NCBI RefSeq assembly: GCF_016907495.1
Contig: NZ_JAFBCC010000001.1
Span: 1,302,001 to 1,366,000 of the forward strand
Reading direction: 5' to 3'
Length of the DNA stretch: 64,000 nucleotides
Source: Arthrobacter tumbae
GTDB taxonomy: Bacteria > Actinomycetota > Actinomycetes > Actinomycetales > Micrococcaceae
Shown here in pieces: positions 1 to 64,000 of the stretch. The position numbers and the translations under genes were made by a program. The notes below the pieces were generated by a model. The model had not been told where the DNA came from. It saw only the letters and a program-made list of their open reading frames with translations, and did no database searches. Position 1 is the first letter of the stretch; each line of letters begins with the position of its first letter.

Positions 1-719
1 CTCATCCCGGGTGAATTCTCGCTCGACGCGTACCGCCAGATCCTGAACGGCGGCGTGGTGACCCGCGCCGTGCTGGTGAGTGTCGGCGTCACCGTCACCG
101 GAACGCTGCTCAGCATGGTGGTGTCGATCCTGTGCGCCTACGGCCTCTCACGGCCCGGCTCCTTTGCGCATACGCCGATACTGTTCACCCTGCTGATCAC
201 GATGTTCTTCAGCGCCGGAATGATCCCGTCCTACCTGCTGGTTTCAGGGCTGGGCCTCATCAACTCCTACTGGGCGCTGATCCTGCCGAGTGCGGTGTCC
301 GTCTTCAACATCATTATCCTGCGCGGATTCTTCATGGGGATTGACCGCGGCATCCTCGACAGTGCACGGATCGACGGCGCCAGCGAGTGGCGCATTCTCG
401 CCCAGATTGTGCTGCCATGTCTAAGGCCGTGACCGCCGTGATCGCGCTGTTCTACGGCGTCGGCTACTGGAACGCCTTTTTCAACGCGGTGCTCTACATC
501 AATGACAGCTCCAAGAATCCACTGCAGGTGGTCCTGCGCTCCTACGTGCTGCAGGGCGTGTCCGTACCCGGCCAGATCGACGTGGGCCAGGGCGTGGCGC
601 CCTCACTCGCCCTGCAGATGGCGGTCATCGTCATCGCAATGGTGCCGATCCTCATGGTCTACCCGTTCGTGCAGAAGCACTTCACCAAGGGCGTCATGAT
701 CGGCGCGGTGAAGGGATGA
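1..719 (+). pseudogene. Carbohydrate ABC transporter permease (LplC/YtcP type), partial and frameshifted
   Basis: Membrane permease of a sugar (aldouronate or rhamnogalacturonan-type oligosaccharide) importer. Coding enters from the window edge in frame 1 and shows several hydrophobic segments and the permease loop SARIDGASEWRILAQIVLP near 360-417. Frame 1 then stops at 430-432, while the rest of the protein, starting SKAVTAVIALFYGVGYW, continues in frame 3 to 719. A single missing base near 416-418 would restore the family's expected LPxSKAV junction. The C-terminal FTKGVMIGAVKG is typical of the LplC/YtcP family. The 5' end lies outside the window. It is either a real inactivating frameshift or a sequencing error; the rest of the gene is well conserved, which leaves both open. 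Its partners (solute-binding protein and second permease) would lie upstream of the window. Confidence 0.85.
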
Positions 720-733
720 CGCCGGTGTGCAGG

Positions 734-1747
734 TCAGCGGGCGCTGGTAGTCTCCCGCTGGACCAGGCTGGGGACAATCAGCCGCACCTCAACCGGTTTG
801 TCCGAATTGAGCCGGTCCATGACCATTTCCACGGCGGCGCGGCCGATGTCGTGCGCCGGGATGGAGACGGCGGTCCACGGCCTGGCCGCGGCGAGCGCCA
901 CGTCCTCCGGAGCGATGACCACCACGGAAATGTCCTCGGGAATGCGCAGGCCGCGCCCGGCCAGCGCCTCGTGCAGCAGCGGCAGCAGCCCCTCGTTATG
1001 CACCACGAGGGCAGTGACTGCAGTGGCGCCGTCGTCGTCGAGCACTGCATTGAGCGCCTCGGTGAGGGCGGGCATGGAAGCCTCGCACGCGCGCAGTACG
1101 GAAGGAACGCCGGCGGCATCGCAGGCCTCGGTGAAACCCTTCCGGGCGCGGTCGGCGTAGGTGGCGTGGCGCTCAAGGGACGCCTGCGGGGAGCCGATGA
1201 AACCGATACTGCGGTGATTCAGGTCCACCAGGTGCCGGACGGCCGTCCGGGAGGCGCCCGCGAAGTCGAAATCGACGCAACTGAGCCCCTGCGGGTCATC
1301 CGGCAGGCCGATCAGCACTGCCGGTTTGCGCAGCTTTGCGAGCAGGGGGATGCGGGGATCGCGGGCTTCGATGTCCATCATGAGGAGTCCGTCCACCATG
1401 GACTGCGACGTAACGCGCTCCAGCCCGCCGGCGTCGTCCTGGGTCAGGAGAAGGACGTCCTGGTTGTAGGTGCGCGCGGTGGTGACCACGGCTGCCACGA
1501 ACTGCATGATGACGCTGACGTTAACGTCCGCGCGCAGCGGCGCCATCAGGCCCAGCACGTTGGAGCGGTTGGAGGCGAGCGCCCGGGCACCGGAATGCGG
1601 GCTGTAGTCGAGCTTCCGGATAGCACTCTGGACAGCCAGCCGGGTCTCTTCGGAGATGGTTCGCTTTCCGCTCAGTACGTAGGAAACAGTGCTCAGCGAT
1701 ACCCCGGCTTCCCGGGCGACATCATTCATGGTGGCCACGGGACCCAT
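734..1747 (-). CDS. LacI-family transcriptional regulator
   Basis: Sugar-responsive repressor, 337 aa, usual LacI length. The N-terminal helix-turn-helix is clear (MNDVAREAGVSLSTVSYVLS), followed by the hinge helix and a periplasmic-binding-protein-like effector domain. Start chosen at ATG 1747 (MGPVATMNDV); the frame stays open to 1846, but that extension has no HTH homology. The gene is divergent from the GH31 alpha-xylosidase, with a 10-bp palindrome between them, and it converges on the frameshifted sugar permease. It probably controls uptake and hydrolysis of xylosyl-bearing oligosaccharides. The effector is not known. Confidence 0.9.
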   Translation of the reverse strand: MGPVATMNDVAREAGVSLSTVSYVLSGKRTISEETRLAVQSAIRKLDYSPHSGARALASNRSNVLGLMAPLRADVNVSVIMQFVAAVVTTARTYNQDVLLLTQDDAGGLERVTSQSMVDGLLMMDIEARDPRIPLLAKLRKPAVLIGLPDDPQGLSCVDFDFAGASRTAVRHLVDLNHRSIGFIGSPQASLERHATYADRARKGFTEACDAAGVPSVLRACEASMPALTEALNAVLDDDGATAVTALVVHNEGLLPLLHEALAGRGLRIPEDISVVVIAPEDVALAAARPWTAVSIPAHDIGRAAVEMVMDRLNSDKPVEVRLIVPSLVQRETTSAR

Positions 1748-1803
1748 CCTAGCTTCGACACGCTTCGATCCGCGCCCATCAAGCTTTCCGCCGCTCCGGT
1801 AGG

Positions 1804-1813
1804 GAAGCGCTTC
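1804..1813. promoter_or_regulatory. Candidate LacI-family operator
   Basis: Perfect palindrome GAAGCGCTTC in the 110-bp gap between the divergent lacI-type regulator and the alpha-xylosidase gene. It has the central CG typical of LacI-family sites and shares its AGCGCT core with the palindromes at 14733 and 34136. No experiment supports it. Confidence 0.5.
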
Positions 1814-1857
1814 GACATCGACACACCTACTTTGAACGCACCACATGAAGGAACAGC

Positions 1858-4038
1858 ATGAAATTCACAGACGGTTACTGGATGTACCGCAAGGGCCTGA
1901 CGGCACTTCATCCGCGGGACATTTCCGACGTCGTAGCCACCGATTCCGGCCTGGAAATCTATGCGCCGACCCAGCGGATCAATGCCCGCGGAGACGCGCT
2001 GAACTGCCCGCAGTTGACGGTCTCCTTCACGTCGCCGCTTGAAGGCGTCATCGGCGTGACCATCGAGCACTTCCAGGGCGCACTCGATCCCAACCCGCGG
2101 TTTGAGCTGCAGGACGCGCATCCCGCGGTCGACATGTCCGTCGGGGACACCCACGCAACCCTGACCTCCGGTGCGCTCACCGCGTCCGTCAGCCTGGGCG
2201 GCGACTGGGCGGTGGATTTCACCGGCGACGGGAAGCTGTTGACCAGTTCGGTGCCGCGGAGCGTCGGTTTCATTACCGACGACGCCGGCCGCTCCTTTGT
2301 GCATGAACAGCTCACCCTGGGCGTCGGTACCAATGTATACGGCCTCGGCGAGCGCTTCGGAGCGTTTGTGAAGAACGGCCAGTCGGTGGACGTGTGGAAC
2401 GAGGACGGCGGTACCTCGAGCGACCTCGCCTACAAGAACGTGCCGTTCTTCCTGACCAACTCCGGGTACGGGGTGTTCGTGAACCATCCGGAGCGGGTTT
2501 CCTTTGAGATCGGGTCGGAGGTGGTCTCCCGTGCGCAGTTCAGCGTGGAGGGCCAGAAGCTCCAGTACTTCGTGATCTACGGGCCGTCGCCCAAGGACAT
2601 CCTGCGCCGGTACACGGAACTGACCGGCAGGCCCGCGCGGATTCCTGCGTGGTCCTACGGGCTGTGGCTGTCCACCTCCTTCACCACGGACTACGACGAG
2701 GACACCGTCATGTCCTTCATCGACGGGATGGCGGAGCGCAACCTGCCGCTGTCCGTGTTCCACTTCGACTGCCACTGGATGCGGGCATTCCACTGGAGCG
2801 ACTTCGTCTGGGACCCCGCGACGTTCCCGGACCCCGAGGGCATGCTCCGGCGCCTGCACGAGCGCGGACTCAAGGTGTGCGTGTGGATCAACCCGTACAT
2901 CGCGCAGCGCTCCCACCTGTTCCGGGAGGGCCGGGAGCTCGGGTACCTGGTGCAGCGGGCTGACGGTTCGGTGTGGCAGTGGGACCTCTGGCAGGCCGGC
3001 ATGGGGTTGGTGGACTTCACCAACCCCGACGCCGTCCTCTGGTACCAGGACAAGCTCCGCACCCTGCTGGGGCAGGGAGTGGACTCCTTCAAGACCGATT
3101 TCGGCGAGCGCATCCCCACCGACGTGGTCTGGCATGACGGCTCGAACCCGCAGCGGATGCACAACTACTACACCCAGCTGTACAACGAGGCAGTGTTCCA
3201 GCTGCTCGAGAAGGAGCTGGGGGTTGGTGAAGCGGTCCTGTTCGCTAGGTCGGCGACCACTGGCGGCCAGAAGCTTCCGGTTCACTGGGGTGGGGACTGC
3301 GAATCCACCTTCGCCGCGATGTCCGAGTCCCTGCGCGGAGGCTTGTCCCTTGCGTCCTCAGGCTTCGCGTTCTGGAGCCATGACATCGGCGGGTTCGAGG
3401 GCACACCGGAGCCGGAGATGTTCAAGCGCTGGATAGCGTTCGGGCTGCTCTCGTCACACTCCCGCCTGCACGGATCCAACTCCTACCGGGTGCCGTGGCT
3501 GGTGGATGAGGAGTCGGTGGACGTGCTGCGGCACTTCACCGAGCTGAAGATGCGCCTGATGCCGTACCTGGCCGGCGCAGCCGAGGAGGCGTATTCGTCC
3601 GGAACCCCGGTGATGCGACCCATGTTCCTGGAGTTCCCTGCTGACCAGGGGTGTGCGCATCTCGACCGGCAGTACATGCTCGGCAGCAGCCTGCTGGTTG
3701 CGCCGGTGCTGGAGGCCGGCGGTGAGCACTCCTTCTACCTTCCCGAGGGAACGTGGACCCACCTCGAGTCCGGCGAAACCCTCGAGGGACCCCGCTGGCA
3801 CACCCGGTCCTTCCCGGTCATGGAAGCGCCGGTCTTCGTTCGGCCAGGAACGGTCCTGCCGCTGGGCACCGTTTCCAACCGGCCGGATTACGACTGGGCA
3901 GCCAACGTCGAATTCAGCGCCTTTGCGGTCGGGGAGGGGCATCGCTCCAGGGTTCAGGTGCCCTCCCCCGGCGGTTCATCAACCACCTATGAGGTGACCG
4001 CTGAGCAGGGAGGGGTGAGCGCCGTCGTCGTTCGCTAG
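1858..4038 (+). CDS. yicI: Alpha-xylosidase, glycoside hydrolase family 31
   Basis: Cytoplasmic exo-enzyme releasing alpha-linked xylose from xyloglucan- or isoprimeverose-type oligosaccharides. 726 aa, close to E. coli YicI (772). There is no signal peptide. The catalytic nucleophile sits in FKTDFGE (Asp414) and the acid/base in HWGGDCEST (Asp480); these correspond to YicI Asp416 and Asp482, and the spacing is preserved. The sugar-binding run SSGFAFWSHDIGGFEG follows. ATG at 1858 is preceded by GGAAC, a weak ribosome site; an overlapping ATG-rich start at 1845 is out of frame. Divergent from the LacI regulator that probably controls it. Specificity within GH31 is inferred from the YicI-like motifs. 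Confidence 0.92.
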   Translation: MKFTDGYWMYRKGLTALHPRDISDVVATDSGLEIYAPTQRINARGDALNCPQLTVSFTSPLEGVIGVTIEHFQGALDPNPRFELQDAHPAVDMSVGDTHATLTSGALTASVSLGGDWAVDFTGDGKLLTSSVPRSVGFITDDAGRSFVHEQLTLGVGTNVYGLGERFGAFVKNGQSVDVWNEDGGTSSDLAYKNVPFFLTNSGYGVFVNHPERVSFEIGSEVVSRAQFSVEGQKLQYFVIYGPSPKDILRRYTELTGRPARIPAWSYGLWLSTSFTTDYDEDTVMSFIDGMAERNLPLSVFHFDCHWMRAFHWSDFVWDPATFPDPEGMLRRLHERGLKVCVWINPYIAQRSHLFREGRELGYLVQRADGSVWQWDLWQAGMGLVDFTNPDAVLWYQDKLRTLLGQGVDSFKTDFGERIPTDVVWHDGSNPQRMHNYYTQLYNEAVFQLLEKELGVGEAVLFARSATTGGQKLPVHWGGDCESTFAAMSESLRGGLSLASSGFAFWSHDIGGFEGTPEPEMFKRWIAFGLLSSHSRLHGSNSYRVPWLVDEESVDVLRHFTELKMRLMPYLAGAAEEAYSSGTPVMRPMFLEFPADQGCAHLDRQYMLGSSLLVAPVLEAGGEHSFYLPEGTWTHLESGETLEGPRWHTRSFPVMEAPVFVRPGTVLPLGTVSNRPDYDWAANVEFSAFAVGEGHRSRVQVPSPGGSSTTYEVTAEQGGVSAVVVR

Positions 4039-4091
4039 CTGTTGCTGGCCGGGAGGTTGACCCCGCCGCCCCGTAGGGCTGCTACGCGACC

Positions 4092-4658
4092 TCACCGCAG
4101 TAGGCGATCGACGAATTCGTTTATGACGGCGTCGACGGACATTCCGGTGTCGAGTGGCACAGTGAGGTGGTCGAGCATTAGTCCGTCGATGGCGTAGTGG
4201 AACAGGGCTATCTCCGTTGGCCCGCCGGGCAGACCGGAGGCGCCGTTGAATGCGACATCCTCCTGGAACGCTCGCTGTCGCCACGCTCCAAGCGCGTCGG
4301 CGACAGCGGGCCGTCGAGCAGCTTCCAATCGCAGCTCGAAGAGAGCGAGCGACACATGCCGGTCAGCACTGAGCCGTTGCACGACGTCGCGCAGGTAGGC
4401 GGCAAAGAGTGCCCGGTCGGGAGGCCGGGCGTTACGCGAAGGAATGGCTTCGGGGTCGGGCGACAGTCGCTCTCCGATGCGCTCAACCAGTGCGGAGATG
4501 AGATCGTCGCGAGTCGGGAAGTAATTCGAGGCTGTCCCGCGCGGCGTACCGGCCGCGGCGTCGACAGCACGGTGAGTGAGACCGCGGGCTCCCTCATCGG
4601 CGAGCACGCGGATTCCGGCGTCGGCAAGAGCGGAGCGTCGTTGGTCGTTGCGAGCCAT
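4092..4658 (-). CDS. TetR-family transcriptional regulator
   Basis: About 188 aa with an N-terminal TetR HTH (LTHRAVDAAAGTPRGTASNY) and an all-helical ligand domain. Start placed at ATG 4658 (MARNDQRRS); an ATG three codons upstream (4667) is also possible. It is divergent from the DHFR-fold gene at 4730, and a 39-bp imperfect palindrome fills the promoter gap. This is the classic layout for a TetR repressor controlling itself and the divergent gene. Confidence 0.88.
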   Translation of the reverse strand: MARNDQRRSALADAGIRVLADEGARGLTHRAVDAAAGTPRGTASNYFPTRDDLISALVERIGERLSPDPEAIPSRNARPPDRALFAAYLRDVVQRLSADRHVSLALFELRLEAARRPAVADALGAWRQRAFQEDVAFNGASGLPGGPTEIALFHYAIDGLMLDHLTVPLDTGMSVDAVINEFVDRLLR

Positions 4659-4678
4659 GCAGCCCACACTAGCGAAAC

Positions 4679-4717
4679 CACGACTCCTGTTGTAGTTTAA
4701 GTACGACAGATGTCGTG
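4679..4717. promoter_or_regulatory. Candidate TetR operator, 39-bp imperfect palindrome
   Basis: The ends CACGAC (4679-4684) and GTCGTG (4712-4717) are inverted, and inner blocks such as CTGT/ACAG and GTA/TAC keep the symmetry around about 4698. It spans the short gap between the divergent TetR and DHFR-fold genes, so binding would cover both promoters. Confidence 0.6.
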
Positions 4718-4729
4718 ATTGGAGATGCC

Positions 4730-5305
4730 GTGCGAAACCTCGTCTACTACGTCGCCGTCAGTACTGACGGCTATATCGCGGACCCGGCAGGCGGGTTCGA
4801 TGCATTCCTCGTCGAAGGCGATCACGCGTCGGTGGTGTTCGGCGAGTACGCAGATGCGCTACCCGCCCATGCGCACGCTGCGCTGGGAATCGAGCCGCCG
4901 AACACGCGATTCGACACGGTGATCATGGGATGGAACACGCTCACCCCCGCACTCGAAATCGGTATTGCCAGCCCCTACCCACACCTGCGACAGGTCGTAG
5001 CGAGCCGCCACCCGCGCGACGTTGACCCCGCGATCACCCTCACTGACGATCCGCTCGCTACGGTCCGCGATCTCAAGCAGGAAGATGGCCTGGACATCTG
5101 GCTATGCGGTGGTGGCGAACTCGCCGGTACCCTCCTGCCTGAGATTGACCACCTCGTTCTGAAGCGCAACCCCGTCGTCTTTGGCTCCGGTATCTCCATG
5201 TTCGGCAGCGCCCCCTACGAACCACGCGCGCTCGCTTTGACCGGAACCCGCTCATTCGAGTCGGGCGTCGTGATCGAGGAGCACGTCTTCAGCTCAGACA
5301 GCTAG
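4730..5305 (+). CDS. Dihydrofolate-reductase-fold (RibD C-terminal-like) protein
   Basis: 191 aa NADPH-binding DHFR/RibD-C fold protein. It begins MRNLVYYVAVSTDGYIADP, has FDTVIMGWNT in the middle and WLCGGGELAGTLLPEIDHL near the C-terminus, the usual family landmarks. Start set to GTG 4730 because GGAG lies five bases upstream; the longer frame from 4715 would run into the operator. Substrate unknown; these proteins are stand-alone reductases of uncertain role. A second family member lies at 52329-52973. Probably repressed by the divergent TetR protein. Confidence 0.85.
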   Translation: MRNLVYYVAVSTDGYIADPAGGFDAFLVEGDHASVVFGEYADALPAHAHAALGIEPPNTRFDTVIMGWNTLTPALEIGIASPYPHLRQVVASRHPRDVDPAITLTDDPLATVRDLKQEDGLDIWLCGGGELAGTLLPEIDHLVLKRNPVVFGSGISMFGSAPYEPRALALTGTRSFESGVVIEEHVFSSDS

Positions 5306-5309
5306 CGCC

Positions 5310-7004
5310 CTACTTCTTGATCGCGACCGACTCCGCCATGAACTCGGCGACCACCTGCTGGGAGATGGCGACGTCGAGGACGAACACGCCGTCGTCGCCG
5401 GTTGCCAGCCAGGTCTCGAGTTCGGTGAGGTCGGCGAGGGTGTGCGCCTTTGCACCCTTGGCCCCGAGAGCGCGCCCGACGGCGGCGAAGTCCACTTCGT
5501 CGATGAGCATCGCCTGGTTGTGGAGGCCCTTGGCGGCGTACTGGTGGAGTTCAGCGCCGTAGGCGGAGTCGTTGAGCACGATCAGCACGCCCCGTCGGGT
5601 GGCGCGGAGGAAGGTCTCAAAGTCGGCCAGGCCCATGAGGCCGCCGCCGTCGCCGCTGACCAGGACGGTGGTGCGGTCCGGGCGCGCCACCGACACGCCG
5701 GCTGCGGATCCGAATCCCATGCCGATGGACTGGAAGGCGGTGCCCACCAGGATCATGGCGTGCGGATCGGGCACGGACAGATACATGGGCGCCCACCCGA
5801 TGAAGTGCCCGCCGTCCATGACCACGGAGCGCTCGGCCGGGAGGATGTCCTCCAGTGCAGCGACGACGGCCCGGGGGTTGAGGCGTCCGTCGGGGCCGAA
5901 CTCGACGGGATCCTCGATGGGGTGGGAAGACCGGAACTCCGCCTCGGCGACCTCCGGAACTTCCTGGCGCCAGGTGGACGCTCTTGCCTGCTGCACGCGT
6001 TCCAGGAGGCCCTCAACGAACGGGCGGATGTCGGAGCGGATGTAATCGACCACGATGGGATGCTTCTCGTCGGGCTCGTTGTCCACCCGGATGATGTGCG
6101 TTCCCTCAGGGAACAAGGTTCCATAGCGCGTCTGGAAGATGTTCATGCTGGCGCCGACCACCAGGACAACGTCCGCTTGGCGCGCCACTTCGAGGCGGTG
6201 GCGGCGGGTGAAGCCTCCAGCGACGCCGAGGTCCCACTCGCTGTCGAAGGCGTTGATCGCCATGACCGAGGTCATGAAGAGGGCGCCGAGGCGGTCGCCG
6301 ATTTCCTTCAGGGGCGACGCGGCGTCCGCGAGGACCACCCCGCGGCCGGCGATCACGACCGGTCGTTTCGCCGAGGCGAGCAGTTCGGCCACCCTGTCGA
6401 GGTCTGTTTCTTCCGGCGGCCACACGGCCTTGCCGGGCAGCGGCTCGAGCGGCTCGGTTTCGGTGAGCGGCGCCGTTGCGATGTCATACGGGATAGCGAC
6501 GATGACAGGCTGCACCGACTGCAGGGCGAGGTCGAACGCCCGGTGCGTGACCTCGGCGGCGTTGCCGGGGTGGGCGACCAGGGTGGTTACCCCGACCGCT
6601 TCGGCCGCTTTCACCTGATCGATATCGAACTTACGCGGGCCGGCCGCCGGCGCATCGCCGACCACCAACACGAGCGGGATCCGCGCGATGCGCGCCTCGG
6701 CGAGCGTCGTATAGGCGTTAGCGAAGCCTGCGCCGTACGTGGTGGTTGCTGCGGCCACTCCGCCGGTTGCCCGGTGGTAGGCGTCAGCCATGGCAACAGT
6801 TGCGGATTCGTGCCGGGCGGAGGTGAACGGGAAGCCGCGTCGGGTGAGTCGGCTGATGAAGTGAGCATTGCCGTTGCCCATCAGCCCGAACAGGTGGCCG
6901 GCCCGCTCCGCCACTGCATCAGCCACAGCCGCCGAAACATGGCCCTCGTCGGGCAGCCTCGGGGTGGTGCCGGTCGGCTGGTCCTGGGTGCTGGCGGTCG
7001 TCAT
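5310..7004 (-). CDS. Thiamine-diphosphate-dependent enzyme, acetolactate synthase-like
   Basis: 564 aa protein with the three-domain layout of the pyruvate decarboxylase/acetolactate synthase superfamily. The N-terminal domain carries the cofactor-activating glutamate in SARHESATVAMADAY (Glu66). The central domain follows, then a C-terminal ThDP motif, GDGGGLMG...LNDSAYG (about 448-480), which binds Mg-ThDP. GGAG precedes the ATG. It lies 71 nt downstream of the HTH gene at 7076-8056 on the same strand, probably one transcript. It is not the biosynthetic IlvB context: there is no IlvN or IlvC nearby. The keto-acid substrate is unknown; benzoylformate decarboxylase- or oxalyl-CoA decarboxylase-like roles are also possible. 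Confidence 0.85.
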   Translation of the reverse strand: MTTASTQDQPTGTTPRLPDEGHVSAAVADAVAERAGHLFGLMGNGNAHFISRLTRRGFPFTSARHESATVAMADAYHRATGGVAAATTTYGAGFANAYTTLAEARIARIPLVLVVGDAPAAGPRKFDIDQVKAAEAVGVTTLVAHPGNAAEVTHRAFDLALQSVQPVIVAIPYDIATAPLTETEPLEPLPGKAVWPPEETDLDRVAELLASAKRPVVIAGRGVVLADAASPLKEIGDRLGALFMTSVMAINAFDSEWDLGVAGGFTRRHRLEVARQADVVLVVGASMNIFQTRYGTLFPEGTHIIRVDNEPDEKHPIVVDYIRSDIRPFVEGLLERVQQARASTWRQEVPEVAEAEFRSSHPIEDPVEFGPDGRLNPRAVVAALEDILPAERSVVMDGGHFIGWAPMYLSVPDPHAMILVGTAFQSIGMGFGSAAGVSVARPDRTTVLVSGDGGGLMGLADFETFLRATRRGVLIVLNDSAYGAELHQYAAKGLHNQAMLIDEVDFAAVGRALGAKGAKAHTLADLTELETWLATGDDGVFVLDVAISQQVVAEFMAESVAIKK

Positions 7005-7075
7005 GGTTTAAGTCCACTCCTTCGTGTTCGTCCTCACTAGGTTAGGTGCTCCCGGGTGGCGCTTCCGCATCGCCG

Positions 7076-8056
7076 CTAGCCGGCCAGGGAGTCACCAAGG
7101 AGGGTGCGGGAATGAAGGACGCGTGCGCCGTCACGCCTGCTGGTGATGAGGCCGGCGTCCCTCAGCGCGGTGAGATGGTGGGAGGCCGTGGAAGCGGCGA
7201 GGGAGCAGGCGCCGGCAACTTCCGACGTCGAGCGTTCACCGGTCAGGCAGAGCAGGACTTTGGCGCGCCCCTCGCCCATCAGGGTGGACAGGGCCCTTTC
7301 TGCTGGGGAGTTGCGCAGGTGCCAGCTGTTGGCGAGCGCCTTCACCGGGTAGAAGAGCGTCGGTTGGATGGGTTTCTCGGTGAGAACCGAACACCACGGG
7401 CTGGCGAAGACGCTTGGCACCAGCAGCAGGCCGCTGCCTTCGCAGGGAACGTATTCGTTCCAGCTGTGCATCCGTACGCGGACGCTGTTGTCCTGCCAGC
7501 TCACGCGCTCGTGCAGGGAGGCGACCATCGCCGTCGTTCCTGCCTCTGCGATGCGGCGTGAACGCTGGGCGATATCTGCGTGCAGGATGCGCCGCGTCTG
7601 GTCCCAATGGGGTGCGATGAGTGCCGCCCACAGGGATTCCCACGCGTCACAGACCCGGCGCAGGGATCGCTCCGGCTCACCCATCATTGCTGTGACCCGG
7701 GCATGCCGGTGGCCGGTTGCGAGGCGCAGCACTTTGCCCAGCTGGAGCCGTACCGTTTCCGGCGGAGTTGCGCGCAGCTGATCGATCTCTTCGGCCGGTG
7801 TCGTGTCGCCTGTCATGGGTCCGGTCAGGAAGTCCGGAAAATAGCCCGACGGCGCGACCAACAGCTTCATCAGCTGGTATGCCTCGACAGGAACCGTGTC
7901 TTTGACGGTCCGCAGCCATCCCCACTGCAGCGGCCTGCTGCCGGCCGATTGCAGTGTGCGGACGGCGTGGGCGAGTTCGTGGCCGGGTGAGATGCCGAAT
8001 CGAAGCAGCCCGAGGTCACCTGCGCCCAGGTGGAATATCACTTCATTTCGATCCAC
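7076..8056 (-). CDS. DUF5937-type transcriptional regulator with ArsR winged helix
   Basis: 326 aa. The N-terminal ~240 residues (starting MDRNEVIFHLGAGDL) match the actinobacterial DUF5937 type. The C-terminal ~70 residues form an ArsR-like winged helix (EVAGACSLAASTASHHLTAL, then a wing with RRDGARVLHSRT). It has no metal-binding CxC, so the effector is probably not a metal. It is divergent from the cupin gene at 8123 and just upstream of the ThDP enzyme, so it may control both. The start at ATG 8056 gives a 66-bp gap to the cupin start. Confidence 0.8.
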   Translation of the reverse strand: MDRNEVIFHLGAGDLGLLRFGISPGHELAHAVRTLQSAGSRPLQWGWLRTVKDTVPVEAYQLMKLLVAPSGYFPDFLTGPMTGDTTPAEEIDQLRATPPETVRLQLGKVLRLATGHRHARVTAMMGEPERSLRRVCDAWESLWAALIAPHWDQTRRILHADIAQRSRRIAEAGTTAMVASLHERVSWQDNSVRVRMHSWNEYVPCEGSGLLLVPSVFASPWCSVLTEKPIQPTLFYPVKALANSWHLRNSPAERALSTLMGEGRAKVLLCLTGERSTSEVAGACSLAASTASHHLTALRDAGLITSRRDGARVLHSRTLLGDSLAG

Positions 8057-8122
8057 ATCGAAAGAGTAGCCCTCTGTGCGCTGCGTTCCCAGACTTGGAA
8101 TGACGACGGCGGAAGGACTGAC

Positions 8123-8503
8123 ATGGAAACGCTACCCGGCAGCCACACCATCCCGGCGGCTGATCTTCGCCTGCGGGGCAGTTCTACTCTCAGGTTTGAG
8201 GGCGAAAGCTACGGATCCGGTATCTCCTACTTTCTGGTCGATGCCGAGCCCGGAAGCGGTCCCGATCTCCACCGCCATCCCTACAGCGAAACCTGGGTGG
8301 TTCTGCGTGGTCAGGCGGGACTGGAGGTCGGCGGCGTGAGGTTCACCGCTACGGAGGGCGATACCGCGGTGGTGGCCGCCGGTGTCTGGCACAGCTTCAG
8401 GAACACCGGTGAGTCGCGGCTGCACATCATGTGCATTCACGCCTCTCCCAGGATGATTCAGGAAGAGTTCAGCCCCGACAACCAGGCCTCCAGCGGCCAG
8501 TAA
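8123..8503 (+). CDS. Cupin-domain protein
   Basis: 126 aa single-domain cupin. The metal ligands of motif 1 are visible as LHRHPYSETW (His50, His52, Glu56) and the motif 2 histidine in GVWHSF (His90). Start set to ATG 8123 (METLPGSH), with GGAAGG upstream; the open frame back to 8030 runs into the divergent regulator. Function is unknown: small cupins of this type are dioxygenases, isomerases or sugar-binding proteins. It is followed after 10 nt by the DUF4287 gene, so the two are probably co-transcribed. Confidence 0.82.
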   Translation: METLPGSHTIPAADLRLRGSSTLRFEGESYGSGISYFLVDAEPGSGPDLHRHPYSETWVVLRGQAGLEVGGVRFTATEGDTAVVAAGVWHSFRNTGESRLHIMCIHASPRMIQEEFSPDNQASSGQ

Positions 8504-8513
8504 GGAAAGCATC

Positions 8514-8810
8514 ATGTCGTTTCAGGCATACCTCGACGCGATCGAAGAGAAGACCGGCAAAACTCCGCGTGAGCTGGTTGAGCAGGCGAAGGACCGCGGC
8601 CTTGGCGATCCGGCCGTCAAGGCAGGGGAGATTGTGAACTGGCTGAAAGCGGACTACGGCCTGGGCCGCGGGCACGCCATGGCGCTGGTTCACGTCATCA
8701 AGAAAGGCCCACAGATCAGCGAGAAACACGTGGGGTCCGATGGTTCGCATCGGGATGAGTCGGCTGAGCTGTGGCTGGACGGGAAAGCAACCAGACCCGC
8801 GAACGAGTGA
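8514..8810 (+). CDS. DUF4287-domain protein
   Basis: 98 aa, cytoplasmic. It begins MSFQAYLDAIEEKTGKTP and has the family pattern KAGEIVNWLKADYGLGRGHAMALVHVIK. The ribosome site AAGGAAAG lies eight bases before ATG 8514. No biochemical function is established for the family. It sits directly behind the cupin gene and converges on the GH42 gene with a one-base gap, leaving no room for a separate terminator. Confidence 0.85.
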   Translation: MSFQAYLDAIEEKTGKTPRELVEQAKDRGLGDPAVKAGEIVNWLKADYGLGRGHAMALVHVIKKGPQISEKHVGSDGSHRDESAELWLDGKATRPANE

Positions 8811-8811
8811 C

Positions 8812-10782
8812 CTACGCCTGGCGCACCAACGCGTACCCGAACGACTCCAGGTGCACCTTGTCCACGGCCTCCCCGCTGAGCAGGTCCGTTCCGGACACCT
8901 CGACGGCGACGGCGTCAACCCCGTGATTGATCAGCGTCACCACGTCGCCGCGCTGCGCTACCTCCACCAGCTCCGGCAGCCCTTCAAGCACGGGCACGAC
9001 GCCGGCACCTGCGAACACGTGCGCGCTCACCAGGCGGGCGCCGTCGTCGTCCGGCACTGTTGCGAGATAGTAGGCGCGGCCGGCTCCGGCCGCGCGTGCG
9101 GTGAAGGCCGGCAGCCCCTCGGTGCGTCCGCTGCTGAAGGGAGCGAGCACCTCCGCGTCGACTGCGGCGATCTCCTCGGCCAGGTACAGGCCGTCGAAGG
9201 TTTCCGAACCGAACGTGACAGGGGCCGTGCGCTGGCCCGGGGTGGACGACGGCGGCACCAGGGCCCCGAATTCCTCCAGTGTGACACCGAGCAGAGGGCC
9301 CAGTTGGGTGAGGTACCCGCCCTCGCGGAAGCGGTCATGCTCGTCGACGACGTCGCTGAACGCGGTCACCAGCAGGTGCCCGCCGCCCTCGGCGAAGCTC
9401 GTGAGGTTCGCCGCTCCATCTTCCTTGAGCAGGTACAGCTGCGGCGCGACGACGACGGCGTACTGCGCCAGATCCGACGTCGGCTGCACGAAGTCCACCT
9501 GTACGTGCCGGCGGTGAATGGCGTTGTACCAGCGCTGCACACACTCGACGTAGTCGAGGACAACCGGGTGGTCCGGGTTCTCGATCGCCCACCAGTTCTC
9601 CCAGTCGAAGACGATGGCCACGCGGGCGTCCTTCGAGCCGACCGGCAGCGCGGGCAGCGACGCGAGATCCTCACCCAGCTGGACAACCTCACGCCAGGTA
9701 CGGGTGGACGTGCCGGCGTGCGGCAGCATAGCGGAGTGAAACTTTTCGGCGCCCGCGCGGGACTGCCGCCACTGGAAGAACAGGATGCCATCGGCTCCAC
9801 GGCCGACACTCTGCATGGACAACGCCTGCATCTGCCCCGGCGCCTTGGGGGCGTTAGTGGGCCGCCAGTTGAGCGCGTTCGTGGACTGTTCCATGAGCAG
9901 CCACGGGGTGTCCGGCTTGAAGGAGCGCATCAGGTCGCGCTGGAAGGCCCCGGCACGGAAGCTCTCGGCCTCGTTGGGGTCCGGGTAGCAGTCGTCGGAG
10001 ATGACGTCCATCTCCGCCGCCCATTCCCAGTAGTTGGCGGGCTTGAAGGCGCCCATGAAGTTGGTCGTCACGGGCTGGGTGGCCCCGGCGGCGCGGATGA
10101 TGTCCCGCTCCATCCGGTAGCACTCGAGCAGCATGTCGGATGTGAAGCGCCGGAAGTCGAGCAGCTGGCCGGGATTGTGGCTATAGGGAGCCTTGCGCGG
10201 CGGGAAGACGTGGTTGAAGGACTCGTAGTGCTGCGCCCAGAACCACGTTCCCCAGGCAGCGTTCAACTCCTCGAGCGTGCCGTACTTACGCTCCAACCAG
10301 ACGCGGAACGCATCGCGGGCCGAATCGGAATAGTCCAGGTTGAGGTGGCAGCCGTACTCGTTGTTGACGTGCCACAGCACCACAGCCGGGTGATCCACGT
10401 ATCGCTCGGCGAGTCGCTGCACCAGGGCCGAGGCCAGACGGCGGTACGACGGCGACGACGGCGCGTAGTGCTGCCGGCTTCCGTGCCAGTACGGTGCGCC
10501 GTTCTCATCGCTTGCGAGGATGTCCGCGTAGGCGACGGTCATCCACGGCGGGGGCGACGCCGTCGCGGTGGCAAGGTCCACCGCAATACCGCCCTCGTGG
10601 AGCAGATTGATGACGCGGTCGAGCCACTCGAAGTCGTAGACGTCCTCCGCGGGCTGGATCCGCGACCACGCGAAGATGCCGAGGCTCACCATGGTGACCC
10701 CGGCTTCCTTCATCCGCTCGACATCTTCCGGCCAGACCGATTCCGGCCACTGCTCAGGGTTGTAATCGCCGCCGTAATGCAC
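8812..10782 (-). CDS. Beta-galactosidase, glycoside hydrolase family 42
   Basis: 656 aa cytoplasmic GH42 enzyme that removes beta-galactosyl residues. In this context the likely source is galactan or arabinogalactan side chains of rhamnogalacturonan I. The TIM barrel begins MHYGGDYNPEQWP. The acid/base is Glu142 in WHVNNEYGCH and the nucleophile Glu298 in WLLMEQSTNALNW; a trimerisation domain and small C-terminal domain follow. Last gene of the importer-yesL-GH42 operon, 27 nt after yesL. The same neighbours occur in the Bacillus yes locus (yesOPQ, yesL, yesZ), which suggests a YesZ-like role. Confidence 0.93.
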   Translation of the reverse strand: MHYGGDYNPEQWPESVWPEDVERMKEAGVTMVSLGIFAWSRIQPAEDVYDFEWLDRVINLLHEGGIAVDLATATASPPPWMTVAYADILASDENGAPYWHGSRQHYAPSSPSYRRLASALVQRLAERYVDHPAVVLWHVNNEYGCHLNLDYSDSARDAFRVWLERKYGTLEELNAAWGTWFWAQHYESFNHVFPPRKAPYSHNPGQLLDFRRFTSDMLLECYRMERDIIRAAGATQPVTTNFMGAFKPANYWEWAAEMDVISDDCYPDPNEAESFRAGAFQRDLMRSFKPDTPWLLMEQSTNALNWRPTNAPKAPGQMQALSMQSVGRGADGILFFQWRQSRAGAEKFHSAMLPHAGTSTRTWREVVQLGEDLASLPALPVGSKDARVAIVFDWENWWAIENPDHPVVLDYVECVQRWYNAIHRRHVQVDFVQPTSDLAQYAVVVAPQLYLLKEDGAANLTSFAEGGGHLLVTAFSDVVDEHDRFREGGYLTQLGPLLGVTLEEFGALVPPSSTPGQRTAPVTFGSETFDGLYLAEEIAAVDAEVLAPFSSGRTEGLPAFTARAAGAGRAYYLATVPDDDGARLVSAHVFAGAGVVPVLEGLPELVEVAQRGDVVTLINHGVDAVAVEVSGTDLLSGEAVDKVHLESFGYALVRQA

Positions 10783-10809
10783 GGTGTTCCTTTCGGGAGT
10801 GTTGGAAAA

Positions 10810-11436
10810 TCAGCGCTTACGCTCGCGTTCCTTCACAACGAGCACAGCGAAAACAAGGCAGCCCATTCCGGGCACGATCAGCGGCGGCAACTGCCAGGTC
10901 ACGACGACGGTCAGCGCCAGTGCGACAAGCAGCGGGACAATCGCGCCCGGGTCCGAGGCAAAAGCCTGCACCCCGTCCCGCACTGCCTGCCGCCACCCCT
11001 TTTCGGGCGTCCAGCGGACCGCCGACTGCAGCAGCGCCAGCGCGAACCCGGCCAGGGCCACGATCCCGACGGCGAACACCGCCTGCCAGCCGGGCAGCAC
11101 CTGTGTGCCTGCGAGCAGGAGGTTGAAGAGCAGGACCAAGGCGAGCGCCGTCGTCGTCAATCCCACCACCCAGCCGGTGCGGAGGGCGGACAGGAAATCC
11201 ACCCACCACTGGCCGAGCGTGGAACGCTCGGCCAGTAGGTAGCGGTGGAGGTGCCGGTTGGAGGCTGCGATCGCCGCGGGGAGCGTGATCAGCAGCAGGC
11301 CGCCGGCGACGGTGAGAATCCCTATCCACAGCACTTCCGCGAACAGCGCGAACTTCCCCTCGGCACCCGGCCACTTGAGCTGGGTGCCGTCTGGTTGGGG
11401 TCGTTCGCGCCGTTTGCGGACGCTGCGGGGTGTCAT
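10810..11436 (-). CDS. YesL-family (DUF624) membrane protein
   Basis: 208 aa integral membrane protein with about five hydrophobic segments (for example VLWIGILTVAGGLLLITLPA and the pair near residues 150-195). DUF624/YesL proteins accompany carbohydrate ABC importers in pectin and oligosaccharide loci; their role is unproven. Its ATG overlaps the stop of the upstream permease (ATGA), so translation is coupled to the importer. Confidence 0.85.
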   Translation of the reverse strand: MTPRSVRKRRERPQPDGTQLKWPGAEGKFALFAEVLWIGILTVAGGLLLITLPAAIAASNRHLHRYLLAERSTLGQWWVDFLSALRTGWVVGLTTTALALVLLFNLLLAGTQVLPGWQAVFAVGIVALAGFALALLQSAVRWTPEKGWRQAVRDGVQAFASDPGAIVPLLVALALTVVVTWQLPPLIVPGMGCLVFAVLVVKERERKR

Positions 11437-12338
11437 CCCTTCAGGCCCTGGGTGGCGACGCCGTCGACAAGGAACCGCTGGAAGATAACGAAGAACAGCA
11501 TGACCGGCAGCAGTGCCAGCACCGCGATCGCGACCGTGGCGCCGTAATCGGAACCACTGGTTTGGTCATTGAACACCCGCAGTGCCAGCGGCAACGGGTA
11601 GTTGTCCGGCGAGTTCAGGTACAGCAGGGGGCCGAGGAAGTCGTTCCAGCTCCAGATGAACGCGAAGATCGACGAGGTGATGAGCGCCGGCTTGATCAGC
11701 GGAATGGTGATGGACCAGAAGATGCGCCAGTGTCCACACCCGTCGATGCGGGCTGCCTCGTCGAGTTCCTTGGGCAGGTTCCGGATGAACTGGACCATGA
11801 GGAAGACGAAGAACGCTTCGGTGGCCAGGAATTTGCCAACCAGGAGGGGGAAGAAGGTGTCGATCATCCCGAGGTTACGGAAGATCATGTACTGGGGAAT
11901 GATCAGCACGTGGAACGGGAGCAGGAGCGTGCCGATCATCATGGTGAAGAACAGCGGGCGGCCCTTGAAGTTCAGGCGGGCGAACGCGTAGGCAGCCATC
12001 GAGGAGGAGATAACTGTGCCGATCACCGCGCCGATGCCGAGGATGGTTGAGTTCCAGAAGAACTTCCAGGTGGGAATACCGGCGACGCCCTCCATGACCT
12101 TGAAGAAGTTGTCGAAAGTGGGGTTCTCCGGCAGGAAGCTGTTGTTCGCACCGAACTCGGCGCTGGGCTTGAACGAAGCCGAGATCATCCACAGGAGCGG
12201 ATAGAGCACGACGGCGGTCAGAAGCACAATGCCGATGATCCAGGCCACCGTGGCCGCAGTCTTTCGCCGGGGCTGCCGGCGCTTACGCGTCGGCTGGACC
12301 GGCGGCACAGCTGTCGGGTTGGTTTCGATAGTGGTCAC
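11433..12338 (-). CDS. Sugar ABC transporter permease, MalG type
   Basis: 301 aa, six predicted membrane helices. The cytoplasmic coupling loop EAARIDGCGHWRIFWSITIP contacts the ATPase. The C-terminus, RFLVDGVATQGLKG, is typical of MalG-like permeases. The start overlaps the upstream permease stop by four bases. No ATP-binding subunit is encoded in the operon, so a shared MsmK/UgpC-type ATPase elsewhere is expected, as is usual for this importer class. Confidence 0.92.
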   Translation of the reverse strand: MTTIETNPTAVPPVQPTRKRRQPRRKTAATVAWIIGIVLLTAVVLYPLLWMISASFKPSAEFGANNSFLPENPTFDNFFKVMEGVAGIPTWKFFWNSTILGIGAVIGTVISSSMAAYAFARLNFKGRPLFFTMMIGTLLLPFHVLIIPQYMIFRNLGMIDTFFPLLVGKFLATEAFFVFLMVQFIRNLPKELDEAARIDGCGHWRIFWSITIPLIKPALITSSIFAFIWSWNDFLGPLLYLNSPDNYPLPLALRVFNDQTSGSDYGATVAIAVLALLPVMLFFVIFQRFLVDGVATQGLKG

Positions 12339-13321
12339 TTTGAGTCACCTCCGTAGTGCACCCAGCTCTTGGAGGTGCGGAAAAGGATGAACGCGAGGAT
12401 GCCTACGGCGATCAGGAGTACCCAGGCCATCGCCGAGGCGTAACCCATCTGGTTGTTCGTGAACGCTCGGGTGTAGAGGTAGACGGTGTAGAAGTTGGTG
12501 GCGCCGGCAGGGCCGCCGGTTCCGGAGCCGATGATGTAGGCGGAGGCGAAGATCTGGAACGCGCCGATCATTTCGAGCAGCAGGTTGAAGAAGATCACCG
12601 GAGAGAGCATCGGCAGGGTGACGCTGAGGAACTTGCGCCATGCCTTCGCGCCGTCCACTGACGCCGCTTCATAAAGCTCGGCTGGAACTTGCTTCAGGCC
12701 GGCCAGGAAGATGACCATCGGGGCGCCGAACTGCCACACCGCGAGGAGGATCATCATTGGCATGATCAGGGCCGGCACACCGACCCAACCGCCGAGGTTG
12801 ATACCGAAGAGGCTCAGACCGCTGTCCACCGGACCGTCGGCGGAGAACATGGCCCGCCACACGATCGCGATGCTGACCGATGCGCCGATCAGGCTCGGCG
12901 CATAGAACGCCGACCGGAAGAACCCGGTGCCCCTGGTCTTGTAGTTCAGCAGCATCGCCACACCGAGTGCGGCTGCCAGCTTGATCGGTGTGCCGACGAG
13001 GACGTAGATCATGGTGATCTGGACGGATCCCCAGAAGACGGTGTCTCCGGCCATCCGTTCGAAGTTGCCCAGGCCGGTCCACTCGGGGGCCGTGAACAGG
13101 TTGTAGTCGGTGAACGCAAGGTACAGCGAATACAGCATCGGGCCCAGGGTAAGTGCGAAAAGCCCGATCAACCATGGGGAGAGGAAGAGGTAGCCCGCGA
13201 CGTTCTCCCCGTTGTTTTTGCGTCTGGGCTGCCCGCCCGTCCGGCGGTTGCCCGCCGGACGGGCGCCGGGTTCGGCGGTATTGCGGGTGTGTGTTGGCGC
13301 GTGCGCCGATCCCGTGGTCAT
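12335..13321 (-). CDS. Sugar ABC transporter permease, MalF type
   Basis: 328 aa with a proline/arginine-rich N-terminal tail, then six membrane helices. The coupling loop EAASVDGAKAWRKFLSVTLP is present. It follows the solute-binding protein gene by 38 nt and overlaps the next permease start. Together these encode a CUT1-family oligosaccharide importer. Confidence 0.92.
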   Translation of the reverse strand: MTTGSAHAPTHTRNTAEPGARPAGNRRTGGQPRRKNNGENVAGYLFLSPWLIGLFALTLGPMLYSLYLAFTDYNLFTAPEWTGLGNFERMAGDTVFWGSVQITMIYVLVGTPIKLAAALGVAMLLNYKTRGTGFFRSAFYAPSLIGASVSIAIVWRAMFSADGPVDSGLSLFGINLGGWVGVPALIMPMMILLAVWQFGAPMVIFLAGLKQVPAELYEAASVDGAKAWRKFLSVTLPMLSPVIFFNLLLEMIGAFQIFASAYIIGSGTGGPAGATNFYTVYLYTRAFTNNQMGYASAMAWVLLIAVGILAFILFRTSKSWVHYGGDSK

Positions 13322-13359
13322 AGCCTGCTCCTAATAGCGGTGATAGCTAAGGTCGGTGT

Positions 13360-14658
13360 TCAGCTGCCGAGCGTAACGGCAGCCTCGTCGAAGAACTGCT
13401 GCGCGGCTTCTTCAGGAGTGATCGCATCCAGACCGATCGAGGTGCCGAGCGTCAGGAAGGTGTTTTCGAGTGCGCCGTAGCCCACGATCGGAGCTGCAGG
13501 GGGCTCGCCGATGCGGTCAGCGACCGAGTCCAGGTACTCCTTGACCTCAAGCTCAGGGCCTTCGAGGGCGGCACCTTCGAGGGCGGTCTCCGAAGCGGGG
13601 ACACCCAGGGAAGCGCCGAAGATCTCGCCGACCTCAGGGCTGTTGATCAGGAACTCAACGAAGGCCACCGCTGCTTCAGGGTGCTCGGTCTGAGCTCCTA
13701 CGGCGTGCAGCATGGAGGGCTTCTGGTAGAGGTCCTTCACCGAAGGATCGCTGGTGGGCGGAGCCAGGATGGTCAGGTCCTCAGCACCGGTGTCTGCCAG
13801 GTAGCCGCCCATAAAGTTGGACCAGGTCATTTCGCTTGCGGTGAGGTTGGAACCGAAGCCTGACTTCGGAGCCACTTCCTCCAGCTTGCGGCCTGGAATC
13901 ACGGCGTCGCCCGTCCGCAGCTCCGCGGTGCTGCCCCAGAACTCAGCCAGTTCTTCCTGAGTGAAGTTCAATTGGCCTTCCTCGGTGAAGAGTTCGCGAC
14001 CTTCCTGGCGAAGCTTCAGCTCGAAGTTCTGGATGCGGCCGGTGTAATCGGTGCCGCCCCAGATTTCGTCGCCGGCTTCACTAACGCTGGCCATGTAGGC
14101 CTCGTAGTCCTCCCAGGAGGTGCCGCCTTCGTAGCCCTCGACGCCGGCCTGCTCGATCAATGCCGGGTTCTCGAAGAGCGACCAGGCGTTGTACCCGGTG
14201 GGTACTGCGAGGGTCTGATCCTCAAGCTTGCCGGTGGCGAGCAGCGTCTCGTCGATGGAGTCGGTGGTCAGGCCGTTGCCCTCGTACTCGGTCAGATCCA
14301 TCAGCAGGCCGTTCTGACCGTACTGGCGCAGGTAGCTGTAGTCGAACTGCATGACATCCGGAAGCCCGCCGCCTGCTGCTTCGGTCTGGCGCTTCTCCCA
14401 GTACGCGGGGAAGTCCATGAAGGTTCCGTTGACGTCGATGTTCGGGTTTTCTTCCTCGAACAGTGCGATCGCCTCGTTGTAACGCTCAGCGCGGTCCTCG
14501 TTACCCCACCAGGTGAAGTTGAGGGTGACTTCCTCATTCGGGTCAGGGGTGCCGCCGGCTTCGCCGCCGCCATTGCCGCCGCACGCAGTCAGCATGAGAG
14601 CTGCCGCCATGGTGACCGCTACGCCGGACCCGGCGCGTCGTGAAAGTTTTTTGAACAT
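13360..14658 (-). CDS. Extracellular sugar-binding lipoprotein of ABC importer
   Basis: 432 aa. A lipoprotein signal peptide ends in LMLTAC (Cys26 is the lipidated residue), followed by a glycine-rich linker and a family 1 solute-binding fold beginning VTLNFTWWGNEDRAERYNEA. First gene of the operon SBP-permease-permease-yesL-GH42. GGAGGA lies about 8 bases before the ATG. The 185-bp region upstream holds two palindromes (14733 and 14759) shared with the lyase and rhamnose promoters, which suggests rhamnogalacturonan oligosaccharides as ligand. Confidence 0.92.
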   Translation of the reverse strand: MFKKLSRRAGSGVAVTMAAALMLTACGGNGGGEAGGTPDPNEEVTLNFTWWGNEDRAERYNEAIALFEEENPNIDVNGTFMDFPAYWEKRQTEAAGGGLPDVMQFDYSYLRQYGQNGLLMDLTEYEGNGLTTDSIDETLLATGKLEDQTLAVPTGYNAWSLFENPALIEQAGVEGYEGGTSWEDYEAYMASVSEAGDEIWGGTDYTGRIQNFELKLRQEGRELFTEEGQLNFTQEELAEFWGSTAELRTGDAVIPGRKLEEVAPKSGFGSNLTASEMTWSNFMGGYLADTGAEDLTILAPPTSDPSVKDLYQKPSMLHAVGAQTEHPEAAVAFVEFLINSPEVGEIFGASLGVPASETALEGAALEGPELEVKEYLDSVADRIGEPPAAPIVGYGALENTFLTLGTSIGLDAITPEEAAQQFFDEAAVTLGS

Positions 14659-14732
14659 CTTTGTCCTCCTGGGAACGGCTCAGATTTGAGGTGAAGCTCT
14701 TCGGGCCGCTGGTACAGTGGTGTACATCACGG

Positions 14733-14744
14733 GAAAGCGCTCTC
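14733..14744. promoter_or_regulatory. Candidate LacI operator (GAAAGCGCTCTC)
   Basis: Near-perfect palindrome in the divergent promoter region between the importer operon and the esterase. One symmetric pair differs from the perfect site upstream of the PL11 lyase (34136-34147), suggesting that one regulator controls both. Confidence 0.55.
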
Positions 14745-14758
14745 CATCGAGAGTAAAT

Positions 14759-14770
14759 TGAATCGTCTCA
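14759..14770. promoter_or_regulatory. Weak candidate rhamnose-type operator (TGAATCGTCTCA)
   Basis: Differs by one base from the site upstream of rhaM (TGAATCGTTTCA, 39302) and by two from the perfect palindrome upstream of rhaI (40581). It lies 14 bp from the GAAAGCGCTCTC site, so the importer/esterase region could respond to two regulators. Confidence 0.35.
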
Positions 14771-14844
14771 ATGCGCAAGGCCTACTCCTAGAATAATGTG
14801 AGCTGTGATACTTCCGAGACACAATGAGCGAAGGAATTCTTCAG

Positions 14845-15831
14845 ATGCCGCAGTTTGACCTCCCTCTCCGCGAACTCGAGCAGTACGCGCCGGATCGCGC
14901 CGAACCCGCCGATTTTGACACGTTCTGGGAGAAGACCCTTGCCGAGACTGCGGCCTTCTCACTCGATGCCCGGTTCGACGAGGTCGATGCCGGCTATTCC
15001 GAGCTGGTCACCGAGGATGTCACCTTCGCGGGGTACGGCGGGCACCCCATCAAGGGGTGGATGCTCCGGCCGCGCTCAGCCTCAGGTCCGCTGCCTACCG
15101 TTGTCACCTACATCGGTTACGGCGGCGGAAGGAGCCTCCTCGGCGAGTGGACCGCCATCCCAAGCACCGGCGTCGCGCATTTCGTCATGGACCTGCGCGG
15201 GCAGGGCGCCGGGCACCGCAGCGGCGACACTCCCGACCCCGGCGTGAGCGGGCCCCACTTCGGCGGGCACCTGACGCTCGGCATTGAATCCCCCGAGACC
15301 TATTACTACCGGCGGCTGTTCACGGACGCGGTGCGTGCCGTCGAAGCGGCACAGGCGCACCCATTCGTTGACGCTTCGCGGGTGCTGATCTCCGGCGGCA
15401 GTCAGGGCGGGGCGATTGCCCTCGCGTCTGCGGCCCTGTCCCCCGTCTTCCTTGAGCACGCGCCGCTGGGCGTGATCGTGGATGTGCCGTTCCTTTCCCA
15501 CGTCCGGCGTGCAACGGAGATCGTCAACACCGCACCGTACAGCGAGCTGGTGCGCTACCTCGGTGTCCAGCGCGGCCGCGAGGAAGAAATCTTCAGCACG
15601 CTGGGCTATTTCGACGGCGTCAACTTCGCCGCCCGCGCCACCATGCCGGCGCTCTTCTCGGTGGGCCTGCTCGACGACGTCTGCCCGCCCTCGTGCGTCT
15701 ACGCCGCGTACAACGCCTACGCCGGTCCGAAGTTGATGAACGTCTTTCCCTATAACGGGCATGAGAATGGCGGGGCGGTCCAGGCGGCAGAGCACATCCG
15801 GTTCCAGCGTGAGGTGTTCGCTTCGGCCTAG
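14845..15831 (+). CDS. Acetylxylan esterase / cephalosporin-C deacetylase family (AXE1)
   Basis: 328 aa carbohydrate esterase family 7-type alpha/beta hydrolase. It starts MPQFDLPLRELEQY, the usual family start, and AAGGA lies nine bases upstream, so ATG 14845 is preferred over 14824. The nucleophile is Ser186 in SGGSQGG; the Asp and His of the triad lie in LLDDVCPP and the C-terminal NGHENGG. It removes acetyl groups from sugars and has no signal peptide, so it acts on imported oligosaccharides. Divergent from the importer operon and probably co-regulated, as YesT accompanies the yes genes. Confidence 0.9.
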   Translation: MPQFDLPLRELEQYAPDRAEPADFDTFWEKTLAETAAFSLDARFDEVDAGYSELVTEDVTFAGYGGHPIKGWMLRPRSASGPLPTVVTYIGYGGGRSLLGEWTAIPSTGVAHFVMDLRGQGAGHRSGDTPDPGVSGPHFGGHLTLGIESPETYYYRRLFTDAVRAVEAAQAHPFVDASRVLISGGSQGGAIALASAALSPVFLEHAPLGVIVDVPFLSHVRRATEIVNTAPYSELVRYLGVQRGREEEIFSTLGYFDGVNFAARATMPALFSVGLLDDVCPPSCVYAAYNAYAGPKLMNVFPYNGHENGGAVQAAEHIRFQREVFASA

Positions 15832-15855
15832 CCCCCTGGGAAGTCCTAAACCCTG

Positions 15856-15921
15856 GGAAGTTTTGCGCAGATATGGCGGGTTCGGATGCCCTCGGACTCA
15901 CCGAAGCTGCACGAATCTTCC
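15856..15921. repeat. Hairpin repeat family 2, copy 1
   Basis: The arms GGAAGTTTTGCGCAG (left) and CTGCACGAATCTTCC (right) are inverted with three mismatches over a 66-nt span. The left arm and the adjacent ATATGGCGGGTTC are nearly the same as the copy at 31470. It lies between the esterase stop and the next gene on the same strand. Confidence 0.6.
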
Positions 15922-15941
15922 GAAACGTGGATCATTGAGCG

Positions 15942-17030
15942 GTGCCCGATACTCCCCCGCCGCCACAGCCTGGCGATGTTCCTGAAACGCAACCCGGTAA
16001 CGTTCCCGAACTGGTCCTCGGCGTCGTCATTCCCCCGTCCCTCGACACTGCCACGGTGCAGGAGCTGACTGACAATCTCCCGCGTCTGCTCCGCGAGTCG
16101 TACCCGGGTGTCGGGTGGCGCATGGTGATAGCGGTCGAAACGCTCGACGGACGCGCGCCGTCGGAACTGCTGGAAACCGCGCGCGACCGGCTGCTGGACG
16201 AAGACTGGGATCTCGCCGTCGTCGTCAGCGACCTTGCACTCCGCAGCGGACGGAAGCCGGTGCTCACCCAAATCAGCCCCGTCCACAGGGTGGGGCTGAT
16301 TGCGCTGCCTGCGGTCCGCGCAGTGGGCCGCCGGGGAAACATGACGACGGCGGTTGCACGCCTCGTCGGGCCGCTGGCCGGCTGGGACGACGACGACGCG
16401 CCCGAAGACCGCGCCCGGCGCGCCCGCGAAATGGCCGACGACCTGCCCGACCACGCGGACGAAAACCCGATCCAGTTCACCGGACGGGTGGTCGCTGGGA
16501 ATGCCCGCGTGCTGCTCGGGCTCATCCTCGCGAACCGGCCGTGGCGCCTGGCGGTCACCCTCTCCCGGGCGCTGACCGCCGCTGCCGCAGCAGGCGTGGT
16601 GACCCTCGCGACAAGCGACCTCTGGCTGCTGGCCACCGCCTACGGTCCCCTGCGGCTCACTCTGCTGACCGTGCTTGCTGTCGGTGCCGTCACACTCACG
16701 CTCGTGATCGGCGCGGACCTGTGGGAACGTCCACGGCGACGGGTGGAGCGGGAGCAGGTAGCGCTGTTCAATCTCGCGACGACGGCGACCGTAGTGATCG
16801 GCGTCATCACCTTCTTCGGTGCGCTGTTCGTGCTGTCCTTCCTGGCAGCGGTGCTGCTGGTCGACGCGGGAGTGTTCGCCGCCGTCGTCGGTGAATCTGT
16901 GGGACTGACTGAGTACGCGCAGCTCAGTCTGCTGACCGCAGCCCTGGCGACCGTCGGCGGTGCACTGGGCGCGGGGCTGGAAAGCGACGACGTCGTCCGG
17001 GCCGCTGCGTTCACCCGCAACGACGTCTGA
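15942..17030 (+). CDS. Membrane protein of unknown function
   Basis: 362 aa, no family recognised. The N-terminal ~200 residues are soluble, with a proline-rich start and acidic stretches (GWDDDDAPEDRARR). They are followed by membrane segments at about 212-234, 238-258, 275-318 and 326-346. Start at GTG 15942 (MPDTPPPPQPGDVPE); no strong ribosome site is visible and later starts are possible. It stands alone, between a family-2 hairpin and a 75-nt repeat. Confidence 0.7.
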   Translation: MPDTPPPPQPGDVPETQPGNVPELVLGVVIPPSLDTATVQELTDNLPRLLRESYPGVGWRMVIAVETLDGRAPSELLETARDRLLDEDWDLAVVVSDLALRSGRKPVLTQISPVHRVGLIALPAVRAVGRRGNMTTAVARLVGPLAGWDDDDAPEDRARRAREMADDLPDHADENPIQFTGRVVAGNARVLLGLILANRPWRLAVTLSRALTAAAAAGVVTLATSDLWLLATAYGPLRLTLLTVLAVGAVTLTLVIGADLWERPRRRVEREQVALFNLATTATVVIGVITFFGALFVLSFLAAVLLVDAGVFAAVVGESVGLTEYAQLSLLTAALATVGGALGAGLESDDVVRAAAFTRNDV

Positions 17031-17062
17031 CGGTCGCAACGTCTACTTCGGCTCCTCACGCA

Positions 17063-17137
17063 GAGCAATCCGGACAAAATGGCGCACTATTTCGCTCCAT
17101 CCTTTCCGGATTGCTCAACCTAGTGTCCGGACTGCTC
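17063..17137. repeat. 75-nt intergenic element, copy A
   Basis: Left arm GAGCAATCCGGACA (17063). An inner copy of the opposite arm, TCCGGATTGCTC (17105-17116), pairs 12/12, and the right end TGTCCGGACTGCTC (17124-17137) pairs 13/14. It lies between convergent genes. Same length and layout as the elements at 29888, 34311 and 54151. Confidence 0.85.
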
Positions 17138-17149
17138 TTTTCCGGAAGG

Positions 17150-18106
17150 TCACCGGCTGCGGGACTGCTCATCACGCCAGCGATCAGGATGGTCTTCCAG
17201 TGCCACACGGTCCCAGCCACCGCCATCGGCGGCCGCCTGGTAGGTGGAGTGAAGGAATTGGCCCAACATACGGTCCGGATCTTCAGCGCTGCGTACAGCC
17301 TCGTACGGCAACAGGAACTGTCGGTACTCGGAGCTATAGAAAGCACCCGGCGGCATGACCGGATAGTCGGAGAAACCCTCTGGCTCAGGGTAGGCATAGG
17401 AGTAGAACGCGCCCTCGTCCCCGCCGCCGGGCCAGAATCCGCAACTGCTCAATTCCCGCGAGTAGCCCTCCAGCATCACCCAATCGCCGCAGTTCGGGGC
17501 ACCGCCCGGATGCGGCGGCGCCATACGCCCCGAAAACCTGGTGCAGGCCAGGTCCATCGCTCCCCAAAAGAAGTGGACCGGGCTGACCTTCCCGACAAAG
17601 TGCGACCGAAACTCGCCCAGGACCCGGCCGGCTTGGAGCAACTGACGCCAAAACAAGTGCGCCGCTTCGGCGTCGTAAGAGGCGTGTTCATAGTCTTCGG
17701 CGAACGGAATCGCCGGCTCAACCTCGTTTGGCCGCGATTGAATCTCCGCCTCAATCCCCAACTCAGCGAGGGCTTCCATGGTTTGGGCGTAGAAATCGGC
17801 GACCGGTTTTGGCTCCAGCGGCACAATTTTGCTCGAACCATTACTGCTGCGGATGACGAGCCGGTGATCGATGAAGTCGAACTCCATATCGAAGGTCCCG
17901 GCTCGGTACGGAATCCTTGATGTGGTCAGCCCCCTGGCGCTGACATAGAGCGTGACCTGCCACCAGTGGTTGAGCAGGGGTGCGTTCACCAGCCGGATCT
18001 TGCCCACAATCTGGGTCCACATGTGCAGGGTATCGCGGGTCGCTGTCCAATCCGCGACCCGCAATGAGGGCCATGTATCAGCGGTGGACATTTGTTTCGC
18101 GGTCAT
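17150..18106 (-). CDS. DUF5996 family protein
   Basis: 318 aa cytoplasmic protein of the family beginning with a WPSLRVADWTATRDTLHMW segment. Other landmarks are HWWQVTLYVSARGLTT, VHFFWGAMDLACTRFSGR and PPGAFYSSEYRQFLLPYEAV. No enzymatic function is known. AAGGAG precedes ATG 18106. It follows the flavodoxin-family gene by only 21 nt on the same strand, so it may be the last gene of the operon starting at 20111. Confidence 0.85.
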   Translation of the reverse strand: MTAKQMSTADTWPSLRVADWTATRDTLHMWTQIVGKIRLVNAPLLNHWWQVTLYVSARGLTTSRIPYRAGTFDMEFDFIDHRLVIRSSNGSSKIVPLEPKPVADFYAQTMEALAELGIEAEIQSRPNEVEPAIPFAEDYEHASYDAEAAHLFWRQLLQAGRVLGEFRSHFVGKVSPVHFFWGAMDLACTRFSGRMAPPHPGGAPNCGDWVMLEGYSRELSSCGFWPGGGDEGAFYSYAYPEPEGFSDYPVMPPGAFYSSEYRQFLLPYEAVRSAEDPDRMLGQFLHSTYQAAADGGGWDRVALEDHPDRWRDEQSRSR

Positions 18107-18127
18107 GTTTGCTCCTTACCGCTTCGG

Positions 18128-18889
18128 TTAGCGGTGCTCGGGGTTCTGCTGGTCCGGTGCACAGCCGGCGTCCCATTCGCTGCGCCGGTTCCCATACGCC
18201 GGAACGCCACCTGCAGCCCGCAACATCGCGGCGAGGTGCAGCAGGTTGTAGGTCATGAAAGTGGTGTTGCGGTTGGTGAAGTCGTTTTCCGGTCCGCCTG
18301 AACCGGGATCGAGGTAGGAGGGGCCCGGGCCGACTGCTCCGATCCAGCCGGCGTCGGCCTGCGGCGGGATGGTGTAGCCGAGGTGCTGCAGGCTGTAGAG
18401 CACATTCATTGCGCAGTGTTTGACTCCGTCCTCGTTGCCGGTAATCAGGGAGCCGCCCACGCGGCCGTAGTAGGCGTACTGGCCCTGCTCGTTGAGGATG
18501 CTGGAGCAGGCGTAAAGCCGTTCGATCACGCGTTTCATCACCGAACTGTTGTCACCCAGCCAGATGGGGCCAGCCAGAACCAGGATGTCCGCAGCCAGCA
18601 CGCGCTCGAAAATCACAGGCCAGGCATCAGTCTGCGAACCTTGCTCGGTCATATCAGGCCACACTCCGGTGGCGATGTCATGATCAACGGCCCGAATCTC
18701 GTCCACCTCGACCCCGTGGGCACGCATGATGCCGCTGCTACGGCGCACCAGTCCGTCAGTGTGGCTCTGTTCGGGAGAGCGCTTCAGGGTCGCGTTGATG
18801 AAGAGGGCCCGCAGTCCGGCAAAGGACGGCCGTTCGGTGTGATCTGCATCCGCCGTCGCGGCGGGCCCGGTACTGTCAGTCTCAGTCAT
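18128..18889 (-). CDS. Flavodoxin-family / NAD(P)H-dependent oxidoreductase
   Basis: 253 aa flavodoxin-like FMN protein. It has ALFINATLKRSPEQSHT (phosphate-binding loop region), LAGPIWLGDNSSVMKRVIER (isoalloxazine loop) and YYGRVGGSLITGNEDG, typical of WrbA/NADPH:quinone-type reductases. Start at ATG 18889 (MTETDSTG), which overlaps the stop of the DUF4260 gene (ATGACTGA). Third enzyme of a tightly coupled operon; it probably reduces a quinone or other small electron acceptor. Exact substrate unknown. Confidence 0.82.
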   Translation of the reverse strand: MTETDSTGPAATADADHTERPSFAGLRALFINATLKRSPEQSHTDGLVRRSSGIMRAHGVEVDEIRAVDHDIATGVWPDMTEQGSQTDAWPVIFERVLAADILVLAGPIWLGDNSSVMKRVIERLYACSSILNEQGQYAYYGRVGGSLITGNEDGVKHCAMNVLYSLQHLGYTIPPQADAGWIGAVGPGPSYLDPGSGGPENDFTNRNTTFMTYNLLHLAAMLRAAGGVPAYGNRRSEWDAGCAPDQQNPEHR

Positions 18890-19316
18890 TGATCGGGCTC
18901 TTTTCACGGCTAGTCATCGGAACAGGTGGTCGGTCGGCATCGATCGGCTTCCGACCGATCCGCCCGAGGTGCGTGTGCGTGAAGTCCTCCAGCTTGAGTC
19001 CGTAGCCGAGCGCCCGATCAACAGCGACGTGAAAAGCCCAGCATGCAGCGAGGAGCGCAAGCCAGGTCGCCTGACGACCGCCGAGCAGAAGGGCGAAATA
19101 AAGCGACAGCACGAGTGCCGGGCCAGTGTAGTTGTGCATCAGATTGTAGGTGACTGCACCAGCCCGGGAGCTGCGCAAATAGCCCAGGGCTGACAGGTCG
19201 AACAGGAGAAACGCGGCGAAAAGCAGCCACCAAGGCTGACTGTAAGCGATGACCGCGATCATGATCGACGACGCAATCGCCGCATTCTCTACCCGTTGGA
19301 TCGTCGTGGTTTTCAT
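18882..19316 (-). CDS. DUF4260 family membrane protein
   Basis: 144 aa, about four membrane helices. Family landmarks are YNLMHNYTGPALVLSLYFAL, AFHVAVDRALGYGLK and FTHTHLGRIG. Function unknown; several charged or His residues lie at the membrane edge. Its ATG overlaps the stop of the 70-aa membrane gene upstream (ATGA), and its own stop overlaps the flavodoxin start. Confidence 0.82.
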   Translation of the reverse strand: MKTTTIQRVENAAIASSIMIAVIAYSQPWWLLFAAFLLFDLSALGYLRSSRAGAVTYNLMHNYTGPALVLSLYFALLLGGRQATWLALLAACWAFHVAVDRALGYGLKLEDFTHTHLGRIGRKPIDADRPPVPMTSREKSPIND

Positions 19317-19525
19317 GCTGCCTTCTCCTGCTGCTTCCTACTGCATCGTCTCGTTATTTGCCACACGGCGCTAGCGACCGCCAGCCCGAGGCCTGTCGTA
19401 CCGAGCAAAACCGCAACGACGGCGAGATACTCCGTGGGAAGAACGGCGTCGAATTCGAGGGGGGCTCGCGTAAGCACGGCGACCGCCAGCAACACCAAGC
19501 CCAGCCCGGGCGGGATTTCCCCCAT
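19313..19525 (-). CDS. Small two-helix membrane protein
   Basis: 70 aa starting MGEIPPGLGLVLLAVAVLT at ATG 19525, four bases after the stop of the upstream export gene. Two hydrophobic helices (about 6-19 and 33-55) are followed by a basic tail, ITRRCSRKQQEK. The stop overlaps the DUF4260 start (ATGA). The exact junctions on both sides are the main evidence that this short frame is real. No family recognised. Confidence 0.65.
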   Translation of the reverse strand: MGEIPPGLGLVLLAVAVLTRAPLEFDAVLPTEYLAVVAVLLGTTGLGLAVASAVWQITRRCSRKQQEKAA

Positions 19526-19529
19526 GGGA

Positions 19530-20111
19530 TCAGGCCATTGTGACGACTTGGAGTGCAAGCAGGACCGAGACCGTGGCGATGGTGGTCCACAGCGCGATCG
19601 CAATGGCCTGCCACAGCAGAACCCATCCGCGCGGAGTGCCGCCGGCCACCAGGATCGCCGAAGTGAACTGCGTGGGGATGGCGAGCGGCCCGAGGAGGCT
19701 CGCGCCTGGTACGCCGAAGCGAACAAGCCACCTTTCGAAGCGCTTCCGACCCTTGGAGTCGGGCTTGGCTGGTGCCTGCTGTTCGGCAGCCGCGGCGCCG
19801 CCGCCAGCGGACCCTGCGACGGCAGTTGTCCCCATGGTCGCGCCGACCCTGTCGGAGCGGCGGTTCACGACGGCGGTGCGCGCCTGTGATGTAAGAAGCA
19901 CCACGAGGAGTACGCAGATGAAGTTTCCAGCAGCCGCGGCTACTGCCGCAACGACGGGGTTGACGCCACCGACGATGCCGATGATGGACGCGCCCTCGCC
20001 CTCGATGAAGGGGACGGCGCCGGCCAGCATCACGATCAGCGGCTGAATCAATTCGGGCACCTGGGCCACGAATTCTCGGAAGTTATTGACGAGTTCCTCG
20101 ATGGGATTCAT
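19530..20111 (-). CDS. Small multidrug export-type membrane protein
   Basis: 193 aa. It begins MNPIEELVNNFREFVAQVPE, then shows MLAGAVPFIEGEGASIIG, the conserved acidic membrane motif of the putative small multidrug export family (Sm_multidrug_ex). An Ala/Gly-rich cytoplasmic linker (about 95-118) separates the first helices from a C-terminal pair beginning FGVPGASLLGPLAIPTQF. AAGGAG precedes the ATG. First gene of the coupled operon export-70 aa-DUF4260-flavodoxin. The family name is historical; transport has not been shown. Confidence 0.75.
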   Translation of the reverse strand: MNPIEELVNNFREFVAQVPELIQPLIVMLAGAVPFIEGEGASIIGIVGGVNPVVAAVAAAAGNFICVLLVVLLTSQARTAVVNRRSDRVGATMGTTAVAGSAGGGAAAAEQQAPAKPDSKGRKRFERWLVRFGVPGASLLGPLAIPTQFTSAILVAGGTPRGWVLLWQAIAIALWTTIATVSVLLALQVVTMA

Positions 20112-20154
20112 CTAAGGCTCCTTGCTAATGTGGGTGACATTCGTCGCGCCACGG

Positions 20155-20176
20155 GGGTTTTTCTCAGTAGAAACCC
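20155..20176 (-). terminator. Short hairpin after merR gene
   Basis: GGGTTT and AAACCC are inverted around a 10-nt loop, six bases past the merR stop and about 45 bases before the next start. The stem is short, so it could instead be a regulator site for the operon at 20111. Confidence 0.35.
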
Positions 20177-20181
20177 TGTCC

Positions 20182-20973
20182 TTAGAACGGGGTCAAGTTG
20201 AGCAGCGACAAAGCTTCAGCGGAGGCTTCAGCATTGACGCCGCCGGCGCGTAACTGCTCTTGTGCGAGCATGCCCGCACGGGTGAGGACGTCGAGTTGAG
20301 CGGAGTTGTACAGTTCGACCACTGCCTCGATAAACGTTTCCTGCGTGACGTGTTCACTTTTCGACAGGTGGCGTGCCGGGTCCTGCAGCCATGGGTACTC
20401 GATCAGGTTCTTCACAAGAGTCGGCGCGAGCCGCTCCGCAAGTCGCTGCCGGGTCGCGTCGTCAGCCTCAGTCGGAAGTGCGTTGATTTCTTCCCCGACC
20501 ACGCCGGCCTCGGCGTCGACTTCCACCATGCGCCGTAGGTCCGCCATGGCGTCCTCGTCATACAACTGCGTATAGATGTGGATGATGGAGCTGTCTGAGT
20601 CGGAAAGGTGCGAAGCGATCGACGCGAATCCCGCAGGGGCGTCAGCGGGAGAGTTTTCGCGCAGGATCGCGGCGATGTCGGCCCGTGCCCGACGCAAACG
20701 CTCCATGCCGGCCGCGAGCTCAGCATCCAGCTCGCGCAACGCATCCGGTGTGCCCTCGCCGCCTGTGCTGACCTCCCCGATCCGGGAGAGCGGAACACCC
20801 AATTCCGCAAGTCTCCGAATCCTCAGCAGCCGCACGAGGTCCCTCACACCGTACTGCTTGTATCCGTTGTACCTGCGCTCAGGTTGGCCCATCAGCTTGA
20901 GTCGGTGATAGTGGCGGATTGTGTTCACGGTTGTGCCGGCCAAATCGGCCAATTCACGAGTACTCCACGCCAT
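20182..20973 (-). CDS. MerR-family transcriptional regulator
   Basis: 263 aa. The MerR winged helix is N-terminal (STRELADLAGTTVNTIRHYH, then RRYNGYKQYGVRDLVRLLRI), followed by a dimerisation helix (RELDAELAAGMERLRRARAD) and a ~150-residue effector domain. AAGGAG precedes ATG 20973. It lies upstream of, and on the same strand as, the export-DUF4260-flavodoxin operon (70-nt gap), and is its most likely regulator. The effector is unknown. Confidence 0.88.
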   Translation of the reverse strand: MAWSTRELADLAGTTVNTIRHYHRLKLMGQPERRYNGYKQYGVRDLVRLLRIRRLAELGVPLSRIGEVSTGGEGTPDALRELDAELAAGMERLRRARADIAAILRENSPADAPAGFASIASHLSDSDSSIIHIYTQLYDEDAMADLRRMVEVDAEAGVVGEEINALPTEADDATRQRLAERLAPTLVKNLIEYPWLQDPARHLSKSEHVTQETFIEAVVELYNSAQLDVLTRAGMLAQEQLRAGGVNAEASAEALSLLNLTPF

Positions 20974-21037
20974 GGGTTACTCCTTCGGTGACGGCGATCG
21001 CGCTCTTTGTCTGCCGGTGGCACGAGCGCTCCTGCGG

Positions 21038-21915
21038 CTAACTCGTTGAGATCGTCTGCTGTTGGGTCTGCCATTCACGGACGATGTGGACGACTTGGTC
21101 CAGGTGCGATTCGAGTAGGAAGTGTCCGCCGTCGAGGAGCTCGACCCGTGCGGCAGCGACATCGCGGCGGAACGCTTCGGCCCCGGCAGCCGAGAAGATC
21201 TCATCGTTTCGTCCCCACACGGCAAGGACCGGGATCTGGGATGCACCGAGCCAGTCCTGAATCGCGGGGTAGAGCCGCCTGTTCGTGACGTAATCGGCAA
21301 ACAGGTCTAGTTGAGCCCGGTCAGTCCCGGGTCGGTTCAGCAACGCAAGGTCATGCTCCCACGCATCAGGGTCGATAGTCGTTACGTCGGGGACGCCGTG
21401 CGTGTACTGCCATTCGACCGCCCCTCGTTCGAGCGCCGGCCGTAAAGCCGCCTCGTTGGACTCCGAACGATCAGCAGCGTAGGCCCAAATCGGATCCCAG
21501 AAGGCCTGGACAAATCCTTCCTCATACGCGTTTCCGTTCTGGGAGATCACACCTTCGAGGGCGCCCGGTTCTGCAAGTGCCAATCGCCATGCGATCGGGG
21601 CGCCGTAGTCCTGCACATACACGGTGTAGGTGGTGATGTTCAGGGTCCTGAGGAATCCGCGGGTGACCTCTGCCAGGGCATCGAAGGTATACGCGAAATC
21701 ATCGGCAGAGGGTGCGGATGAGCGTCCGAAGCCTATGTGATCCGGCGCGAGGACCCGGTACGTTTCCGCCAGCGCCGGAATGAGGTGCCGGAACATGTGC
21801 GAACTCGTGGGGTACCCATGGAGCAGCACGAGCACCGGGGCATGCTCTGGTCCGGATTCACGATAGAAGACGTCGAGGCCGTCGACGGTCACTGCGCGAT
21901 GGTGGACGGTAGGCA

Positions 21916-21916
<1 letters not shown>
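21038..21916 (-). CDS. Alpha/beta hydrolase, haloalkane dehalogenase/epoxide hydrolase-like
   Basis: 292 aa. Oxyanion motif HGYPTSSHMF near residue 33, and nucleophile Asp103 in YVQDYGAPIAW: an aspartate where esterases have serine, which points to the epoxide hydrolase/haloalkane dehalogenase branch. A cap domain follows, and the catalytic His is in DGGHFLLESH. Cytoplasmic. The ATG overlaps the stop of the 80-aa ORF upstream (TAATG). The true substrate cannot be told from sequence. Confidence 0.88.
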
Positions 21917-23093
<1,177 letters not shown>

Positions 23094-23199
23094 TCAGTTC
23101 GGCTTTTTCGGCGATCCGCGGTTCGCACCGCAAGATCAGGCTCGCATTGGAACCAGTCAGTACGCGTCGGTGAAAGCCACCTAGACCGGCATCCATAGC

Positions 23200-23227
23200 C
23201 ACCGTGTTGCAGCGCGGCAACACGGTG
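23200..23227 (-). terminator. Hairpin terminator after aldo/keto reductase gene
   Basis: An 11-bp perfect stem (CACCGTGTTGC/GCAACACGGTG) with a 6-nt loop begins about 21 bases past the reductase stop. No U-run, as is common in high-GC actinobacteria. Confidence 0.6.
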
Positions 23228-23248
23228 ACTACTGCTGGCCGTCATGTT

Positions 23249-24268
23249 TCACCGGCGCCGCAACGCTACGTCCAGCAGTGCTGGAGCGGCGTCATTCTTC
23301 TCGTGCGCAGCCAGGTCCGTGCCAGGCACGACGATCCCGTCGATCGCATCGAGCACATCGGTCGCCAGCACTATCTCAGCGGCCGCAAGCTGCGAGGCGA
23401 GGTGGTCGATCGTGCGCGGTCCGATCAGAGCACTGGTTACCCCTGGGTGGGCGGCGACGAACCCCAGCGCCAGCTGAATGAGAGTCAGATCTGATTCCTC
23501 AGCGAGGGCCGCGAGTTTCTCGACGGCGTCCATCCGCGCCTGGTTCCCGGGGTCAGCGAGGTCGAAACGCTGCGGCATGAACGCTGCACGGTTGGTGGTC
23601 ACTTCCCGGTCACGGCGCACCGCACCGGAGAGCCACCCCGAAGCCAGTGGACTCCACACCATCACGCCGAGTCCATACTCCTGAGCCACGGGCAGCACAT
23701 CACGCTCCACGCCGCGCTGCAGGATCGAATAGCTGGGCTGCTCGGTGACGAACCGACCTATCCCGGCCTTGGTAGCCGCCCACTGGGCCTGAACCAAGCG
23801 GTGGGCCGGATACGTAGAGGTTCCGAAGTGACGGATCTTCCCGGCCCGCTGCAGATCCGACAGCGCCGAGAGGGTCTCCTCGTCGCTCGTGGCCGGATCC
23901 CACCGGTGGATCTGGAATAGGTCGACATAGTCGACACCCAGCCTGCGCAGGCTGCCCTCAAGTGCCGCAGTGAGCCATCGCCGCGACGCTCCCTTCTGCC
24001 CGATCCTGTCGCTCATTGGCAGCCCGGCCTTGGTCGCCAGCACGACCTCGTCCCGGCGTCCGACGAGGGCTTTACCGAGCAGTTCCTCGGATTCCCCGCC
24101 GCTGTATACGTCGGCCGTGTCAACCATATTGATCCCGGCATCCAGTGCAGTGCCGACGAGCGCGTCGACCTCGGCCTGCGTTGTTCCGCCGATTCTTCCG
24201 AAGTTCATCGTGCCCAGGGCCAGGCGGCTCACCTGGATGCCTGTGTGTCCGAGGGTGCTGTACTGCAT
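23249..24268 (-). CDS. Aldo/keto reductase
   Basis: 339 aa NADPH-dependent (alpha/beta)8 reductase of the YajO/Tas type. It starts MQYSTLGHTGIQVSRLALGT. The catalytic Asp50 and Tyr55 are in VDTADVYSGG, Lys in LATKAG, and His in FQIHRWD. Start at ATG 24268, with AGGAG nine bases upstream, rather than 24316. Divergent from a TetR regulator; a palindrome with TCCGT/ACGGA arms sits between them. Substrate unknown. Confidence 0.92.
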   Translation of the reverse strand: MQYSTLGHTGIQVSRLALGTMNFGRIGGTTQAEVDALVGTALDAGINMVDTADVYSGGESEELLGKALVGRRDEVVLATKAGLPMSDRIGQKGASRRWLTAALEGSLRRLGVDYVDLFQIHRWDPATSDEETLSALSDLQRAGKIRHFGTSTYPAHRLVQAQWAATKAGIGRFVTEQPSYSILQRGVERDVLPVAQEYGLGVMVWSPLASGWLSGAVRRDREVTTNRAAFMPQRFDLADPGNQARMDAVEKLAALAEESDLTLIQLALGFVAAHPGVTSALIGPRTIDHLASQLAAAEIVLATDVLDAIDGIVVPGTDLAAHEKNDAAPALLDVALRRR

Positions 24269-24333
24269 AGCGTTCTCCTGTCGTGATGTTGTGTGGCGCA
24301 GCGCCCGATCTGGCAAGATTGAACCGGAGCAGC

Positions 24334-24354
24334 GCTCCGTTAAAGATACGGAGC
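24334..24354. promoter_or_regulatory. Candidate TetR operator
   Basis: Arms GCTCCGT (24334) and ACGGAGC (24348-24354) around a 7-nt spacer, between the divergent aldo/keto reductase and TetR genes. A third TCCGT half-site follows at 24359. Confidence 0.6.
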
Positions 24355-24385
24355 GTTGTTCCGTTTAGCAAGGAGGAGCCCCGCC

Positions 24386-24976
24386 ATGCCAAGCGCCACT
24401 GAACCCGGCCGCTCAAAGACCGCGCCCCCAGCCCGTACGCGGCGGTCTGACGCCCGCCGCAACGAGCAGGTCCTACTCGGGGCCGCGGCGCGGATATTCG
24501 CGGAGTCGGGCATTGATGCCCCGGTACGGCTCATCGCGGCAGAGGCCGGCGTGGGAATGGGGACCATCTACCGCCATTTCCCTTCGCGTTCCGAGCTGAT
24601 CGCCGCCGTCTACCGTCATCAGGTCGACGCGTGCGTCGACCTCGGGGAGACGCTGCTCAAGGACGGCTCACAGCCGTTCGCGGCACTGGCCGAGTGGTTC
24701 GACGCCTTCGTTGACTTCCTTGCAACCAAACACGGGCTCGCAACCGTCCGCACCCAGGACGAGTCGACCGGCAGTCTGCATGACTACTTCCTCGACCGGC
24801 TCGTGCCGATCTGCGACCGCCTCCTCGATGCCGCGCGCGCAAATGGCGAAATCAGCGCCAAAGTTACCGGGTATGAGTTGATGCGCGGCGTCGGCAATCT
24901 CTGCCTTTTAGCAGGAGATGATGGTCGCTACGACCCACGCAAGCTCACCCATTTGCTCCTGGCCGGCACCCGCTGA
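24386..24976 (+). CDS. TetR-family transcriptional regulator
   Basis: 196 aa. HTH visible as ESGIDAPVRLIAAEAGVGMG then TIYRHFPSRSELIAAVYRHQ, followed by the helical ligand domain. Start at ATG 24386 (MPSATEPG), which follows AAGGAGGAG; the open frame to 24356 crosses the operator. It is divergent from the aldo/keto reductase and probably represses it and itself. Confidence 0.9.
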   Translation: MPSATEPGRSKTAPPARTRRSDARRNEQVLLGAAARIFAESGIDAPVRLIAAEAGVGMGTIYRHFPSRSELIAAVYRHQVDACVDLGETLLKDGSQPFAALAEWFDAFVDFLATKHGLATVRTQDESTGSLHDYFLDRLVPICDRLLDAARANGEISAKVTGYELMRGVGNLCLLAGDDGRYDPRKLTHLLLAGTR

Positions 24977-25086
24977 CAAAAACCATTCGCCCGCGGTGAG
25001 GCTACTGCTTGGCAGGCCTCGTTCGCGTCGGTGACAATTACCTAGTAAACCTAGTATTTCGACGACAGACCCAGGCGGGAGCGAAT

Positions 25087-27840
25087 TTGACGCAGCTCTT
25101 GGGTCGCCGCGCAGAGCGCGAGGCGATAGAACTACTGCTGGCCCAGGCACAGGCCGGACGCAGCGGCTCGGTTGTGGTGCGTGGCGAAGCGGGAATCGGG
25201 AAGACAGCGCTGCTGGAGCACGCACGCAAAGCAGCGGCCCCACTAGGGTTCCGGGTGGAGACGTCAGTCGGAGTGGAATCCGAATCGCAGTTCGCATTCG
25301 CGGCCTTGCACCAGCTCTGCACGCCCCTGCTGGACCGCGCGAGTGTACTGCCCGACCCGCAACAAGCCGCCTTGAGCGTGGCCTTCGGGCTCCGCGAAGG
25401 TGACGCGCCGGACCGGTTTCTGGTCGGTCTGGCTGTTCTTAATCTGCTGGCCGAGATCGCCGACGAGAGTCCTTTACTGTGTCTCATCGACGATGCGCAG
25501 TGGCTGGACTCGGCGTCCGCACAGGTACTGACATTTGTGGCGCGGCGGGTGGCGGCCGAGCGGGTCCTGCTGGTTTTCTCGGTGCGCGACTCCAGCGACA
25601 GTGACATCGGGGAGGTGGTTGACCCGTGCGCCGGATTACCGGAGCTGCGCTTGGAGGGGTTGGGCGAAGGCGACGCTCGGACGTTACTGACCGCCGCGTT
25701 CCGCGCCCCGCTGGATGACGAGGTGAGTGACCGGATCATCGCAGAAGCCCGCGGTAATCCTCTGGCCCTGCTTGAGCTTCCACAGGGAGCGCACGCAGCA
25801 CAGTTGGCTGGCGGCTTCGAACTGCCGGGAGCGTTGAGCATCCCGCGCCGCATCGAGAACAGCTTCAAGAGCCGCTCGGGCAGCCTGCCCGCCGAAACCC
25901 AGCTGCTTTTGCTGGTGGCCGCGGCGGAGCCGACCGGCGATGCGGCGCTGCTGTGGCGCGCAGCCGCGAAGCTGGAGATCCCCCGCGAGGTAGCGGCGCA
26001 GGCGGAGGCCGCCGAGCTGCTCCAGATCGACGCCAGGGTGACGTTCCGCCATCCACTGGTGCGCTCGGCTATCTACAAAGCCGCGACACCACCCGATCGC
26101 CGCCGGGCCCACCACGCATTGGCCGTCGCAACCGACCCGCAGCTGGACCCCGACCGGCGCGCCTGGCACCGGGCACAGGCGGTGATAGGCGCCGACGAGG
26201 AAGTCGCCGCGGAGCTGGAACGCTCCGCCGACCGGGCGCGCGCCCGCGGGGGATTGGCGGCAGGAGCCGCCTTCCTGCAGCAAGCGGCCGAGCTGACGCC
26301 GGACCCCTCTCAGCGAGTGAGACGGGCGCTGGAAGCCGCACACGCCAAGCACGGGGCCGGCGCGTCCGAGGACGCCTTGAAGCTGCTGTCGATAGCGGCG
26401 GGCGGGCCGTTGGACGCACTTCAGGACGCCCGCCTGAAGCTGCTACGCGCCCAGATCGCATTCCACCTGACGCGAGACGAAGCGGCACCAACGATGCTCC
26501 TTGATGCCGCAAAAACATTTGCCCCGCTCGACGCAGCACTGGCCCGTGAAACTTACCTACACGCTCTGGACGCGGCGATCATCAATGGCGGCGCCGCTGG
26601 GGCCGGTATTGCCAAGGTAGCGCTTGCCACTTCCGCCCTCGGGGTTGCGCCGCGACCGGTGGACCTGCTCCTGGAGGGGCTCGCGACGACCGTGGCCCGG
26701 GGATATGCGGCAGGAGTGCCCAGCTTGAGGCTCGCACTTAAAGCGTTGCTTGATTGTGCTCGCGTGGAAGGCGTGCAGCACTATCAAAGCAGGCCGTGGC
26801 TCTGGCTGGCCGGGCGAGTAGCTGTGGGTATCCTCGACGACGATCTTGCCCACGAACTTGCCGACTGCAACGTACGTTTGGGCCGTGCCGCCGGCGCGCT
26901 GGCCGGACTCCCAGCCGCTCTGAGCTTCCAGGCCAACGTCCTGATCATCAGCGGTCAGCTCGCCCGGGCCGGCGAGCTGGCTGCCGAGGCGACGGCGATT
27001 ACGGAGTCGACCGGTGGCGTTCATTTGCGCCATGCTCAGGTCATCCTGGCCGCCTGGCGTGGCGACCGGGCCACGGCAACCGAACTGAACAACCTCACGT
27101 TTCGGGATGTCAGCTACCCGGAGGAGGGCACGGAGGTTGCTCTGGCCCAATACGCGACAGCTGTACTCCACAATGGCCTCGGCAACTACTTGGCCGCGAA
27201 GCAAGCTGCCGAAAGGGCGTGCGAATCAGTCGAGCTCTCGCTCAGCACCGTCGGCCTCCCCGAGCTCGTTGAGGCATCCGTCCGCGCCGGCGACCCCCAA
27301 GGGGCCGCGCTCGCTCTCGAACGGTTGAGTTTGCGAACTCGTGCCTGCGGTACATCGTGGGCGCTGGGTTTGGAGGCACGTTCACGGGCCCTGACTACTA
27401 CTGGACCCGCTGCCGATGAACATTACCGCGAGGCAATCGAACGGCTCCGAGGCTGCCGAATAGCGACCGACGCGGCCCGCGCGCACCTCGTCTACGGTGA
27501 GTGGCTGCGTCGCGATGGCCGCCGTCAGGACGCCCGCGAACAGCTCCGCACTGCCCACCAGATGTTGTCGGACATGGGAGCGGGCGCCTTCGCTGCACGC
27601 GCCGCAAACGAGTTGCGGGCAACCGGGGAGCACCCGCGCAAACGCACCGCTCAACCTGCCGACGCGCTCACCGCCCACGAGCTGCACATCTCGCGGCTGG
27701 TAGGCACCGGTGCAACCTCCCGGGAGGTCGGTGCGCAATTGTTCCTGAGCCCGCGAACGATCGAAGCCCACCTGCGCAACATCTTCCGCAAACTTGGCAT
27801 TACCTCTCGTCGGCAGCTGAGGGAACTGCAACTTCCCTGA
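25087..27840 (+). CDS. Large ATP-binding LuxR-family (LAL) transcriptional regulator
   Basis: 917 aa. N-terminal STAND-type ATPase with Walker A GEAGIGKT (33-40) and Walker B LLCLIDDAQWLD; a long helical TPR-like middle region; C-terminal LuxR HTH (HISRLVGTGATSREVGAQLF, SPRTIEAHLRNIFRKLGI). Start set to TTG 25087 (MTQLLGRRAE), with GGGAG five bases upstream; TTG 25009 would add 26 residues without homology. Upstream, CCTAGTA occurs twice with a 2-nt spacer (25041-25056), a possible promoter or operator. LAL proteins are usually activators of neighbouring metabolic genes, but its target here is not evident. Confidence 0.9.
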   Translation: MTQLLGRRAEREAIELLLAQAQAGRSGSVVVRGEAGIGKTALLEHARKAAAPLGFRVETSVGVESESQFAFAALHQLCTPLLDRASVLPDPQQAALSVAFGLREGDAPDRFLVGLAVLNLLAEIADESPLLCLIDDAQWLDSASAQVLTFVARRVAAERVLLVFSVRDSSDSDIGEVVDPCAGLPELRLEGLGEGDARTLLTAAFRAPLDDEVSDRIIAEARGNPLALLELPQGAHAAQLAGGFELPGALSIPRRIENSFKSRSGSLPAETQLLLLVAAAEPTGDAALLWRAAAKLEIPREVAAQAEAAELLQIDARVTFRHPLVRSAIYKAATPPDRRRAHHALAVATDPQLDPDRRAWHRAQAVIGADEEVAAELERSADRARARGGLAAGAAFLQQAAELTPDPSQRVRRALEAAHAKHGAGASEDALKLLSIAAGGPLDALQDARLKLLRAQIAFHLTRDEAAPTMLLDAAKTFAPLDAALARETYLHALDAAIINGGAAGAGIAKVALATSALGVAPRPVDLLLEGLATTVARGYAAGVPSLRLALKALLDCARVEGVQHYQSRPWLWLAGRVAVGILDDDLAHELADCNVRLGRAAGALAGLPAALSFQANVLIISGQLARAGELAAEATAITESTGGVHLRHAQVILAAWRGDRATATELNNLTFRDVSYPEEGTEVALAQYATAVLHNGLGNYLAAKQAAERACESVELSLSTVGLPELVEASVRAGDPQGAALALERLSLRTRACGTSWALGLEARSRALTTTGPAADEHYREAIERLRGCRIATDAARAHLVYGEWLRRDGRRQDAREQLRTAHQMLSDMGAGAFAARAANELRATGEHPRKRTAQPADALTAHELHISRLVGTGATSREVGAQLFLSPRTIEAHLRNIFRKLGITSRRQLRELQLP

Positions 27841-27872
27841 CCCAGCCCGACGGCGAGAGACGCCGCGCCGCG

Positions 27873-28382
27873 TCAGGATGGTGGCCAGTGCAGAAGCGCC
27901 GCGTCGACAACACGCTGTAGCGCTGCGGGAGATGCTCCGGCGGTCGCCTGCACTGACACACCGTCGGCGATCGTTGTGAGGTATCGCGCGATCAAGTCAG
28001 CATCGGCGCCTGCCGGGAGATCGCCGTCGTCGGCGGCTTTCTGGAATCGCTCACGCAAGTCGGCCTGACTTTTGGCCCGCCACGATGTGAGGATGCCCTG
28101 CACGGCCTGCCCGGTGACTCCGACAGCGAGGGCTGCGCGTACGCCCAGGCAGCCGGTGGGTCGGCCAGGCTGGGTGCCAGCGCACACCGTACCTTCGAGA
28201 TATGACCGGGCGACCTCACGTGCGGTCGGAGCGTGCACCGACTCCCGCGCATATGCGCCCGGGCCGCGTTCGTAGCGCTGCAGGACCTTGAGGAACAACT
28301 CCTCCTTGTTACCGAATGCGGCATACATGCTCTTGCGGGAGATGCCCATTGCATCTGTGAGCATCACGAGGCTCGCCTCCTC
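27873..28382 (-). pseudogene. TetR-family regulator, N-terminally truncated
   Basis: The frame preserves most of a TetR protein: recognition helix LTDAMGISRKSMYAAFGNKE, then a ligand domain with TGCLGVRAALAVG and the C-terminal ALLHWPPS. The first ~25 residues (helix 1 and the start of helix 2) are absent: homology begins at EASLV around 28376, directly against the start of an SDR gene running the other way. No start codon lies at the right place; GTG 28367 would give a 164-aa product lacking part of the HTH. It probably does not bind DNA. Confidence 0.7.
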
Positions 28383-28990
28383 ACAATAACTGGGGGCGGC
28401 ACGAACGGCATCGGCCGCGCCACGGCTGCACGATTGGTGGAAGAAGGGCGTACGTCTTCATCATGGGTCGGCGCGAGAGCGAGCTGAGCGAGGCCGCAGC
28501 CGCGATCGGCCGCAGCGTAACGGCTGTGCCCGGCAACATCACGAAGAATTATCTCGATCATGTCTTCGGCGTTAACGTCACCGGTACGGTCTTGACGGTG
28601 CAGAAGGCGATCCCGCTCCTCAACAAGGGGGCATCCATTGTCATCAAGCCGTCGACCGCCGCAGACCGGGGCGCAGCAAGCATGGGTGCCTACGCAGCCT
28701 CGAAGGCGGCCCTGCGCAGCTTCGCGCGTACGTGGGCGGGCGAGCTCAAAGACCGAGGCGTCCGGGTCAACGCGATTTCACCCGGACCGACTGATACGTC
28801 CGGCGTGATGGAGCTCGTCGGAGCCGAGAACGTGGCCGGATACAACGCAACCCTTGGCATGAGCCTACCCATAGGCCGCACAGCACGTGTCGAGGAGATG
28901 GCAGCCGCCGTGGCCTTCCTTGCATCTTCCGACAGCAGCTTCATGTTGGGCGCAAACCTGGTAGTCGACGGCGGAGTGAACCACCTTTGA
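28383..28990 (+). pseudogene. Short-chain dehydrogenase/reductase, multiply damaged
   Basis: Remnant of an NAD(P)-dependent SDR. Homology starts without an ATG at ITGGGTNGIGRATAARLVEE (28386). A one-base deletion near 28452 moves the rest (YVFIMGRRESELSEAAAAIG) to another frame. An internal deletion around 28540 joins VPGNITK to NYLDHVFGVNVTG, losing about 45 residues including the NNAG region. The YAASKAALRSFARTW active-site segment and the C-terminal GANLVVDGGVNHL remain. Three independent lesions mark it as dead. It was probably the target of the truncated divergent TetR gene. Confidence 0.82.
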
Positions 28991-29059
28991 GCCACGACGT
29001 TCGACGGCTGTCGCGGACAGTGCGGGCGCAGCCGTACCCTCTCAAGTAGAGTCACAATC

Positions 29060-29830
29060 ATGACAACCGCTGAGAAGGCCAGTTCACTGAAGGCCCTGCA
29101 CGAAGCCCCCGAAATTCTCCGTGTCGTCAACGTCTGGGACGCAATCAGCACCCGAACCGTCGCCGCCGTGCCCGGCACCCGCGCGATTGCGACCGCCGGG
29201 CACTCGATCGCAGCGAGCCACGGATTCGCGGATGGCGAGATTCCTCTCGATCTTGCACTGTCCGCCCTGGCTCGGATCGTACAAGCGACCGACCTGCCTG
29301 TGACCGCCGACCTGGACGCGGGTTTCGGGGACCCGGGCGACGCCGTCCGCCGGGCGATCGGAGTCGGCGTCGTCGGCGCAAACGTCGAAGACCGACTGGT
29401 TCCGCTGGCCGAGGCCGTCGCGAACGTGGAGGCCATCATGCGGGTTGCGGAGCAGGAGGGCGTGGCTTTCCAGCTGAATGCCCGCACAGATGCGATCGTG
29501 CGCGGCGGCGATCGCCCCCTTTCCGACAGCCTCGACGATGCGGTCGAGCGCGGCAAAGCCTTCCTGAACGCCGGCGCGAGCCTCGTGTTCGTACCCGGGG
29601 TTTTGGACCGGGAGTCCACCGACCGCCTCGTCGCCGGCCTCGGAGAGCGCAAGCTCAGCGTCATCGGCCTACCGGGTGCGCTGTCCGCCGACGAGTACGA
29701 GTCACTGGGTGTGGCCCGCATCTCCTACGGCCCACTCACCCAACGTGTCGCCCTGCGCGCGTTGCAGGATGTCACCGAGGATCTTTACGCAAACGGCGTC
29801 ATCCCGAAGGACACTCCCGCGCTCAACTGA
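29060..29830 (+). CDS. Isocitrate lyase/PEP mutase superfamily protein
   Basis: 256 aa (alpha/beta)8 enzyme. It has VVNVWDAISTRTVAAVPGTR at the N-terminus, ATAGHSIAASHGFADGE, TADLDAGFGD (Mg-binding aspartates) and GVVGANVEDRLVPL. The KKCG catalytic loop of true isocitrate lyase is absent, so this is the PEP-mutase-like branch whose members are C-C or P-C lyases, often oxaloacetate hydrolase-like. Substrate unknown. Monocistronic, ending before a 75-nt repeat. Confidence 0.87.
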   Translation: MTTAEKASSLKALHEAPEILRVVNVWDAISTRTVAAVPGTRAIATAGHSIAASHGFADGEIPLDLALSALARIVQATDLPVTADLDAGFGDPGDAVRRAIGVGVVGANVEDRLVPLAEAVANVEAIMRVAEQEGVAFQLNARTDAIVRGGDRPLSDSLDDAVERGKAFLNAGASLVFVPGVLDRESTDRLVAGLGERKLSVIGLPGALSADEYESLGVARISYGPLTQRVALRALQDVTEDLYANGVIPKDTPALN

Positions 29831-29887
29831 AATAACGACGGGGCCCGGTTACGAAGCGTTCGCGGTGCGGCTTCGTAGATCCACATA

Positions 29888-29962
29888 GAGCAATCCGGAC
29901 AATTCGGTGCGAAATTTCACTCCATCTTGCCCGGATTGCTCTATGTCCTGTCCGGATTGCTC
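29888..29962. repeat. 75-nt intergenic element, copy B
   Basis: Left arm GAGCAATCCGGACA pairs perfectly with the right end TGTCCGGATTGCTC (29949-29962). The alternative partner CCGGATTGCTCTATG (29931-29945) pairs 15/15 with CATAGAGCAATCCGG (29884-29898). The two pairings exclude each other. It lies between convergent genes. Confidence 0.88.
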
Positions 29963-29964
29963 CG

Positions 29965-31254
29965 TTATGGGTCCAGCGTCCCTCTTACGAGCTGCTCGAA
30001 GCCGCAGACGACGGCTAGCCGGCCACCCTCACCGGGGTTGGGGTTGGGGATGATCGATTCCGGGTCGATGAGGTAGACCTCATGTCCGTCCAGCGTGAGC
30101 CGGCGCGCGGCCTCCAGCAGCATTCGCCGTGCCACATCGTCAATCGAATAGACCATCGAGACATCCAAAACCACCCGCGGTTCCGACGACGCGCTGTCCG
30201 CGATCTCGCGAACGATCCGTTCGGCGCCGGCAAAGCGGATCCCACCCTGTAGTTGCAGGACCCGGATCGCGTTCAGCCCATCAGCGACGACGTGATTCGA
30301 TCGCACGACAGCGCGCGCCGCAGGTGGAACCTCCATCACATGCAGGCCCATATCTGAGGAGAACCGTTCGAACAGAGAAACCCCGCGCACACTGTTCCCG
30401 TGGGAGTCCAGTCGAGGGGAGAATGTGGCAATACCGATCTGGCCGGGCAACGCACCGATCAGTCCGCCAGCTACGCCGCTCTTCGCCGGAATGCCCACCT
30501 GGGTCGCCCAATCGCCGGCCGCGTCATACATTCCGCAGGTGGCCATGACGGTCAGCACCTGACGTGCCACCGGTTCGTGTATCACCTTCTCCCCTGTCAA
30601 TGGATTCACTCCGCGGTTGGCCAACGTCGCAGCCATCATGGCCAGGTCGCGCGCCGTGACGAGCACGGAACACTGGCGGAGATAGCCTTCGACGACGGCT
30701 CTCGGGTCTTCCGCGAGAATATTGTGACTGCGGAGCATGTACGCGATGGCCAGGTTCCGATGCGCGTGCTCCATCTCCGACGCACACGCCGACTCGTCCA
30801 CCCTCAGCTGACGACCAGCGAACGACGAAAGACCTTTGACCACGTGCTCCACGCGTTCAGCAGACTTCAAATCCTCCGCTCCGGCCAACGAATGGGCGGT
30901 GATCGCACCGGCATTGATCATGGGGTTACGAGGGCGCCCTGTGTCGCTTTCCAGCGAAATTTCGTTGAATGCCTCCCCTGATGGCTCGACACCGACTCTG
31001 GCGAGAACGGGGCCGAATCCACGATCCGACAATGCCAATGCATACGTGAATGGCTTGGAGATTGACTGAATGGTGAACTCGGTATCGATGTCACCGGCGC
31101 CATAGACCTCACCGTCAACAGTGGCGAGGACCGCTCCGAGCCGGTCGGGATCCGCTGTGGCGAGTTCAGGGATATAGCTCGCCAGCATTCCTGAGGTATC
31201 CGCCTCCACGTCTCTGAGTACCTCGGAGACATAGTCGGGAATCATTGACTGCAT
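29965..31254 (-). CDS. glsA: Glutaminase A with C-terminal STAS domain
   Basis: 429 aa cytoplasmic glutaminase (L-glutamine to glutamate and ammonia). Serine-beta-lactamase-like fold with the SxxK catalytic pair in QSISKPFTYA (Ser64, Lys67), plus NPMINAGAI and SGVAGGLIGALPGQIGIAT. Residues ~330-429 form a STAS domain (RVVLDVSMVYSIDDVARRML), common in actinobacterial glutaminases and thought to be regulatory. Monocistronic; no regulator adjoins it. Confidence 0.93.
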   Translation of the reverse strand: MQSMIPDYVSEVLRDVEADTSGMLASYIPELATADPDRLGAVLATVDGEVYGAGDIDTEFTIQSISKPFTYALALSDRGFGPVLARVGVEPSGEAFNEISLESDTGRPRNPMINAGAITAHSLAGAEDLKSAERVEHVVKGLSSFAGRQLRVDESACASEMEHAHRNLAIAYMLRSHNILAEDPRAVVEGYLRQCSVLVTARDLAMMAATLANRGVNPLTGEKVIHEPVARQVLTVMATCGMYDAAGDWATQVGIPAKSGVAGGLIGALPGQIGIATFSPRLDSHGNSVRGVSLFERFSSDMGLHVMEVPPAARAVVRSNHVVADGLNAIRVLQLQGGIRFAGAERIVREIADSASSEPRVVLDVSMVYSIDDVARRMLLEAARRLTLDGHEVYLIDPESIIPNPNPGEGGRLAVVCGFEQLVRGTLDP

Positions 31255-31469
31255 ATATTCCTCGTCCTATCCACGTGAGACCTTCACACTGCGAATCTTC
31301 AGGTGCATGTCGACTACGCATCACCTTCCAGCGCGTGTGTAGACCTCGCAGCGCCAGGGCGGATAACTCTCGCCGCTGTAACGCCAGTAGATAGTGTGTT
31401 GCTGGAACACGGTCAAGACGGCGCGCCGCCGGATGACCTGCACCGGCCCTGCGAGAGCACATGGCACCC

Positions 31470-31532
31470 GAACTTTTGCACAGATAAGGCGGGTTCAGCT
31501 GCGCTGAACCCGCCTTATCTGTCCGAAAGTTC
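31470..31532. repeat. Hairpin repeat family 2, copy 2 (19-bp perfect stem)
   Basis: CAGATAAGGCGGGTTCAGC (31481-31499) pairs perfectly with 31503-31521 around a 3-nt loop. The stem is extended after a 4-nt interior loop by GAACTTT (31470) and AAAGTTC (31526-31532). It sits 18 bases past the stop of the lyase gene, so it may end that transcript. The rest of the 295-nt gap 31255-31549 shows nothing else I can identify. Confidence 0.8.
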
Positions 31533-31549
31533 CGGGTACTGCTTGCGAC

Positions 31550-34117
31550 CTACCGGACCATTCCGAGAACGGTCTGTACGCCATTTTCGAGCACGGCGCG
31601 GGCCGAATCAGAGACCACGTCGGGCTTCTTGCCCTGGTTCAACGCCTTGACGAACCGGTCCATTGCCTTGCCGACCTTTGCGGCGTCGCCCTGCTCGACC
31701 GCCTGCTGTGCCTGGGCCAGTGAGGTCTCCAGCTGCTTCGCAACAGGTCCGGCAACATCGCCGCTGGCAACGAACGACTCAAGTGTCGCCGTCAAGTAAC
31801 CGATGAGCCCAGGAGTCCAGGCGTTTGGCACCGGAACGTTCGCGAAGTCCATGTCCGAGGCCAGGTAGTAGCTCGTGTAAGACGGCTGGTTGTACGCGGT
31901 GTTCTGGCGCGCGACCTCGGCCCGGTACTGCGGGTCGTGCAGCAGCGTCGTGAGCTTGTGCCCGGTGACCTCGGTGCTGAGGTAGACGCGGATTGCGGAA
32001 CTATCCGCCGTGCGAACGAACAGTTCTTCCCGCCAATCACCGAAGGCATCGGCAACCAGGCCGGGATTACCCTTGGTGCTGTTGTTGGTGAGAGTTCCTT
32101 CCGCCGTGAGCAGTCGGCCGCGGGTCCAGTCGTCGATGGTGGGGGTTTCGTCGTTGGAACGATTGACGAGCTGCGTGGTCAGGTCTGCTGCCCACTTGAT
32201 GCTCATGTTGGTGCCCGGTGTGCGGGAATCCAGCGCTTCTCCTGTTGAGTTCAGAAGGCCGGATCCGTCGGTGCCGCCGGGCATGCTCGCCCAGGCCTCG
32301 ATACCCTCGACATCTGCGCGCACGTCGCCGATCATGCTGCGGCCGGTATCGCGACCGGAATAGGACCCAAATATCGTTTCACCGTTCGCTGCATCACGGA
32401 GAACAGAACCATACGGAGCGCCGCGTCCACCCTCGTGAGATGTCCAGATTTCCAGCCCGCTGCGGTTCGGATCGATGTCGGTAACGTGCATCGCGTCGCC
32501 GTGGCCCAGCTTCGCCTCAGTACCTGGCGCCTTGCTGCCCTCCGGAAGGGTGTCGAAGGAACTGTAGAGGAGCGATCCATCATCGTCGATGGTGGCTGCA
32601 CCATAGACGATCTCCTGCTTCCCGTCACCATCCACGTCGGCCGCGCTGAGTGAGTGGAAGCCCTGGGTTGTAAGCGAGCCGAATTCAGGGTCGGTGCCAT
32701 TCAAATCATGGGCGACGGCATTGAAGGGATTCGGCATCTCGATGTAACCGCTGTCGACGAACCATGACTGCGACAGGTTCTTGCCGTCCCAGTTGTAGGC
32801 GGCAATCGTGGATCGCGAGTAGTAGCCACGGGCAAAGACCGCCGACGGACGCTGGCCATCAAGGTAGGCGACGCCCGCCAGGAATCGGTCTACACGGTTA
32901 CCCGGCTCGATGCGGCTCATGGCGTAATCGCCCCACATCAGGCCGTCATCGCCCCGTGCGGGCTCATAATCTACGGTCTGGAGCTCTTCGCCGGTGGCAC
33001 CGTCGAATACCGTGAGGTACTCAGGCCCGTCCAGAATGAAGCCTTCGAACTCACGAAGCTTATTGCGTTCGCTGCGACTTGGCGCGTAGACGTCCATGAA
33101 GTAATCAGCCATGGAACGAGCATCGGCGTCCGAGAGCGGGTACTCATAGCGCGGCTCGATGCCGAAGGCTCCCTCGAGCGTAGCGGGCCAATTTCCGGCA
33201 ACCACCTCGGGGTGTTCCTGCCAGCCTGCGAACATGTCCACGACGTGCTCGTAATAGTCAGCCGCGCTCTTCCTGTAGTCATCCTCGTTGCTGTAACCAG
33301 CGGCGATGTCGTCGGTCGGCATGGTGATGTAGCGCTCGTCAGTGACGTTACCGGCGTCGTCGTAAGTGAAGATCTTGGTGCCTGGCGCCGTCTTCATCAT
33401 CATCTCGGAGCGGCCGTCGCCGTCGAAATCGTAGACCATGAACTGTGTGTAGTGAGCGCCGGAGCGGATGTTGACGCCGAGGTCGATGCGATTCAGCAGC
33501 GTGCCGTCCATCGTGTACGTGTCGATGTAGGTGTTACCGGTGTAGCCAACCTGGGAAACGTCCTTCTGGTTGGTTGGGTCCCACTTGACGATGTATTCCA
33601 GGGAACCATCGCCGTCGACATCACCAATGCTCATGTCATTGGCCCGGTAGGCGTAGCTCTCACCGGCGGGGGTCACGCCGTCGGCCGGTTTCTGCAGCGG
33701 AATATCGGTGTACCCCTGAGACCAGGGATTCACTTCTGCGCTGCGCTGCAGTTCCACACCGTCGACGACGGCGGCAACCGAGTAGGTGGCACCTTCCGTC
33801 GCGTCGGGGTCGAGGTAGTTGGTGCTGTCGGTGACAGTAGCGATCTTCTCGCCGTTGCGGTAGACGGCGAAGTCGGCGCCCGTCTGACCGGTCTCGTTCG
33901 AGCCGGTAACTTCCGTGGCGAGGAGGCGCCAGCTGAGGAAGGTTCCCTCGGAGGTTGCGGCCGCAACGAGGCCGCGGTCGAGGTGTTCGAGCTGGATGCC
34001 TACCTGGGCATCGGGGGCCGGAGCTGCAGCGGCCGGAACGCCACCACCTCCGGCGATCAGGGCTGCACTGAGTGCGAGCGTTGCGGGTACGGGGATGACG
34101 CGAAGGCGCGGGTTCAT
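31550..34117 (-). CDS. Secreted rhamnogalacturonan lyase, polysaccharide lyase family 11
   Basis: 855 aa. A Sec signal peptide (LALSAALIAGGGGVPAAAAP) is followed by the PL11 core: an FnIII-like start (VQLEHLDRGLVA-type, GTFLSWRLLATEV) and the eight-bladed propeller with calcium-type repeats GDVDGDGSLEYIVKWDPTNQ, DFDGDGRSEMMMKTA and DVDGDGKQEIVYGA. It cuts the rhamnose-galacturonate backbone of rhamnogalacturonan I outside the cell, like Bacillus YesW/YesX. The last ~75 residues form a helical FIMAH/FIVAR-like domain (LETSLAQAQQAVEQGDAAKV). Promoter and operator lie just upstream (34136-34180). Likely first enzyme of the pathway encoded across this window. Confidence 0.92.
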   Translation of the reverse strand: MNPRLRVIPVPATLALSAALIAGGGGVPAAAAPAPDAQVGIQLEHLDRGLVAAATSEGTFLSWRLLATEVTGSNETGQTGADFAVYRNGEKIATVTDSTNYLDPDATEGATYSVAAVVDGVELQRSAEVNPWSQGYTDIPLQKPADGVTPAGESYAYRANDMSIGDVDGDGSLEYIVKWDPTNQKDVSQVGYTGNTYIDTYTMDGTLLNRIDLGVNIRSGAHYTQFMVYDFDGDGRSEMMMKTAPGTKIFTYDDAGNVTDERYITMPTDDIAAGYSNEDDYRKSAADYYEHVVDMFAGWQEHPEVVAGNWPATLEGAFGIEPRYEYPLSDADARSMADYFMDVYAPSRSERNKLREFEGFILDGPEYLTVFDGATGEELQTVDYEPARGDDGLMWGDYAMSRIEPGNRVDRFLAGVAYLDGQRPSAVFARGYYSRSTIAAYNWDGKNLSQSWFVDSGYIEMPNPFNAVAHDLNGTDPEFGSLTTQGFHSLSAADVDGDGKQEIVYGAATIDDDGSLLYSSFDTLPEGSKAPGTEAKLGHGDAMHVTDIDPNRSGLEIWTSHEGGRGAPYGSVLRDAANGETIFGSYSGRDTGRSMIGDVRADVEGIEAWASMPGGTDGSGLLNSTGEALDSRTPGTNMSIKWAADLTTQLVNRSNDETPTIDDWTRGRLLTAEGTLTNNSTKGNPGLVADAFGDWREELFVRTADSSAIRVYLSTEVTGHKLTTLLHDPQYRAEVARQNTAYNQPSYTSYYLASDMDFANVPVPNAWTPGLIGYLTATLESFVASGDVAGPVAKQLETSLAQAQQAVEQGDAAKVGKAMDRFVKALNQGKKPDVVSDSARAVLENGVQTVLGMVR

Positions 34118-34135
34118 CTTTGAATCCTTTCAACG

Positions 34136-34147
34136 GAAAGCGCTTTC
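34136..34147. promoter_or_regulatory. LacI-type operator GAAAGCGCTTTC
   Basis: Perfect 12-bp palindrome between the proposed -10 box and the lyase start codon, an ideal place for repression. Related sites lie upstream of the importer (14733) and the alpha-xylosidase (1804). Confidence 0.7.
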
Positions 34148-34150
34148 TCT

Positions 34151-34180
34151 ACGCTAGGCGAAGTGCAGTGGGCGGGTCAA
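34151..34180 (-). promoter_or_regulatory. Candidate sigma-70-type promoter of the lyase gene
   Basis: Reading the minus strand, TTGACC (34180-34175) and TAGCGT (34156-34151) are 18 bp apart. The GAAAGCGCTTTC operator starts four bases further downstream. Confidence 0.5.
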
Positions 34181-34310
34181 GGTTTTCCCAAGGTTGATGT
34201 GATTGTGGCTGCGGACTCCGCGGGGCGCTCTTCCGGCGCGGACTTTGGGCGGGCGGTCGGCGCGAACCTTCAGCGGGCGGGAAACCTTGGCGCGGGAATC
34301 GGCGCTCGGG

Positions 34311-34385
34311 GAGCAAACTAGACCAAGGTGAGCAGCATTTCCCTCACCGTTCTCCGGCTTGGTCCCTATCGTGTCCGGGTTGCTC
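34311..34385. repeat. 75-nt intergenic element, copy C
   Basis: Starts GAGCAAACTAGACC and ends GTCCGGGTTGCTC. An inner hairpin GGTGAG/CTCACC (around 34327-34348) and the following CTCC-GC-TGGTCCC block match copy D at 54151. The left arm has drifted, so the end-to-end pairing is weaker. It is the only copy fused to tandem repeats. Confidence 0.75.
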
Positions 34386-34553
34386 GACGCCGCGTCCGGG
34401 TTGCTCGGCGCGGTGTCCGGGTTGCTCGACGCAACGTCCGGGTTGCTCGGCGCAGCTGCAGGTTTGCCGGAAAGCTCGGACCACAGCCGGACGCAGTGTC
34501 CGGGTTGCTCGGCGCGGTGTCCGGGTTGCTCGACGCCGCGTCCGGGTTGCTCG
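34373..34553. repeat. 21-nt tandem array (seven GTCCGGGTTGCTCG units)
   Basis: Units start at 34373, 34394, 34415, 34436, then 34498, 34519 and 34540: exactly 21 nt apart within each block. A 41-nt segment with GCAGGTTTGCCGGAAA separates the blocks, and a near copy (ACAGGTTCGCCGGAAA) follows the second block, so a ~104-nt higher-order unit was duplicated. The unit equals the right end of the 75-nt element. Confidence 0.88.
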
Positions 34554-34615
34554 GCGCGGCTACAGGTTCGCCGGAAAAGCTCGGGCCAAAGCCGAGTCAC
34601 CGCACGAAGCAGCCG

Positions 34616-35332
34616 TCACTCCCCGGTTCCGGGCTCCTGGAATTCCAGCGGGACAGCATCGGGATTTCCGTCCGGCGTGAGGAAGAGGTGTACATGCCCC
34701 TCACCCGACCCAACGGTGAGGGTGTCCAGTTGCGCTGCCCCGGACTGCCACAGACGAACCGCCGCGTCGCGTCGCTCGATGACGGTTGCGGCTCGGGCTT
34801 CACGCTCGCCTGCCGGCCCATTCACGAGGTACTCGTGGTCGTCAGCCGCCGACTGAAGCAAGTGAGCCGCACCGATGAAGGCCTCCCGAACAACCGTTTG
34901 CTCGCTGGTGCCATCCTCGACGCTCTCCAGCGCGGAGATCGCAACCGCCAGCTCGCGCTTCCACGCTTCGGCCTCACCTGCGCCGGCCGATACAACGTTT
35001 TCCGATACAGCAGAGGACAACTCCTGCAGGGCCTGCCCCACACGACCGTGAGCCAATTCGGCGGCCGCCGCCAGGTTCGAGTTCAGTTCGGCCCTGTCCT
35101 GAGCCTGGCCCTTCGCCAGTTCCGCAGCAACCGCCTCAATCGAACCGGCCTCTGGCGGACCGGCCTCGGGCGGACCGGCATCAATCGAGCCCGCCTCGGA
35201 AGAACCGGCCTCGGGAGGGCCGTCACCCCCAACGGTAAGCCCAATGGTGAACGCAACCGCCACGGCTATCAGGAATGCGGCAGCTACGGCAAGGACCCGC
35301 GTTGTGCGGGAGGGGCGTGGCGAACTCTTCAA
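34616..35332 (-). CDS. Membrane-anchored protein with PEAG-type repeat linker
   Basis: 238 aa, TTG start at 35332 (a GAAGG lies upstream and a stop codon bars a longer frame). A basic N-terminus is followed by one membrane helix (VLAVAAAFLIAVAVAFTIGL), then a linker of five-residue repeats (PPEAG, SSEAG, SIDAG, PPEAG, PPEAG, SIEA; DNA 35150-35225), then a helical domain of ~170 residues outside the cell. It resembles proteins whose helical domain precedes a pectin/sugar enzyme locus, but no family is recognised. Located between the lyase and ThuA genes on the same strand. Confidence 0.7.
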   Translation of the reverse strand: MKSSPRPSRTTRVLAVAAAFLIAVAVAFTIGLTVGGDGPPEAGSSEAGSIDAGPPEAGPPEAGSIEAVAAELAKGQAQDRAELNSNLAAAAELAHGRVGQALQELSSAVSENVVSAGAGEAEAWKRELAVAISALESVEDGTSEQTVVREAFIGAAHLLQSAADDHEYLVNGPAGEREARAATVIERRDAAVRLWQSGAAQLDTLTVGSGEGHVHLFLTPDGNPDAVPLEFQEPGTGE

Positions 35333-35443
35333 GCGGATCGATGACCTTCAGGGGTTGAACGGAACACGCGCGGCCAAGGCCGATTGCGGCGGCTCTGCTG
35401 CGGAATCAGTGCACCCGTGCGTGAAATCACAGGTCGGCCATGC

Positions 35444-35480
35444 CGCCGCACTGGCGCCTGATGCAGCAGCCAGTGCGGCG
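35444..35480 (-). terminator. Hairpin terminator after ThuA gene
   Basis: A 12-bp perfect stem, CGCCGCACTGGC/GCCAGTGCGGCG, with a 13-nt loop, starting 10 bases past the ThuA-gene stop. Separates it from the TTG-start gene downstream. Confidence 0.6.
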
Positions 35481-35490
35481 GACGCCCTGC

Positions 35491-36633
35491 TTACTCCAGC
35501 CCGCCCTGCCAGACCTGCAGATCCTGCACCTTGCCGAGCAGCAGGCTGTACGCGCCTGAGCCCCGGTTAACGTGCGCCTGAACCTGGGCCGCGGCGGCGT
35601 TGAGCTTGTCTGCAGAATCGGCATGCGAACCGGCCTCCGCGAGCACCCGAGCCTTGTCCAGCTGCTTGCCGACCTGGGTGGCAGCCTTCGATGAGATAGC
35701 ACCTTCAGCGAGCAGATCCGCCGTCGTCGATTCGACCTCATTCCAGGTGACACAATCACCGCCGCCGCTCACGGCACCGGCCGACCACGCAATTCCGCCC
35801 AGCAGGTGCTCAAGGAAGACCGGATCTACGTACGACGCCTCCGTGTGACCTCCACCGGTGTACCAGGAGCGGGCGGACTCGAAGTTGTGGCACCAGGACA
35901 GCGGGTGATCGGCACCCATCGCGTTACCGCCGGGGTTGTACGAGGTTTCGTCAAGGTTTGTGAGGACGCGGACGGCATCGCGGGGGCTCTGAGTGAAGTT
36001 GTACCACTCGTCAAAGCGCGTCCAGGTTCCTGACAGGTGCTCTGTCGAAGGATGAGTGCCGTCCTCCACTACCTGGACCGCGGTCTGCTGGGCAGGATGG
36101 CTGACAAACCGGGCGCTGCCGCCGGTCAGTTCGCTGTACCAGGGAACCGTGTGCATCGAATCCGTCGCCGCATGGACGCCGGCGAAGCCGCCGCCGGAAC
36201 GGATGTAACCCTGGAACGCCTCCAGTTCACCCTCGTCGAGCAGCGTCGGTGTCGCAGGGTTGAGGCTATTGGTGCCGTCAACGGTGGATACGAAGACGAC
36301 AGTCTCGTACTTCGCGAGGTCCGATGCGCTGGTGAACGGTGTGCTGGGCAGTGTGCGGTCCGGCTGCCCCTGGTTCCTCGGCGACGTTGGCGGATCCCAG
36401 ACGTCGACACTGAAGCCGTTCGCCTGACCGAGTGCCATGATCGCCGTTGTCGCCTCATCGATGCTGCTGTGGCGGAAGCCGGTGGTCTTCCCGACAACGA
36501 GAACGTCGTAATCCTCGGTCACCTCGGCCTGCACCGACGTGGGCTCGGCCTGGGCTGGAGCCGTCGCCAGGGCGGGAACGACGAGTGCCGCTCCAAGCAC
36601 GCCAAGGGCTGCCTTACTGGTGTATCGCTTCAT
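35491..36633 (-). CDS. Secreted ThuA-domain protein
   Basis: 380 aa. Signal peptide (LGVLGAALVVPALATAPAQA), then a ThuA/glutamine-amidotransferase-like domain: VLVVGKTTGFRHSSIDEATT, GGGFAGVHAATDSMHTVPWY and HPLSWCHNFESARSWYTGGG. ThuA proteins act on sugars (trehalose utilisation in rhizobia) but the reaction is not settled. Residues ~300-380 form a helical domain (ATQVGKQLDKARVLAEAG) like that at the C-terminus of the PL11 lyase, so both may be held at the same wall or matrix site. The 205-nt gap upstream contains no recognised operator. Confidence 0.85.
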   Translation of the reverse strand: MKRYTSKAALGVLGAALVVPALATAPAQAEPTSVQAEVTEDYDVLVVGKTTGFRHSSIDEATTAIMALGQANGFSVDVWDPPTSPRNQGQPDRTLPSTPFTSASDLAKYETVVFVSTVDGTNSLNPATPTLLDEGELEAFQGYIRSGGGFAGVHAATDSMHTVPWYSELTGGSARFVSHPAQQTAVQVVEDGTHPSTEHLSGTWTRFDEWYNFTQSPRDAVRVLTNLDETSYNPGGNAMGADHPLSWCHNFESARSWYTGGGHTEASYVDPVFLEHLLGGIAWSAGAVSGGGDCVTWNEVESTTADLLAEGAISSKAATQVGKQLDKARVLAEAGSHADSADKLNAAAAQVQAHVNRGSGAYSLLLGKVQDLQVWQGGLE

Positions 36634-36838
36634 TGCGCTCCTTTGTTGTGGCTGTGCCCTAAGTCACCGAGATCGGGCGTGGGCACCAGGATCAGCTGCC
36701 GAAGTAGACAATCCAGCCCGCATTTGAGCGGCCAACGAGATTGTTGATTCGGACAACTTATTGCCCAGTAAACTGCCTGGAGCGCGGGAAAGCTACCCCC
36801 TGACGCTACTTATTCCGCATATTTTCTTTCACAAGCTG

Positions 36839-37756
36839 TCAGCTCAGCACGCCCACCGGTGCATCGCGGTCACACCGCAGCACGCCGGTCTCTACCCACA
36901 GCCTCGCCCGGTGCACCTCCGACCGACGCAGCGCGCCCGCCTGCCCTTCGACGTCGTTGCTTCCGCCCCATTCGGGGTGCGTGAAGTAGAAGGCAACGGC
37001 TTCCTCACCGCAAACGACGACGTCGGCATGCCTGCCCACCTGCCGGTCCTCCGGATGCGTACCCGGCACGTCAAGGATCAAACCCTGCGCCGACCAGGAA
37101 ACGCCATCAGCGGACCGGTAGACGCGCTGACCGCGCCACTCGTCCACGATCATCCAGAAGAACCCGCCCAGCTCGAAGACGTTCGGCCCCTCATGGGGCG
37201 CACCGCCGATGACCTGCCCTTCGACGGTCCAGCTGTGCCCGTCGGCACTCACCGCAGCCCAGGTGGTGGAGCCGTCCGCCTCGTCCTTGTACCAGAGCCG
37301 CTGCAGCCCGTCGGGGGTTCGGGCCACGGCGGCATCGATCACGTAGTCCGAACTCAGTTCCAGGAATCCACGGTGCTCCCAGGACTCAAGGTCATCGCTG
37401 ACCAGATACGCGATGCGACGCTCATGCCCGGCCCATGTCGAGGGCATACCCCGGATCCAGGTGAGGTACATGGAGTATCGAGTGCCGTCCCACACCACTT
37501 CCGGTGCCCAGTGAGTGTTCGGGCCGTGCTCCCCTGCCGGATCGAGACCGTCGACCACACCGCGGTGAAGCCAGCGTGCGCCGTCGTCGGACACTGCCAC
37601 ACCGATCCGACTGCCGTGCACCCACTCAACGCCCGGGCCCTGATCGGCGGGGCGCCGCTGGGTGTAGAACATCCACCACAGCTTGGTCTGTTCGTTGCGA
37701 ATGACGGCGGGGTCAGTCGGCCCGCCGAGCGGGTCAGCGAGCAGCGGCGCACTCAC
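36839..37756 (-). CDS. GH43-like five-bladed beta-propeller glycosidase
   Basis: 305 aa, no signal peptide. The three acidic positions expected for GH43 are visible: Asp15 in GPTDPAVIRNE, Asp141 in DYVIDAAVARTPDG, and Glu189 in PHEGPNVFELGG. Blade motifs such as SDDLESWEHRG and SADGHSW recur. Likely a cytoplasmic arabinosidase, xylosidase or galactosidase trimming pectic oligosaccharides. Its GTG start overlaps the stop of the Gfo/Idh gene (GTGA). Last gene of the rhaM-Gfo/Idh-GH43-like operon. Confidence 0.8.
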   Translation of the reverse strand: MSAPLLADPLGGPTDPAVIRNEQTKLWWMFYTQRRPADQGPGVEWVHGSRIGVAVSDDGARWLHRGVVDGLDPAGEHGPNTHWAPEVVWDGTRYSMYLTWIRGMPSTWAGHERRIAYLVSDDLESWEHRGFLELSSDYVIDAAVARTPDGLQRLWYKDEADGSTTWAAVSADGHSWTVEGQVIGGAPHEGPNVFELGGFFWMIVDEWRGQRVYRSADGVSWSAQGLILDVPGTHPEDRQVGRHADVVVCGEEAVAFYFTHPEWGGSNDVEGQAGALRRSEVHRARLWVETGVLRCDRDAPVGVLS

Positions 37757-38841
37757 CGCCCGGGACGCAGATCCGTTACGGGAGAGCGCATGCTGCCGCG
37801 GAAATCAGGAGCGGCGATTTCCGCTCGCGCCACGGGCGTACCGCGCCCGGCGGACGCGTAGAGAGCGGCAACGATTTCGATCGCACGTGCAGGATCGGCC
37901 GCGACCGGCGGCACGTCGGCTCCTGTCAGCAAAGATGCGTAGACCTCGGACAGGAGCGCATCGTGCCCGCTCGGCACCTCGTTCGACGGCATCGCCCACG
38001 ACGCCGCACGCTCAGCGCTGATGTGGCGGGCAGGAGTCAGTTTCCAGCTTGCGTGGTTGTGGCCGTAGAGGTGCTCGAGCTCGATGGTTGCGTGTTCGGT
38101 ATCGATGCGGATCAGGCTCGATTCGCGCGGCGCGAGCACGGTGGTCATGACCGACGCGACCGCGCCGCTCTCGAAGACGACGACGCCGCAGGAGGTGTCC
38201 TCGGTTTCGACCTCCCGGTCGAGCCGGAACAGTTGGCCGGACGCCGACCCCCACTCGCCGAGCAGGTAGGACAGCAGGTCGATCTGATGGATGCCGTGGC
38301 TCAGCGTGGTGCCGCCGCCCTCCGACTCCCACGTTCCGCGCCACGGGACGTCGTAGTACTCGGATCCGCGGTACCAGTGTGTATGGCAGACGGCGGTCAG
38401 CGGCCTCCCGAGATCACCCGATTGCAGCAGGTTGCGGACATGAGTCGCCGCCGTGCCGGTGCGCTGCTGGAAGACGACGGCGAGCTGCCGGTCGGCGACA
38501 ACGGCCGCCGACTGCATGGCGTCCACTTCGGCGAGGGAAAGCGCAGGAGGCTTTTCGGCAATCACGTGAGCACCGACGTCGAACGCTGCCTTTGTCTGTT
38601 CCGCATGTCCGGCCGGCGGAGTGCAGATATGCACGACGTCGATAGCCTCCCTGGCCAGCAACTCCTCCAGCGTGCCGTACCCGACTGCGATGCCGTGGCG
38701 GGCGTTGAAGTCGTGGACCCGCTCCTCACTGGGGTCCGCCGAGGCAACCGCGGTGACGCCGGCGATTGCGGCGAGCGCCTCGGCATGGAGATGCGCCACG
38801 GCGCCGGTGCCGAGGATGGCGGCGCGAAGAGTGCGGGTCAT
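37753..38841 (-). CDS. Gfo/Idh/MocA-family oxidoreductase
   Basis: 362 aa NAD(P)-dependent sugar oxidoreductase. N-terminal Rossmann start LRAAILGTGAVAHLHAEAL; the EKPPALSLAEVDAM segment carries the catalytic Lys of the family EKP motif; EGGGTTLSHGIHQIDLLSYL carries the substrate-side His. It is a paralogue of the protein at 45392: both share WYR..YYDV.WRG.WE and GHGIHQ/SHGIHQ. Middle gene of the rhaM operon. Substrate unknown; a sugar or uronic-acid derivative from rhamnogalacturonan is the natural guess. Confidence 0.88.
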   Translation of the reverse strand: MTRTLRAAILGTGAVAHLHAEALAAIAGVTAVASADPSEERVHDFNARHGIAVGYGTLEELLAREAIDVVHICTPPAGHAEQTKAAFDVGAHVIAEKPPALSLAEVDAMQSAAVVADRQLAVVFQQRTGTAATHVRNLLQSGDLGRPLTAVCHTHWYRGSEYYDVPWRGTWESEGGGTTLSHGIHQIDLLSYLLGEWGSASGQLFRLDREVETEDTSCGVVVFESGAVASVMTTVLAPRESSLIRIDTEHATIELEHLYGHNHASWKLTPARHISAERAASWAMPSNEVPSGHDALLSEVYASLLTGADVPPVAADPARAIEIVAALYASAGRGTPVARAEIAAPDFRGSMRSPVTDLRPGR

Positions 38842-38919
38842 TGAAAGCTCCTTCCGAGCCAGGATCGCCGGTGCGTGGCACGTTCGTGGGGTCTTCCCGG
38901 CGAGCCTGCCATTTACCGG

Positions 38920-39279
38920 CTACTTTGCGGGCTGCTGATGGCCGACGTGGCCCTTGAGTTGGTCCTCGAGGTGAAAGACCTCTTCGATCTGGACGAACCC
39001 TTCGTCCGGTCGACCGTCGAGCTGCACGAAGAACTCGCCCATCTCGGCCTGCCAGCGGGCGTTGACGTCAATCTCGGCCATGGCGCGCTGGGCGGCCGCG
39101 AAGTCCTCCGACTCCACATAGCCGATCAGCAGTCCGTCGGGCCGAAGGAAAAGCGAGTAGTTGTTCCAGCCGGTGTCCTTGAGGGCGCGGAGCATGTCCG
39201 GCCAGACAGCCGCATGGCGCTCCTTGTACTCCTCGATGCGATCGGGCTTCACCTGCAGCTGGAAGCAGACGCGTTCCAT
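38920..39279 (-). CDS. rhaM: L-rhamnose mutarotase
   Basis: 119 aa, converting alpha and beta anomers of L-rhamnose. Tyr18 and His22 in EEYKERHAAVWPDM correspond to the active-site residues of E. coli RhaM, and the C-terminal FVQIEEVFHLEDQL is typical. GAGGAG precedes ATG 39279, and a TGAATCGTTTCA site lies 23 bases upstream. First gene of a three-gene operon with Gfo/Idh and GH43-like enzymes. Confidence 0.93.
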   Translation of the reverse strand: MERVCFQLQVKPDRIEEYKERHAAVWPDMLRALKDTGWNNYSLFLRPDGLLIGYVESEDFAAAQRAMAEIDVNARWQAEMGEFFVQLDGRPDEGFVQIEEVFHLEDQLKGHVGHQQPAK

Positions 39280-39301
39280 GGTTCTCCTCGTCGAGCGGAA
39301 G

Positions 39302-39313
39302 TGAATCGTTTCA
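39302..39313. promoter_or_regulatory. Candidate rhamnose operator upstream of rhaM
   Basis: TGAATCGTTTCA, a near-palindrome one pair away from the perfect TGAATCGATTCA upstream of rhaI (40581). Placed 23 bp before the rhaM start. Confidence 0.65.
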
Positions 39314-39378
39314 CGGCGATGCTACCACCGCGACCTATCGAGTGGCCCAACCTAATCGGAAAGTGGCCCGATCCCACT

Positions 39379-39442
39379 GAACTTTTGCGCACCTACGGTG
39401 ACTTGCCAGGCCGTTGAACCCACCGAACCCGCGCAAAAGTTC
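39379..39442. repeat. Hairpin repeat family 2, copy 3
   Basis: GAACTTTTGCGC (39379-39390) and GCGCAAAAGTTC (39431-39442) form a 12-bp perfect stem; CGGTG/CACCG lies inside. It begins 18 bases beyond the stop of the LacI gene, so it may terminate it. Confidence 0.8.
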
Positions 39443-39459
39443 CCAGAGGACGGGGTGGG

Positions 39460-40458
39460 CTAGAGGGTGCTCCCGCGGCTGACCAGCTCGGGCTGGAAGA
39501 TTACCTGGCGGCTCTCGGGCGAGGTTCGGTCAATCGCCTCAAGCAGGAGTTCGACGGCGGTGCGCCCCATCAGCTCCGTTGGCCGCCGCACTGTGGACAG
39601 GGGGACAACCGCTGACTGGGCGAAGTCGATGTCGTCATAGCCGATCAGCGCGAGGTCCTCGGGAATCCGCAACCCCCGAATGAGCAGTACAGCCTGCATG
39701 ACGCCGATAGCCAGGAGGTCGTTGGCGCAGAAGATGCCGTCCGGCAGGCCTTCCCTGCCGCGCTCCGCAAGGAGTTCACCCGCGGCCCGGCCCGCCAGCA
39801 CGGTCATCGCAGCAGCTTCCACAACCTCGAGCTCGGCATCCGGGTACTCCTCCACAGCCTGCTGCGCTCCGGTCAGACGGTCCGCGACCTGCTGGATATC
39901 GGTGGACGCACCGATGAACGCGATGCGCCGCCGTCCCCGCGTCAGCATGTGCTTCACGGCCATATAGCCGCCGGCGACATCGTCCACGGACACCGAACTC
40001 ACACGCCGCTGCGGATCCACCCGGTCTACGAGGACCACCGGCACGCCATGTGCACGCAGCTGCTCGAGCCGGGAATCGACGTTCCCCACCGGGGAAATCA
40101 GGACTCCTTTGACGCGCTGCTGCTCGAAGACATCGAGGTAGCGGCTTTCCCGGCCGGCGTCGTGCCCGCTGTCACCGAGCAGCACCGTGCTGTCCGACTC
40201 CGCTGCGCGGTCTTCGGCGGCGCGCGCCAGCGAGGAGAAGAACGGGTTGCTCACGTCGAGGACGATGAGCCCGATGGTGCGGCTGAGCCCGGCACGGAGC
40301 TGGCGGGCGGCGTCATTGCGCACGAAACCAAGCTCGGAAATGACACTGAGCACCCGTTCGCGGGTCTTTTCAGCCACGCGGTCCGGGTTGTTGAGCACGT
40401 TGGATACCGTGCCGACGGCAACCTGCGCCTGGTCGGCGACGTCCTTGATACTGACCAT
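39460..40458 (-). CDS. LacI-family regulator, probable rhamnose repressor
   Basis: 332 aa. HTH: MVSIKDVADQAQVAVGTVSN, VLNNPDRVAEKTRERV; effector domain with LIVLDVSNPFFSSLARAAED and FCANDLLAIGVMQAVL. Start at ATG 40458; an upstream ATG (40479) would add seven residues. It lies between rhaM and rhaI operons transcribed in opposite directions, and TGAATCGATTCA-type palindromes occur in front of both. This makes it the probable repressor of rhamnose use, released by rhamnose or a pathway intermediate. Confidence 0.9.
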   Translation of the reverse strand: MVSIKDVADQAQVAVGTVSNVLNNPDRVAEKTRERVLSVISELGFVRNDAARQLRAGLSRTIGLIVLDVSNPFFSSLARAAEDRAAESDSTVLLGDSGHDAGRESRYLDVFEQQRVKGVLISPVGNVDSRLEQLRAHGVPVVLVDRVDPQRRVSSVSVDDVAGGYMAVKHMLTRGRRRIAFIGASTDIQQVADRLTGAQQAVEEYPDAELEVVEAAAMTVLAGRAAGELLAERGREGLPDGIFCANDLLAIGVMQAVLLIRGLRIPEDLALIGYDDIDFAQSAVVPLSTVRRPTELMGRTAVELLLEAIDRTSPESRQVIFQPELVSRGSTL

Positions 40459-40538
40459 CCGGGCAGACCCTCGTTTCATGGAAGTGACGCAGCTGGAGGC
40501 AAGGGATGTCCGTAAATGTGCAGTCTTCACAAGAATGC

Positions 40539-40567
40539 TTGACACCACTTATCCCCAAGGATACCTT
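40539..40567 (+). promoter_or_regulatory. Candidate rha operon promoter
   Basis: TTGACA (40539-40544), 17-bp spacer, TACCTT (40562-40567), upstream of rhaI. The operator begins 14 bp past the -10 box. Confidence 0.55.
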
Positions 40568-40580
40568 TGAAACGTGCTAA

Positions 40581-40604
40581 TGAATCGATTCAATATTCGA
40601 TTCA
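40581..40604. promoter_or_regulatory. Rhamnose operator region (perfect TGAATCGATTCA)
   Basis: The palindrome TGAATCGATTCA (40581-40592) is followed directly by ATATTCGATTCA, so inverted TGAATCGA/TCGATTCA halves also flank the whole 24 bp. It covers the likely transcription start of rhaI and lies in the promoter gap of the divergent LacI gene. Confidence 0.75.
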
Positions 40605-40711
40605 CCTCCTGACCGCCACCGCCGCCCCTTTCAGGCCCAGTGAAAAGTCAGTGCAAAACAACGACGATGCGCGCGGGCTTTGGAGCCGGCAGCTGTAGAT
40701 GGAGAGAAGTA

Positions 40712-41878
40712 ATGGTTGACCTGAGCCGCATAACGCCAACCCTGGAGAACCTCGCTATCGAGGTGCCGTCCTGGGCCTACGGCAATTCCGGAACCCGTTT
40801 CAAGGTGTTCCAGACTCCCGGTACCCCGCGCACTGTGCAGGAGAAGATCGCGGATGCCGCGAAGGTCAATGAACTGACCGGCCTCGCGCCCTCCGTTGCC
40901 CTGCACATCCCTTGGGACAAGGTGGAGAACTATGGCGAACTGTCCGAGTACGCGCGCGGCCTCGGCATCACGCTGGGCACTATCAACAGCAACACGTTCC
41001 AGGATGACATTTACAAGTTCGGCTCCCTCACCCACAGCGACGCCGCTGTTCGCAACAAGGCGCTGGACCACATGTTCGAGTGCATTGACGTCATGAACGT
41101 CACCGGCTCCCAGGACCTGAAGATCTGGCTGGCGGACGGCACTAACTACCCCGGCCAGGGCGACATGCGCTCACGCCAGGACTGGCTGCATGACTCCCTG
41201 CAAAAGGTTTACGAGCGCCTCGGCGAGGGCCAGCGCATGGTCCTTGAGTACAAATTCTTCGAACCGGCTTTCTACCATACGGACGTCCCCGACTGGGGAA
41301 CCTCCTACGCCCACACACTGGCCCTGGGAGAGAAGGCCATGGTCTGCCTCGACACCGGCCACCATGCCCCCGGCACCAATATCGAGTTCATCGTGGCGCA
41401 GCTGATCCGCCTCGGCAAGCTCGGATCGTTCGACTTCAATTCCCGCTTCTATGCCGATGATGACCTCATTGTCGGCGCAGCGGATCCGTTCCAGCTGTTC
41501 CGCATCATGTACGAGGTGGCCCGCGGCGGCGCACTCGATCCGGCCAGCAACGTGGCCCTCATGCTGGACCAGTGCCACAACCTCGAAGAGAAGATCCCCG
41601 GCCAGATCCGCTCCGTGCTGAACGTCCAGGAAATGACTGCCCGCGCGCTCCTCGTTGACCGCACCGCGCTGACCAAGGCGCAGGAAGCAGGCGACGTCCT
41701 CGGCGCGCACGCACTCTTCATGGACGCCTTCTACACCGACGTCCGGCCGGCACTCGCCGCGTGGCGTGAATCCCGCGGACTCCCCGCGGACCCGATGGCT
41801 GCCTACGCAGCCAGCGGCTACCAGGAAATAATCAACGCGGACCGCGAGGGCGGGCAGCAGGCAGGATGGGGCGCGTAA
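40712..41878 (+). CDS. rhaI: L-rhamnose isomerase
   Basis: 388 aa metal-dependent TIM-barrel isomerase of the Pseudomonas/actinobacterial RhaI type, converting L-rhamnose to L-rhamnulose. It has MVLEYKFFEPAFYHTDVPDW (metal-binding Glu), MVCLDTGHHAPGTNIEFIVA (Asp/His ligands) and FDFNSRFYADDDLI. Start at ATG 40712 after GGAGAGAAG; the frame open to 40640 has no homology. First gene of rhaI-rhaD-rhaB-Gfo/Idh-DUF6807-cupin. Confidence 0.94.
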   Translation: MVDLSRITPTLENLAIEVPSWAYGNSGTRFKVFQTPGTPRTVQEKIADAAKVNELTGLAPSVALHIPWDKVENYGELSEYARGLGITLGTINSNTFQDDIYKFGSLTHSDAAVRNKALDHMFECIDVMNVTGSQDLKIWLADGTNYPGQGDMRSRQDWLHDSLQKVYERLGEGQRMVLEYKFFEPAFYHTDVPDWGTSYAHTLALGEKAMVCLDTGHHAPGTNIEFIVAQLIRLGKLGSFDFNSRFYADDDLIVGAADPFQLFRIMYEVARGGALDPASNVALMLDQCHNLEEKIPGQIRSVLNVQEMTARALLVDRTALTKAQEAGDVLGAHALFMDAFYTDVRPALAAWRESRGLPADPMAAYAASGYQEIINADREGGQQAGWGA

Positions 41879-41880
41879 GC

Positions 41881-43917
41881 ATGAGTAATCAAACAGTTCA
41901 GGACCTCATCAACCGGTCCAACCGGCTAGGCGCGGATAAGCGCAACACGAACTACGCCGGCGGCAACACCTCGGCGAAGGGCAGCGACACCGACCCCGTC
42001 ACGGGTGAAAACGTTGAGCTGCTCTGGGTGAAGGGCTCCGGCGGTGACCTGGGCACCCTCAAGGAGCAGGGCCTGGCGGTACTTCGCCTCGACCGGCTCC
42101 GCGCACTCACCAACGTCTACCCCGGCCTTGACCGCGAAGACGAGATGGTCGCCGCGTTCGATTACACCCTCCACGGCAAGGGCGGCGCCGCCCCCTCGAT
42201 CGACACCGCCATGCACGGCCTCGTCGACGCCGCACACGTTGACCACCTCCACCCGGATTCCGGCATCGCGATCGCCACAGCGGTCGACGGCGAAGCCCTC
42301 ACCGAGAAGATCTTCGGCGACAGGGTGGTGTGGGTGCCCTGGCGACGCCCGGGCTTCCAGCTCGGCCTGGACATCGCCTCGATCAAGGCCGAGAACCCGC
42401 AGGCCGTCGGCACCATCCTCGGCGGACACGGCATCACCGCGTGGGGCGAAACCTCCGACGAGGCCGAGAACAACTCGCTGTGGATGATCGAAACCGCCGA
42501 GCGCTACCTCGCCGAGAACGGTGCCTCCAACCCCTTTGGTGAACCCCTCGACGGCTACGCCGCGCTCTCGCCTGAGGAGCGCCGCACGAAGGCCGCTGCC
42601 CTCGCGCCGGTGATCCGCGGCCTGGCCTCCACCGACCGGGCGCAGGTGGGGCACTTTACCGACGACGACGTCGTCCTGGACTTTTTGAGCGCGGCTGAAC
42701 ATCCGCGCCTGGCGGCTCTGGGCACCTCCTGCCCGGACCACTTCCTGCGCACCAAGGTCAAGCCACTGGTCTTGGACCTGCCCGCCGACGCCTCCATCGA
42801 AGATTCTGTCGCCCGGCTGAAGGAACTCCATAAGGAATACCGTTCGGACTACCAGGCGTACTATGAGCGCCACGCGGATGCGGATTCCCCAGCCATGCGC
42901 GGAGCGGACCCGGCGATTGTCCTGGTTCCCGGCGTCGGAATGTTCTCCTACGGGGTCAACAAGCAGACCGCACGCGTGGCCGGTGAGTTCTACATCAACG
43001 CAATCAACGTGATGCGCGGTGCTGAGGCGATCTCCACCTACGCCCCCATCGATGAGTCGGAGAAGTTCCGCATCGAGTACTGGGCGCTGGAAGAGGCCAA
43101 GCTCGCGCGGATGCCCAAGCCGAAGTCCCATGCCACGCGCATCGCGCTGGTGACCGGCGCCGCCTCGGGCATCGGCAAAGCCATCGCCACCCGCCTCGCA
43201 GCCGAAGGTGCGTGCGTGGTCATCGCCGACCTGAACCTCGAGAATGCCGAGAAGGTCGCCGAGGAACTCGGTGGCCCGGACGTCGCCGTCGGCATCCAGG
43301 CCGACGTCACTTCCCCCGAGCAGGTCCAGCAAGCGGTCGACGCCGCCGTCCTGGCCTTCGGCGGACTGGACCTCGTGGTCAACAACGCCGGGCTCTCGAT
43401 CTCCAAGCCGCTGCTCGAGACCTCCGAGAAGGACTGGGATCTGCAGCACAACGTGATGGCGAAGGGCTCGTTCCTTGTCTCCAAGGCCGCCGCGAAGGTC
43501 CTGATCGACCAGGAAATGGGCGGGGACATCATCTACATCTCCTCGAAGAACTCCGTTTTCGCCGGCCCGAACAACATCGCCTACTCGGCCACCAAAGCCG
43601 ACCAGGCCCACCAGGTGCGCCTGCTCGCCGCTGAACTCGGTGAGCACGGGGTCCGCGTCAACGGCATCAACCCCGACGGCGTGGTCCGCGGCTCCGGCAT
43701 CTTCGCCGGCGGCTGGGGAGCCAAGCGCGCCGCAGTCTACGGGGTGGACGAAGAGAAGCTCGGCGAGTACTACGCCCAGCGGACCCTCCTCAAGCGCGAG
43801 GTGCTGCCCGAGAACGTGGCGAACGCCGCCGTCGTGCTCACCTCCGCCGAGCTGTCCCACACCACCGGCCTGCACGTCCCGGTCGATGCCGGCGTCGCCG
43901 CCGCCTTCCTCCGCTAG
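41881..43917 (+). CDS. rhaD: Fused rhamnulose-1-phosphate aldolase / lactaldehyde dehydrogenase
   Basis: 678 aa. The N-terminal ~400 residues are a class II aldolase (NYAGGNTSAKG; Zn ligands in HVDHLHPDSG, His122 and His124) that splits L-rhamnulose-1-phosphate into DHAP and L-lactaldehyde. From ~420 it is a short-chain dehydrogenase (VTGAASGIGKAIATRL; NNAG; Tyr568 and Lys572 in AYSATKADQ) expected to oxidise the lactaldehyde. Start at ATG 41881, right after the rhaI stop. The fused form is common in actinobacteria and Bacillus. Confidence 0.94.
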   Translation: MSNQTVQDLINRSNRLGADKRNTNYAGGNTSAKGSDTDPVTGENVELLWVKGSGGDLGTLKEQGLAVLRLDRLRALTNVYPGLDREDEMVAAFDYTLHGKGGAAPSIDTAMHGLVDAAHVDHLHPDSGIAIATAVDGEALTEKIFGDRVVWVPWRRPGFQLGLDIASIKAENPQAVGTILGGHGITAWGETSDEAENNSLWMIETAERYLAENGASNPFGEPLDGYAALSPEERRTKAAALAPVIRGLASTDRAQVGHFTDDDVVLDFLSAAEHPRLAALGTSCPDHFLRTKVKPLVLDLPADASIEDSVARLKELHKEYRSDYQAYYERHADADSPAMRGADPAIVLVPGVGMFSYGVNKQTARVAGEFYINAINVMRGAEAISTYAPIDESEKFRIEYWALEEAKLARMPKPKSHATRIALVTGAASGIGKAIATRLAAEGACVVIADLNLENAEKVAEELGGPDVAVGIQADVTSPEQVQQAVDAAVLAFGGLDLVVNNAGLSISKPLLETSEKDWDLQHNVMAKGSFLVSKAAAKVLIDQEMGGDIIYISSKNSVFAGPNNIAYSATKADQAHQVRLLAAELGEHGVRVNGINPDGVVRGSGIFAGGWGAKRAAVYGVDEEKLGEYYAQRTLLKREVLPENVANAAVVLTSAELSHTTGLHVPVDAGVAAAFLR

Positions 43918-43926
43918 GTCCAGCCG

Positions 43927-45378
43927 ATGAGTCCGGAACCGGCTGTCTACGCAGCCGTCGATATCGGCGCCTCATCCGGCCGGGTCATTCTCGGCCGGAT
44001 GGGCGCCGACGGTCCCTCCCTCGAAGTTGTGCACCGCTTCCCCAACGGGGTGCAGGAACTCGACGGCGCCCTCCGCTGGAACATCGACGCCCTCTTCGAG
44101 GAGGTGCTGCTCGGCCTGACGCTGGCTGGGGAACGGGCGAAAGCCGCCGGCGAGCGGGTGGTCAGCATCGGCGTCGACACCTGGGCGGTGGACTACGGCC
44201 TAGTGAACGACGACGGCGCTCTCACCTCCCAGCCGCACAGCTACCGTGACCCGCGCACGGCTGGCGTGGTTGACAAAGTCCACGAAACCGTCCCCTTCGA
44301 GCGGCTCTACGAGACGACTGGCCTGCAGTTCCTCCCGTTCAATACGGTCTATCAACTGGCGGCCGAGCCGTCCCTTGAGAACGTCCAGGCGCTGCTGATC
44401 CCTGATCTGCTTGGCTTTTGGCTCACGGGCGAACGCCGCTGCGAGATCACGAACGCCTCGACCACCGGGCTGCTCGATGCGGCGACGGGCAACTTTTCGA
44501 GCCACCTCCTCGACGCCGTTGAGATACCCCGCAAAATCTTCCCGACCCTGATGGAACCGGGCGAAACCCTGGGCACGCTGCTGCCCTCCATCGCCGAGCG
44601 GACCGGGCTGGATCCTGAGACGAAAGTCGTCGCCGTCGGTTCCCACGACACAGCATCCGCCGTGGCAGCGGTGCCCGCGGGTGTAGCCAACTTCGCGTAC
44701 ATCTCTTCCGGCACCTGGTCTCTGGTGGGCGTGGAGCTGCCGGAGCCGATCCTCACCGAGGCTGGCCGCGCCGCAAACTTCACCAACGAACGCGGCGTCG
44801 ACGGCACCATCCGGTACCTGCGCAACTGCGGCGGGCTGTGGCTGCTGAGCGAGTGCCTGCGGAAATGGGGGCCGTCGGTGACGCTCGAGAACGTCCTTGC
44901 GGAAGCAGCTGCGCTGCCCGTCGGCGGCCCACGCATTGACGCCGATTCCGACGACTTCATCGCCCCCGACAACATGCCAAACCGCATCCGCGAGGCGGCA
45001 GGCTCCGCGCTTGAGTCTCCCGCCGCCGTCGTCCGCTGCATCCTGGACAGCCTCGCAGAGGTGTACGCGCGGACGCTGGCGCAGGCGGCCGAGCTCAGCG
45101 GTAAGCCGATCGACGTCGTACACATAGTCGGCGGTGGGTCACAGAACCGGTTGCTGTGCCAGCTCACCGCGGACGCCGCCGGGCTGCCCGTTCTTGCCGG
45201 TCCGGTGGAGGCCACCGCCCTTGGCAACGTGCTGGTTCAGATGCGTGCCGACGGCGCACTCGGGGCGGGCGCACTCGGCGCAGGTGCCACCCTTACCGAC
45301 ATCCGTGCCGCCGTTCGAAGCACGGCCCAGAGCCAGAGTTATGAACCCGCACGACAAACCGAAACAGCACTGACCTAG
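43927..45378 (+). CDS. rhaB: Rhamnulokinase
   Basis: 483 aa FGGY-family kinase phosphorylating L-rhamnulose at O1. N-terminal VDIGASSGRVILGRM (ATP/sugar fold start), SIGVDTWAVDYGLV, then FAYISSGTWSLVGVELPEP and HIVGGGSQNRLLCQLTADAA (second domain). Nine bases after the rhaD stop. The repeated GALGAGALGAGA segment near residue 455 is a small local duplication. Confidence 0.94.
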   Translation: MSPEPAVYAAVDIGASSGRVILGRMGADGPSLEVVHRFPNGVQELDGALRWNIDALFEEVLLGLTLAGERAKAAGERVVSIGVDTWAVDYGLVNDDGALTSQPHSYRDPRTAGVVDKVHETVPFERLYETTGLQFLPFNTVYQLAAEPSLENVQALLIPDLLGFWLTGERRCEITNASTTGLLDAATGNFSSHLLDAVEIPRKIFPTLMEPGETLGTLLPSIAERTGLDPETKVVAVGSHDTASAVAAVPAGVANFAYISSGTWSLVGVELPEPILTEAGRAANFTNERGVDGTIRYLRNCGGLWLLSECLRKWGPSVTLENVLAEAAALPVGGPRIDADSDDFIAPDNMPNRIREAAGSALESPAAVVRCILDSLAEVYARTLAQAAELSGKPIDVVHIVGGGSQNRLLCQLTADAAGLPVLAGPVEATALGNVLVQMRADGALGAGALGAGATLTDIRAAVRSTAQSQSYEPARQTETALT

Positions 45379-45391
45379 CAAAGGATTCGCA

Positions 45392-46501
45392 GTGGCAGTT
45401 CGCACCAAACCCATCCGCACCGCCGTCGTTGGAGCCGGAGGCATCGCCCAGGGACAACACCTCCCCGGGCTGCGCGTCCTCGGTGATCGGGTGGAGATCG
45501 CGGCAATCGTCGATATGGACGCTGACCGGGCGCGGGAGGTCGCAGCCGAGTGGGGCGCGCCGCACTCCAACACCTCCGTGGCCGGGATGCTTGAGGAGGT
45601 GCAGCCGGACCTCGTACTGGTCTGCACGCCGCCCGGATCCCACACTGACGCGGTGATCCGCTCGCTCGACGCCGGCGCGTCGGTCTGGTGCGAAAAGCCG
45701 CCGACACTGTCGCTGGCCGAGTACGACGCCATCCTCGAACACGAGGGCGCCGACGGGCCGTATGCCTCCTACGTCTTCCAGCACCGCTTCGGCTCGGCGG
45801 CGCGCACGCTCCGCGCGCAGATTGCGGCGGGCGACCTCGGGGCACCCTTGGTGGGCATCTGCCACACGCTCTGGTACCGGGATACCGCCTATTACGACGT
45901 CGCGTGGCGGGGTAGGTGGGAGACGGAAGGCGGCGGACCGGCCATGGGCCACGGCATCCACCAGATGGACCTGCTGCTGTCTCTGCTGGGCGACTGGACC
46001 GAAATAAACGCCACCATGGCTACCTTGGGCCGTGATGTTGAGACCGAAGACGTCTCCTTTGCGCATGTCACCTTCGAGAGCGGCGCCATTGTCTCCGTGG
46101 TGAACAGCGTGCTCTCGCCGCGGGAGACCAGCTATCTGCGCTTCGACTTCGCCGATGCCACTGTGGAGGTCGAGCACCTGTACGGGTATGACAATTCGCA
46201 CTGGAAGTGGACGCCTGCTCCGCACGTTGAGCCTGCCTCGGTGGAAGCCTGGGCGCCCACCCAGAACCTCGCGAGCTCCCACGCGGTGCAGCTGGAGGAG
46301 CTGGTGTCCTCGCTCGAATGCGGCGAGCGCCCGGCGGCTTCGGGGCATGACGGACGCCGGGTGCTTGAGCTGATCGCGGGCCTGTACCAGTCGGCGTTTG
46401 AAGGGCGCCGGATCAAGCGGAGTGAACTGACCCGGGAGAATCCGTTCTACTGGTCCATGAACGGTACTTCCGCAACGCTGAAGGAGACACTCGATGCCTG
46501 A
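45392..46501 (+). CDS. Gfo/Idh/MocA-family oxidoreductase, paralogue of 37753
   Basis: 369 aa. Rossmann start TAVVGAGGIAQGQHLPGLRV, catalytic Lys region CEKPPTLSLAEYDAI, and EGGGPAMGHGIHQMDLLLSL. GTG start with AAAGGA nine bases upstream, 13 nt after rhaB. It is closely related to the protein encoded in the rhaM operon, so two isoenzymes sit in the two arms of the rhamnose island. The substrate is not rhamnose itself on the known pathway; coupling to the DUF6807 gene suggests they work on one compound. Confidence 0.88.
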   Translation: MAVRTKPIRTAVVGAGGIAQGQHLPGLRVLGDRVEIAAIVDMDADRAREVAAEWGAPHSNTSVAGMLEEVQPDLVLVCTPPGSHTDAVIRSLDAGASVWCEKPPTLSLAEYDAILEHEGADGPYASYVFQHRFGSAARTLRAQIAAGDLGAPLVGICHTLWYRDTAYYDVAWRGRWETEGGGPAMGHGIHQMDLLLSLLGDWTEINATMATLGRDVETEDVSFAHVTFESGAIVSVVNSVLSPRETSYLRFDFADATVEVEHLYGYDNSHWKWTPAPHVEPASVEAWAPTQNLASSHAVQLEELVSSLECGERPAASGHDGRRVLELIAGLYQSAFEGRRIKRSELTRENPFYWSMNGTSATLKETLDA

Positions 46502-47399
46502 ACTGCAGCTTCGCCGTCCATCCAACAGTGAGCTGGTGATCTCCTGCGGCGCCGTTGACCTGGCGACTTATGTATTCATCCCGCCGGCAACCCGCTCGGA
46601 AGCTCCGAAGCCGTACCTGCACCCGCTGCGGACGCTGAGCGGTGCGCCGCTCACCGGCTTCCGCCCGTGGGATCACCGCTGGCACAAGGGCCTACAGATG
46701 ACCTGGTCCCACGTTTCGGGGCAGAACTTCTGGGGCGGGCCGACGTTCTCTCCGGAGACCGATTACCAGTGGCGGGACAACCTGGGCACCATTGAGCACG
46801 ACGGTTTCCCGGGGCTGTCCGCCTCGCCTGACCGGATCTCGCTGGGTGAAGCCCTGACGTGGCGCAACTCCGCCGGCGAGCGCTGGCTCTCGGAGCAGCG
46901 CGAGACCGTCTTCTCCAGCGTCGATGTGCAGGAGCAGTCCTGGCAACTGGACTTCACCACCGAGTTGACCAACGTGTCGGACCGTTCCCTTGATCTTGGC
47001 AGCCCCACCACGCACGGCCGCGCCAACGCCGGGTACACCGGTTTCTTCTGGCGCGGTCCGCGCAGCTGGACCGGCTGCTCGATCCTCGGACCCGAGGGTG
47101 CCGATGGCGAAGCGATGATGGGCGCCTCTGCGCCCTGGATCGCCCTCGCCGGGCAGAATGACGAGCTCGACGGCGGTGCCACCATCGTTGCGCTGGCCGG
47201 GACGTCGTCGTCGGCGGTTCCGCTCAAGTGGTTTGTCCGCAGCGAACCATTCGCGGCGCTGGCCCCCTCCCCCGCTTTCGACGAGGAGATCACGCTTGCA
47301 CCCGGGGAGTCGCTGCGGCTCCAGCACCGGTACGTCTTCGTGGACCGGATCTGCGAGCGCGACGACATCGAGCGGATTGCGAAGGGCGCGTCCCTGTGA
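46494..47399 (+). CDS. DUF6807 (PmoA-like) family protein
   Basis: 301 aa beta-rich cytoplasmic protein. Landmarks are FRPWDHRWHKGLQMTWSHVS, FWGGPTFSPET and TTHGRANAGYTGFFWRGPRS. The name PmoA for this family comes from a misassignment; no methane oxidation is implied. Family members occur beside Gfo/Idh dehydrogenases in sugar loci. Its ATG lies eight bases inside the dehydrogenase gene, and its stop overlaps the cupin start, so the three are translated together. Confidence 0.78.
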   Translation: MPELQLRRPSNSELVISCGAVDLATYVFIPPATRSEAPKPYLHPLRTLSGAPLTGFRPWDHRWHKGLQMTWSHVSGQNFWGGPTFSPETDYQWRDNLGTIEHDGFPGLSASPDRISLGEALTWRNSAGERWLSEQRETVFSSVDVQEQSWQLDFTTELTNVSDRSLDLGSPTTHGRANAGYTGFFWRGPRSWTGCSILGPEGADGEAMMGASAPWIALAGQNDELDGGATIVALAGTSSSAVPLKWFVRSEPFAALAPSPAFDEEITLAPGESLRLQHRYVFVDRICERDDIERIAKGASL

Positions 47400-48133
47400 G
47401 CGAGTCGCCGCGCGTCCCACTGTTTCCGGGATCGGTCGGCATGAGCGACCTGCGGGTCTACGAGTGGGCGACCGCTGACGGGCACCATGGGGGGACGCCG
47501 CACCTGCACACGGTGTCGAACGAGGGGTACGTGGTGATCGGCGGATCAGGTGAGGTGCACACGCTCTCCTCCGAGGGCTACGCGCGAGACCCGCTGAGTG
47601 CCGGCTCGGTGCTGTGGTTCAGCCCGGGCACGGTGCACCGGCTCATCAACACCGGGGACCTGCACATCCTGACGATCATGCAGAACTCGGGGCTTCCCGA
47701 GGCGGGGGACGCAGTGCTGACGTTTCCGCTGGAGATTGTTTCCGACGCCGGCAGGTACCGGTCAGCGGTCACGTTGCCTGAGGGCAGCGAGGCGGAGCGC
47801 GGCGAGGCCGCCCGTCGTCGTCGTGATTTGGCAATCGAGGGCTACGCGGACCTGCTGGCTGCGCTGGAGAGCGGCGACCGCGGTCCGCTGGAGGCGTTCT
47901 ACGTCGCCGCGGCCGCGCTGGTGCAGCCTCGTGTGGAGGAGTGGACGAAACTGTGGACGGACACGGTGCTTGCGGATGTCGAGACGACCCGCGCGCAGCT
48001 GACCTCCCTCGCGGAAGGCGACGCTTCGCACCTGGGCGGCGCCGCCGTCGTACGTGCCGTGCCGCGGCCTGAGCCGCGCGCCTTTGGGATGTGCGGGCGG
48101 CTGGGGATCTGGGACGCCGACCGGCGCTCCTAA
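47396..48133 (+). CDS. Cupin-domain protein at the end of the rhamnose operon
   Basis: 245 aa. Start at GTG 47396, overlapping the upstream TGA (GTGA). The cupin barrel is at about 25-110: GHHGGTPHLHTVSNEGYVVI with His ligands, then WFSPGTVHRLINTGDLHIL. The C-terminal ~100 residues are helical (LALEGYADLL-like, RVEEWTKLWTDTVLADVETT). Bicupin partners or sugar-isomerase roles are possible; no specific function can be assigned. Last gene before a strong palindrome. Confidence 0.8.
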   Translation: MSESPRVPLFPGSVGMSDLRVYEWATADGHHGGTPHLHTVSNEGYVVIGGSGEVHTLSSEGYARDPLSAGSVLWFSPGTVHRLINTGDLHILTIMQNSGLPEAGDAVLTFPLEIVSDAGRYRSAVTLPEGSEAERGEAARRRRDLAIEGYADLLAALESGDRGPLEAFYVAAAALVQPRVEEWTKLWTDTVLADVETTRAQLTSLAEGDASHLGGAAVVRAVPRPEPRAFGMCGRLGIWDADRRS

Positions 48134-48184
48134 CCTCTGCCGACTCCTCTGCCGACTCACCTCCGCAAAAGTGCCGGTAACCGG

Positions 48185-48214
48185 CAGGATCGTGGGGACG
48201 TCCCCACGATCCTG
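48185..48214. terminator. Perfect 30-bp palindrome, bidirectional terminator
   Basis: Two perfectly complementary 15-nt halves, the first being CAGGATCGTGGGGAC, meet at 48199/48200. It lies 52 bases past the cupin stop and 50 before the stop of the convergent PAP2 gene. GCAAAAGTGCC to its left recalls the arms of hairpin family 2. Confidence 0.75.
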
Positions 48215-48263
48215 ACAATCACCGGCGCGTTTGCGTGCGGCAGGTTCGCGTTACCGACCGGGG

Positions 48264-49334
48264 TTAACCCAGGCGCGGGGCTGCTGCCTGGGCTGTCGCG
48301 GGATCAGGCAGTTGTGACCGAGCGGCCCTGGTTCGACCGACGGCCAGTGCCGCCAACCACACCGAGAGTCCTCCGATGACCAAACCGGCAGGAACGTCGA
48401 CGATATAGTGCCATCCGAAGTAGACGGTTGCTACCGACGTCAAGGCAACAAAGGCCCATAGAGCCCAGCGAAGCAGCTTGGGCAGGCGCGCCAGGTGCGC
48501 AACCAGTGCCGCCGTAAAGACCACGGAGACGTGGAGCGAGGCGAAGGCGGCGATCCCGTGCACGTCTTGCGTGGCATGGGGGTCGGCCAGCACTTCGACG
48601 CGGTTACGCCATAGACCCTCCTGCAAACCGGCGACGGCGGTGTCGGGCAAGTCCGCGAACGTTCCGGGATGCACATAGATCGGCCCCAGCGAGGGAAGCG
48701 TGTAGTAGCTAACCGCGCCGAGGAGCCAGTTGAAGCTGAGCGCGGTGACATACCAGGCCCCCAGGGAAAGGTTGTCGAACCAGATCAGCGCTGCGGCAAG
48801 CGAAAGCGGAACGAATAGCATGTAGAACATGTACACCGCAGACAGAACTGTGGCGCTGATGCCCGTTCCGAGAAGCTCGTGAAGTATGTCTCCGGGATAC
48901 TGACCGCCCACCAGCAGACGGTCGGAAGCAAGTAACAGCATGTCCTCACGGCGCTCCTGGAGGAAGGGCAGGAAGCTCTTGAAGTTCCGGTAGGCGACGT
49001 ACGAAAGATAGAAAACCGTCAGCCCCGCCACCGTGACTGCCATACGGGGTCCGCTCCAGCGTTCGCGAAGAACACGAACCACCATTCCGAGGACATCCCT
49101 GGGGACTGGGCGTTTGAGGGCTACCCGCGGCACCACATCGGCCGCCAAGAAGATGAGCGCAATCAGGGGCAGACGAACATAGCTGGGACCCAGGAAGCCA
49201 TCAGGGTCACGGATGGGAAGATCCGCGACGATTGCGGTCACCACCATCAGGATTCCGCATGAAACGGTGACGATGAGCGGGACGCCGAACAAGCGACGCC
49301 ACAACAAATGTTCATGTCTTGTTTCAATAGTCAT
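48264..49334 (-). CDS. PAP2-superfamily membrane phosphatase
   Basis: 356 aa with about seven membrane helices. C-terminal phosphatase-like signature: FASLHVSVVFTAALVAHLAR, then FGWHYIVDVPAGLVIGGLSV, the two histidine motifs of PAP2/inositol-phosphorylceramide-synthase-like enzymes. Probably acts on a lipid phosphate or transfers a head group at the outer membrane face. Start uncertain: ATG 49334 (MTIETRHEH) or GTG 49352. Confidence 0.82.
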   Translation of the reverse strand: MTIETRHEHLLWRRLFGVPLIVTVSCGILMVVTAIVADLPIRDPDGFLGPSYVRLPLIALIFLAADVVPRVALKRPVPRDVLGMVVRVLRERWSGPRMAVTVAGLTVFYLSYVAYRNFKSFLPFLQERREDMLLLASDRLLVGGQYPGDILHELLGTGISATVLSAVYMFYMLFVPLSLAAALIWFDNLSLGAWYVTALSFNWLLGAVSYYTLPSLGPIYVHPGTFADLPDTAVAGLQEGLWRNRVEVLADPHATQDVHGIAAFASLHVSVVFTAALVAHLARLPKLLRWALWAFVALTSVATVYFGWHYIVDVPAGLVIGGLSVWLAALAVGRTRAARSQLPDPATAQAAAPRLG

Positions 49335-49422
49335 TACCGGTAAGTATTCCACCTGCGCTAGAAATCCTCCCCAAGGCGGCGCGCCCCTTCAGTAGCGGGC
49401 AAACGGACCTGCCTCGATACCC

Positions 49423-50367
49423 TTGTTTCATGACGCCGTGCGAGCAGCTGTGACCCACCAATCGGGCGCGGGCATCGGTGCTGTTTTTGTCCTCATTGCG
49501 GCGGTGCTGTGGGGAACAACCGGCACCGTTGCCAGCTTTGCGCCCGGCGTCGGCCCCCTCGCCATCGGCGCGGCGGCAATGGGAATCGGCGGCCTCCTTC
49601 AGGCAGCCCTCGCAGGACCGGCGCTGGTCCACGCCCGCCACGAATTACGACGGCGGTGGATTCCTATCGCTCTCGGCGGCCTGGCCGTCGCGATCTACCC
49701 GCTTGCCTTCTACAGCTCCATGCGGTTGGCCGGTGTTGCTGTGGGTACCGTCATTTCGATCGGCTCGGCGCCCATCGCGTCAGCGGTTATCGAGCGCGTC
49801 GTTGACGGGCACCGGCTGACCCGGCGCTGGGTGGTGGGTGCCGGCGTCGGGCTGGTGGGCGTAGTGCTGCTCTCGTTTGTGGAGCCGGCGCAGGAGGCGG
49901 GAGCAGGTGACACCACGGCCGGGGTCCTGCTGGGTTTGCTCGCCGGCGTGACGTACGCGATGTACTCCTGGGCGGCCCACCGGACCATGCGGCGCGGCGT
50001 GCGCTCCCGGGTTGCGATGGGCGCGATCTTCGGCGTGGGAGGCGTGCTGCTGATGCCGGTGCTCTTCCTCACCGGCGCGCCGTTGCTTGCCTCGTGGAAC
50101 AACTTCGCTGTCGGTGCCTACATGGCGCTGGTGCCGATGTTCCTCGGCTACGTCCTCTTCGGTCTGGGCCTCGCCAGGGTCACGGCAAGCACGGCAACCA
50201 CACTGTCCCTGGCGGAACCGGTGGTCGCGGCGATGCTCGCCGTCGTCATCGTGGGTGAAAGGCTGCCGGCGGCAGGGTGGATCGGCGTCGGGCTTGTGAT
50301 TGCGAGCCTGGCAGTGCTCACGGTGCCGGTCCGACGCAATGTCCGCACAGCGGTTGGCGTGCCCTAG
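49423..50367 (+). CDS. EamA/DMT-superfamily transporter
   Basis: 314 aa, ten predicted helices in two EamA repeats (VFVLIAAVLWGTTGTVASFA, and GVLLGLLAGVTYAMYSWAAH). ASTATTLSLAEPVVAAMLAV near the C-terminus is typical. Exporter of amino acids or other metabolites; substrate unknown. TTG 49423 gives the longest frame; GTG at 49438 or 49450 is also possible, with no good ribosome site for any. Its stop overlaps the convergent lipoprotein gene by four bases. Confidence 0.87.
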   Translation: MFHDAVRAAVTHQSGAGIGAVFVLIAAVLWGTTGTVASFAPGVGPLAIGAAAMGIGGLLQAALAGPALVHARHELRRRWIPIALGGLAVAIYPLAFYSSMRLAGVAVGTVISIGSAPIASAVIERVVDGHRLTRRWVVGAGVGLVGVVLLSFVEPAQEAGAGDTTAGVLLGLLAGVTYAMYSWAAHRTMRRGVRSRVAMGAIFGVGGVLLMPVLFLTGAPLLASWNNFAVGAYMALVPMFLGYVLFGLGLARVTASTATTLSLAEPVVAAMLAVVIVGERLPAAGWIGVGLVIASLAVLTVPVRRNVRTAVGVP

Positions 50368-50855
50368 GAGGTTGCTGCCTCCGGCGCCGTGACCGCGAAA
50401 ATGTACTCGACGCCGACGGCCGGTTCACCACTGAACGTGATGAAGTAGCCGGGCTCCTCCACGGAAACGGTGAAAAAGGTGGGATCGCCGCAGGCAAAAC
50501 CGGTCATGCGCTCGCTGCGAGCCTGCGATGTGTAGGAGAAGGTGAGCCCCTCTGTGCCCCGGCACTGGGCGTGGACGAGATACTCGCCCACGGGAAGCTC
50601 GGTGTCCGGCCAACCGATGGTTCCCATGGTGGTGGAGTCACCATCACCTTCCTGGATGACGTCCTCCGGATCAAGACCGAGATCCAACGGCGCCATGGTC
50701 GGCTCGGGTGCGCTCGCCACGACCTCGGAAGTGTCCTTCGACTCCTCGCCCATCGCGGCGGATACAGCCGAGCACGAACTCAGTATGAGCGCTGCAACGG
50801 CCCAAGCGGCCGCTGCAGCCAGACGGATAGGTGTATGTCCCCCGGATTTCCCCAC
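50364..50855 (-). CDS. Putative secreted lipoprotein
   Basis: 163 aa. Signal peptide with lipobox AALILSSC, followed by an acidic, disordered linker and a ~90-residue beta domain (TELPVGEYLVHAQCRGTEGL; two Cys, in AQCRG and GFACGD, could form a disulphide). No family recognised. Convergent with the EamA transporter and divergent from the YkvA gene. Confidence 0.78.
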   Translation of the reverse strand: MGKSGGHTPIRLAAAAAWAVAALILSSCSAVSAAMGEESKDTSEVVASAPEPTMAPLDLGLDPEDVIQEGDGDSTTMGTIGWPDTELPVGEYLVHAQCRGTEGLTFSYTSQARSERMTGFACGDPTFFTVSVEEPGYFITFSGEPAVGVEYIFAVTAPEAATS

Positions 50856-50916
50856 CCGCTAACCCTAACGGGCGGCCGTGCTCTCGAACAGACACGGGGC
50901 ACATAGGGTTGGCAGC

Positions 50917-51333
50917 ATGTCGTGGGAACCTGTAGTCGCTATCCTGGCGGGGCTCCTTGTTGTGTACGTGGTGGCGCTCGTGCTCCTTTATCTCTACGCG
51001 CGCAGGAATCCCGAAACCGTGAGCATGCGCAGCGCCCTGCGCCTGCTTCCGGATCTGCTCCGGCTCCTCCGATCCCTGTTGAGAGACCGAGAGGTCCCGC
51101 GATCGGTCCGAGTGCTCATCGTGGTGCTGCTGGCGTACCTGGTCCTGCCGATCGACCTCGTACCGGATTTCATCCCGGTGCTGGGGTACGCCGACGACCT
51201 GATCATCGTTGCCGTCGTCCTCCGCGCAGTCATCCGGCGTACCGGACCGGAGCTGCTGGCCCGCCTCTGGACGGGCGACGACGACGGCCTGCACGTGGTC
51301 CTCCGGCTTGCCGGATACGCCGAACGTCCCTGA
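50917..51333 (+). CDS. YkvA-family (DUF1232) membrane protein
   Basis: 138 aa. N-terminal membrane helix (EPVVAILAGLLVVYVVALVL), a basic helical region, then the DUF1232 signature LLAYLVLPIDLVPDFIPVLG followed by YADDLIIVAVVLRAVI. Start at ATG 50917 (MSWEP) because the upstream part of the frame is not family-like. Function unknown. Confidence 0.87.
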   Translation: MSWEPVVAILAGLLVVYVVALVLLYLYARRNPETVSMRSALRLLPDLLRLLRSLLRDREVPRSVRVLIVVLLAYLVLPIDLVPDFIPVLGYADDLIIVAVVLRAVIRRTGPELLARLWTGDDDGLHVVLRLAGYAERP

Positions 51334-51337
51334 GTAC

Positions 51338-51405
51338 GAACTTTCGTGCAGATCCAGTGGCTTCCGGCCCCCCCCCCCGAAATCGCCGGACGTGCGCAAA
51401 AGTTC
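51338..51405. repeat. Hairpin repeat family 2, copy 4, with C11 run in the loop
   Basis: Arms GAACTTTCGTGCA (51338) and TGCGCAAAAGTTC (ending 51405), imperfect, between convergent genes. Eleven consecutive C bases (51368-51378) lie in the loop. Serves as a shared terminator position. Confidence 0.7.
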
Positions 51406-51417
51406 CCAGGAGGTGGG

Positions 51418-52248
51418 TCACATCCGCCCGAACTTCGCGCGCACCAACGCGAAAATGCCGTAGCAGATAAGGCCCACCGCAATGGAGATGAGCATCGCAT
51501 CACCGAACGGGTGGTCCGTCAGCGCCTTCAGGCTGCCGTCGAGCCCCGTGGAGCGTGCAGCGTCATGGGTAACCACAGCGGCAATGAACAGGATCCCTAC
51601 GAGAATGAGGGCAATTCCTTTCGCGACGTGCCCGATGACTCCGAGCACCTCGATGAGGGCCCCGCGGTGCGTGTCCTCGAAGTGCCGGAGCTCGGGCCGG
51701 AATTTGCGGAGGAGCCCCTTGAAGACAAAGTGGACGCCAATTCCGAGGACGGTCCCGCCAACGGCAAGGATCACAAAAATGCCGAAGCCGGAGCCGATCA
51801 TCGCCGCGGTGAAATCGCGGGTTGATTCGCTGGAGTCAACTTCCCCGCCGAAGGCGAACCGGGCAAAGGTGAAGGCCATACTGCCGTAGATGATGCTCAG
51901 CGATCCGGAGGATATTGTCTTGGAGACCTGTTCCCCGGTGGGCAGGTGGCGGGCGCGCAGGGTCGCTTCGCTGAGCTGCCAGGCAGCGAGTCCGAGGCAC
52001 CCGATCGCGCAGGCCCACATGATCCACGGGCCGGACGTTCCACCAGCCAGCTGTTCCAGGGCGCCGGTCGGCTCAGCCTCACCGCTTCCTCCGAACGCGA
52101 TCTGCAGCGCAATGATGCCGATGAGAATATGAACGACGGCGAGAACGGCGAATCCGAAGCGCGCGACGGCGTCGAGCACTGCATGGTCCGACGCATCCTC
52201 CGCGACATCCGCGGCCTCCCGTGCCCGGGAGCTTCCATCCGTTGACAT
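51418..52248 (-). CDS. DUF1206 family membrane protein
   Basis: 276 aa, six predicted helices arranged as three repeats of the DUF1206 two-helix unit. The start of each unit is visible: FGFAVLAVVHILIGIIALQI, then SGSLSIIYGSMAFTFARFAF, then IGHVAKGIALILVGILFIAA. Function unknown; widespread in actinobacteria. ATG 52248 (MSTDGSSRARE) is preceded by GAGCGGTGA, a weak ribosome site. Confidence 0.87.
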   Translation of the reverse strand: MSTDGSSRAREAADVAEDASDHAVLDAVARFGFAVLAVVHILIGIIALQIAFGGSGEAEPTGALEQLAGGTSGPWIMWACAIGCLGLAAWQLSEATLRARHLPTGEQVSKTISSGSLSIIYGSMAFTFARFAFGGEVDSSESTRDFTAAMIGSGFGIFVILAVGGTVLGIGVHFVFKGLLRKFRPELRHFEDTHRGALIEVLGVIGHVAKGIALILVGILFIAAVVTHDAARSTGLDGSLKALTDHPFGDAMLISIAVGLICYGIFALVRAKFGRM

Positions 52249-52328
52249 TCACCGCTCCTGCATTTACCTGGGATTTCAGGGTACAACCGCAGGTGCCTTT
52301 CGATGGGCGCAAGCCCGCAGTGCAGAGG

Positions 52329-52973
52329 TCAGCGCCGCCAGAACAGGTGATGGGTCACGCCGCCGGCGCTGGGAACAACCTCGAGATGGAAGCGATCGAG
52401 CAACTCCTCGGGCGATTCCCACAGGCGCGCCCCGGATCCGAGTTCAACCGGAGAGACAGCTACGTGCAGCGTGTCCACGAGATCCGCGTCGAGAAACTCC
52501 CGGATGGTGGTCGCGCCGCCGCCCAGCCGGACATCCTTGCCATTGGCGGCCTTCCGCGCGTCAGCCAGCACCGTTGCTGGATCAGCGCCGGTGAAATGGA
52601 ACGTGGTATCGGACAGGGTGAAGGAGGGCCGCTCGTGGTGGGTCATTACAAACACTGGAGTATGGAAAGGCGGTTCGTTGCCCCACCAGCCCTGCCAGTC
52701 CTCGTTCTGCCACGGGCCACGGTGTGGACTGAACTTGTTTCTGCCCATGATTTCCGCCCCGATGTTGTTGCTGAAATCCCGGGTGAAGTAGTCGTCGAGG
52801 CCGCGGGTCCCTCCGGGGTCAGTTCGGTTCGGCCAGCTTGCCGTTGCTCCTGCCCAGGCGAACATGGCGCCGGGGTCTGCGTGACCGAACGGTCTTTCCA
52901 GGCTCTGGTTCTCACCGGCTCCGAAACCGTCACTGGAAACACCGAAATTCTGGACCCTCAGTAGCTGGTTCAC
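52329..52973 (-). CDS. Dihydrofolate-reductase-fold protein
   Basis: 214 aa RibD-C/DHFR-like reductase: [16 protein letters not shown] at the start, [37 protein letters not shown] and [19 protein letters not shown]. Start at GTG 52973, which overlaps the stop of the Cds1-like gene (GTGA) and has GAGGAG upstream. Different subfamily from the protein at 4730 (larger, with an [12 protein letters not shown] insertion). Substrate unknown. Confidence 0.86.
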
Positions 52974-54067
52974 CTGATACTCCTCATCGTTGTCGCCGGC
53001 CACTCCCCCGTATCGAAGAACTGCTCCAGCAGTGCGAGCGCGGGCCCGGGATCCAGACCACGCTCGGCCAGCCAGGAGTCGTCGTTATAGGAACACGCAT
53101 AACGCTCACCAGAGTCGCAGAGGAGGGAGACGATACTCCCCTGCCGGCCGGCCGCCTTCAGTTCCGCGACCAACTGCCATACTCCCCACAGGTTGGTTCC
53201 GGTGGACGGACCGGCTGACATCCCCGTCCAGGTACGGAGGTGCCGGGAAGCGGCAACCGAAGCGGCATCGGGGACCTGGATCATCGCGTCAATGACTGAG
53301 GGAACGAAACTCGGCTCAGGCCGGGGCCGGCCGATCCCCTCGATCCGCGACGGCTTCCCGACGGCGGCGGCACCTTCCGCCCAGGTGGGATAGAACGCCG
53401 AGTTTTCCGGGTCCACCACGGCAAGCCGTGTGGGGTAGCGGTTGTAGCGGAGGTACCTGCCGATGGTCGCGCTGGTTCCGCCGGTTCCTGCGCCGACAAC
53501 CACCCACTCGGGAACGGGAAACCTCTCGTGTTCCATTTGCCGGAAGATCGATTCGGCGATGTTGTTGTTGCCGCGCCAGTCGGTGGCTCGTTCGGCGTAC
53601 GTGAACTGGTCCATGTAGTGGCCGCCGGTCTCCGCCGCAATGCGCTCGGCGGCGTCATACACTTCCGACGCCCCGTCAACGAAGGAGCACGTCCCGCCGT
53701 ACTGCTCTATCAGCGCGATCTTCTCGGGACTGGTGGATCGGGTCATCACCGCAACGAACGGCAGTCCGAGCAGTTGCGCGAAGTACGCCTCGGAGACGGC
53801 CGTCGATCCGCTGGAGGCCTCAACGATGGTGGCGCCCTCCCGGATCCAGCCGTTGACGAGCCCGAACAGGAACAGCGACCGGGCCAGCCGGTGCTTCAGG
53901 CTTCCCGTCCGGTGCGTCGACTCGTCCTTGAGGTAGACGTCGATGCCCCAGCTCTCCGGCAGCGGCAGCGCGAGCAGGTGGGTGTCGGCGGACCGGTTGC
54001 CCTCGGCCTCGATGCGCCGGATGGCCTCATCCGACCAGGCGCGGTCAGCCACAGCGGAAATCGTCAT
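52970..54067 (-). CDS. PLP-dependent cysteine synthase-family enzyme, Cds1-like
   Basis: 365 aa fold type II PLP enzyme. PLP Lys58 in [15 protein letters not shown]; phosphate loop [35 protein letters not shown] near residue 85. Closest in character to the mycobacterial L-cysteine desulfhydrase Cds1 (cysteine to pyruvate, sulphide and ammonia), rather than biosynthetic CysK. Coupled to the DHFR-fold gene downstream. Confidence 0.84.
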
Positions 54068-54107
54068 ATCTGCACCTTACGGAGTCACGCCGACAAAAGG
54101 GCCACCG

Positions 54108-54300
54108 ACGACGACGGCGCCCCCGTGGGTGCTCCGGCGCCCCCTTGCGCGAGCAACCTGGACATCGGTGAGGGAAATACTGCTCACCGATCTCCAGCCT
54201 GGTCCCACTCGTGTCCAGGTTGCTCACCTGCACTCCCCGAAACGACGGTGACGGCTACCCGCCGCATGGCAGGGAACGACGACGGCGCCCCGGTGGGTGC
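54108..54300. repeat. 25-nt direct repeat flanking the 75-nt element
   Basis: ACGACGACGGCGCCCC followed by one variable base and GTGGGTGC occurs at 54108-54132 and 54276-54300 (24 of 25 identical). Copy D of the 75-nt element lies between. The second copy forms the left stem and loop of the hairpin at 54271-54316. Confidence 0.75.
54151..54225. repeat. 75-nt intergenic element, copy D
   Basis: GAGCAACCTGGACA (54151-54164) and TGTCCAGGTTGCTC (54212-54225) pair perfectly, 14 bp. Inner hairpin GGTGAG/CTCACC as in copy C, then CTCCAGCCTGGTCCC. Compensating base changes compared with copies A and B (T:A pair to C:G) keep the end stem intact. Confidence 0.88.
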
Positions 54301-54316
54301 CGCCGTCGTCGTCCCT
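54271..54316 (-). terminator. Strong hairpin after merR-tipA gene
   Basis: A 16-bp stem, AGGGA-CGACGACGGCG against CGCCGTCGTCGTCCCT, with one bulged A and a 13-nt loop, 10 bases beyond the regulator stop. Confidence 0.65.
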
Positions 54317-54325
54317 GCCCTTCCG

Positions 54326-55096
54326 CTAGAGGTGACGGTCGGCGAAGACCTTCAGCGCGTCGCGCACGAACTCCGCGCCCTTCCGGCCGCCGTAGTTCGC
54401 GCCGAAGCGGTCATCGGCGACGTACATGTCACCGAGCCCGGTGACGTACTCCTTCGAGGGCCCGCCGCCCGAGGGCCCGCCGCCCGACGACGGCAGACCG
54501 GGCACCCCGGACAGCCATTCGTAGTGCCGCCGCGCCAGCTCCTGGGCCTCAGCGCTGTCAGCCCCGACGCCCTGCTCTGCAGCAGCTGTCCAGTCAGCGC
54601 CGAGCTGCGCCGTCCGCGCCTTCCACGCCGCTCGCTCAGCATCACTCATGCCGGTCCACCAGCGGTCTCCGGACGCGTACGCCTCCTTGCCCCACCGCTG
54701 CTCCACCTCGTCCTTGTACTGCGTGGAGTCGAAGCCGTTGAACATGTTCTCAGCCATCAGTTGTTCACCTCCTTCCAGTTGTTCGATGGTCAGCGAGACC
54801 GACGCGATCTGTCGCGCCAGCCGCTCCTGCTCCTGCCTCAGCAGCTGCAGGTGCTTCTGCAGTGCTCGGGCGGGCTCCGGTTCCCTGTCCAGCACGTCGG
54901 CGATCGCAGGAAGCCCCAGCCCAAGGTCGCGCAGCAGGAGGATCCGCTGCAGCCTCACCAGCGCGCCGTCGTCGTAATAGCGGTAGCCGTTGCTGCCCAC
55001 CCTGGAGGGCGGCAGCAGACCCAGGCGATGGTAGTGCCGCAGAGTGCGGCTGGTGGTTCCGACCAGCCGCGCGATGTCCTGAATCGATCTGTCCAT
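54326..55096 (-). CDS. MerR regulator with TipAS ligand domain
   Basis: 256 aa. MerR HTH (MDRSIQDIARLVGTTSRTLR, then YRYYDDGALVRLQRILLLRD), coiled dimer helix, and a TipAS-type domain beginning ~130 (FNGFDSTQYKDEVEQRWG, then WWTGMSDAERAAWKAR). TipA-like proteins bind thiopeptide or other drugs and activate their own promoter. An SSGGGPSGGGPS insertion interrupts the domain, probably a surface loop. Start at ATG 55096; the frame upstream is antisense to the deaminase. Confidence 0.88.
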   Translation of the reverse strand: MDRSIQDIARLVGTTSRTLRHYHRLGLLPPSRVGSNGYRYYDDGALVRLQRILLLRDLGLGLPAIADVLDREPEPARALQKHLQLLRQEQERLARQIASVSLTIEQLEGGEQLMAENMFNGFDSTQYKDEVEQRWGKEAYASGDRWWTGMSDAERAAWKARTAQLGADWTAAAEQGVGADSAEAQELARRHYEWLSGVPGLPSSGGGPSGGGPSKEYVTGLGDMYVADDRFGANYGGRKGAEFVRDALKVFADRHL

Positions 55097-55131
55097 GTGC
55101 TTCTCCCTGCCCGTCTTTCTCACGGTATAGG

Positions 55132-55146
55132 TTGACGCTGCGTCAA
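55132..55146. promoter_or_regulatory. Candidate MerR operator
   Basis: TTGACGC-T-GCGTCAA, a perfect palindrome with one central base, between the divergent regulator and deaminase genes. The TTGACG half could double as a -35 box, the usual geometry for MerR activation. Confidence 0.65.
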
Positions 55147-55174
55147 GGTCAAGAACCGGGTGTAGGGTTCGTAA

Positions 55175-55654
55175 ATGAGCACTGGAGAGGCGCAATTCCT
55201 TGCCCGCGCCATCGACCTCGCAACCAGGAACGTGCACGACGACGGCGGTCCCTTCGGAGCCGTCATTGTCACCGGCGATGGGCGCCCGTTTGACGGAACC
55301 AACCGCGTGACCGCGAACAACGACCCCACCGCCCACGCCGAAGTCATGGCCATCCGCAACGCCTGTTCGTCGCTCGGGACCTTTGATCTGAGCGGCTGCA
55401 CTCTCTACACGAGCTGCGAGCCGTGCCCCCTCTGCCTGTCCGCCGCGCTGTGGGCGCGCGTCGACGGCATCGTGTACGCGGCAGACCGGCATGATGCGGC
55501 TCAGGCCGGCTTCGACGACGCCGTGTTCCACGAGTTCTTCGCCAAGCCTGTGCAGGAACGGTCAATGCTGGTGCAGCAGCTTGAACTCCCGGGCTCCGCC
55601 AGCATCAGCCCTTTCCGCGCCTGGGCCGAGCTGGCCAACCGCATCGATTACTAA
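55175..55654 (+). CDS. Nucleoside/guanine deaminase
   Basis: 159 aa zinc-dependent cytidine-deaminase fold. Zn ligand and proton shuttle in PTAHAEVMAIRNA (His54, Glu56) and CEPCPLCLSA (Cys81, Cys84). The length and the C-terminal ELANRIDY-type end are like guanine deaminase GuaD rather than tRNA-specific TadA. Divergent from the MerR-TipAS gene. Confidence 0.87.
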   Translation: MSTGEAQFLARAIDLATRNVHDDGGPFGAVIVTGDGRPFDGTNRVTANNDPTAHAEVMAIRNACSSLGTFDLSGCTLYTSCEPCPLCLSAALWARVDGIVYAADRHDAAQAGFDDAVFHEFFAKPVQERSMLVQQLELPGSASISPFRAWAELANRIDY

Positions 55655-55787
55655 GCGCGCTCACGTGCCCAGAAGCGCATACGGAGCCCCACCCCGGCAC
55701 CCGCGCTGACCTCCCCGCGAAATTACACAGTATGCTTAGCATTTAGTTGCCCGCAGCACACCGATCACCTCCGGGGAAGGGAAACCT

Positions 55788-56903
55788 ATGGCCGGCTCCC
55801 GCTTGCACAGCTCCAGATCAAGTCCATGGACGGACGGCCTCGGCCGGACAGCGTCCAGATCCGCACAGATTCTGCTGATACTGACCCTTGCGGTGGTGGC
55901 CATCTACGGGCTGCTCCAGATCCGGCTGCTCGTGATCCCGATCATCATTGCGCTGATCCTTGCGGCCGCCATCGGACCCTTCGTGAACCTGCTGCGGCGG
56001 CGCGGAGTTCCCGGTGCGCTGGCCACGGCCATAGCCTTCCTCGCCCTGCTGATCGTGATCTCGGGCGTCATCACCATCATCGTATTTTCGGTCCGAAGCC
56101 AGGCTGACGAGCTGATTGCCGCAGCCACCGAAGGCCTGGACGAGCTACAGGCCTTCCTCACCAGCGGACCGTTCCCGATCTCGCCTGAACAGCTGGACCA
56201 GGCACGCACCGCCATCATCGACTACGCAACAAGCGCCCAGTTCCGCTCCGGCGCCATCTCGGGTGTCTCCGTGGTGGCTGAATTCCTGACCGGCGCCACC
56301 CTGACGGCCGTCATCCTCTTCTTTTTCCTGAAGGACGGCAAGAAGATCTGGGAGTTCTTCCTCCGACCCTTCAAGGGCGAGCGCGACCAGAAATTGCGCC
56401 GCTCAGGTGCCCGCACCCTGGAGGTACTCGGCAGCTACGTCCGCGGAACGGCAATCGTTGCGCTGGTCGATGCCGTGGCCATCGGCATCGCACTGCTCAT
56501 CCTCGGCGTACCGCTGGCCCTGCCGCTCGCCATGATCGTATTCATCGGTGCGTTTATCCCGCTGGTGGGAGCCACCCTCGCCGGCGTCCTGGCCGCCCTC
56601 GTTGCGCTAGTGGCCAACGGACCGATTGTCGCGCTCATCGTGGTCGGCGTCGTCGTCGCCGTCAACCAGCTGGAAGGTGACCTCCTGCAGCCCATCGTCA
56701 TGGGCAAGTCGCTACGTCTCCATGCCCTGGTGATCCTGCTCGCGCTGACGGCCGGAACCATCCTCGCGGGCATCATCGGCGCCGTGCTGTCCGTTCCGAT
56801 CGCGGCCGTCACATGGGCGGTCCTGCAGGTATGGACGGCTGAGGATCCGAGGATGGAGCCGCTGAATCCGGACCTGCCGCCCGCAGGCACCGAACCAACC
56901 TGA
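55788..56903 (+). CDS. AI-2E family transporter (PF01594 type)
   Basis: 371 aa, about eight helices. RLLVIPIIIALILAAAIGPF, the soluble excursion ~90-140, and VPLALPLAMIVFIGAFIPLV plus QPIVMGKSLRLHALVILLAL are typical. Members export autoinducer-2, sodium or other small molecules; the specific role is unknown. Upstream, ATGCT-T-AGCAT (55732-55742) is an AT-rich palindrome in the promoter gap. First gene of a run reaching recQ. Confidence 0.87.
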   Translation: MAGSRLHSSRSSPWTDGLGRTASRSAQILLILTLAVVAIYGLLQIRLLVIPIIIALILAAAIGPFVNLLRRRGVPGALATAIAFLALLIVISGVITIIVFSVRSQADELIAAATEGLDELQAFLTSGPFPISPEQLDQARTAIIDYATSAQFRSGAISGVSVVAEFLTGATLTAVILFFFLKDGKKIWEFFLRPFKGERDQKLRRSGARTLEVLGSYVRGTAIVALVDAVAIGIALLILGVPLALPLAMIVFIGAFIPLVGATLAGVLAALVALVANGPIVALIVVGVVVAVNQLEGDLLQPIVMGKSLRLHALVILLALTAGTILAGIIGAVLSVPIAAVTWAVLQVWTAEDPRMEPLNPDLPPAGTEPT

Positions 56904-56914
56904 GGATGGGAAAA

Positions 56915-58246
56915 ATGACCACAGAAACGGCTCCATCGAAACTTCGGCAGGGTATTTCCGGCAAGCTGCTCTACCTGTTCATCCTCGGCGACGTGCTCGG
57001 TGCGGGCATCTACGCACTGGTGGGCGTGATCGCCGCCGAGGTCGGCGGAGCCATCTGGGTGCCGCTGATCGTTGCCCTGGCGCTGGCTCTGCTCACGGCC
57101 GGCTCCTACGCGGAATTGGTGACCAAGTACCCCAAGGCGGGTGGAGCGGCCGTCTTCGCACAACGGGCGTACAAGACCCCGTTCATCTCCTTTGTCGTGG
57201 GGTTCTGCATGCTCGCCGCCGGCGTGACCAGCGCGGCCGGGCTGACGCTGGCGTTTACGGGTGACTACCTCTCCGCGTTCATCGCCGTCCCGCCCGTGTG
57301 GGCGGCCGTGGTGTTCCTGGCACTGCTTGCACTGCTGAACGCACGCGGCATCAAGGAATCGGTGCGCTCCAATGTGGTCATGACGGTCATCGAGGTGTCC
57401 GGACTGGTGCTCGTGATCGTCGTCGTTGCCGTGTTCCTCGGCCAGGGCGGCGGCAACCCGGGGCAGATCTCCCAGTTCCCGCCCAACGCGAATCCTGCCG
57501 TTGCCGTCCTCGGAGCGTCCCTCATCGCGTACTACTCGTTCGTGGGCTTCGAGGTGTCGGCGAACGTCGCCGAGGAAGTGCAGAACCCGGCGCGCGTCTA
57601 CCCGAAAGCTCTGTTCGGCGCCCTCTTCACCGCAGGTGCCGTCTACCTGCTGATCGGGCTGGTGTCCGCCGCCGCCCTACCCGCCGAAGACCTGGCCGGC
57701 TCCACCGCGCCCCTGCTCGACGTGGTCACCGCCACCGGCTTCGGGATTCCGCCGTGGCTATTCAGCCTGATCGCTCTCGTGGCAGTCGCGAACGGTGCAC
57801 TGCTGACCATGATCATGGCGAGCCGGTTGACTTTCGGCATGGCCGAAGAAGGCCTCCTTCCTCCGGTCCTGGGCAAGGTCCTGCCCAACCGGCGCACGCC
57901 GTGGGTAGCCATTATTACGACGACGGCGGTCGCCATGGCCCTGACCCTCACCGGCGACCTCGCCTCGCTCGCCGAGACGGTGGTGCTGCTGCTCCTGTTC
58001 GTCTTCATCAGCACCAACATCGCGGTACTGGTTCTCCGCCGGGACCGTGTTGAGCACGCACACTTCCGCGTTCCGACGGTTATTCCCTACCTCGGCGTTG
58101 CCTCCTGCATCCTTCTTCTCATCCAGCAGTCCGGCGAGATCTGGCTGCGGGCGGCAATTCTGGTGGGTGTCGGCGTCGTGCTGTATTTCATCAGCGCGGT
58201 GGTGATCAAACGCAACAACCGTGAGCGTCAGGCGGACGCGAGGTAG
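56915..58246 (+). CDS. APC-family amino acid permease
   Basis: 443 aa, twelve helices. First helix signature GKLLYLFILGDVLGAGIYAL (unwound G-rich substrate site) and SLIAYYSFVGFEVSANVAEE in helix 6, both typical of APC amino acid/polyamine transporters. Start at ATG 56915 with GAGG nine bases upstream. Eleven bases after the AI-2E gene; two bases before the next gene, so co-transcribed. Confidence 0.9.
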   Translation: MTTETAPSKLRQGISGKLLYLFILGDVLGAGIYALVGVIAAEVGGAIWVPLIVALALALLTAGSYAELVTKYPKAGGAAVFAQRAYKTPFISFVVGFCMLAAGVTSAAGLTLAFTGDYLSAFIAVPPVWAAVVFLALLALLNARGIKESVRSNVVMTVIEVSGLVLVIVVVAVFLGQGGGNPGQISQFPPNANPAVAVLGASLIAYYSFVGFEVSANVAEEVQNPARVYPKALFGALFTAGAVYLLIGLVSAAALPAEDLAGSTAPLLDVVTATGFGIPPWLFSLIALVAVANGALLTMIMASRLTFGMAEEGLLPPVLGKVLPNRRTPWVAIITTTAVAMALTLTGDLASLAETVVLLLLFVFISTNIAVLVLRRDRVEHAHFRVPTVIPYLGVASCILLLIQQSGEIWLRAAILVGVGVVLYFISAVVIKRNNRERQADAR

Positions 58247-58248
58247 CC

Positions 58249-58998
58249 ATGATCGTGGCCCTGCTCGCTTCGCTGGTCATTGCACTGGCCCTGGCGGCAC
58301 TGCACCTCGCCGCTCCGCGCATCCGCAAGCTGCCCTTCGTGCCGGAAAGCGTGACCGGATCCTTCGCGGGAGGACTCGCCGTTGCGTACGTCTTCCTCCA
58401 CCTGCTCCCGGAAATCGCGGAGGGTAACGAGGCGATCGGCGAGTTACTCGAGGACACCATCGAGGTCACGCCGCTCTTCGACCTCGGGATCTTCGTCGTG
58501 GCGCTCACCGGTTTCACCATCTTCTATGGGCTGGACCGGCAGGCCACCACCCGGCGCGCAGACAAACGGCCGGATTCCGCCGGCGCATACTGGCTGCACA
58601 TCGGAGCGTTCGCCGGGTACAACGCCCTGATCACGTACACCATGGCGCTGCGCGTCGAAACGGGATACCTCTTCGCGATCCTGTTCGCCATCGCCATGGG
58701 CCTGCACTTTGTACTCACGGACCGGCACCTTGAGGAACATTATCCGCACCGGTTCGCCGCCACCGGCCGGATTGTCCTCGCCGGAGCACTCCTTCTCGGT
58801 TGGCTGCTGTCCGCCCTGTTCGCGCCGACCAGCACTGTTGTCGTTGCCATTCTGACCGCCCTGCTGGGAGGCTCCGTCCTGTTGAACGTCTTCAAGGAAG
58901 AGCTGCCGTCAAACCGCGGCTCAAGCTTCCCCTGGTTCCTCGCGGGCCTGGTGCTGTACTCAGCGCTGCTTGCCCTCATTACGGCGGCCGCCGGATGA
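58249..58998 (+). CDS. Multi-pass membrane protein, ZIP-like
   Basis: 249 aa, seven to eight helices. VAYVFLHLLPEIAEGNEAIG resembles the His/Glu membrane motif of ZIP metal transporters; HFVLTDRHLEEHYPHR is a His-rich loop. Homology to ZIP is only suggestive. Its stop overlaps the recQ start (ATGA). Confidence 0.6.
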   Translation: MIVALLASLVIALALAALHLAAPRIRKLPFVPESVTGSFAGGLAVAYVFLHLLPEIAEGNEAIGELLEDTIEVTPLFDLGIFVVALTGFTIFYGLDRQATTRRADKRPDSAGAYWLHIGAFAGYNALITYTMALRVETGYLFAILFAIAMGLHFVLTDRHLEEHYPHRFAATGRIVLAGALLLGWLLSALFAPTSTVVVAILTALLGGSVLLNVFKEELPSNRGSSFPWFLAGLVLYSALLALITAAAG

Positions 58999-60629
58999 AC
59001 AGAAAACTTGAGGCCACCGCGCGGGAGCTCTTCGGCTGGGATTCGCTCCTCCCCGGACAGCGCAAGGCGCTGGACGCAGCCGACGACGGCCGGAACCTCC
59101 TCTGCGTCCTTCCCACCGGTTACGGAAAATCCGCCATCTATCAGGTGGCGGCCATGGCCGTCCCGGGCGTCGCCGTCGTCGTTTCGCCGTTGATCGCCCT
59201 TCAGCGCGACCAGGCGGAGGCCATCAATGAGGCACTCGGCGAGGTCCGGGCCCATGTCCTGAACTCCACCGCGACGGACAGCGAGATCGACGCGGCGTGG
59301 GCAGCCGCGGAAGACCCCGATGAGGGGCGCCGCGCCAAGTTCCTGTTCCTGGCGCCCGAGCAGCTGGCCCGCGAGGAAACAGCCGCGCGGCTGACAGCGC
59401 TGGACGTGTCTTTCCTGGTAATCGACGAGGCGCACTGCGTTTCCGCGTGGGGGCACGACTTCCGGCCCGACTACCTCCAGCTGGGCTCGCTGGTGGAGCG
59501 CCTCAAGCGTCCGGTCATCGCGCTGACGGCCACCGCTTCTCCCCCTGTGCGGCAGGAAATCCAGGAGCGGCTGAAGCTGAAGGACGCCGTCGTTGTCGCT
59601 GAAGGTTTCGACCGGCCAAACCTCCACCTCAACGTGCAGCAGCACGAGTCCGACCGGGACAAACAGCGCGCGGTAATGGAGCAGGTGGTCTCCCTCGAGG
59701 GGCAGGGGCTGCTGTACACGGCAACCCGGAAGCAGACCGACCAGTACGCACAGGAACTGCGGGACGCGGGACTGCGTGCCGACGCCTACCACTCCGGGCG
59801 GAAAAAATCCGAGCGGACCGCGCTGCACGAAGCGTTCCATGCCGGCGAGCTGGACGTCATGGTGGCAACAACGGCGTTCGGGATGGGCATCGACAAGCCG
59901 GACGTGCGGTTCGTGGTGCATGCGAACATTCCCGATTCCCTCGACAGCTACTACCAGGAGGCAGGGCGTGCCGGGCGGGACGGTGAGCCGGCCGCCGTCG
60001 TGCTTCACTACCGCCCTGAGGATCTTGGGATCCGCCGATTCTTCGCCGCGAAGAACGTGCAGGAGGACAGCCTTCGTGAGTTGTTCGCCGCTTTGCGGGC
60101 AGCGGAAAGCGCACTCGATGCCGCCGGAATCCGGGACGCGACCGGACTGACCCAGCGCAAGCTCTCCGGGCTCCTGAACCAACTGGTTGAGGTGGATGCG
60201 GTCCGTGAGCGGGCCGGGAAGTACCGCGCAGTGGCGACGAATGCAGGGCAGGTGATTGCCGACGTCGTCGATCATCAGAAGCGGCGGCAGGAGGTTGACC
60301 GCTCCCGCGTGGAGATGGCACGGCAGTACGCGGAGTACCGCGGATGCCGGCGAAAGTTCCTGCTCGGCTACTTCGGCGAGGAGCGGGAGGGCCTGTGCGG
60401 TGCGTGCGACAACTGTGATTCCGGCCGGTCGGCGGAGCATACTGACGACGACGGCGGGAAGCACCCCTTCCCGCTGCAAAGCACCGTCCGGCATGACGAA
60501 TGGGGCGAAGGCGTGGTGATGGGATACGAGGATGGCGCCGTCACTGTCCTGTTCGGGGAGCACGGGTACAAGTCGCTGTCCGTTCCGCTCGTGGAGGAGA
60601 AAGACCTGCTGACGGCGGTGGGGTCCTGA
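58995..60629 (+). CDS. recQ: RecQ-type ATP-dependent DNA helicase
   Basis: 544 aa 3'-5' helicase for recombination and fork repair. Walker A TGYGKS (41-46), DEAH box (144-147), arginine finger region QEAGRAGRDGEP, and the RQC zinc site (CRRKFLLGYFGEEREGLCGA, then CDNC). There is no HRDC domain; instead the C-terminus (HDEWGEGVVMGYEDGAVTVL) is a small beta DUF3553/Tudor-like domain. ATG 58995 overlaps the stop of the membrane gene. Confidence 0.93.
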   Translation: MNRKLEATARELFGWDSLLPGQRKALDAADDGRNLLCVLPTGYGKSAIYQVAAMAVPGVAVVVSPLIALQRDQAEAINEALGEVRAHVLNSTATDSEIDAAWAAAEDPDEGRRAKFLFLAPEQLAREETAARLTALDVSFLVIDEAHCVSAWGHDFRPDYLQLGSLVERLKRPVIALTATASPPVRQEIQERLKLKDAVVVAEGFDRPNLHLNVQQHESDRDKQRAVMEQVVSLEGQGLLYTATRKQTDQYAQELRDAGLRADAYHSGRKKSERTALHEAFHAGELDVMVATTAFGMGIDKPDVRFVVHANIPDSLDSYYQEAGRAGRDGEPAAVVLHYRPEDLGIRRFFAAKNVQEDSLRELFAALRAAESALDAAGIRDATGLTQRKLSGLLNQLVEVDAVRERAGKYRAVATNAGQVIADVVDHQKRRQEVDRSRVEMARQYAEYRGCRRKFLLGYFGEEREGLCGACDNCDSGRSAEHTDDDGGKHPFPLQSTVRHDEWGEGVVMGYEDGAVTVLFGEHGYKSLSVPLVEEKDLLTAVGS

Positions 60630-60737
60630 AGGTACTGGTGTGCGCGGAAACTGCGCGTTCCGTCATACGATCTCGCGCAACGCTCGACAGCATGGTTACA
60701 CTTCGAAAGAGAACCGTAATGAGCCCGAAAGTGACCC

Positions 60738-60941
60738 ATGGAAACCAACCACAAGATTTCCCCGGAGGAACCGTTCCCGGAAGACCTGACCGTGCTGGAT
60801 GACGTCGAGGTCGAGGTACTCAACAGCAGGATCCATCGCGAGCTTGAGGCGGAGTATGCAGAGGGCCTCCCGGAGCCGGAAACCGAGGCGCGTCTCGAGG
60901 AGGTCAACCTGGAGTTGAACCGGCGCGAGCAGGAGAACTGA
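60738..60941 (+). CDS. Small acidic hypothetical protein
   Basis: 67 aa, 20-plus acidic residues, starting METNHKISPEEPFPEDLTVL, with an amphipathic helical end (ARLEEVNLELNRREQE). It begins 108 nt after recQ and ends before a terminator-like hairpin. The ribosome site is weak (GAAAG). No family recognised; coding is likely because its composition is not what a shadow frame would give. Confidence 0.6.
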   Translation: METNHKISPEEPFPEDLTVLDDVEVEVLNSRIHRELEAEYAEGLPEPETEARLEEVNLELNRREQEN

Positions 60942-60953
60942 CCCCTTCATCGG

Positions 60954-61002
60954 GAACACTCCGGACTGGACAGGCTGTCGGCCTGCCTGGTCCGGATTGT
61001 TC
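60954..61002 (+). terminator. Hairpin terminator with TCCGGAC arms
   Basis: GAACACTCCGGAC and GTCCGGATTGTTC pair with one mismatch; CAGGC/GCCTG forms the inner stem. TTCTTTAA follows. The arms resemble the 75-nt element, but the span is only 49 nt. Confidence 0.65.
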
Positions 61003-61021
61003 TTTAACCGGGGTGACTTAA

Positions 61022-61037
61022 TCGAAAATATGTTCTA
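61022..61037. promoter_or_regulatory. Candidate LexA (SOS) box
   Basis: TCGAAAATATGTTCTA matches the actinobacterial LexA consensus TCGAAC-N4-GTTCGA at 10 of 12 defined positions. It lies 33 bp before the DUF6504 start, in an unusually AT-rich stretch. Confidence 0.65.
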
Positions 61038-61070
61038 CTTTTAAACCCGGCACTGGAGAGGTGAAGGGTA

Positions 61071-61409
61071 ATGACGGCGCAGCACATAGACGAGGTTCAG
61101 CCGGGGTCGCGGTCCCTCAACGAGGAGGCAGATGTACGCTTCACGGCCCGGGGCGAGCCGCTGGCCCTTCGATGGAGGGCCAGCATCTGGCAGGTTCTGG
61201 ATGATCCCATGCACTGGACAAGCTCCCGAAGCTGGTGGGAGCCGGACCCTTCGGGAATCATGGGCCAGGGCAGCATCATGACACAGCAGTACTGGCGGTT
61301 CAGGGCACAAACGGGGCCGGCGTCCCCCATACTCGTCTTCGACGTCTGCAGGGATCCCCGCTGGGAGGGCTGGCGGCTGGTCCGGGTCACCAATCTCGGG
61401 TCCGGTTGA
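61071..61409 (+). CDS. DUF6504 family protein
   Basis: 112 aa. WRASIWQVLDDPMHW, SWWEPDP, QYWRFRAQ and FDVCRDPRWEGWRLVRVTNL match the small beta-rich DUF6504 pattern. In many actinobacteria it is encoded with the ImuA'-ImuB-DnaE2 mutasome; here it stands alone behind a LexA box. GGAGAGGTGAAGGG precedes the ATG. Probably a DNA-damage accessory protein. Its end overlaps the convergent glycosylase gene by 23 bases. Confidence 0.75.
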   Translation: MTAQHIDEVQPGSRSLNEEADVRFTARGEPLALRWRASIWQVLDDPMHWTSSRSWWEPDPSGIMGQGSIMTQQYWRFRAQTGPASPILVFDVCRDPRWEGWRLVRVTNLGSG

Positions 61410-62520
61410 GTTTTCGGGGCTTTTCAGGCGTGCGCTTATCGGCGAGAAAACGCGCGTAGGCAGCGATGGCGCCGTCGAACACTTCGGTGCCGCTGATTGC
61501 GGACTCGGCAAACGGAGCGGTGTCCGCCGTGTTGTCCCGCGGGTTTCTGCGCCAGGTTCCGACGGCGCGGCCGTCCAGCAGAAGGGACGGCTTGAATACT
61601 CCGTTCTTGGCCAGCTGGATGCGGGAGGCATATTCGGGCGGCAGCGAGGGGGCGCGGTCCTGGTAGCCAAGAATGTACTCGTCATACCCGGCCAGCAGCA
61701 GTCCGCCTTCGGTAAGCGGGTCCGGTTCGGTGACTTCCGGCAGGGCCCAGTAGCTCGCGCCGTCGTAGACGTACTCCTCCAGCTCGCTGCGTGCCTGAGC
61801 CAGGCCAACTTTCGCGTCAGCGAGAGTCAGTTTCGACCACCAGGTGAAGTCCTGCAGCCGTGCCGGGCCGTGTCCGGTGAAGTACCGGAGAACGAACCGC
61901 CGGAGAGCCTCGTCCCGATCCGGCGGCGCACCGTTACCGGGAGCCCATTCGTCAAGCAGCACTAACGCCTGCTGCGATCCGTCGGAAGGCCCCCAGCAGA
62001 CCAGCTGCGTCTGCGCCAGATACCAGATGATGTGGTACCCCCGTTGCCCGCTGGTGGAGATGCCTGAGCCGTCAAGGGTTTCCAAAAACTCATCCCGGCT
62101 GAGCGCCATGCCGCCCGCGAGCGCCTCACCGGCTACATCCCGGGCCCGGTGGAGTGTGCGCTGGTCAAGGTCGAGTTCCGCCAGGCGGCGCGACGCAGAC
62201 TTGATCATTCGCTCCGCCGTCAGCCCGAGCATCCAGCGGAGGTCAGCCGGCCGCACGAAGTGGAGCGTGCCGCGCACCGGCGCTGACCGCACCACCTCTG
62301 CACTATCGAGGACAGCGAGGACCTCGTGACGCGTGGAACCGCGAACTCGCGAGCCAACCGCCCAGAGCGCCTGGCCGAAGTCCTGCGCCTGGACTGCGAG
62401 CATCCTGTCGACCACGCCGGCCGGGCCGGGCGGGCCGGGCGGTGTTTGGCCGTCGCGGCCGGGGAAGTGGTGCGCGAGCCGGAGCTGCAGCAACTGGTCC
62501 CGGGTGATCGGAGTTCCCAT
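61387..62520 (-). CDS. Winged-helix AlkZ/YcaQ-type DNA glycosylase-like protein
   Basis: 377 aa (HTH_42 family). Start at ATG 62520 (MGTPITRDQLLQLRLAHHF). MLAVQAQDFGQALWAVGSR contains the Gln-x-Gln/Asp motif (Gln44, Gln46, Asp47) used by AlkZ enzymes to unhook interstrand crosslinks; TLHFVRPADLRWMLGLTAER and YDEYILGYQDRAPSL follow. Function inferred from the family; some members are toxin self-resistance glycosylases in antibiotic clusters, but none is visible here. Confidence 0.83.
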   Translation of the reverse strand: MGTPITRDQLLQLRLAHHFPGRDGQTPPGPPGPAGVVDRMLAVQAQDFGQALWAVGSRVRGSTRHEVLAVLDSAEVVRSAPVRGTLHFVRPADLRWMLGLTAERMIKSASRRLAELDLDQRTLHRARDVAGEALAGGMALSRDEFLETLDGSGISTSGQRGYHIIWYLAQTQLVCWGPSDGSQQALVLLDEWAPGNGAPPDRDEALRRFVLRYFTGHGPARLQDFTWWSKLTLADAKVGLAQARSELEEYVYDGASYWALPEVTEPDPLTEGGLLLAGYDEYILGYQDRAPSLPPEYASRIQLAKNGVFKPSLLLDGRAVGTWRRNPRDNTADTAPFAESAISGTEVFDGAIAAYARFLADKRTPEKPRKLNRTRDW

Positions 62521-62577
62521 GGCATCAGTATGCGTTGTTCGGTACCTGCACAGGAGGACCTGCGGCATGATGGGCAG

Positions 62578-63240
62578 ATGTCCTCCTCCGAGCACTTCAC
62601 CCTGCGCGTTGACGACGCCGATTTCTCCTGCACCTACGAGCGGCCGGACACGCCGCAGGCAACCATGATCATCGCTCATGGAGCCGGCGCGGGGATGAAT
62701 CACCCTTTCCTCCTCGGCTTCAGCAACGCCATGAACGACGCCGGCTTTGCCACCCTGCGCTTCAACTTTCCCTACATGGAGCAGGGCCGGCGATTCCCGG
62801 ACCGCCCTCCGAAGGCGATCGCGGCCTGGCGGGAAGTGATGGCGCATGCACAGGAGCTCACCCCGGACGGAGCGGTGTGGGCGTGTGGGAAATCCTTCGG
62901 CGGCCGGATGGCGTCCATGGCAGCAGCGGAGGGAATGGACGCTGCCGGCTTGATCTTCCTCGGTTATCCGTTGCACCCGCCGGGCAAACCCGAGAAAATC
63001 CGCGACGAACATCTGGTCCGCATTGAAAAGCCCATGCTCTTCCTGCAGGGAAGCAACGACGCGTTCGCGCGGAAGGAGCTCCTGGATCCGGTGGTCGCGA
63101 AGCTCGGTGAGCGGGCAACGCTGCAGTACGTGCCCGACGCCGATCACTCCTTTGCGGTCAAGGGCGCCAAGCGCAGCCCTCAGGACATCGGTGCATCGCT
63201 GGCTCCCGCGGTGTCGTCATTTATTGCACGGAGTGGTTAG
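62578..63240 (+). CDS. Alpha/beta hydrolase, KANL3/Tex30-like
   Basis: 220 aa. IIAHGAGAGMNHPFLLGFSN, LRFNFPYMEQGRRFPDRPPK, nucleophile Ser in ACGKSFGGRMAS, FLQGSNDAFA (Asp), DADHSFAVKG (His): the pattern of the TEX30/KANL3-like dienelactone-hydrolase branch. Start at ATG 62578 (MSSSEHF); AGGAGG is 20 bases upstream and may serve an alternative start. Divergent from the glycosylase gene, 57-bp gap. Confidence 0.85.
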   Translation: MSSSEHFTLRVDDADFSCTYERPDTPQATMIIAHGAGAGMNHPFLLGFSNAMNDAGFATLRFNFPYMEQGRRFPDRPPKAIAAWREVMAHAQELTPDGAVWACGKSFGGRMASMAAAEGMDAAGLIFLGYPLHPPGKPEKIRDEHLVRIEKPMLFLQGSNDAFARKELLDPVVAKLGERATLQYVPDADHSFAVKGAKRSPQDIGASLAPAVSSFIARSG

Positions 63241-63270
63241 GCCCGCACTCCCGCTGGGTACGGTGAATCT

Positions 63271-64000
63271 ATGCCGACTCCCGCTCCCGCCAATCTGACA
63301 GTGATTCCAGCCGTGGATGGAGCCGATGTTCACAGACCTGCGGTCCTCGTGCTTCCGGGAGGCGGCTACGGCAAGACCTCGGACCACGAGGGCGAGCCCG
63401 TCGCCGAATGGCTCGCCGGGCTCGGCATCCACGCATTCGTCCTTCGGTACCGGGTGGCCCCGCACCAGCATCCCGCGCCGCTGATCGACGCCAAGGAAGC
63501 AATGCTCTGGATCCGGGAGGGGCAGCACGGCGTTGCCGTGGACGGCGGTCGCGTAGGGGTGCTCGGGTTCTCAGCCGGTGGACATCTCGCCGCCACGCTC
63601 TCGACAGCTGCGTCCACGCAAAATCCGACACTCGACGTCCTTTCCGCCGTCCCCGACCTGTCGATCCTCTGCTACCCGGTGGTGTCTTTCACGGAAGCTG
63701 TCCATCAGGGGAGCATCGATAATTTGCTGGGCCGATCGCCGTCGTCGGACCTGCTTCGAGAGATGTCACCGGAACTGAACGTCACCGACGCAACGCCTCC
63801 GGCGTTCCTCTGGCACACGGCCGACGACGGCGCTGTGCCCGTGGAGAATACCTTCGCCTATGCACGTGCCCTGATCAGGCACGGAGTTCCGGCCGAGGTC
63901 CACGTCTTCCCGCACGGCTCGCATGGGTTGGGCTTGGCTGCGGGCGAATCCGGCCCCGACCAGTGGACCGCGCTGTGCGGCAAGTGGCTTTCGCGGCAGG
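63271..64000 (+). CDS. Alpha/beta hydrolase, acetylesterase-like (3' end outside window)
   Basis: At least 243 codons, open to the window end. VLVLPGGGYGKTSDHEGEPV supplies the oxyanion HGGGY-type motif, nucleophile in GVLGFSAGGHLAATL, then FLWHTADDGAVPVENTFAYA (Asp) and FPHGSHGLGLA (His). Typical of BD-FAE/acetylxylan-esterase-like enzymes that deacetylate sugars. It may connect to the carbohydrate theme of the region. ATG 63271 lies 30 nt after the preceding hydrolase; a GGTG-like ribosome site is present. Confidence 0.85.
   Translation, partial: MPTPAPANLTVIPAVDGADVHRPAVLVLPGGGYGKTSDHEGEPVAEWLAGLGIHAFVLRYRVAPHQHPAPLIDAKEAMLWIREGQHGVAVDGGRVGVLGFSAGGHLAATLSTAASTQNPTLDVLSAVPDLSILCYPVVSFTEAVHQGSIDNLLGRSPSSDLLREMSPELNVTDATPPAFLWHTADDGAVPVENTFAYARALIRHGVPAEVHVFPHGSHGLGLAAGESGPDQWTALCGKWLSRQ

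What the first reader, a model, noticed from the sequence alone, without database searches (positions are those of the whole stretch)
17063..54225. A family of intergenic elements exactly 75 nt long
Four copies (17063-17137, 29888-29962, 34311-34385, 54151-54225) share length, order of motifs and position at gene 3' ends. Each starts GAGCAA..C..GAC and ends TGTCC-GG-TGCTC or close to it. Copies B and D have perfect 14-bp end stems of different sequence, so stem pairs co-vary: evidence for selection on structure rather than sequence. Two subfamilies exist: A/B with an inner second partner for the left arm (mutually exclusive pairings) and C/D with an inner GGTGAG/CTCACC hairpin. No protein or known element explains them; a REP/BIME-like or non-autonomous mobile element, or a transcript-end structure, are the main options.
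Basis: partly seen in the sequence, partly recalled or inferred. Interest (0 to 1): 0.85.

Follow-up and report, generated by a model that had tools for sequence, protein, structure and literature searches.

The report
Palindromic repeats with matching nuclease genes
The four repeats belong to a scattered family of palindromic DNA arrays that also sits on both sides of one particular nuclease-like gene in this soil bacterium, and related genes in other bacteria are often flanked by their own different palindromes, which suggests an unrecognised kind of repeat-and-enzyme partnership.

Summary
The repeats are real, but 75 nt is not their natural unit. Each is a 54-bp dyad (13-bp unit GAGCAAnCyrGAC, inner dyad, inverted unit) plus outward units at a 21-bp period; 75 = 54 + 21, and copy C has seven outward units. 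The genome (an Arthrobacter relative) holds about 15 strong cores. Two of them flank a single gene of about 320 aa. Its predicted structure joins an AbiEi-like winged-helix/nucleotidyltransferase-fold part to a Vsr/homing-endonuclease-like domain. All 7 genomes (of 57, this one included) with a close homologue carry many elements; 5 of the other 50 have a few matches. Distant homologues are mostly flanked by palindromes of their own, unrelated sequence: 60 of 80 genes pass a flank-matching test, against 0 of 45 control genes. Below 60% protein identity elements are almost never shared (56 of 6182 ordered pairs). The closest analogue is REP/RAYT, but the RAYT transposase domain was not found in any of 27 same-genus genomes searched. 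Best reading: a new REP-like system in which a dedicated nuclease recognises and maintains or spreads its own palindromes. The association is strong; binding, cutting and copying are inferred.

The parts
17063..17116 (.). Copy A: 54-bp dyad core (units 17063-17075 + and 17104-17116 -)
17125..17137 (-). Copy A: one outward unit, 21 bp beyond the core's right unit
29888..29941 (.). Copy B: 54-bp dyad core
29950..29962 (-). Copy B: one outward unit at +21
34311..34364 (.). Copy C: 54-bp dyad core (right unit degenerate)
34373..34552 (-). Copy C: tandem array. Intact units at 34373, 34394, 34415, 34436 (in 21-bp register with the core) and at 34498, 34519, 34540 (21 bp apart from each other, 1 bp out of the core's register), with a degenerate stretch between
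54151..54204 (.). Copy D: 54-bp dyad core (right unit degenerate)
54213..54225 (-). Copy D: one outward unit at +21
48164..48235 (.). Copy of a second, unrelated palindrome family (72-bp dyad) whose other copies flank another homologue of the nuclease-like gene in the same genome (G000:C1:1963662-1964447)

Best explanation
The elements are the dispersed recognition arrays of a dedicated DNA-binding nuclease. One gene for this family lies in the genome (G000:C1:2680204-2681175, outside the window) and is itself bracketed by two of the arrays. Shown: the modular dyad plus 21-bp-phased units, the bracketing, the co-occurrence, the same arrangement with different palindromes for most paralogues, and the lack of sharing of elements between diverged proteins. 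Inferred: the AbiEi-like head binds the 13-bp unit (one protomer per unit, all on one face of the helix); the Vsr/I-Bth0305I-like domain nicks or cuts at the dyad; break repair then copies, converts or maintains the array at other intergenic sites; when the gene is lost the family decays. This works like REPIN/RAYT, with a non-homologous enzyme.
Against: No activity, binding or mobility was measured. 20 of 80 homologues (and 29 of 77 named loci) fail the flank test. Four same-genus genomes with elements (G002, G005, G019, G023) lack a close homologue, so elements can outlive it, and the co-occurrence is confounded by phylogeny. Several elements are at orthologous sites in different species, so turnover is slow or they are kept for another reason. 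Copy numbers (about 15) are far below typical REP numbers. The model that found relatives was built from this genome, so its scores favour close kin. Foldseek's own E-values for the nuclease domain were weak (Vsr 0.12, I-Bth0305I 0.47; probabilities 0.96 and 0.92). Autoregulation alone (AbiEi-like repressor with operators) would explain the upstream copy.
Confidence: 0.66

Rival explanations
1. Operator arrays: the protein is an AbiEi-type autoregulator (nuclease domain idle or for another purpose) and the dispersed arrays are its regulon or nucleoid-binding sites; the dyads are bound, not cut or copied.
For: AbiEi and Rv2827c repress from inverted repeats in their own promoter (PMC7319586, passages); helical phasing of units; each of the seven family-1 genes has an upstream array.
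Against: An equivalent array lies downstream of the gene too, and 8 of 22 sampled dispersed copies lie between convergent genes, where there is no promoter to act on; candidate nuclease residues are invariant in 36 of 36.
Confidence: 0.2
2. Transcript-end structures: bidirectional hairpins that end or protect transcripts; the arrays beside the nuclease-like gene simply insulate it.
For: Frequent 3'-end position; at site A a different hairpin stands in G018 and G004 where G000, G022, G023, G025 have this element; strong predicted hairpins, and TTTT after copy A.
Against: None of 24 terminator-like hits overlaps the elements; hairpins do not need 21-bp phasing, an outward orientation rule or gene-specific sequence.
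Confidence: 0.08
3. Ordinary REP/BIME elements mobilised by a RAYT (Y1 tyrosine transposase).
For: Dispersed intergenic palindromes and a gene bracketed by two copies, as in REPtrons (PMC2817692 and PMC3733652, passages).
Against: No Y1_Tnp (PF01797) match in any of 27 same-genus genomes, G000 included; 1 of 43 genomes overall; the same search finds it in 5 of 14 control genomes including E. coli. G029, which has elements, was not among the 43. No GTAG/CGTC tag in the consensus.
Confidence: 0.02
4. Coincidence: passive tandem/palindromic repeats of MITE origin, with the nuclease-like gene next to two of them by chance or as hitch-hiker.
For: Copies A and B resemble each other, as copies of an element would (77% identity over 81 nt).
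Against: 60 of 80 versus 0 of 45; four genes with four separate families in one genome.
Confidence: 0.04

Closest known systems
REP/REPIN elements with RAYT transposases (REPtrons, TIRtrons)
   Same: Dispersed intergenic palindromes; a dedicated gene bracketed by two copies; several gene-specific families can coexist in a genome; genomes with the gene hold more elements (passages of PMC2817692, PMC3733652, PMC8049555).
   Different: No Y1 tyrosine transposase in 27 same-genus genomes searched; the enzyme is an AbiEi-like/Vsr-like protein; 54-bp dyads with 21-bp-phased outward units in family 1 and a 72-bp dyad in another family; about 3 to 17 places per family in this genome instead of over 100.
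AbiE type IV toxin-antitoxin systems (AbiEi antitoxin)
   Same: Winged helix plus nucleotidyltransferase-like domain (6y8q, 1zel) and inverted repeats upstream.
   Different: An added Vsr-like domain, repeats on both sides and dispersed, and a single gene between the arrays at the family-1 locus.
Vsr-like (EDxHD) homing endonucleases such as I-Bth0305I, and Vsr
   Different: The gene lies between genes rather than inside an intron or target gene, and carries repeats on both flanks (homing background recalled).
CGTC-tagged REPs (no dedicated transposase known, per PMC3733652 passages)
   Same: REP-like palindromes without a RAYT.
   Different: Here a candidate dedicated enzyme is identified; no CGTC tag.

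Membership tests
REP/RAYT (REPtron) | Dispersed intergenic palindromic repeats | tested here: met
   17 places at E<=1 in G000, 15 of them at 2e-7 or better
REP/RAYT (REPtron) | Gene bracketed by two copies of the repeat | tested here: met
   60 of 80 homologues pass the flank test
REP/RAYT (REPtron) | The bracketed gene is a Y1 (HUH) tyrosine transposase, PF01797 | tested here: not met
   0 of 27 same-genus genomes, 1 of 43 in all; the bracketed protein folds as AbiEi + Vsr-like
REP/RAYT (REPtron) | GTAG or CGTC tag at one end | tested here: not met
   consensus of 40 cores runs GAGC...GCTC
REP/RAYT (REPtron) | High copy number (usually over 100 per genome, abstract of PMC2817692) | tested here: not met
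   17 places
REP/RAYT (REPtron) | Repeats are copied by the enzyme | not testable with these tools
   needs experiment
AbiE type IV toxin-antitoxin | AbiEi fold | tested here: met
AbiE type IV toxin-antitoxin | Adjacent AbiEii toxin gene | tested here: not met
   at the G000 family-1 locus the arrays enclose one gene; the neighbours given to Pfam are a hexapeptide-repeat protein and a formyl-transferase/ACT protein. Not tested for the other 79 homologues
AbiE type IV toxin-antitoxin | Binding to inverted repeats | not testable with these tools
   inferred from PMC7319586
Vsr-like homing endonuclease | Vsr/EDxHD catalytic domain | tested here: met
Vsr-like homing endonuclease | Gene inserted in the site it cuts in the empty allele | tested here: inconclusive
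   the locus is empty in G002 and G004, but whether that junction is a target is unknown
Intrinsic terminator | Hairpin followed by a T-run | tested here: not met
   none of 24 terminator-like hits in 16900-35000 and 47900-54500 overlaps A-D or 48164-48235
Described RNA family (Rfam 15) | Match at gathering score | tested here: not met
   0 matches in the window

The most novel reading that the evidence does not exclude
AbiEi-like/Vsr-like fusion nucleases form a large, unrecognised class of REP-like systems in Micrococcales: each gene recognises, cuts and copies its own palindromic array by break repair, changes specificity quickly (hardly any sharing of elements below about 60% protein identity), and several mutually independent systems coexist per genome (four in this one), reshaping intergenic DNA as different families replace each other at the same gene ends.
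Probability: 0.5. Interest if true: 0.92.

Novelty: categorically new. Interest (0 to 1): 0.86.

Why it matters
REP-like repeats are common, but the only enzymes tied to them that I know of or found are HUH tyrosine transposases, and some REP families have no known partner. A second, non-homologous enzyme class with its own repeat families would explain many intergenic palindromes in a large group of actinobacteria, give hundreds of natural protein-site pairs from which the recognition code of AbiEi-type winged helices could be read, and suggest new site-specific nucleases. It also gives a testable role to proteins now named only 'AbiEi family antitoxin domain-containing' or 'hypothetical'.

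Tried and rejected
Led nowhere or against the reading: Rfam scan of the window, 0 matches. NCBIfam, nothing for two of the proteins. A sequence-profile search of PDB found no relative (3 chance-level hits, E 0.12-0.6); only fold comparison linked the domains. PADLOC models hit only as AbiEi (E 6e-3 to 1.5e-11). The first pair count used a structure string I had mis-typed by two columns (40.8% paired); one search is the right one. The glutaminase next to B is not a conserved neighbour in the genus, so it was useless for empty sites. A comparison of domains between families 1 and 2 showed no single domain that carries the difference (mean identity within family 1 and between: wHTH 64 and 50, middle 65 and 53, nuclease 72 and 64). 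A G-U versus A-C strand test for RNA-level selection was not done because element orientation is arbitrary. Clustering of cores on the chromosome (8 of 14 in 400 kb, P=0.0026; 6 of 14 in 200 kb, P=0.0048; 4 of 14 in 100 kb, P=0.053) is post hoc and left as an observation. The palindrome-only test was weaker than the matching test: 32 of 80 upstream and 35 of 80 downstream flanks at z>=4 against 3 of 61 window segments.

Literature: 10 searches in open-licence PMC papers only; in the listings I saw (8 of 608 papers) none ties palindromic repeats to AbiEi/DUF559/Vsr-like genes. Subscription papers and preprints were not searched. PMC7319586, PMC8049555, PMC3733652, PMC2817692: listings and passages only. 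PMC12306157 (RepRanger): listing and one passage, a table row for an Arthrobacter genome whose column heads I did not see; the words RAYT, transposase and endonuclease do not occur in its text. So repeats of some kind in this genus may already be counted in print.

Rows dropped and caps: one search scored 150 of 1443 first-look candidates and one search used stricter filters with 101 scored per genome and a cut list, so match counts are lower bounds. Alignment A2 used 36 of the 120 listed (298 found) homologues, picked by me for spread. One search covered 49 loci that I picked. Alignment A4 used 40 of the 54 distinct places found there; the 14 dropped are those not 54 nt long or weak, so A4 cannot show that 54 is fixed. 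Of the 54 places, the five from genomes without a close homologue (G002, G005 twice, G019, G023) are 51-53 nt (one reads 52 or 54 by strand), while 41 of 49 from genomes with it are 54; small and not independent. One search left out 3 of 80 loci for short flanks, and the 80 are the best of 563. Labels PEP mutase, RG lyase, DUF5996 are from Pfam; 'gamma-carbonic-anhydrase-like' and 'PurU' are by eye, Pfam giving hexapeptide repeat and formyl transferase + ACT. REP/RAYT and homing background beyond the cited passages is recalled.
Full report
WHAT IS THERE. Each reads as a 54-bp dyad followed by one more unit. The dyad is a 13-bp unit GAGCAAnCyrGAC, 3 nt, an inner dyad close to GGTGAGCGAAATTTCGCTCACC, 3 nt, and the unit inverted. 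Further units stand outward of the core at a 21-bp period. Copy C is the clearest: it has seven intact outward units, six of them beyond the 75-mer, up to 34552; the last three are 1 bp out of the core's register. So 75 = 54 + 21, a quantised length. Around 40 cores from this and related genomes, 80 outward units were found; 69 are at exact multiples of 21 bp and only 3 units point the other way or lie inside. The spacers carry little information (0.01 to 0.49 bits per position) and the unit 1.2 to 1.9 bits except at positions 7 and 9 (a score cut-off chose the units). Twenty-one bp is two helical turns, so the arrangement looks like protein sites on one face of the DNA.

DYAD SELECTION. On 13 cores of the own genome the dyad holds 77.6% paired cells (slid controls 34-44%) and 24 cells changed on both sides against 13.7 in shuffles, 2 of 500 shuffles reaching it. 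On 40 cores it is 81.1% (slid 35-44%), 85 against 42.2 +- 6.3, 0 of 500 reaching it. The shuffles ignore relatedness. A covariance model finds 17 places in the 3.7-Mb genome at E<=1, 13 of which built the model.

THE PARTNER GENE. Of 57 genomes, own included, 12 have a match at E<=0.01. In five genomes two cores lie 1.15 to 1.33 kb apart, and between them is one homologous gene of about 320 aa. In two more genomes the homologous gene also has elements on both sides. The protein search gives close homologues (60% identity or more) in 7 of 57 genomes; all 7 carry 14 to 31 matches (both strands counted). Of the other 50, 5 have 1 to 9 (G002, G005, G019, G023 and, marginally, G040 of another family). 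This is confounded by phylogeny.

A GENERAL RULE. More distant homologues in this and other genomes are often bracketed too, but by palindromes of other sequence. I tested all 80 hits: best local match between 700 bp upstream and 700 bp downstream, against 40 dinucleotide shuffles. 60 of 80 reach z>=5 (median 11.2); 0 of 45 window genes do (median 0.1, maximum 4.6). In named genomes (among the passing ones Arthrobacter, Pseudarthrobacter, Paenarthrobacter, Cryobacterium, Frigoribacterium, Agreia, Cellulomonas, Plantibacter) 48 of 77 testable loci do, against 14 of 462 mismatched pairs; at least five of these loci are places already in the first set. Taking upstream of gene i against downstream of gene j, z>=5 occurs in 79 of 138 ordered pairs with protein identity of 60% or more, and in 5 of 328 (45-60%), 4 of 562 (35-45%), 29 of 3784 (25-35%) and 18 of 1508 (below 25% or no hit). 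Many pairs in the top band are orthologues at one place, so sharing there is partly common descent; the telling part is the near absence of sharing below. The window's own genome has four such genes with four unrelated families: diagonal z 9.1, 9.0, 20.6, 26.8, all off-diagonals 1.2 or less, although two of the proteins are 56% and two 50% identical. Two of these families are visibly dispersed: a 72-bp palindrome with 8 cores by eye, one of them in the window at 48164-48235, and a second with 5 full and 1 partial. The fourth shows 3 places with the pattern used.

TURNOVER. Elements occupy orthologous sites in several species (site 2951478 in G002, G008, G010, G018, G029; site 1221249 in G018, G022; sites A and C in G022; site A in G023; site 1043799 in G025; site C also in G018). 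Yet they also come and go. The bracketed gene is absent with no array in G002 and G004, and G005 keeps a lone unit there. Site A has this element in G000, G022, G023, G025, a different hairpin in G018 and G004, and nothing in G002, whose alignment to G000 ends within 9 bases of the element's left edge. Site C is empty in G002 and holds another palindrome in G025. G002 is the closest relative by PurU (97%), has no close homologue of the nuclease-like gene and only 3 matches; its copy at site 2951478 has lost three bases of the dyad. This is what one expects if the gene maintains the family, but it is a small sample.

MECHANISM AND COMPARISON. Most likely the protein binds the units, cuts or nicks at the dyad, and repair copies or converts arrays. 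Binding, cutting and copying are inferred. In organisation this is a REPtron: REPs also bracket a dedicated gene and are dispersed (PMC2817692, PMC3733652, passages), and E. coli genomes with the RAYT hold more REPINs (PMC8049555, passages). It is not a member: no Y1 transposase in 27 of 27 same-genus genomes searched, in a search that finds one in 5 of 14 controls (8 same-genus genomes of the 57, G029 among them, were not in that set). I call it categorically new because the enzyme is of another fold and the partnership is not in the papers my 10 searches listed; the organisation itself is convergent with a known kind.

WEAK POINTS. 20 of 80 and 29 of 77 loci fail; I did not work out why (some hits are partial). 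The model was built from this genome. No expression or biochemical data exist here. The regulatory rival (operators only) stands at about one in five.

Noticed in passing
window 31467-31535 and about 15856-15922: Another palindrome family (CAGATAAGGCGGGTTCAGC dyad); at site A it stands in G018 and a similar hairpin in G004 where other species have the family-1 element. No partner gene was found for it in the loci at hand.
   Followed up: partly
window 17072-29005 and 29843-31469: Compared with G002 these two segments are extra in this genome; the first begins at element A and the second contains element B.
   Followed up: partly
upstream of the nuclease-like genes (for example L065, L069, L105): A TYRTCCACA motif lies within 300 nt upstream of 40 of 80 homologues (29 of the 40 at 48-145 nt before the match) and of 25 of 80 named loci; the pattern read backwards 0 of 80 in both sets. 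It resembles a DnaA box (recalled).
   Followed up: partly
G000:C1:979795-1356204: 8 of 14 family-1 places fall within 400 kb (P=0.0026 by simulation, post hoc).
   Followed up: partly
window 60990-61002: A lone family-1 unit with one mismatch, without an inverted partner at 41 bp.
   Followed up: no
window 35118-35222: 15-bp tandem repeats, apparently inside an ORF next to array C.
   Followed up: no
window 38251-38420 and 45828-45997: A 170-nt inverted pair at 74%, probably two paralogous genes in opposite orientation.
   Followed up: no
L384 (G025), site C: At the place of copy C this relative has a different palindrome around GCATCGAGTGGGCGC, suggesting that different families use the same intergenic sites.
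   Followed up: no
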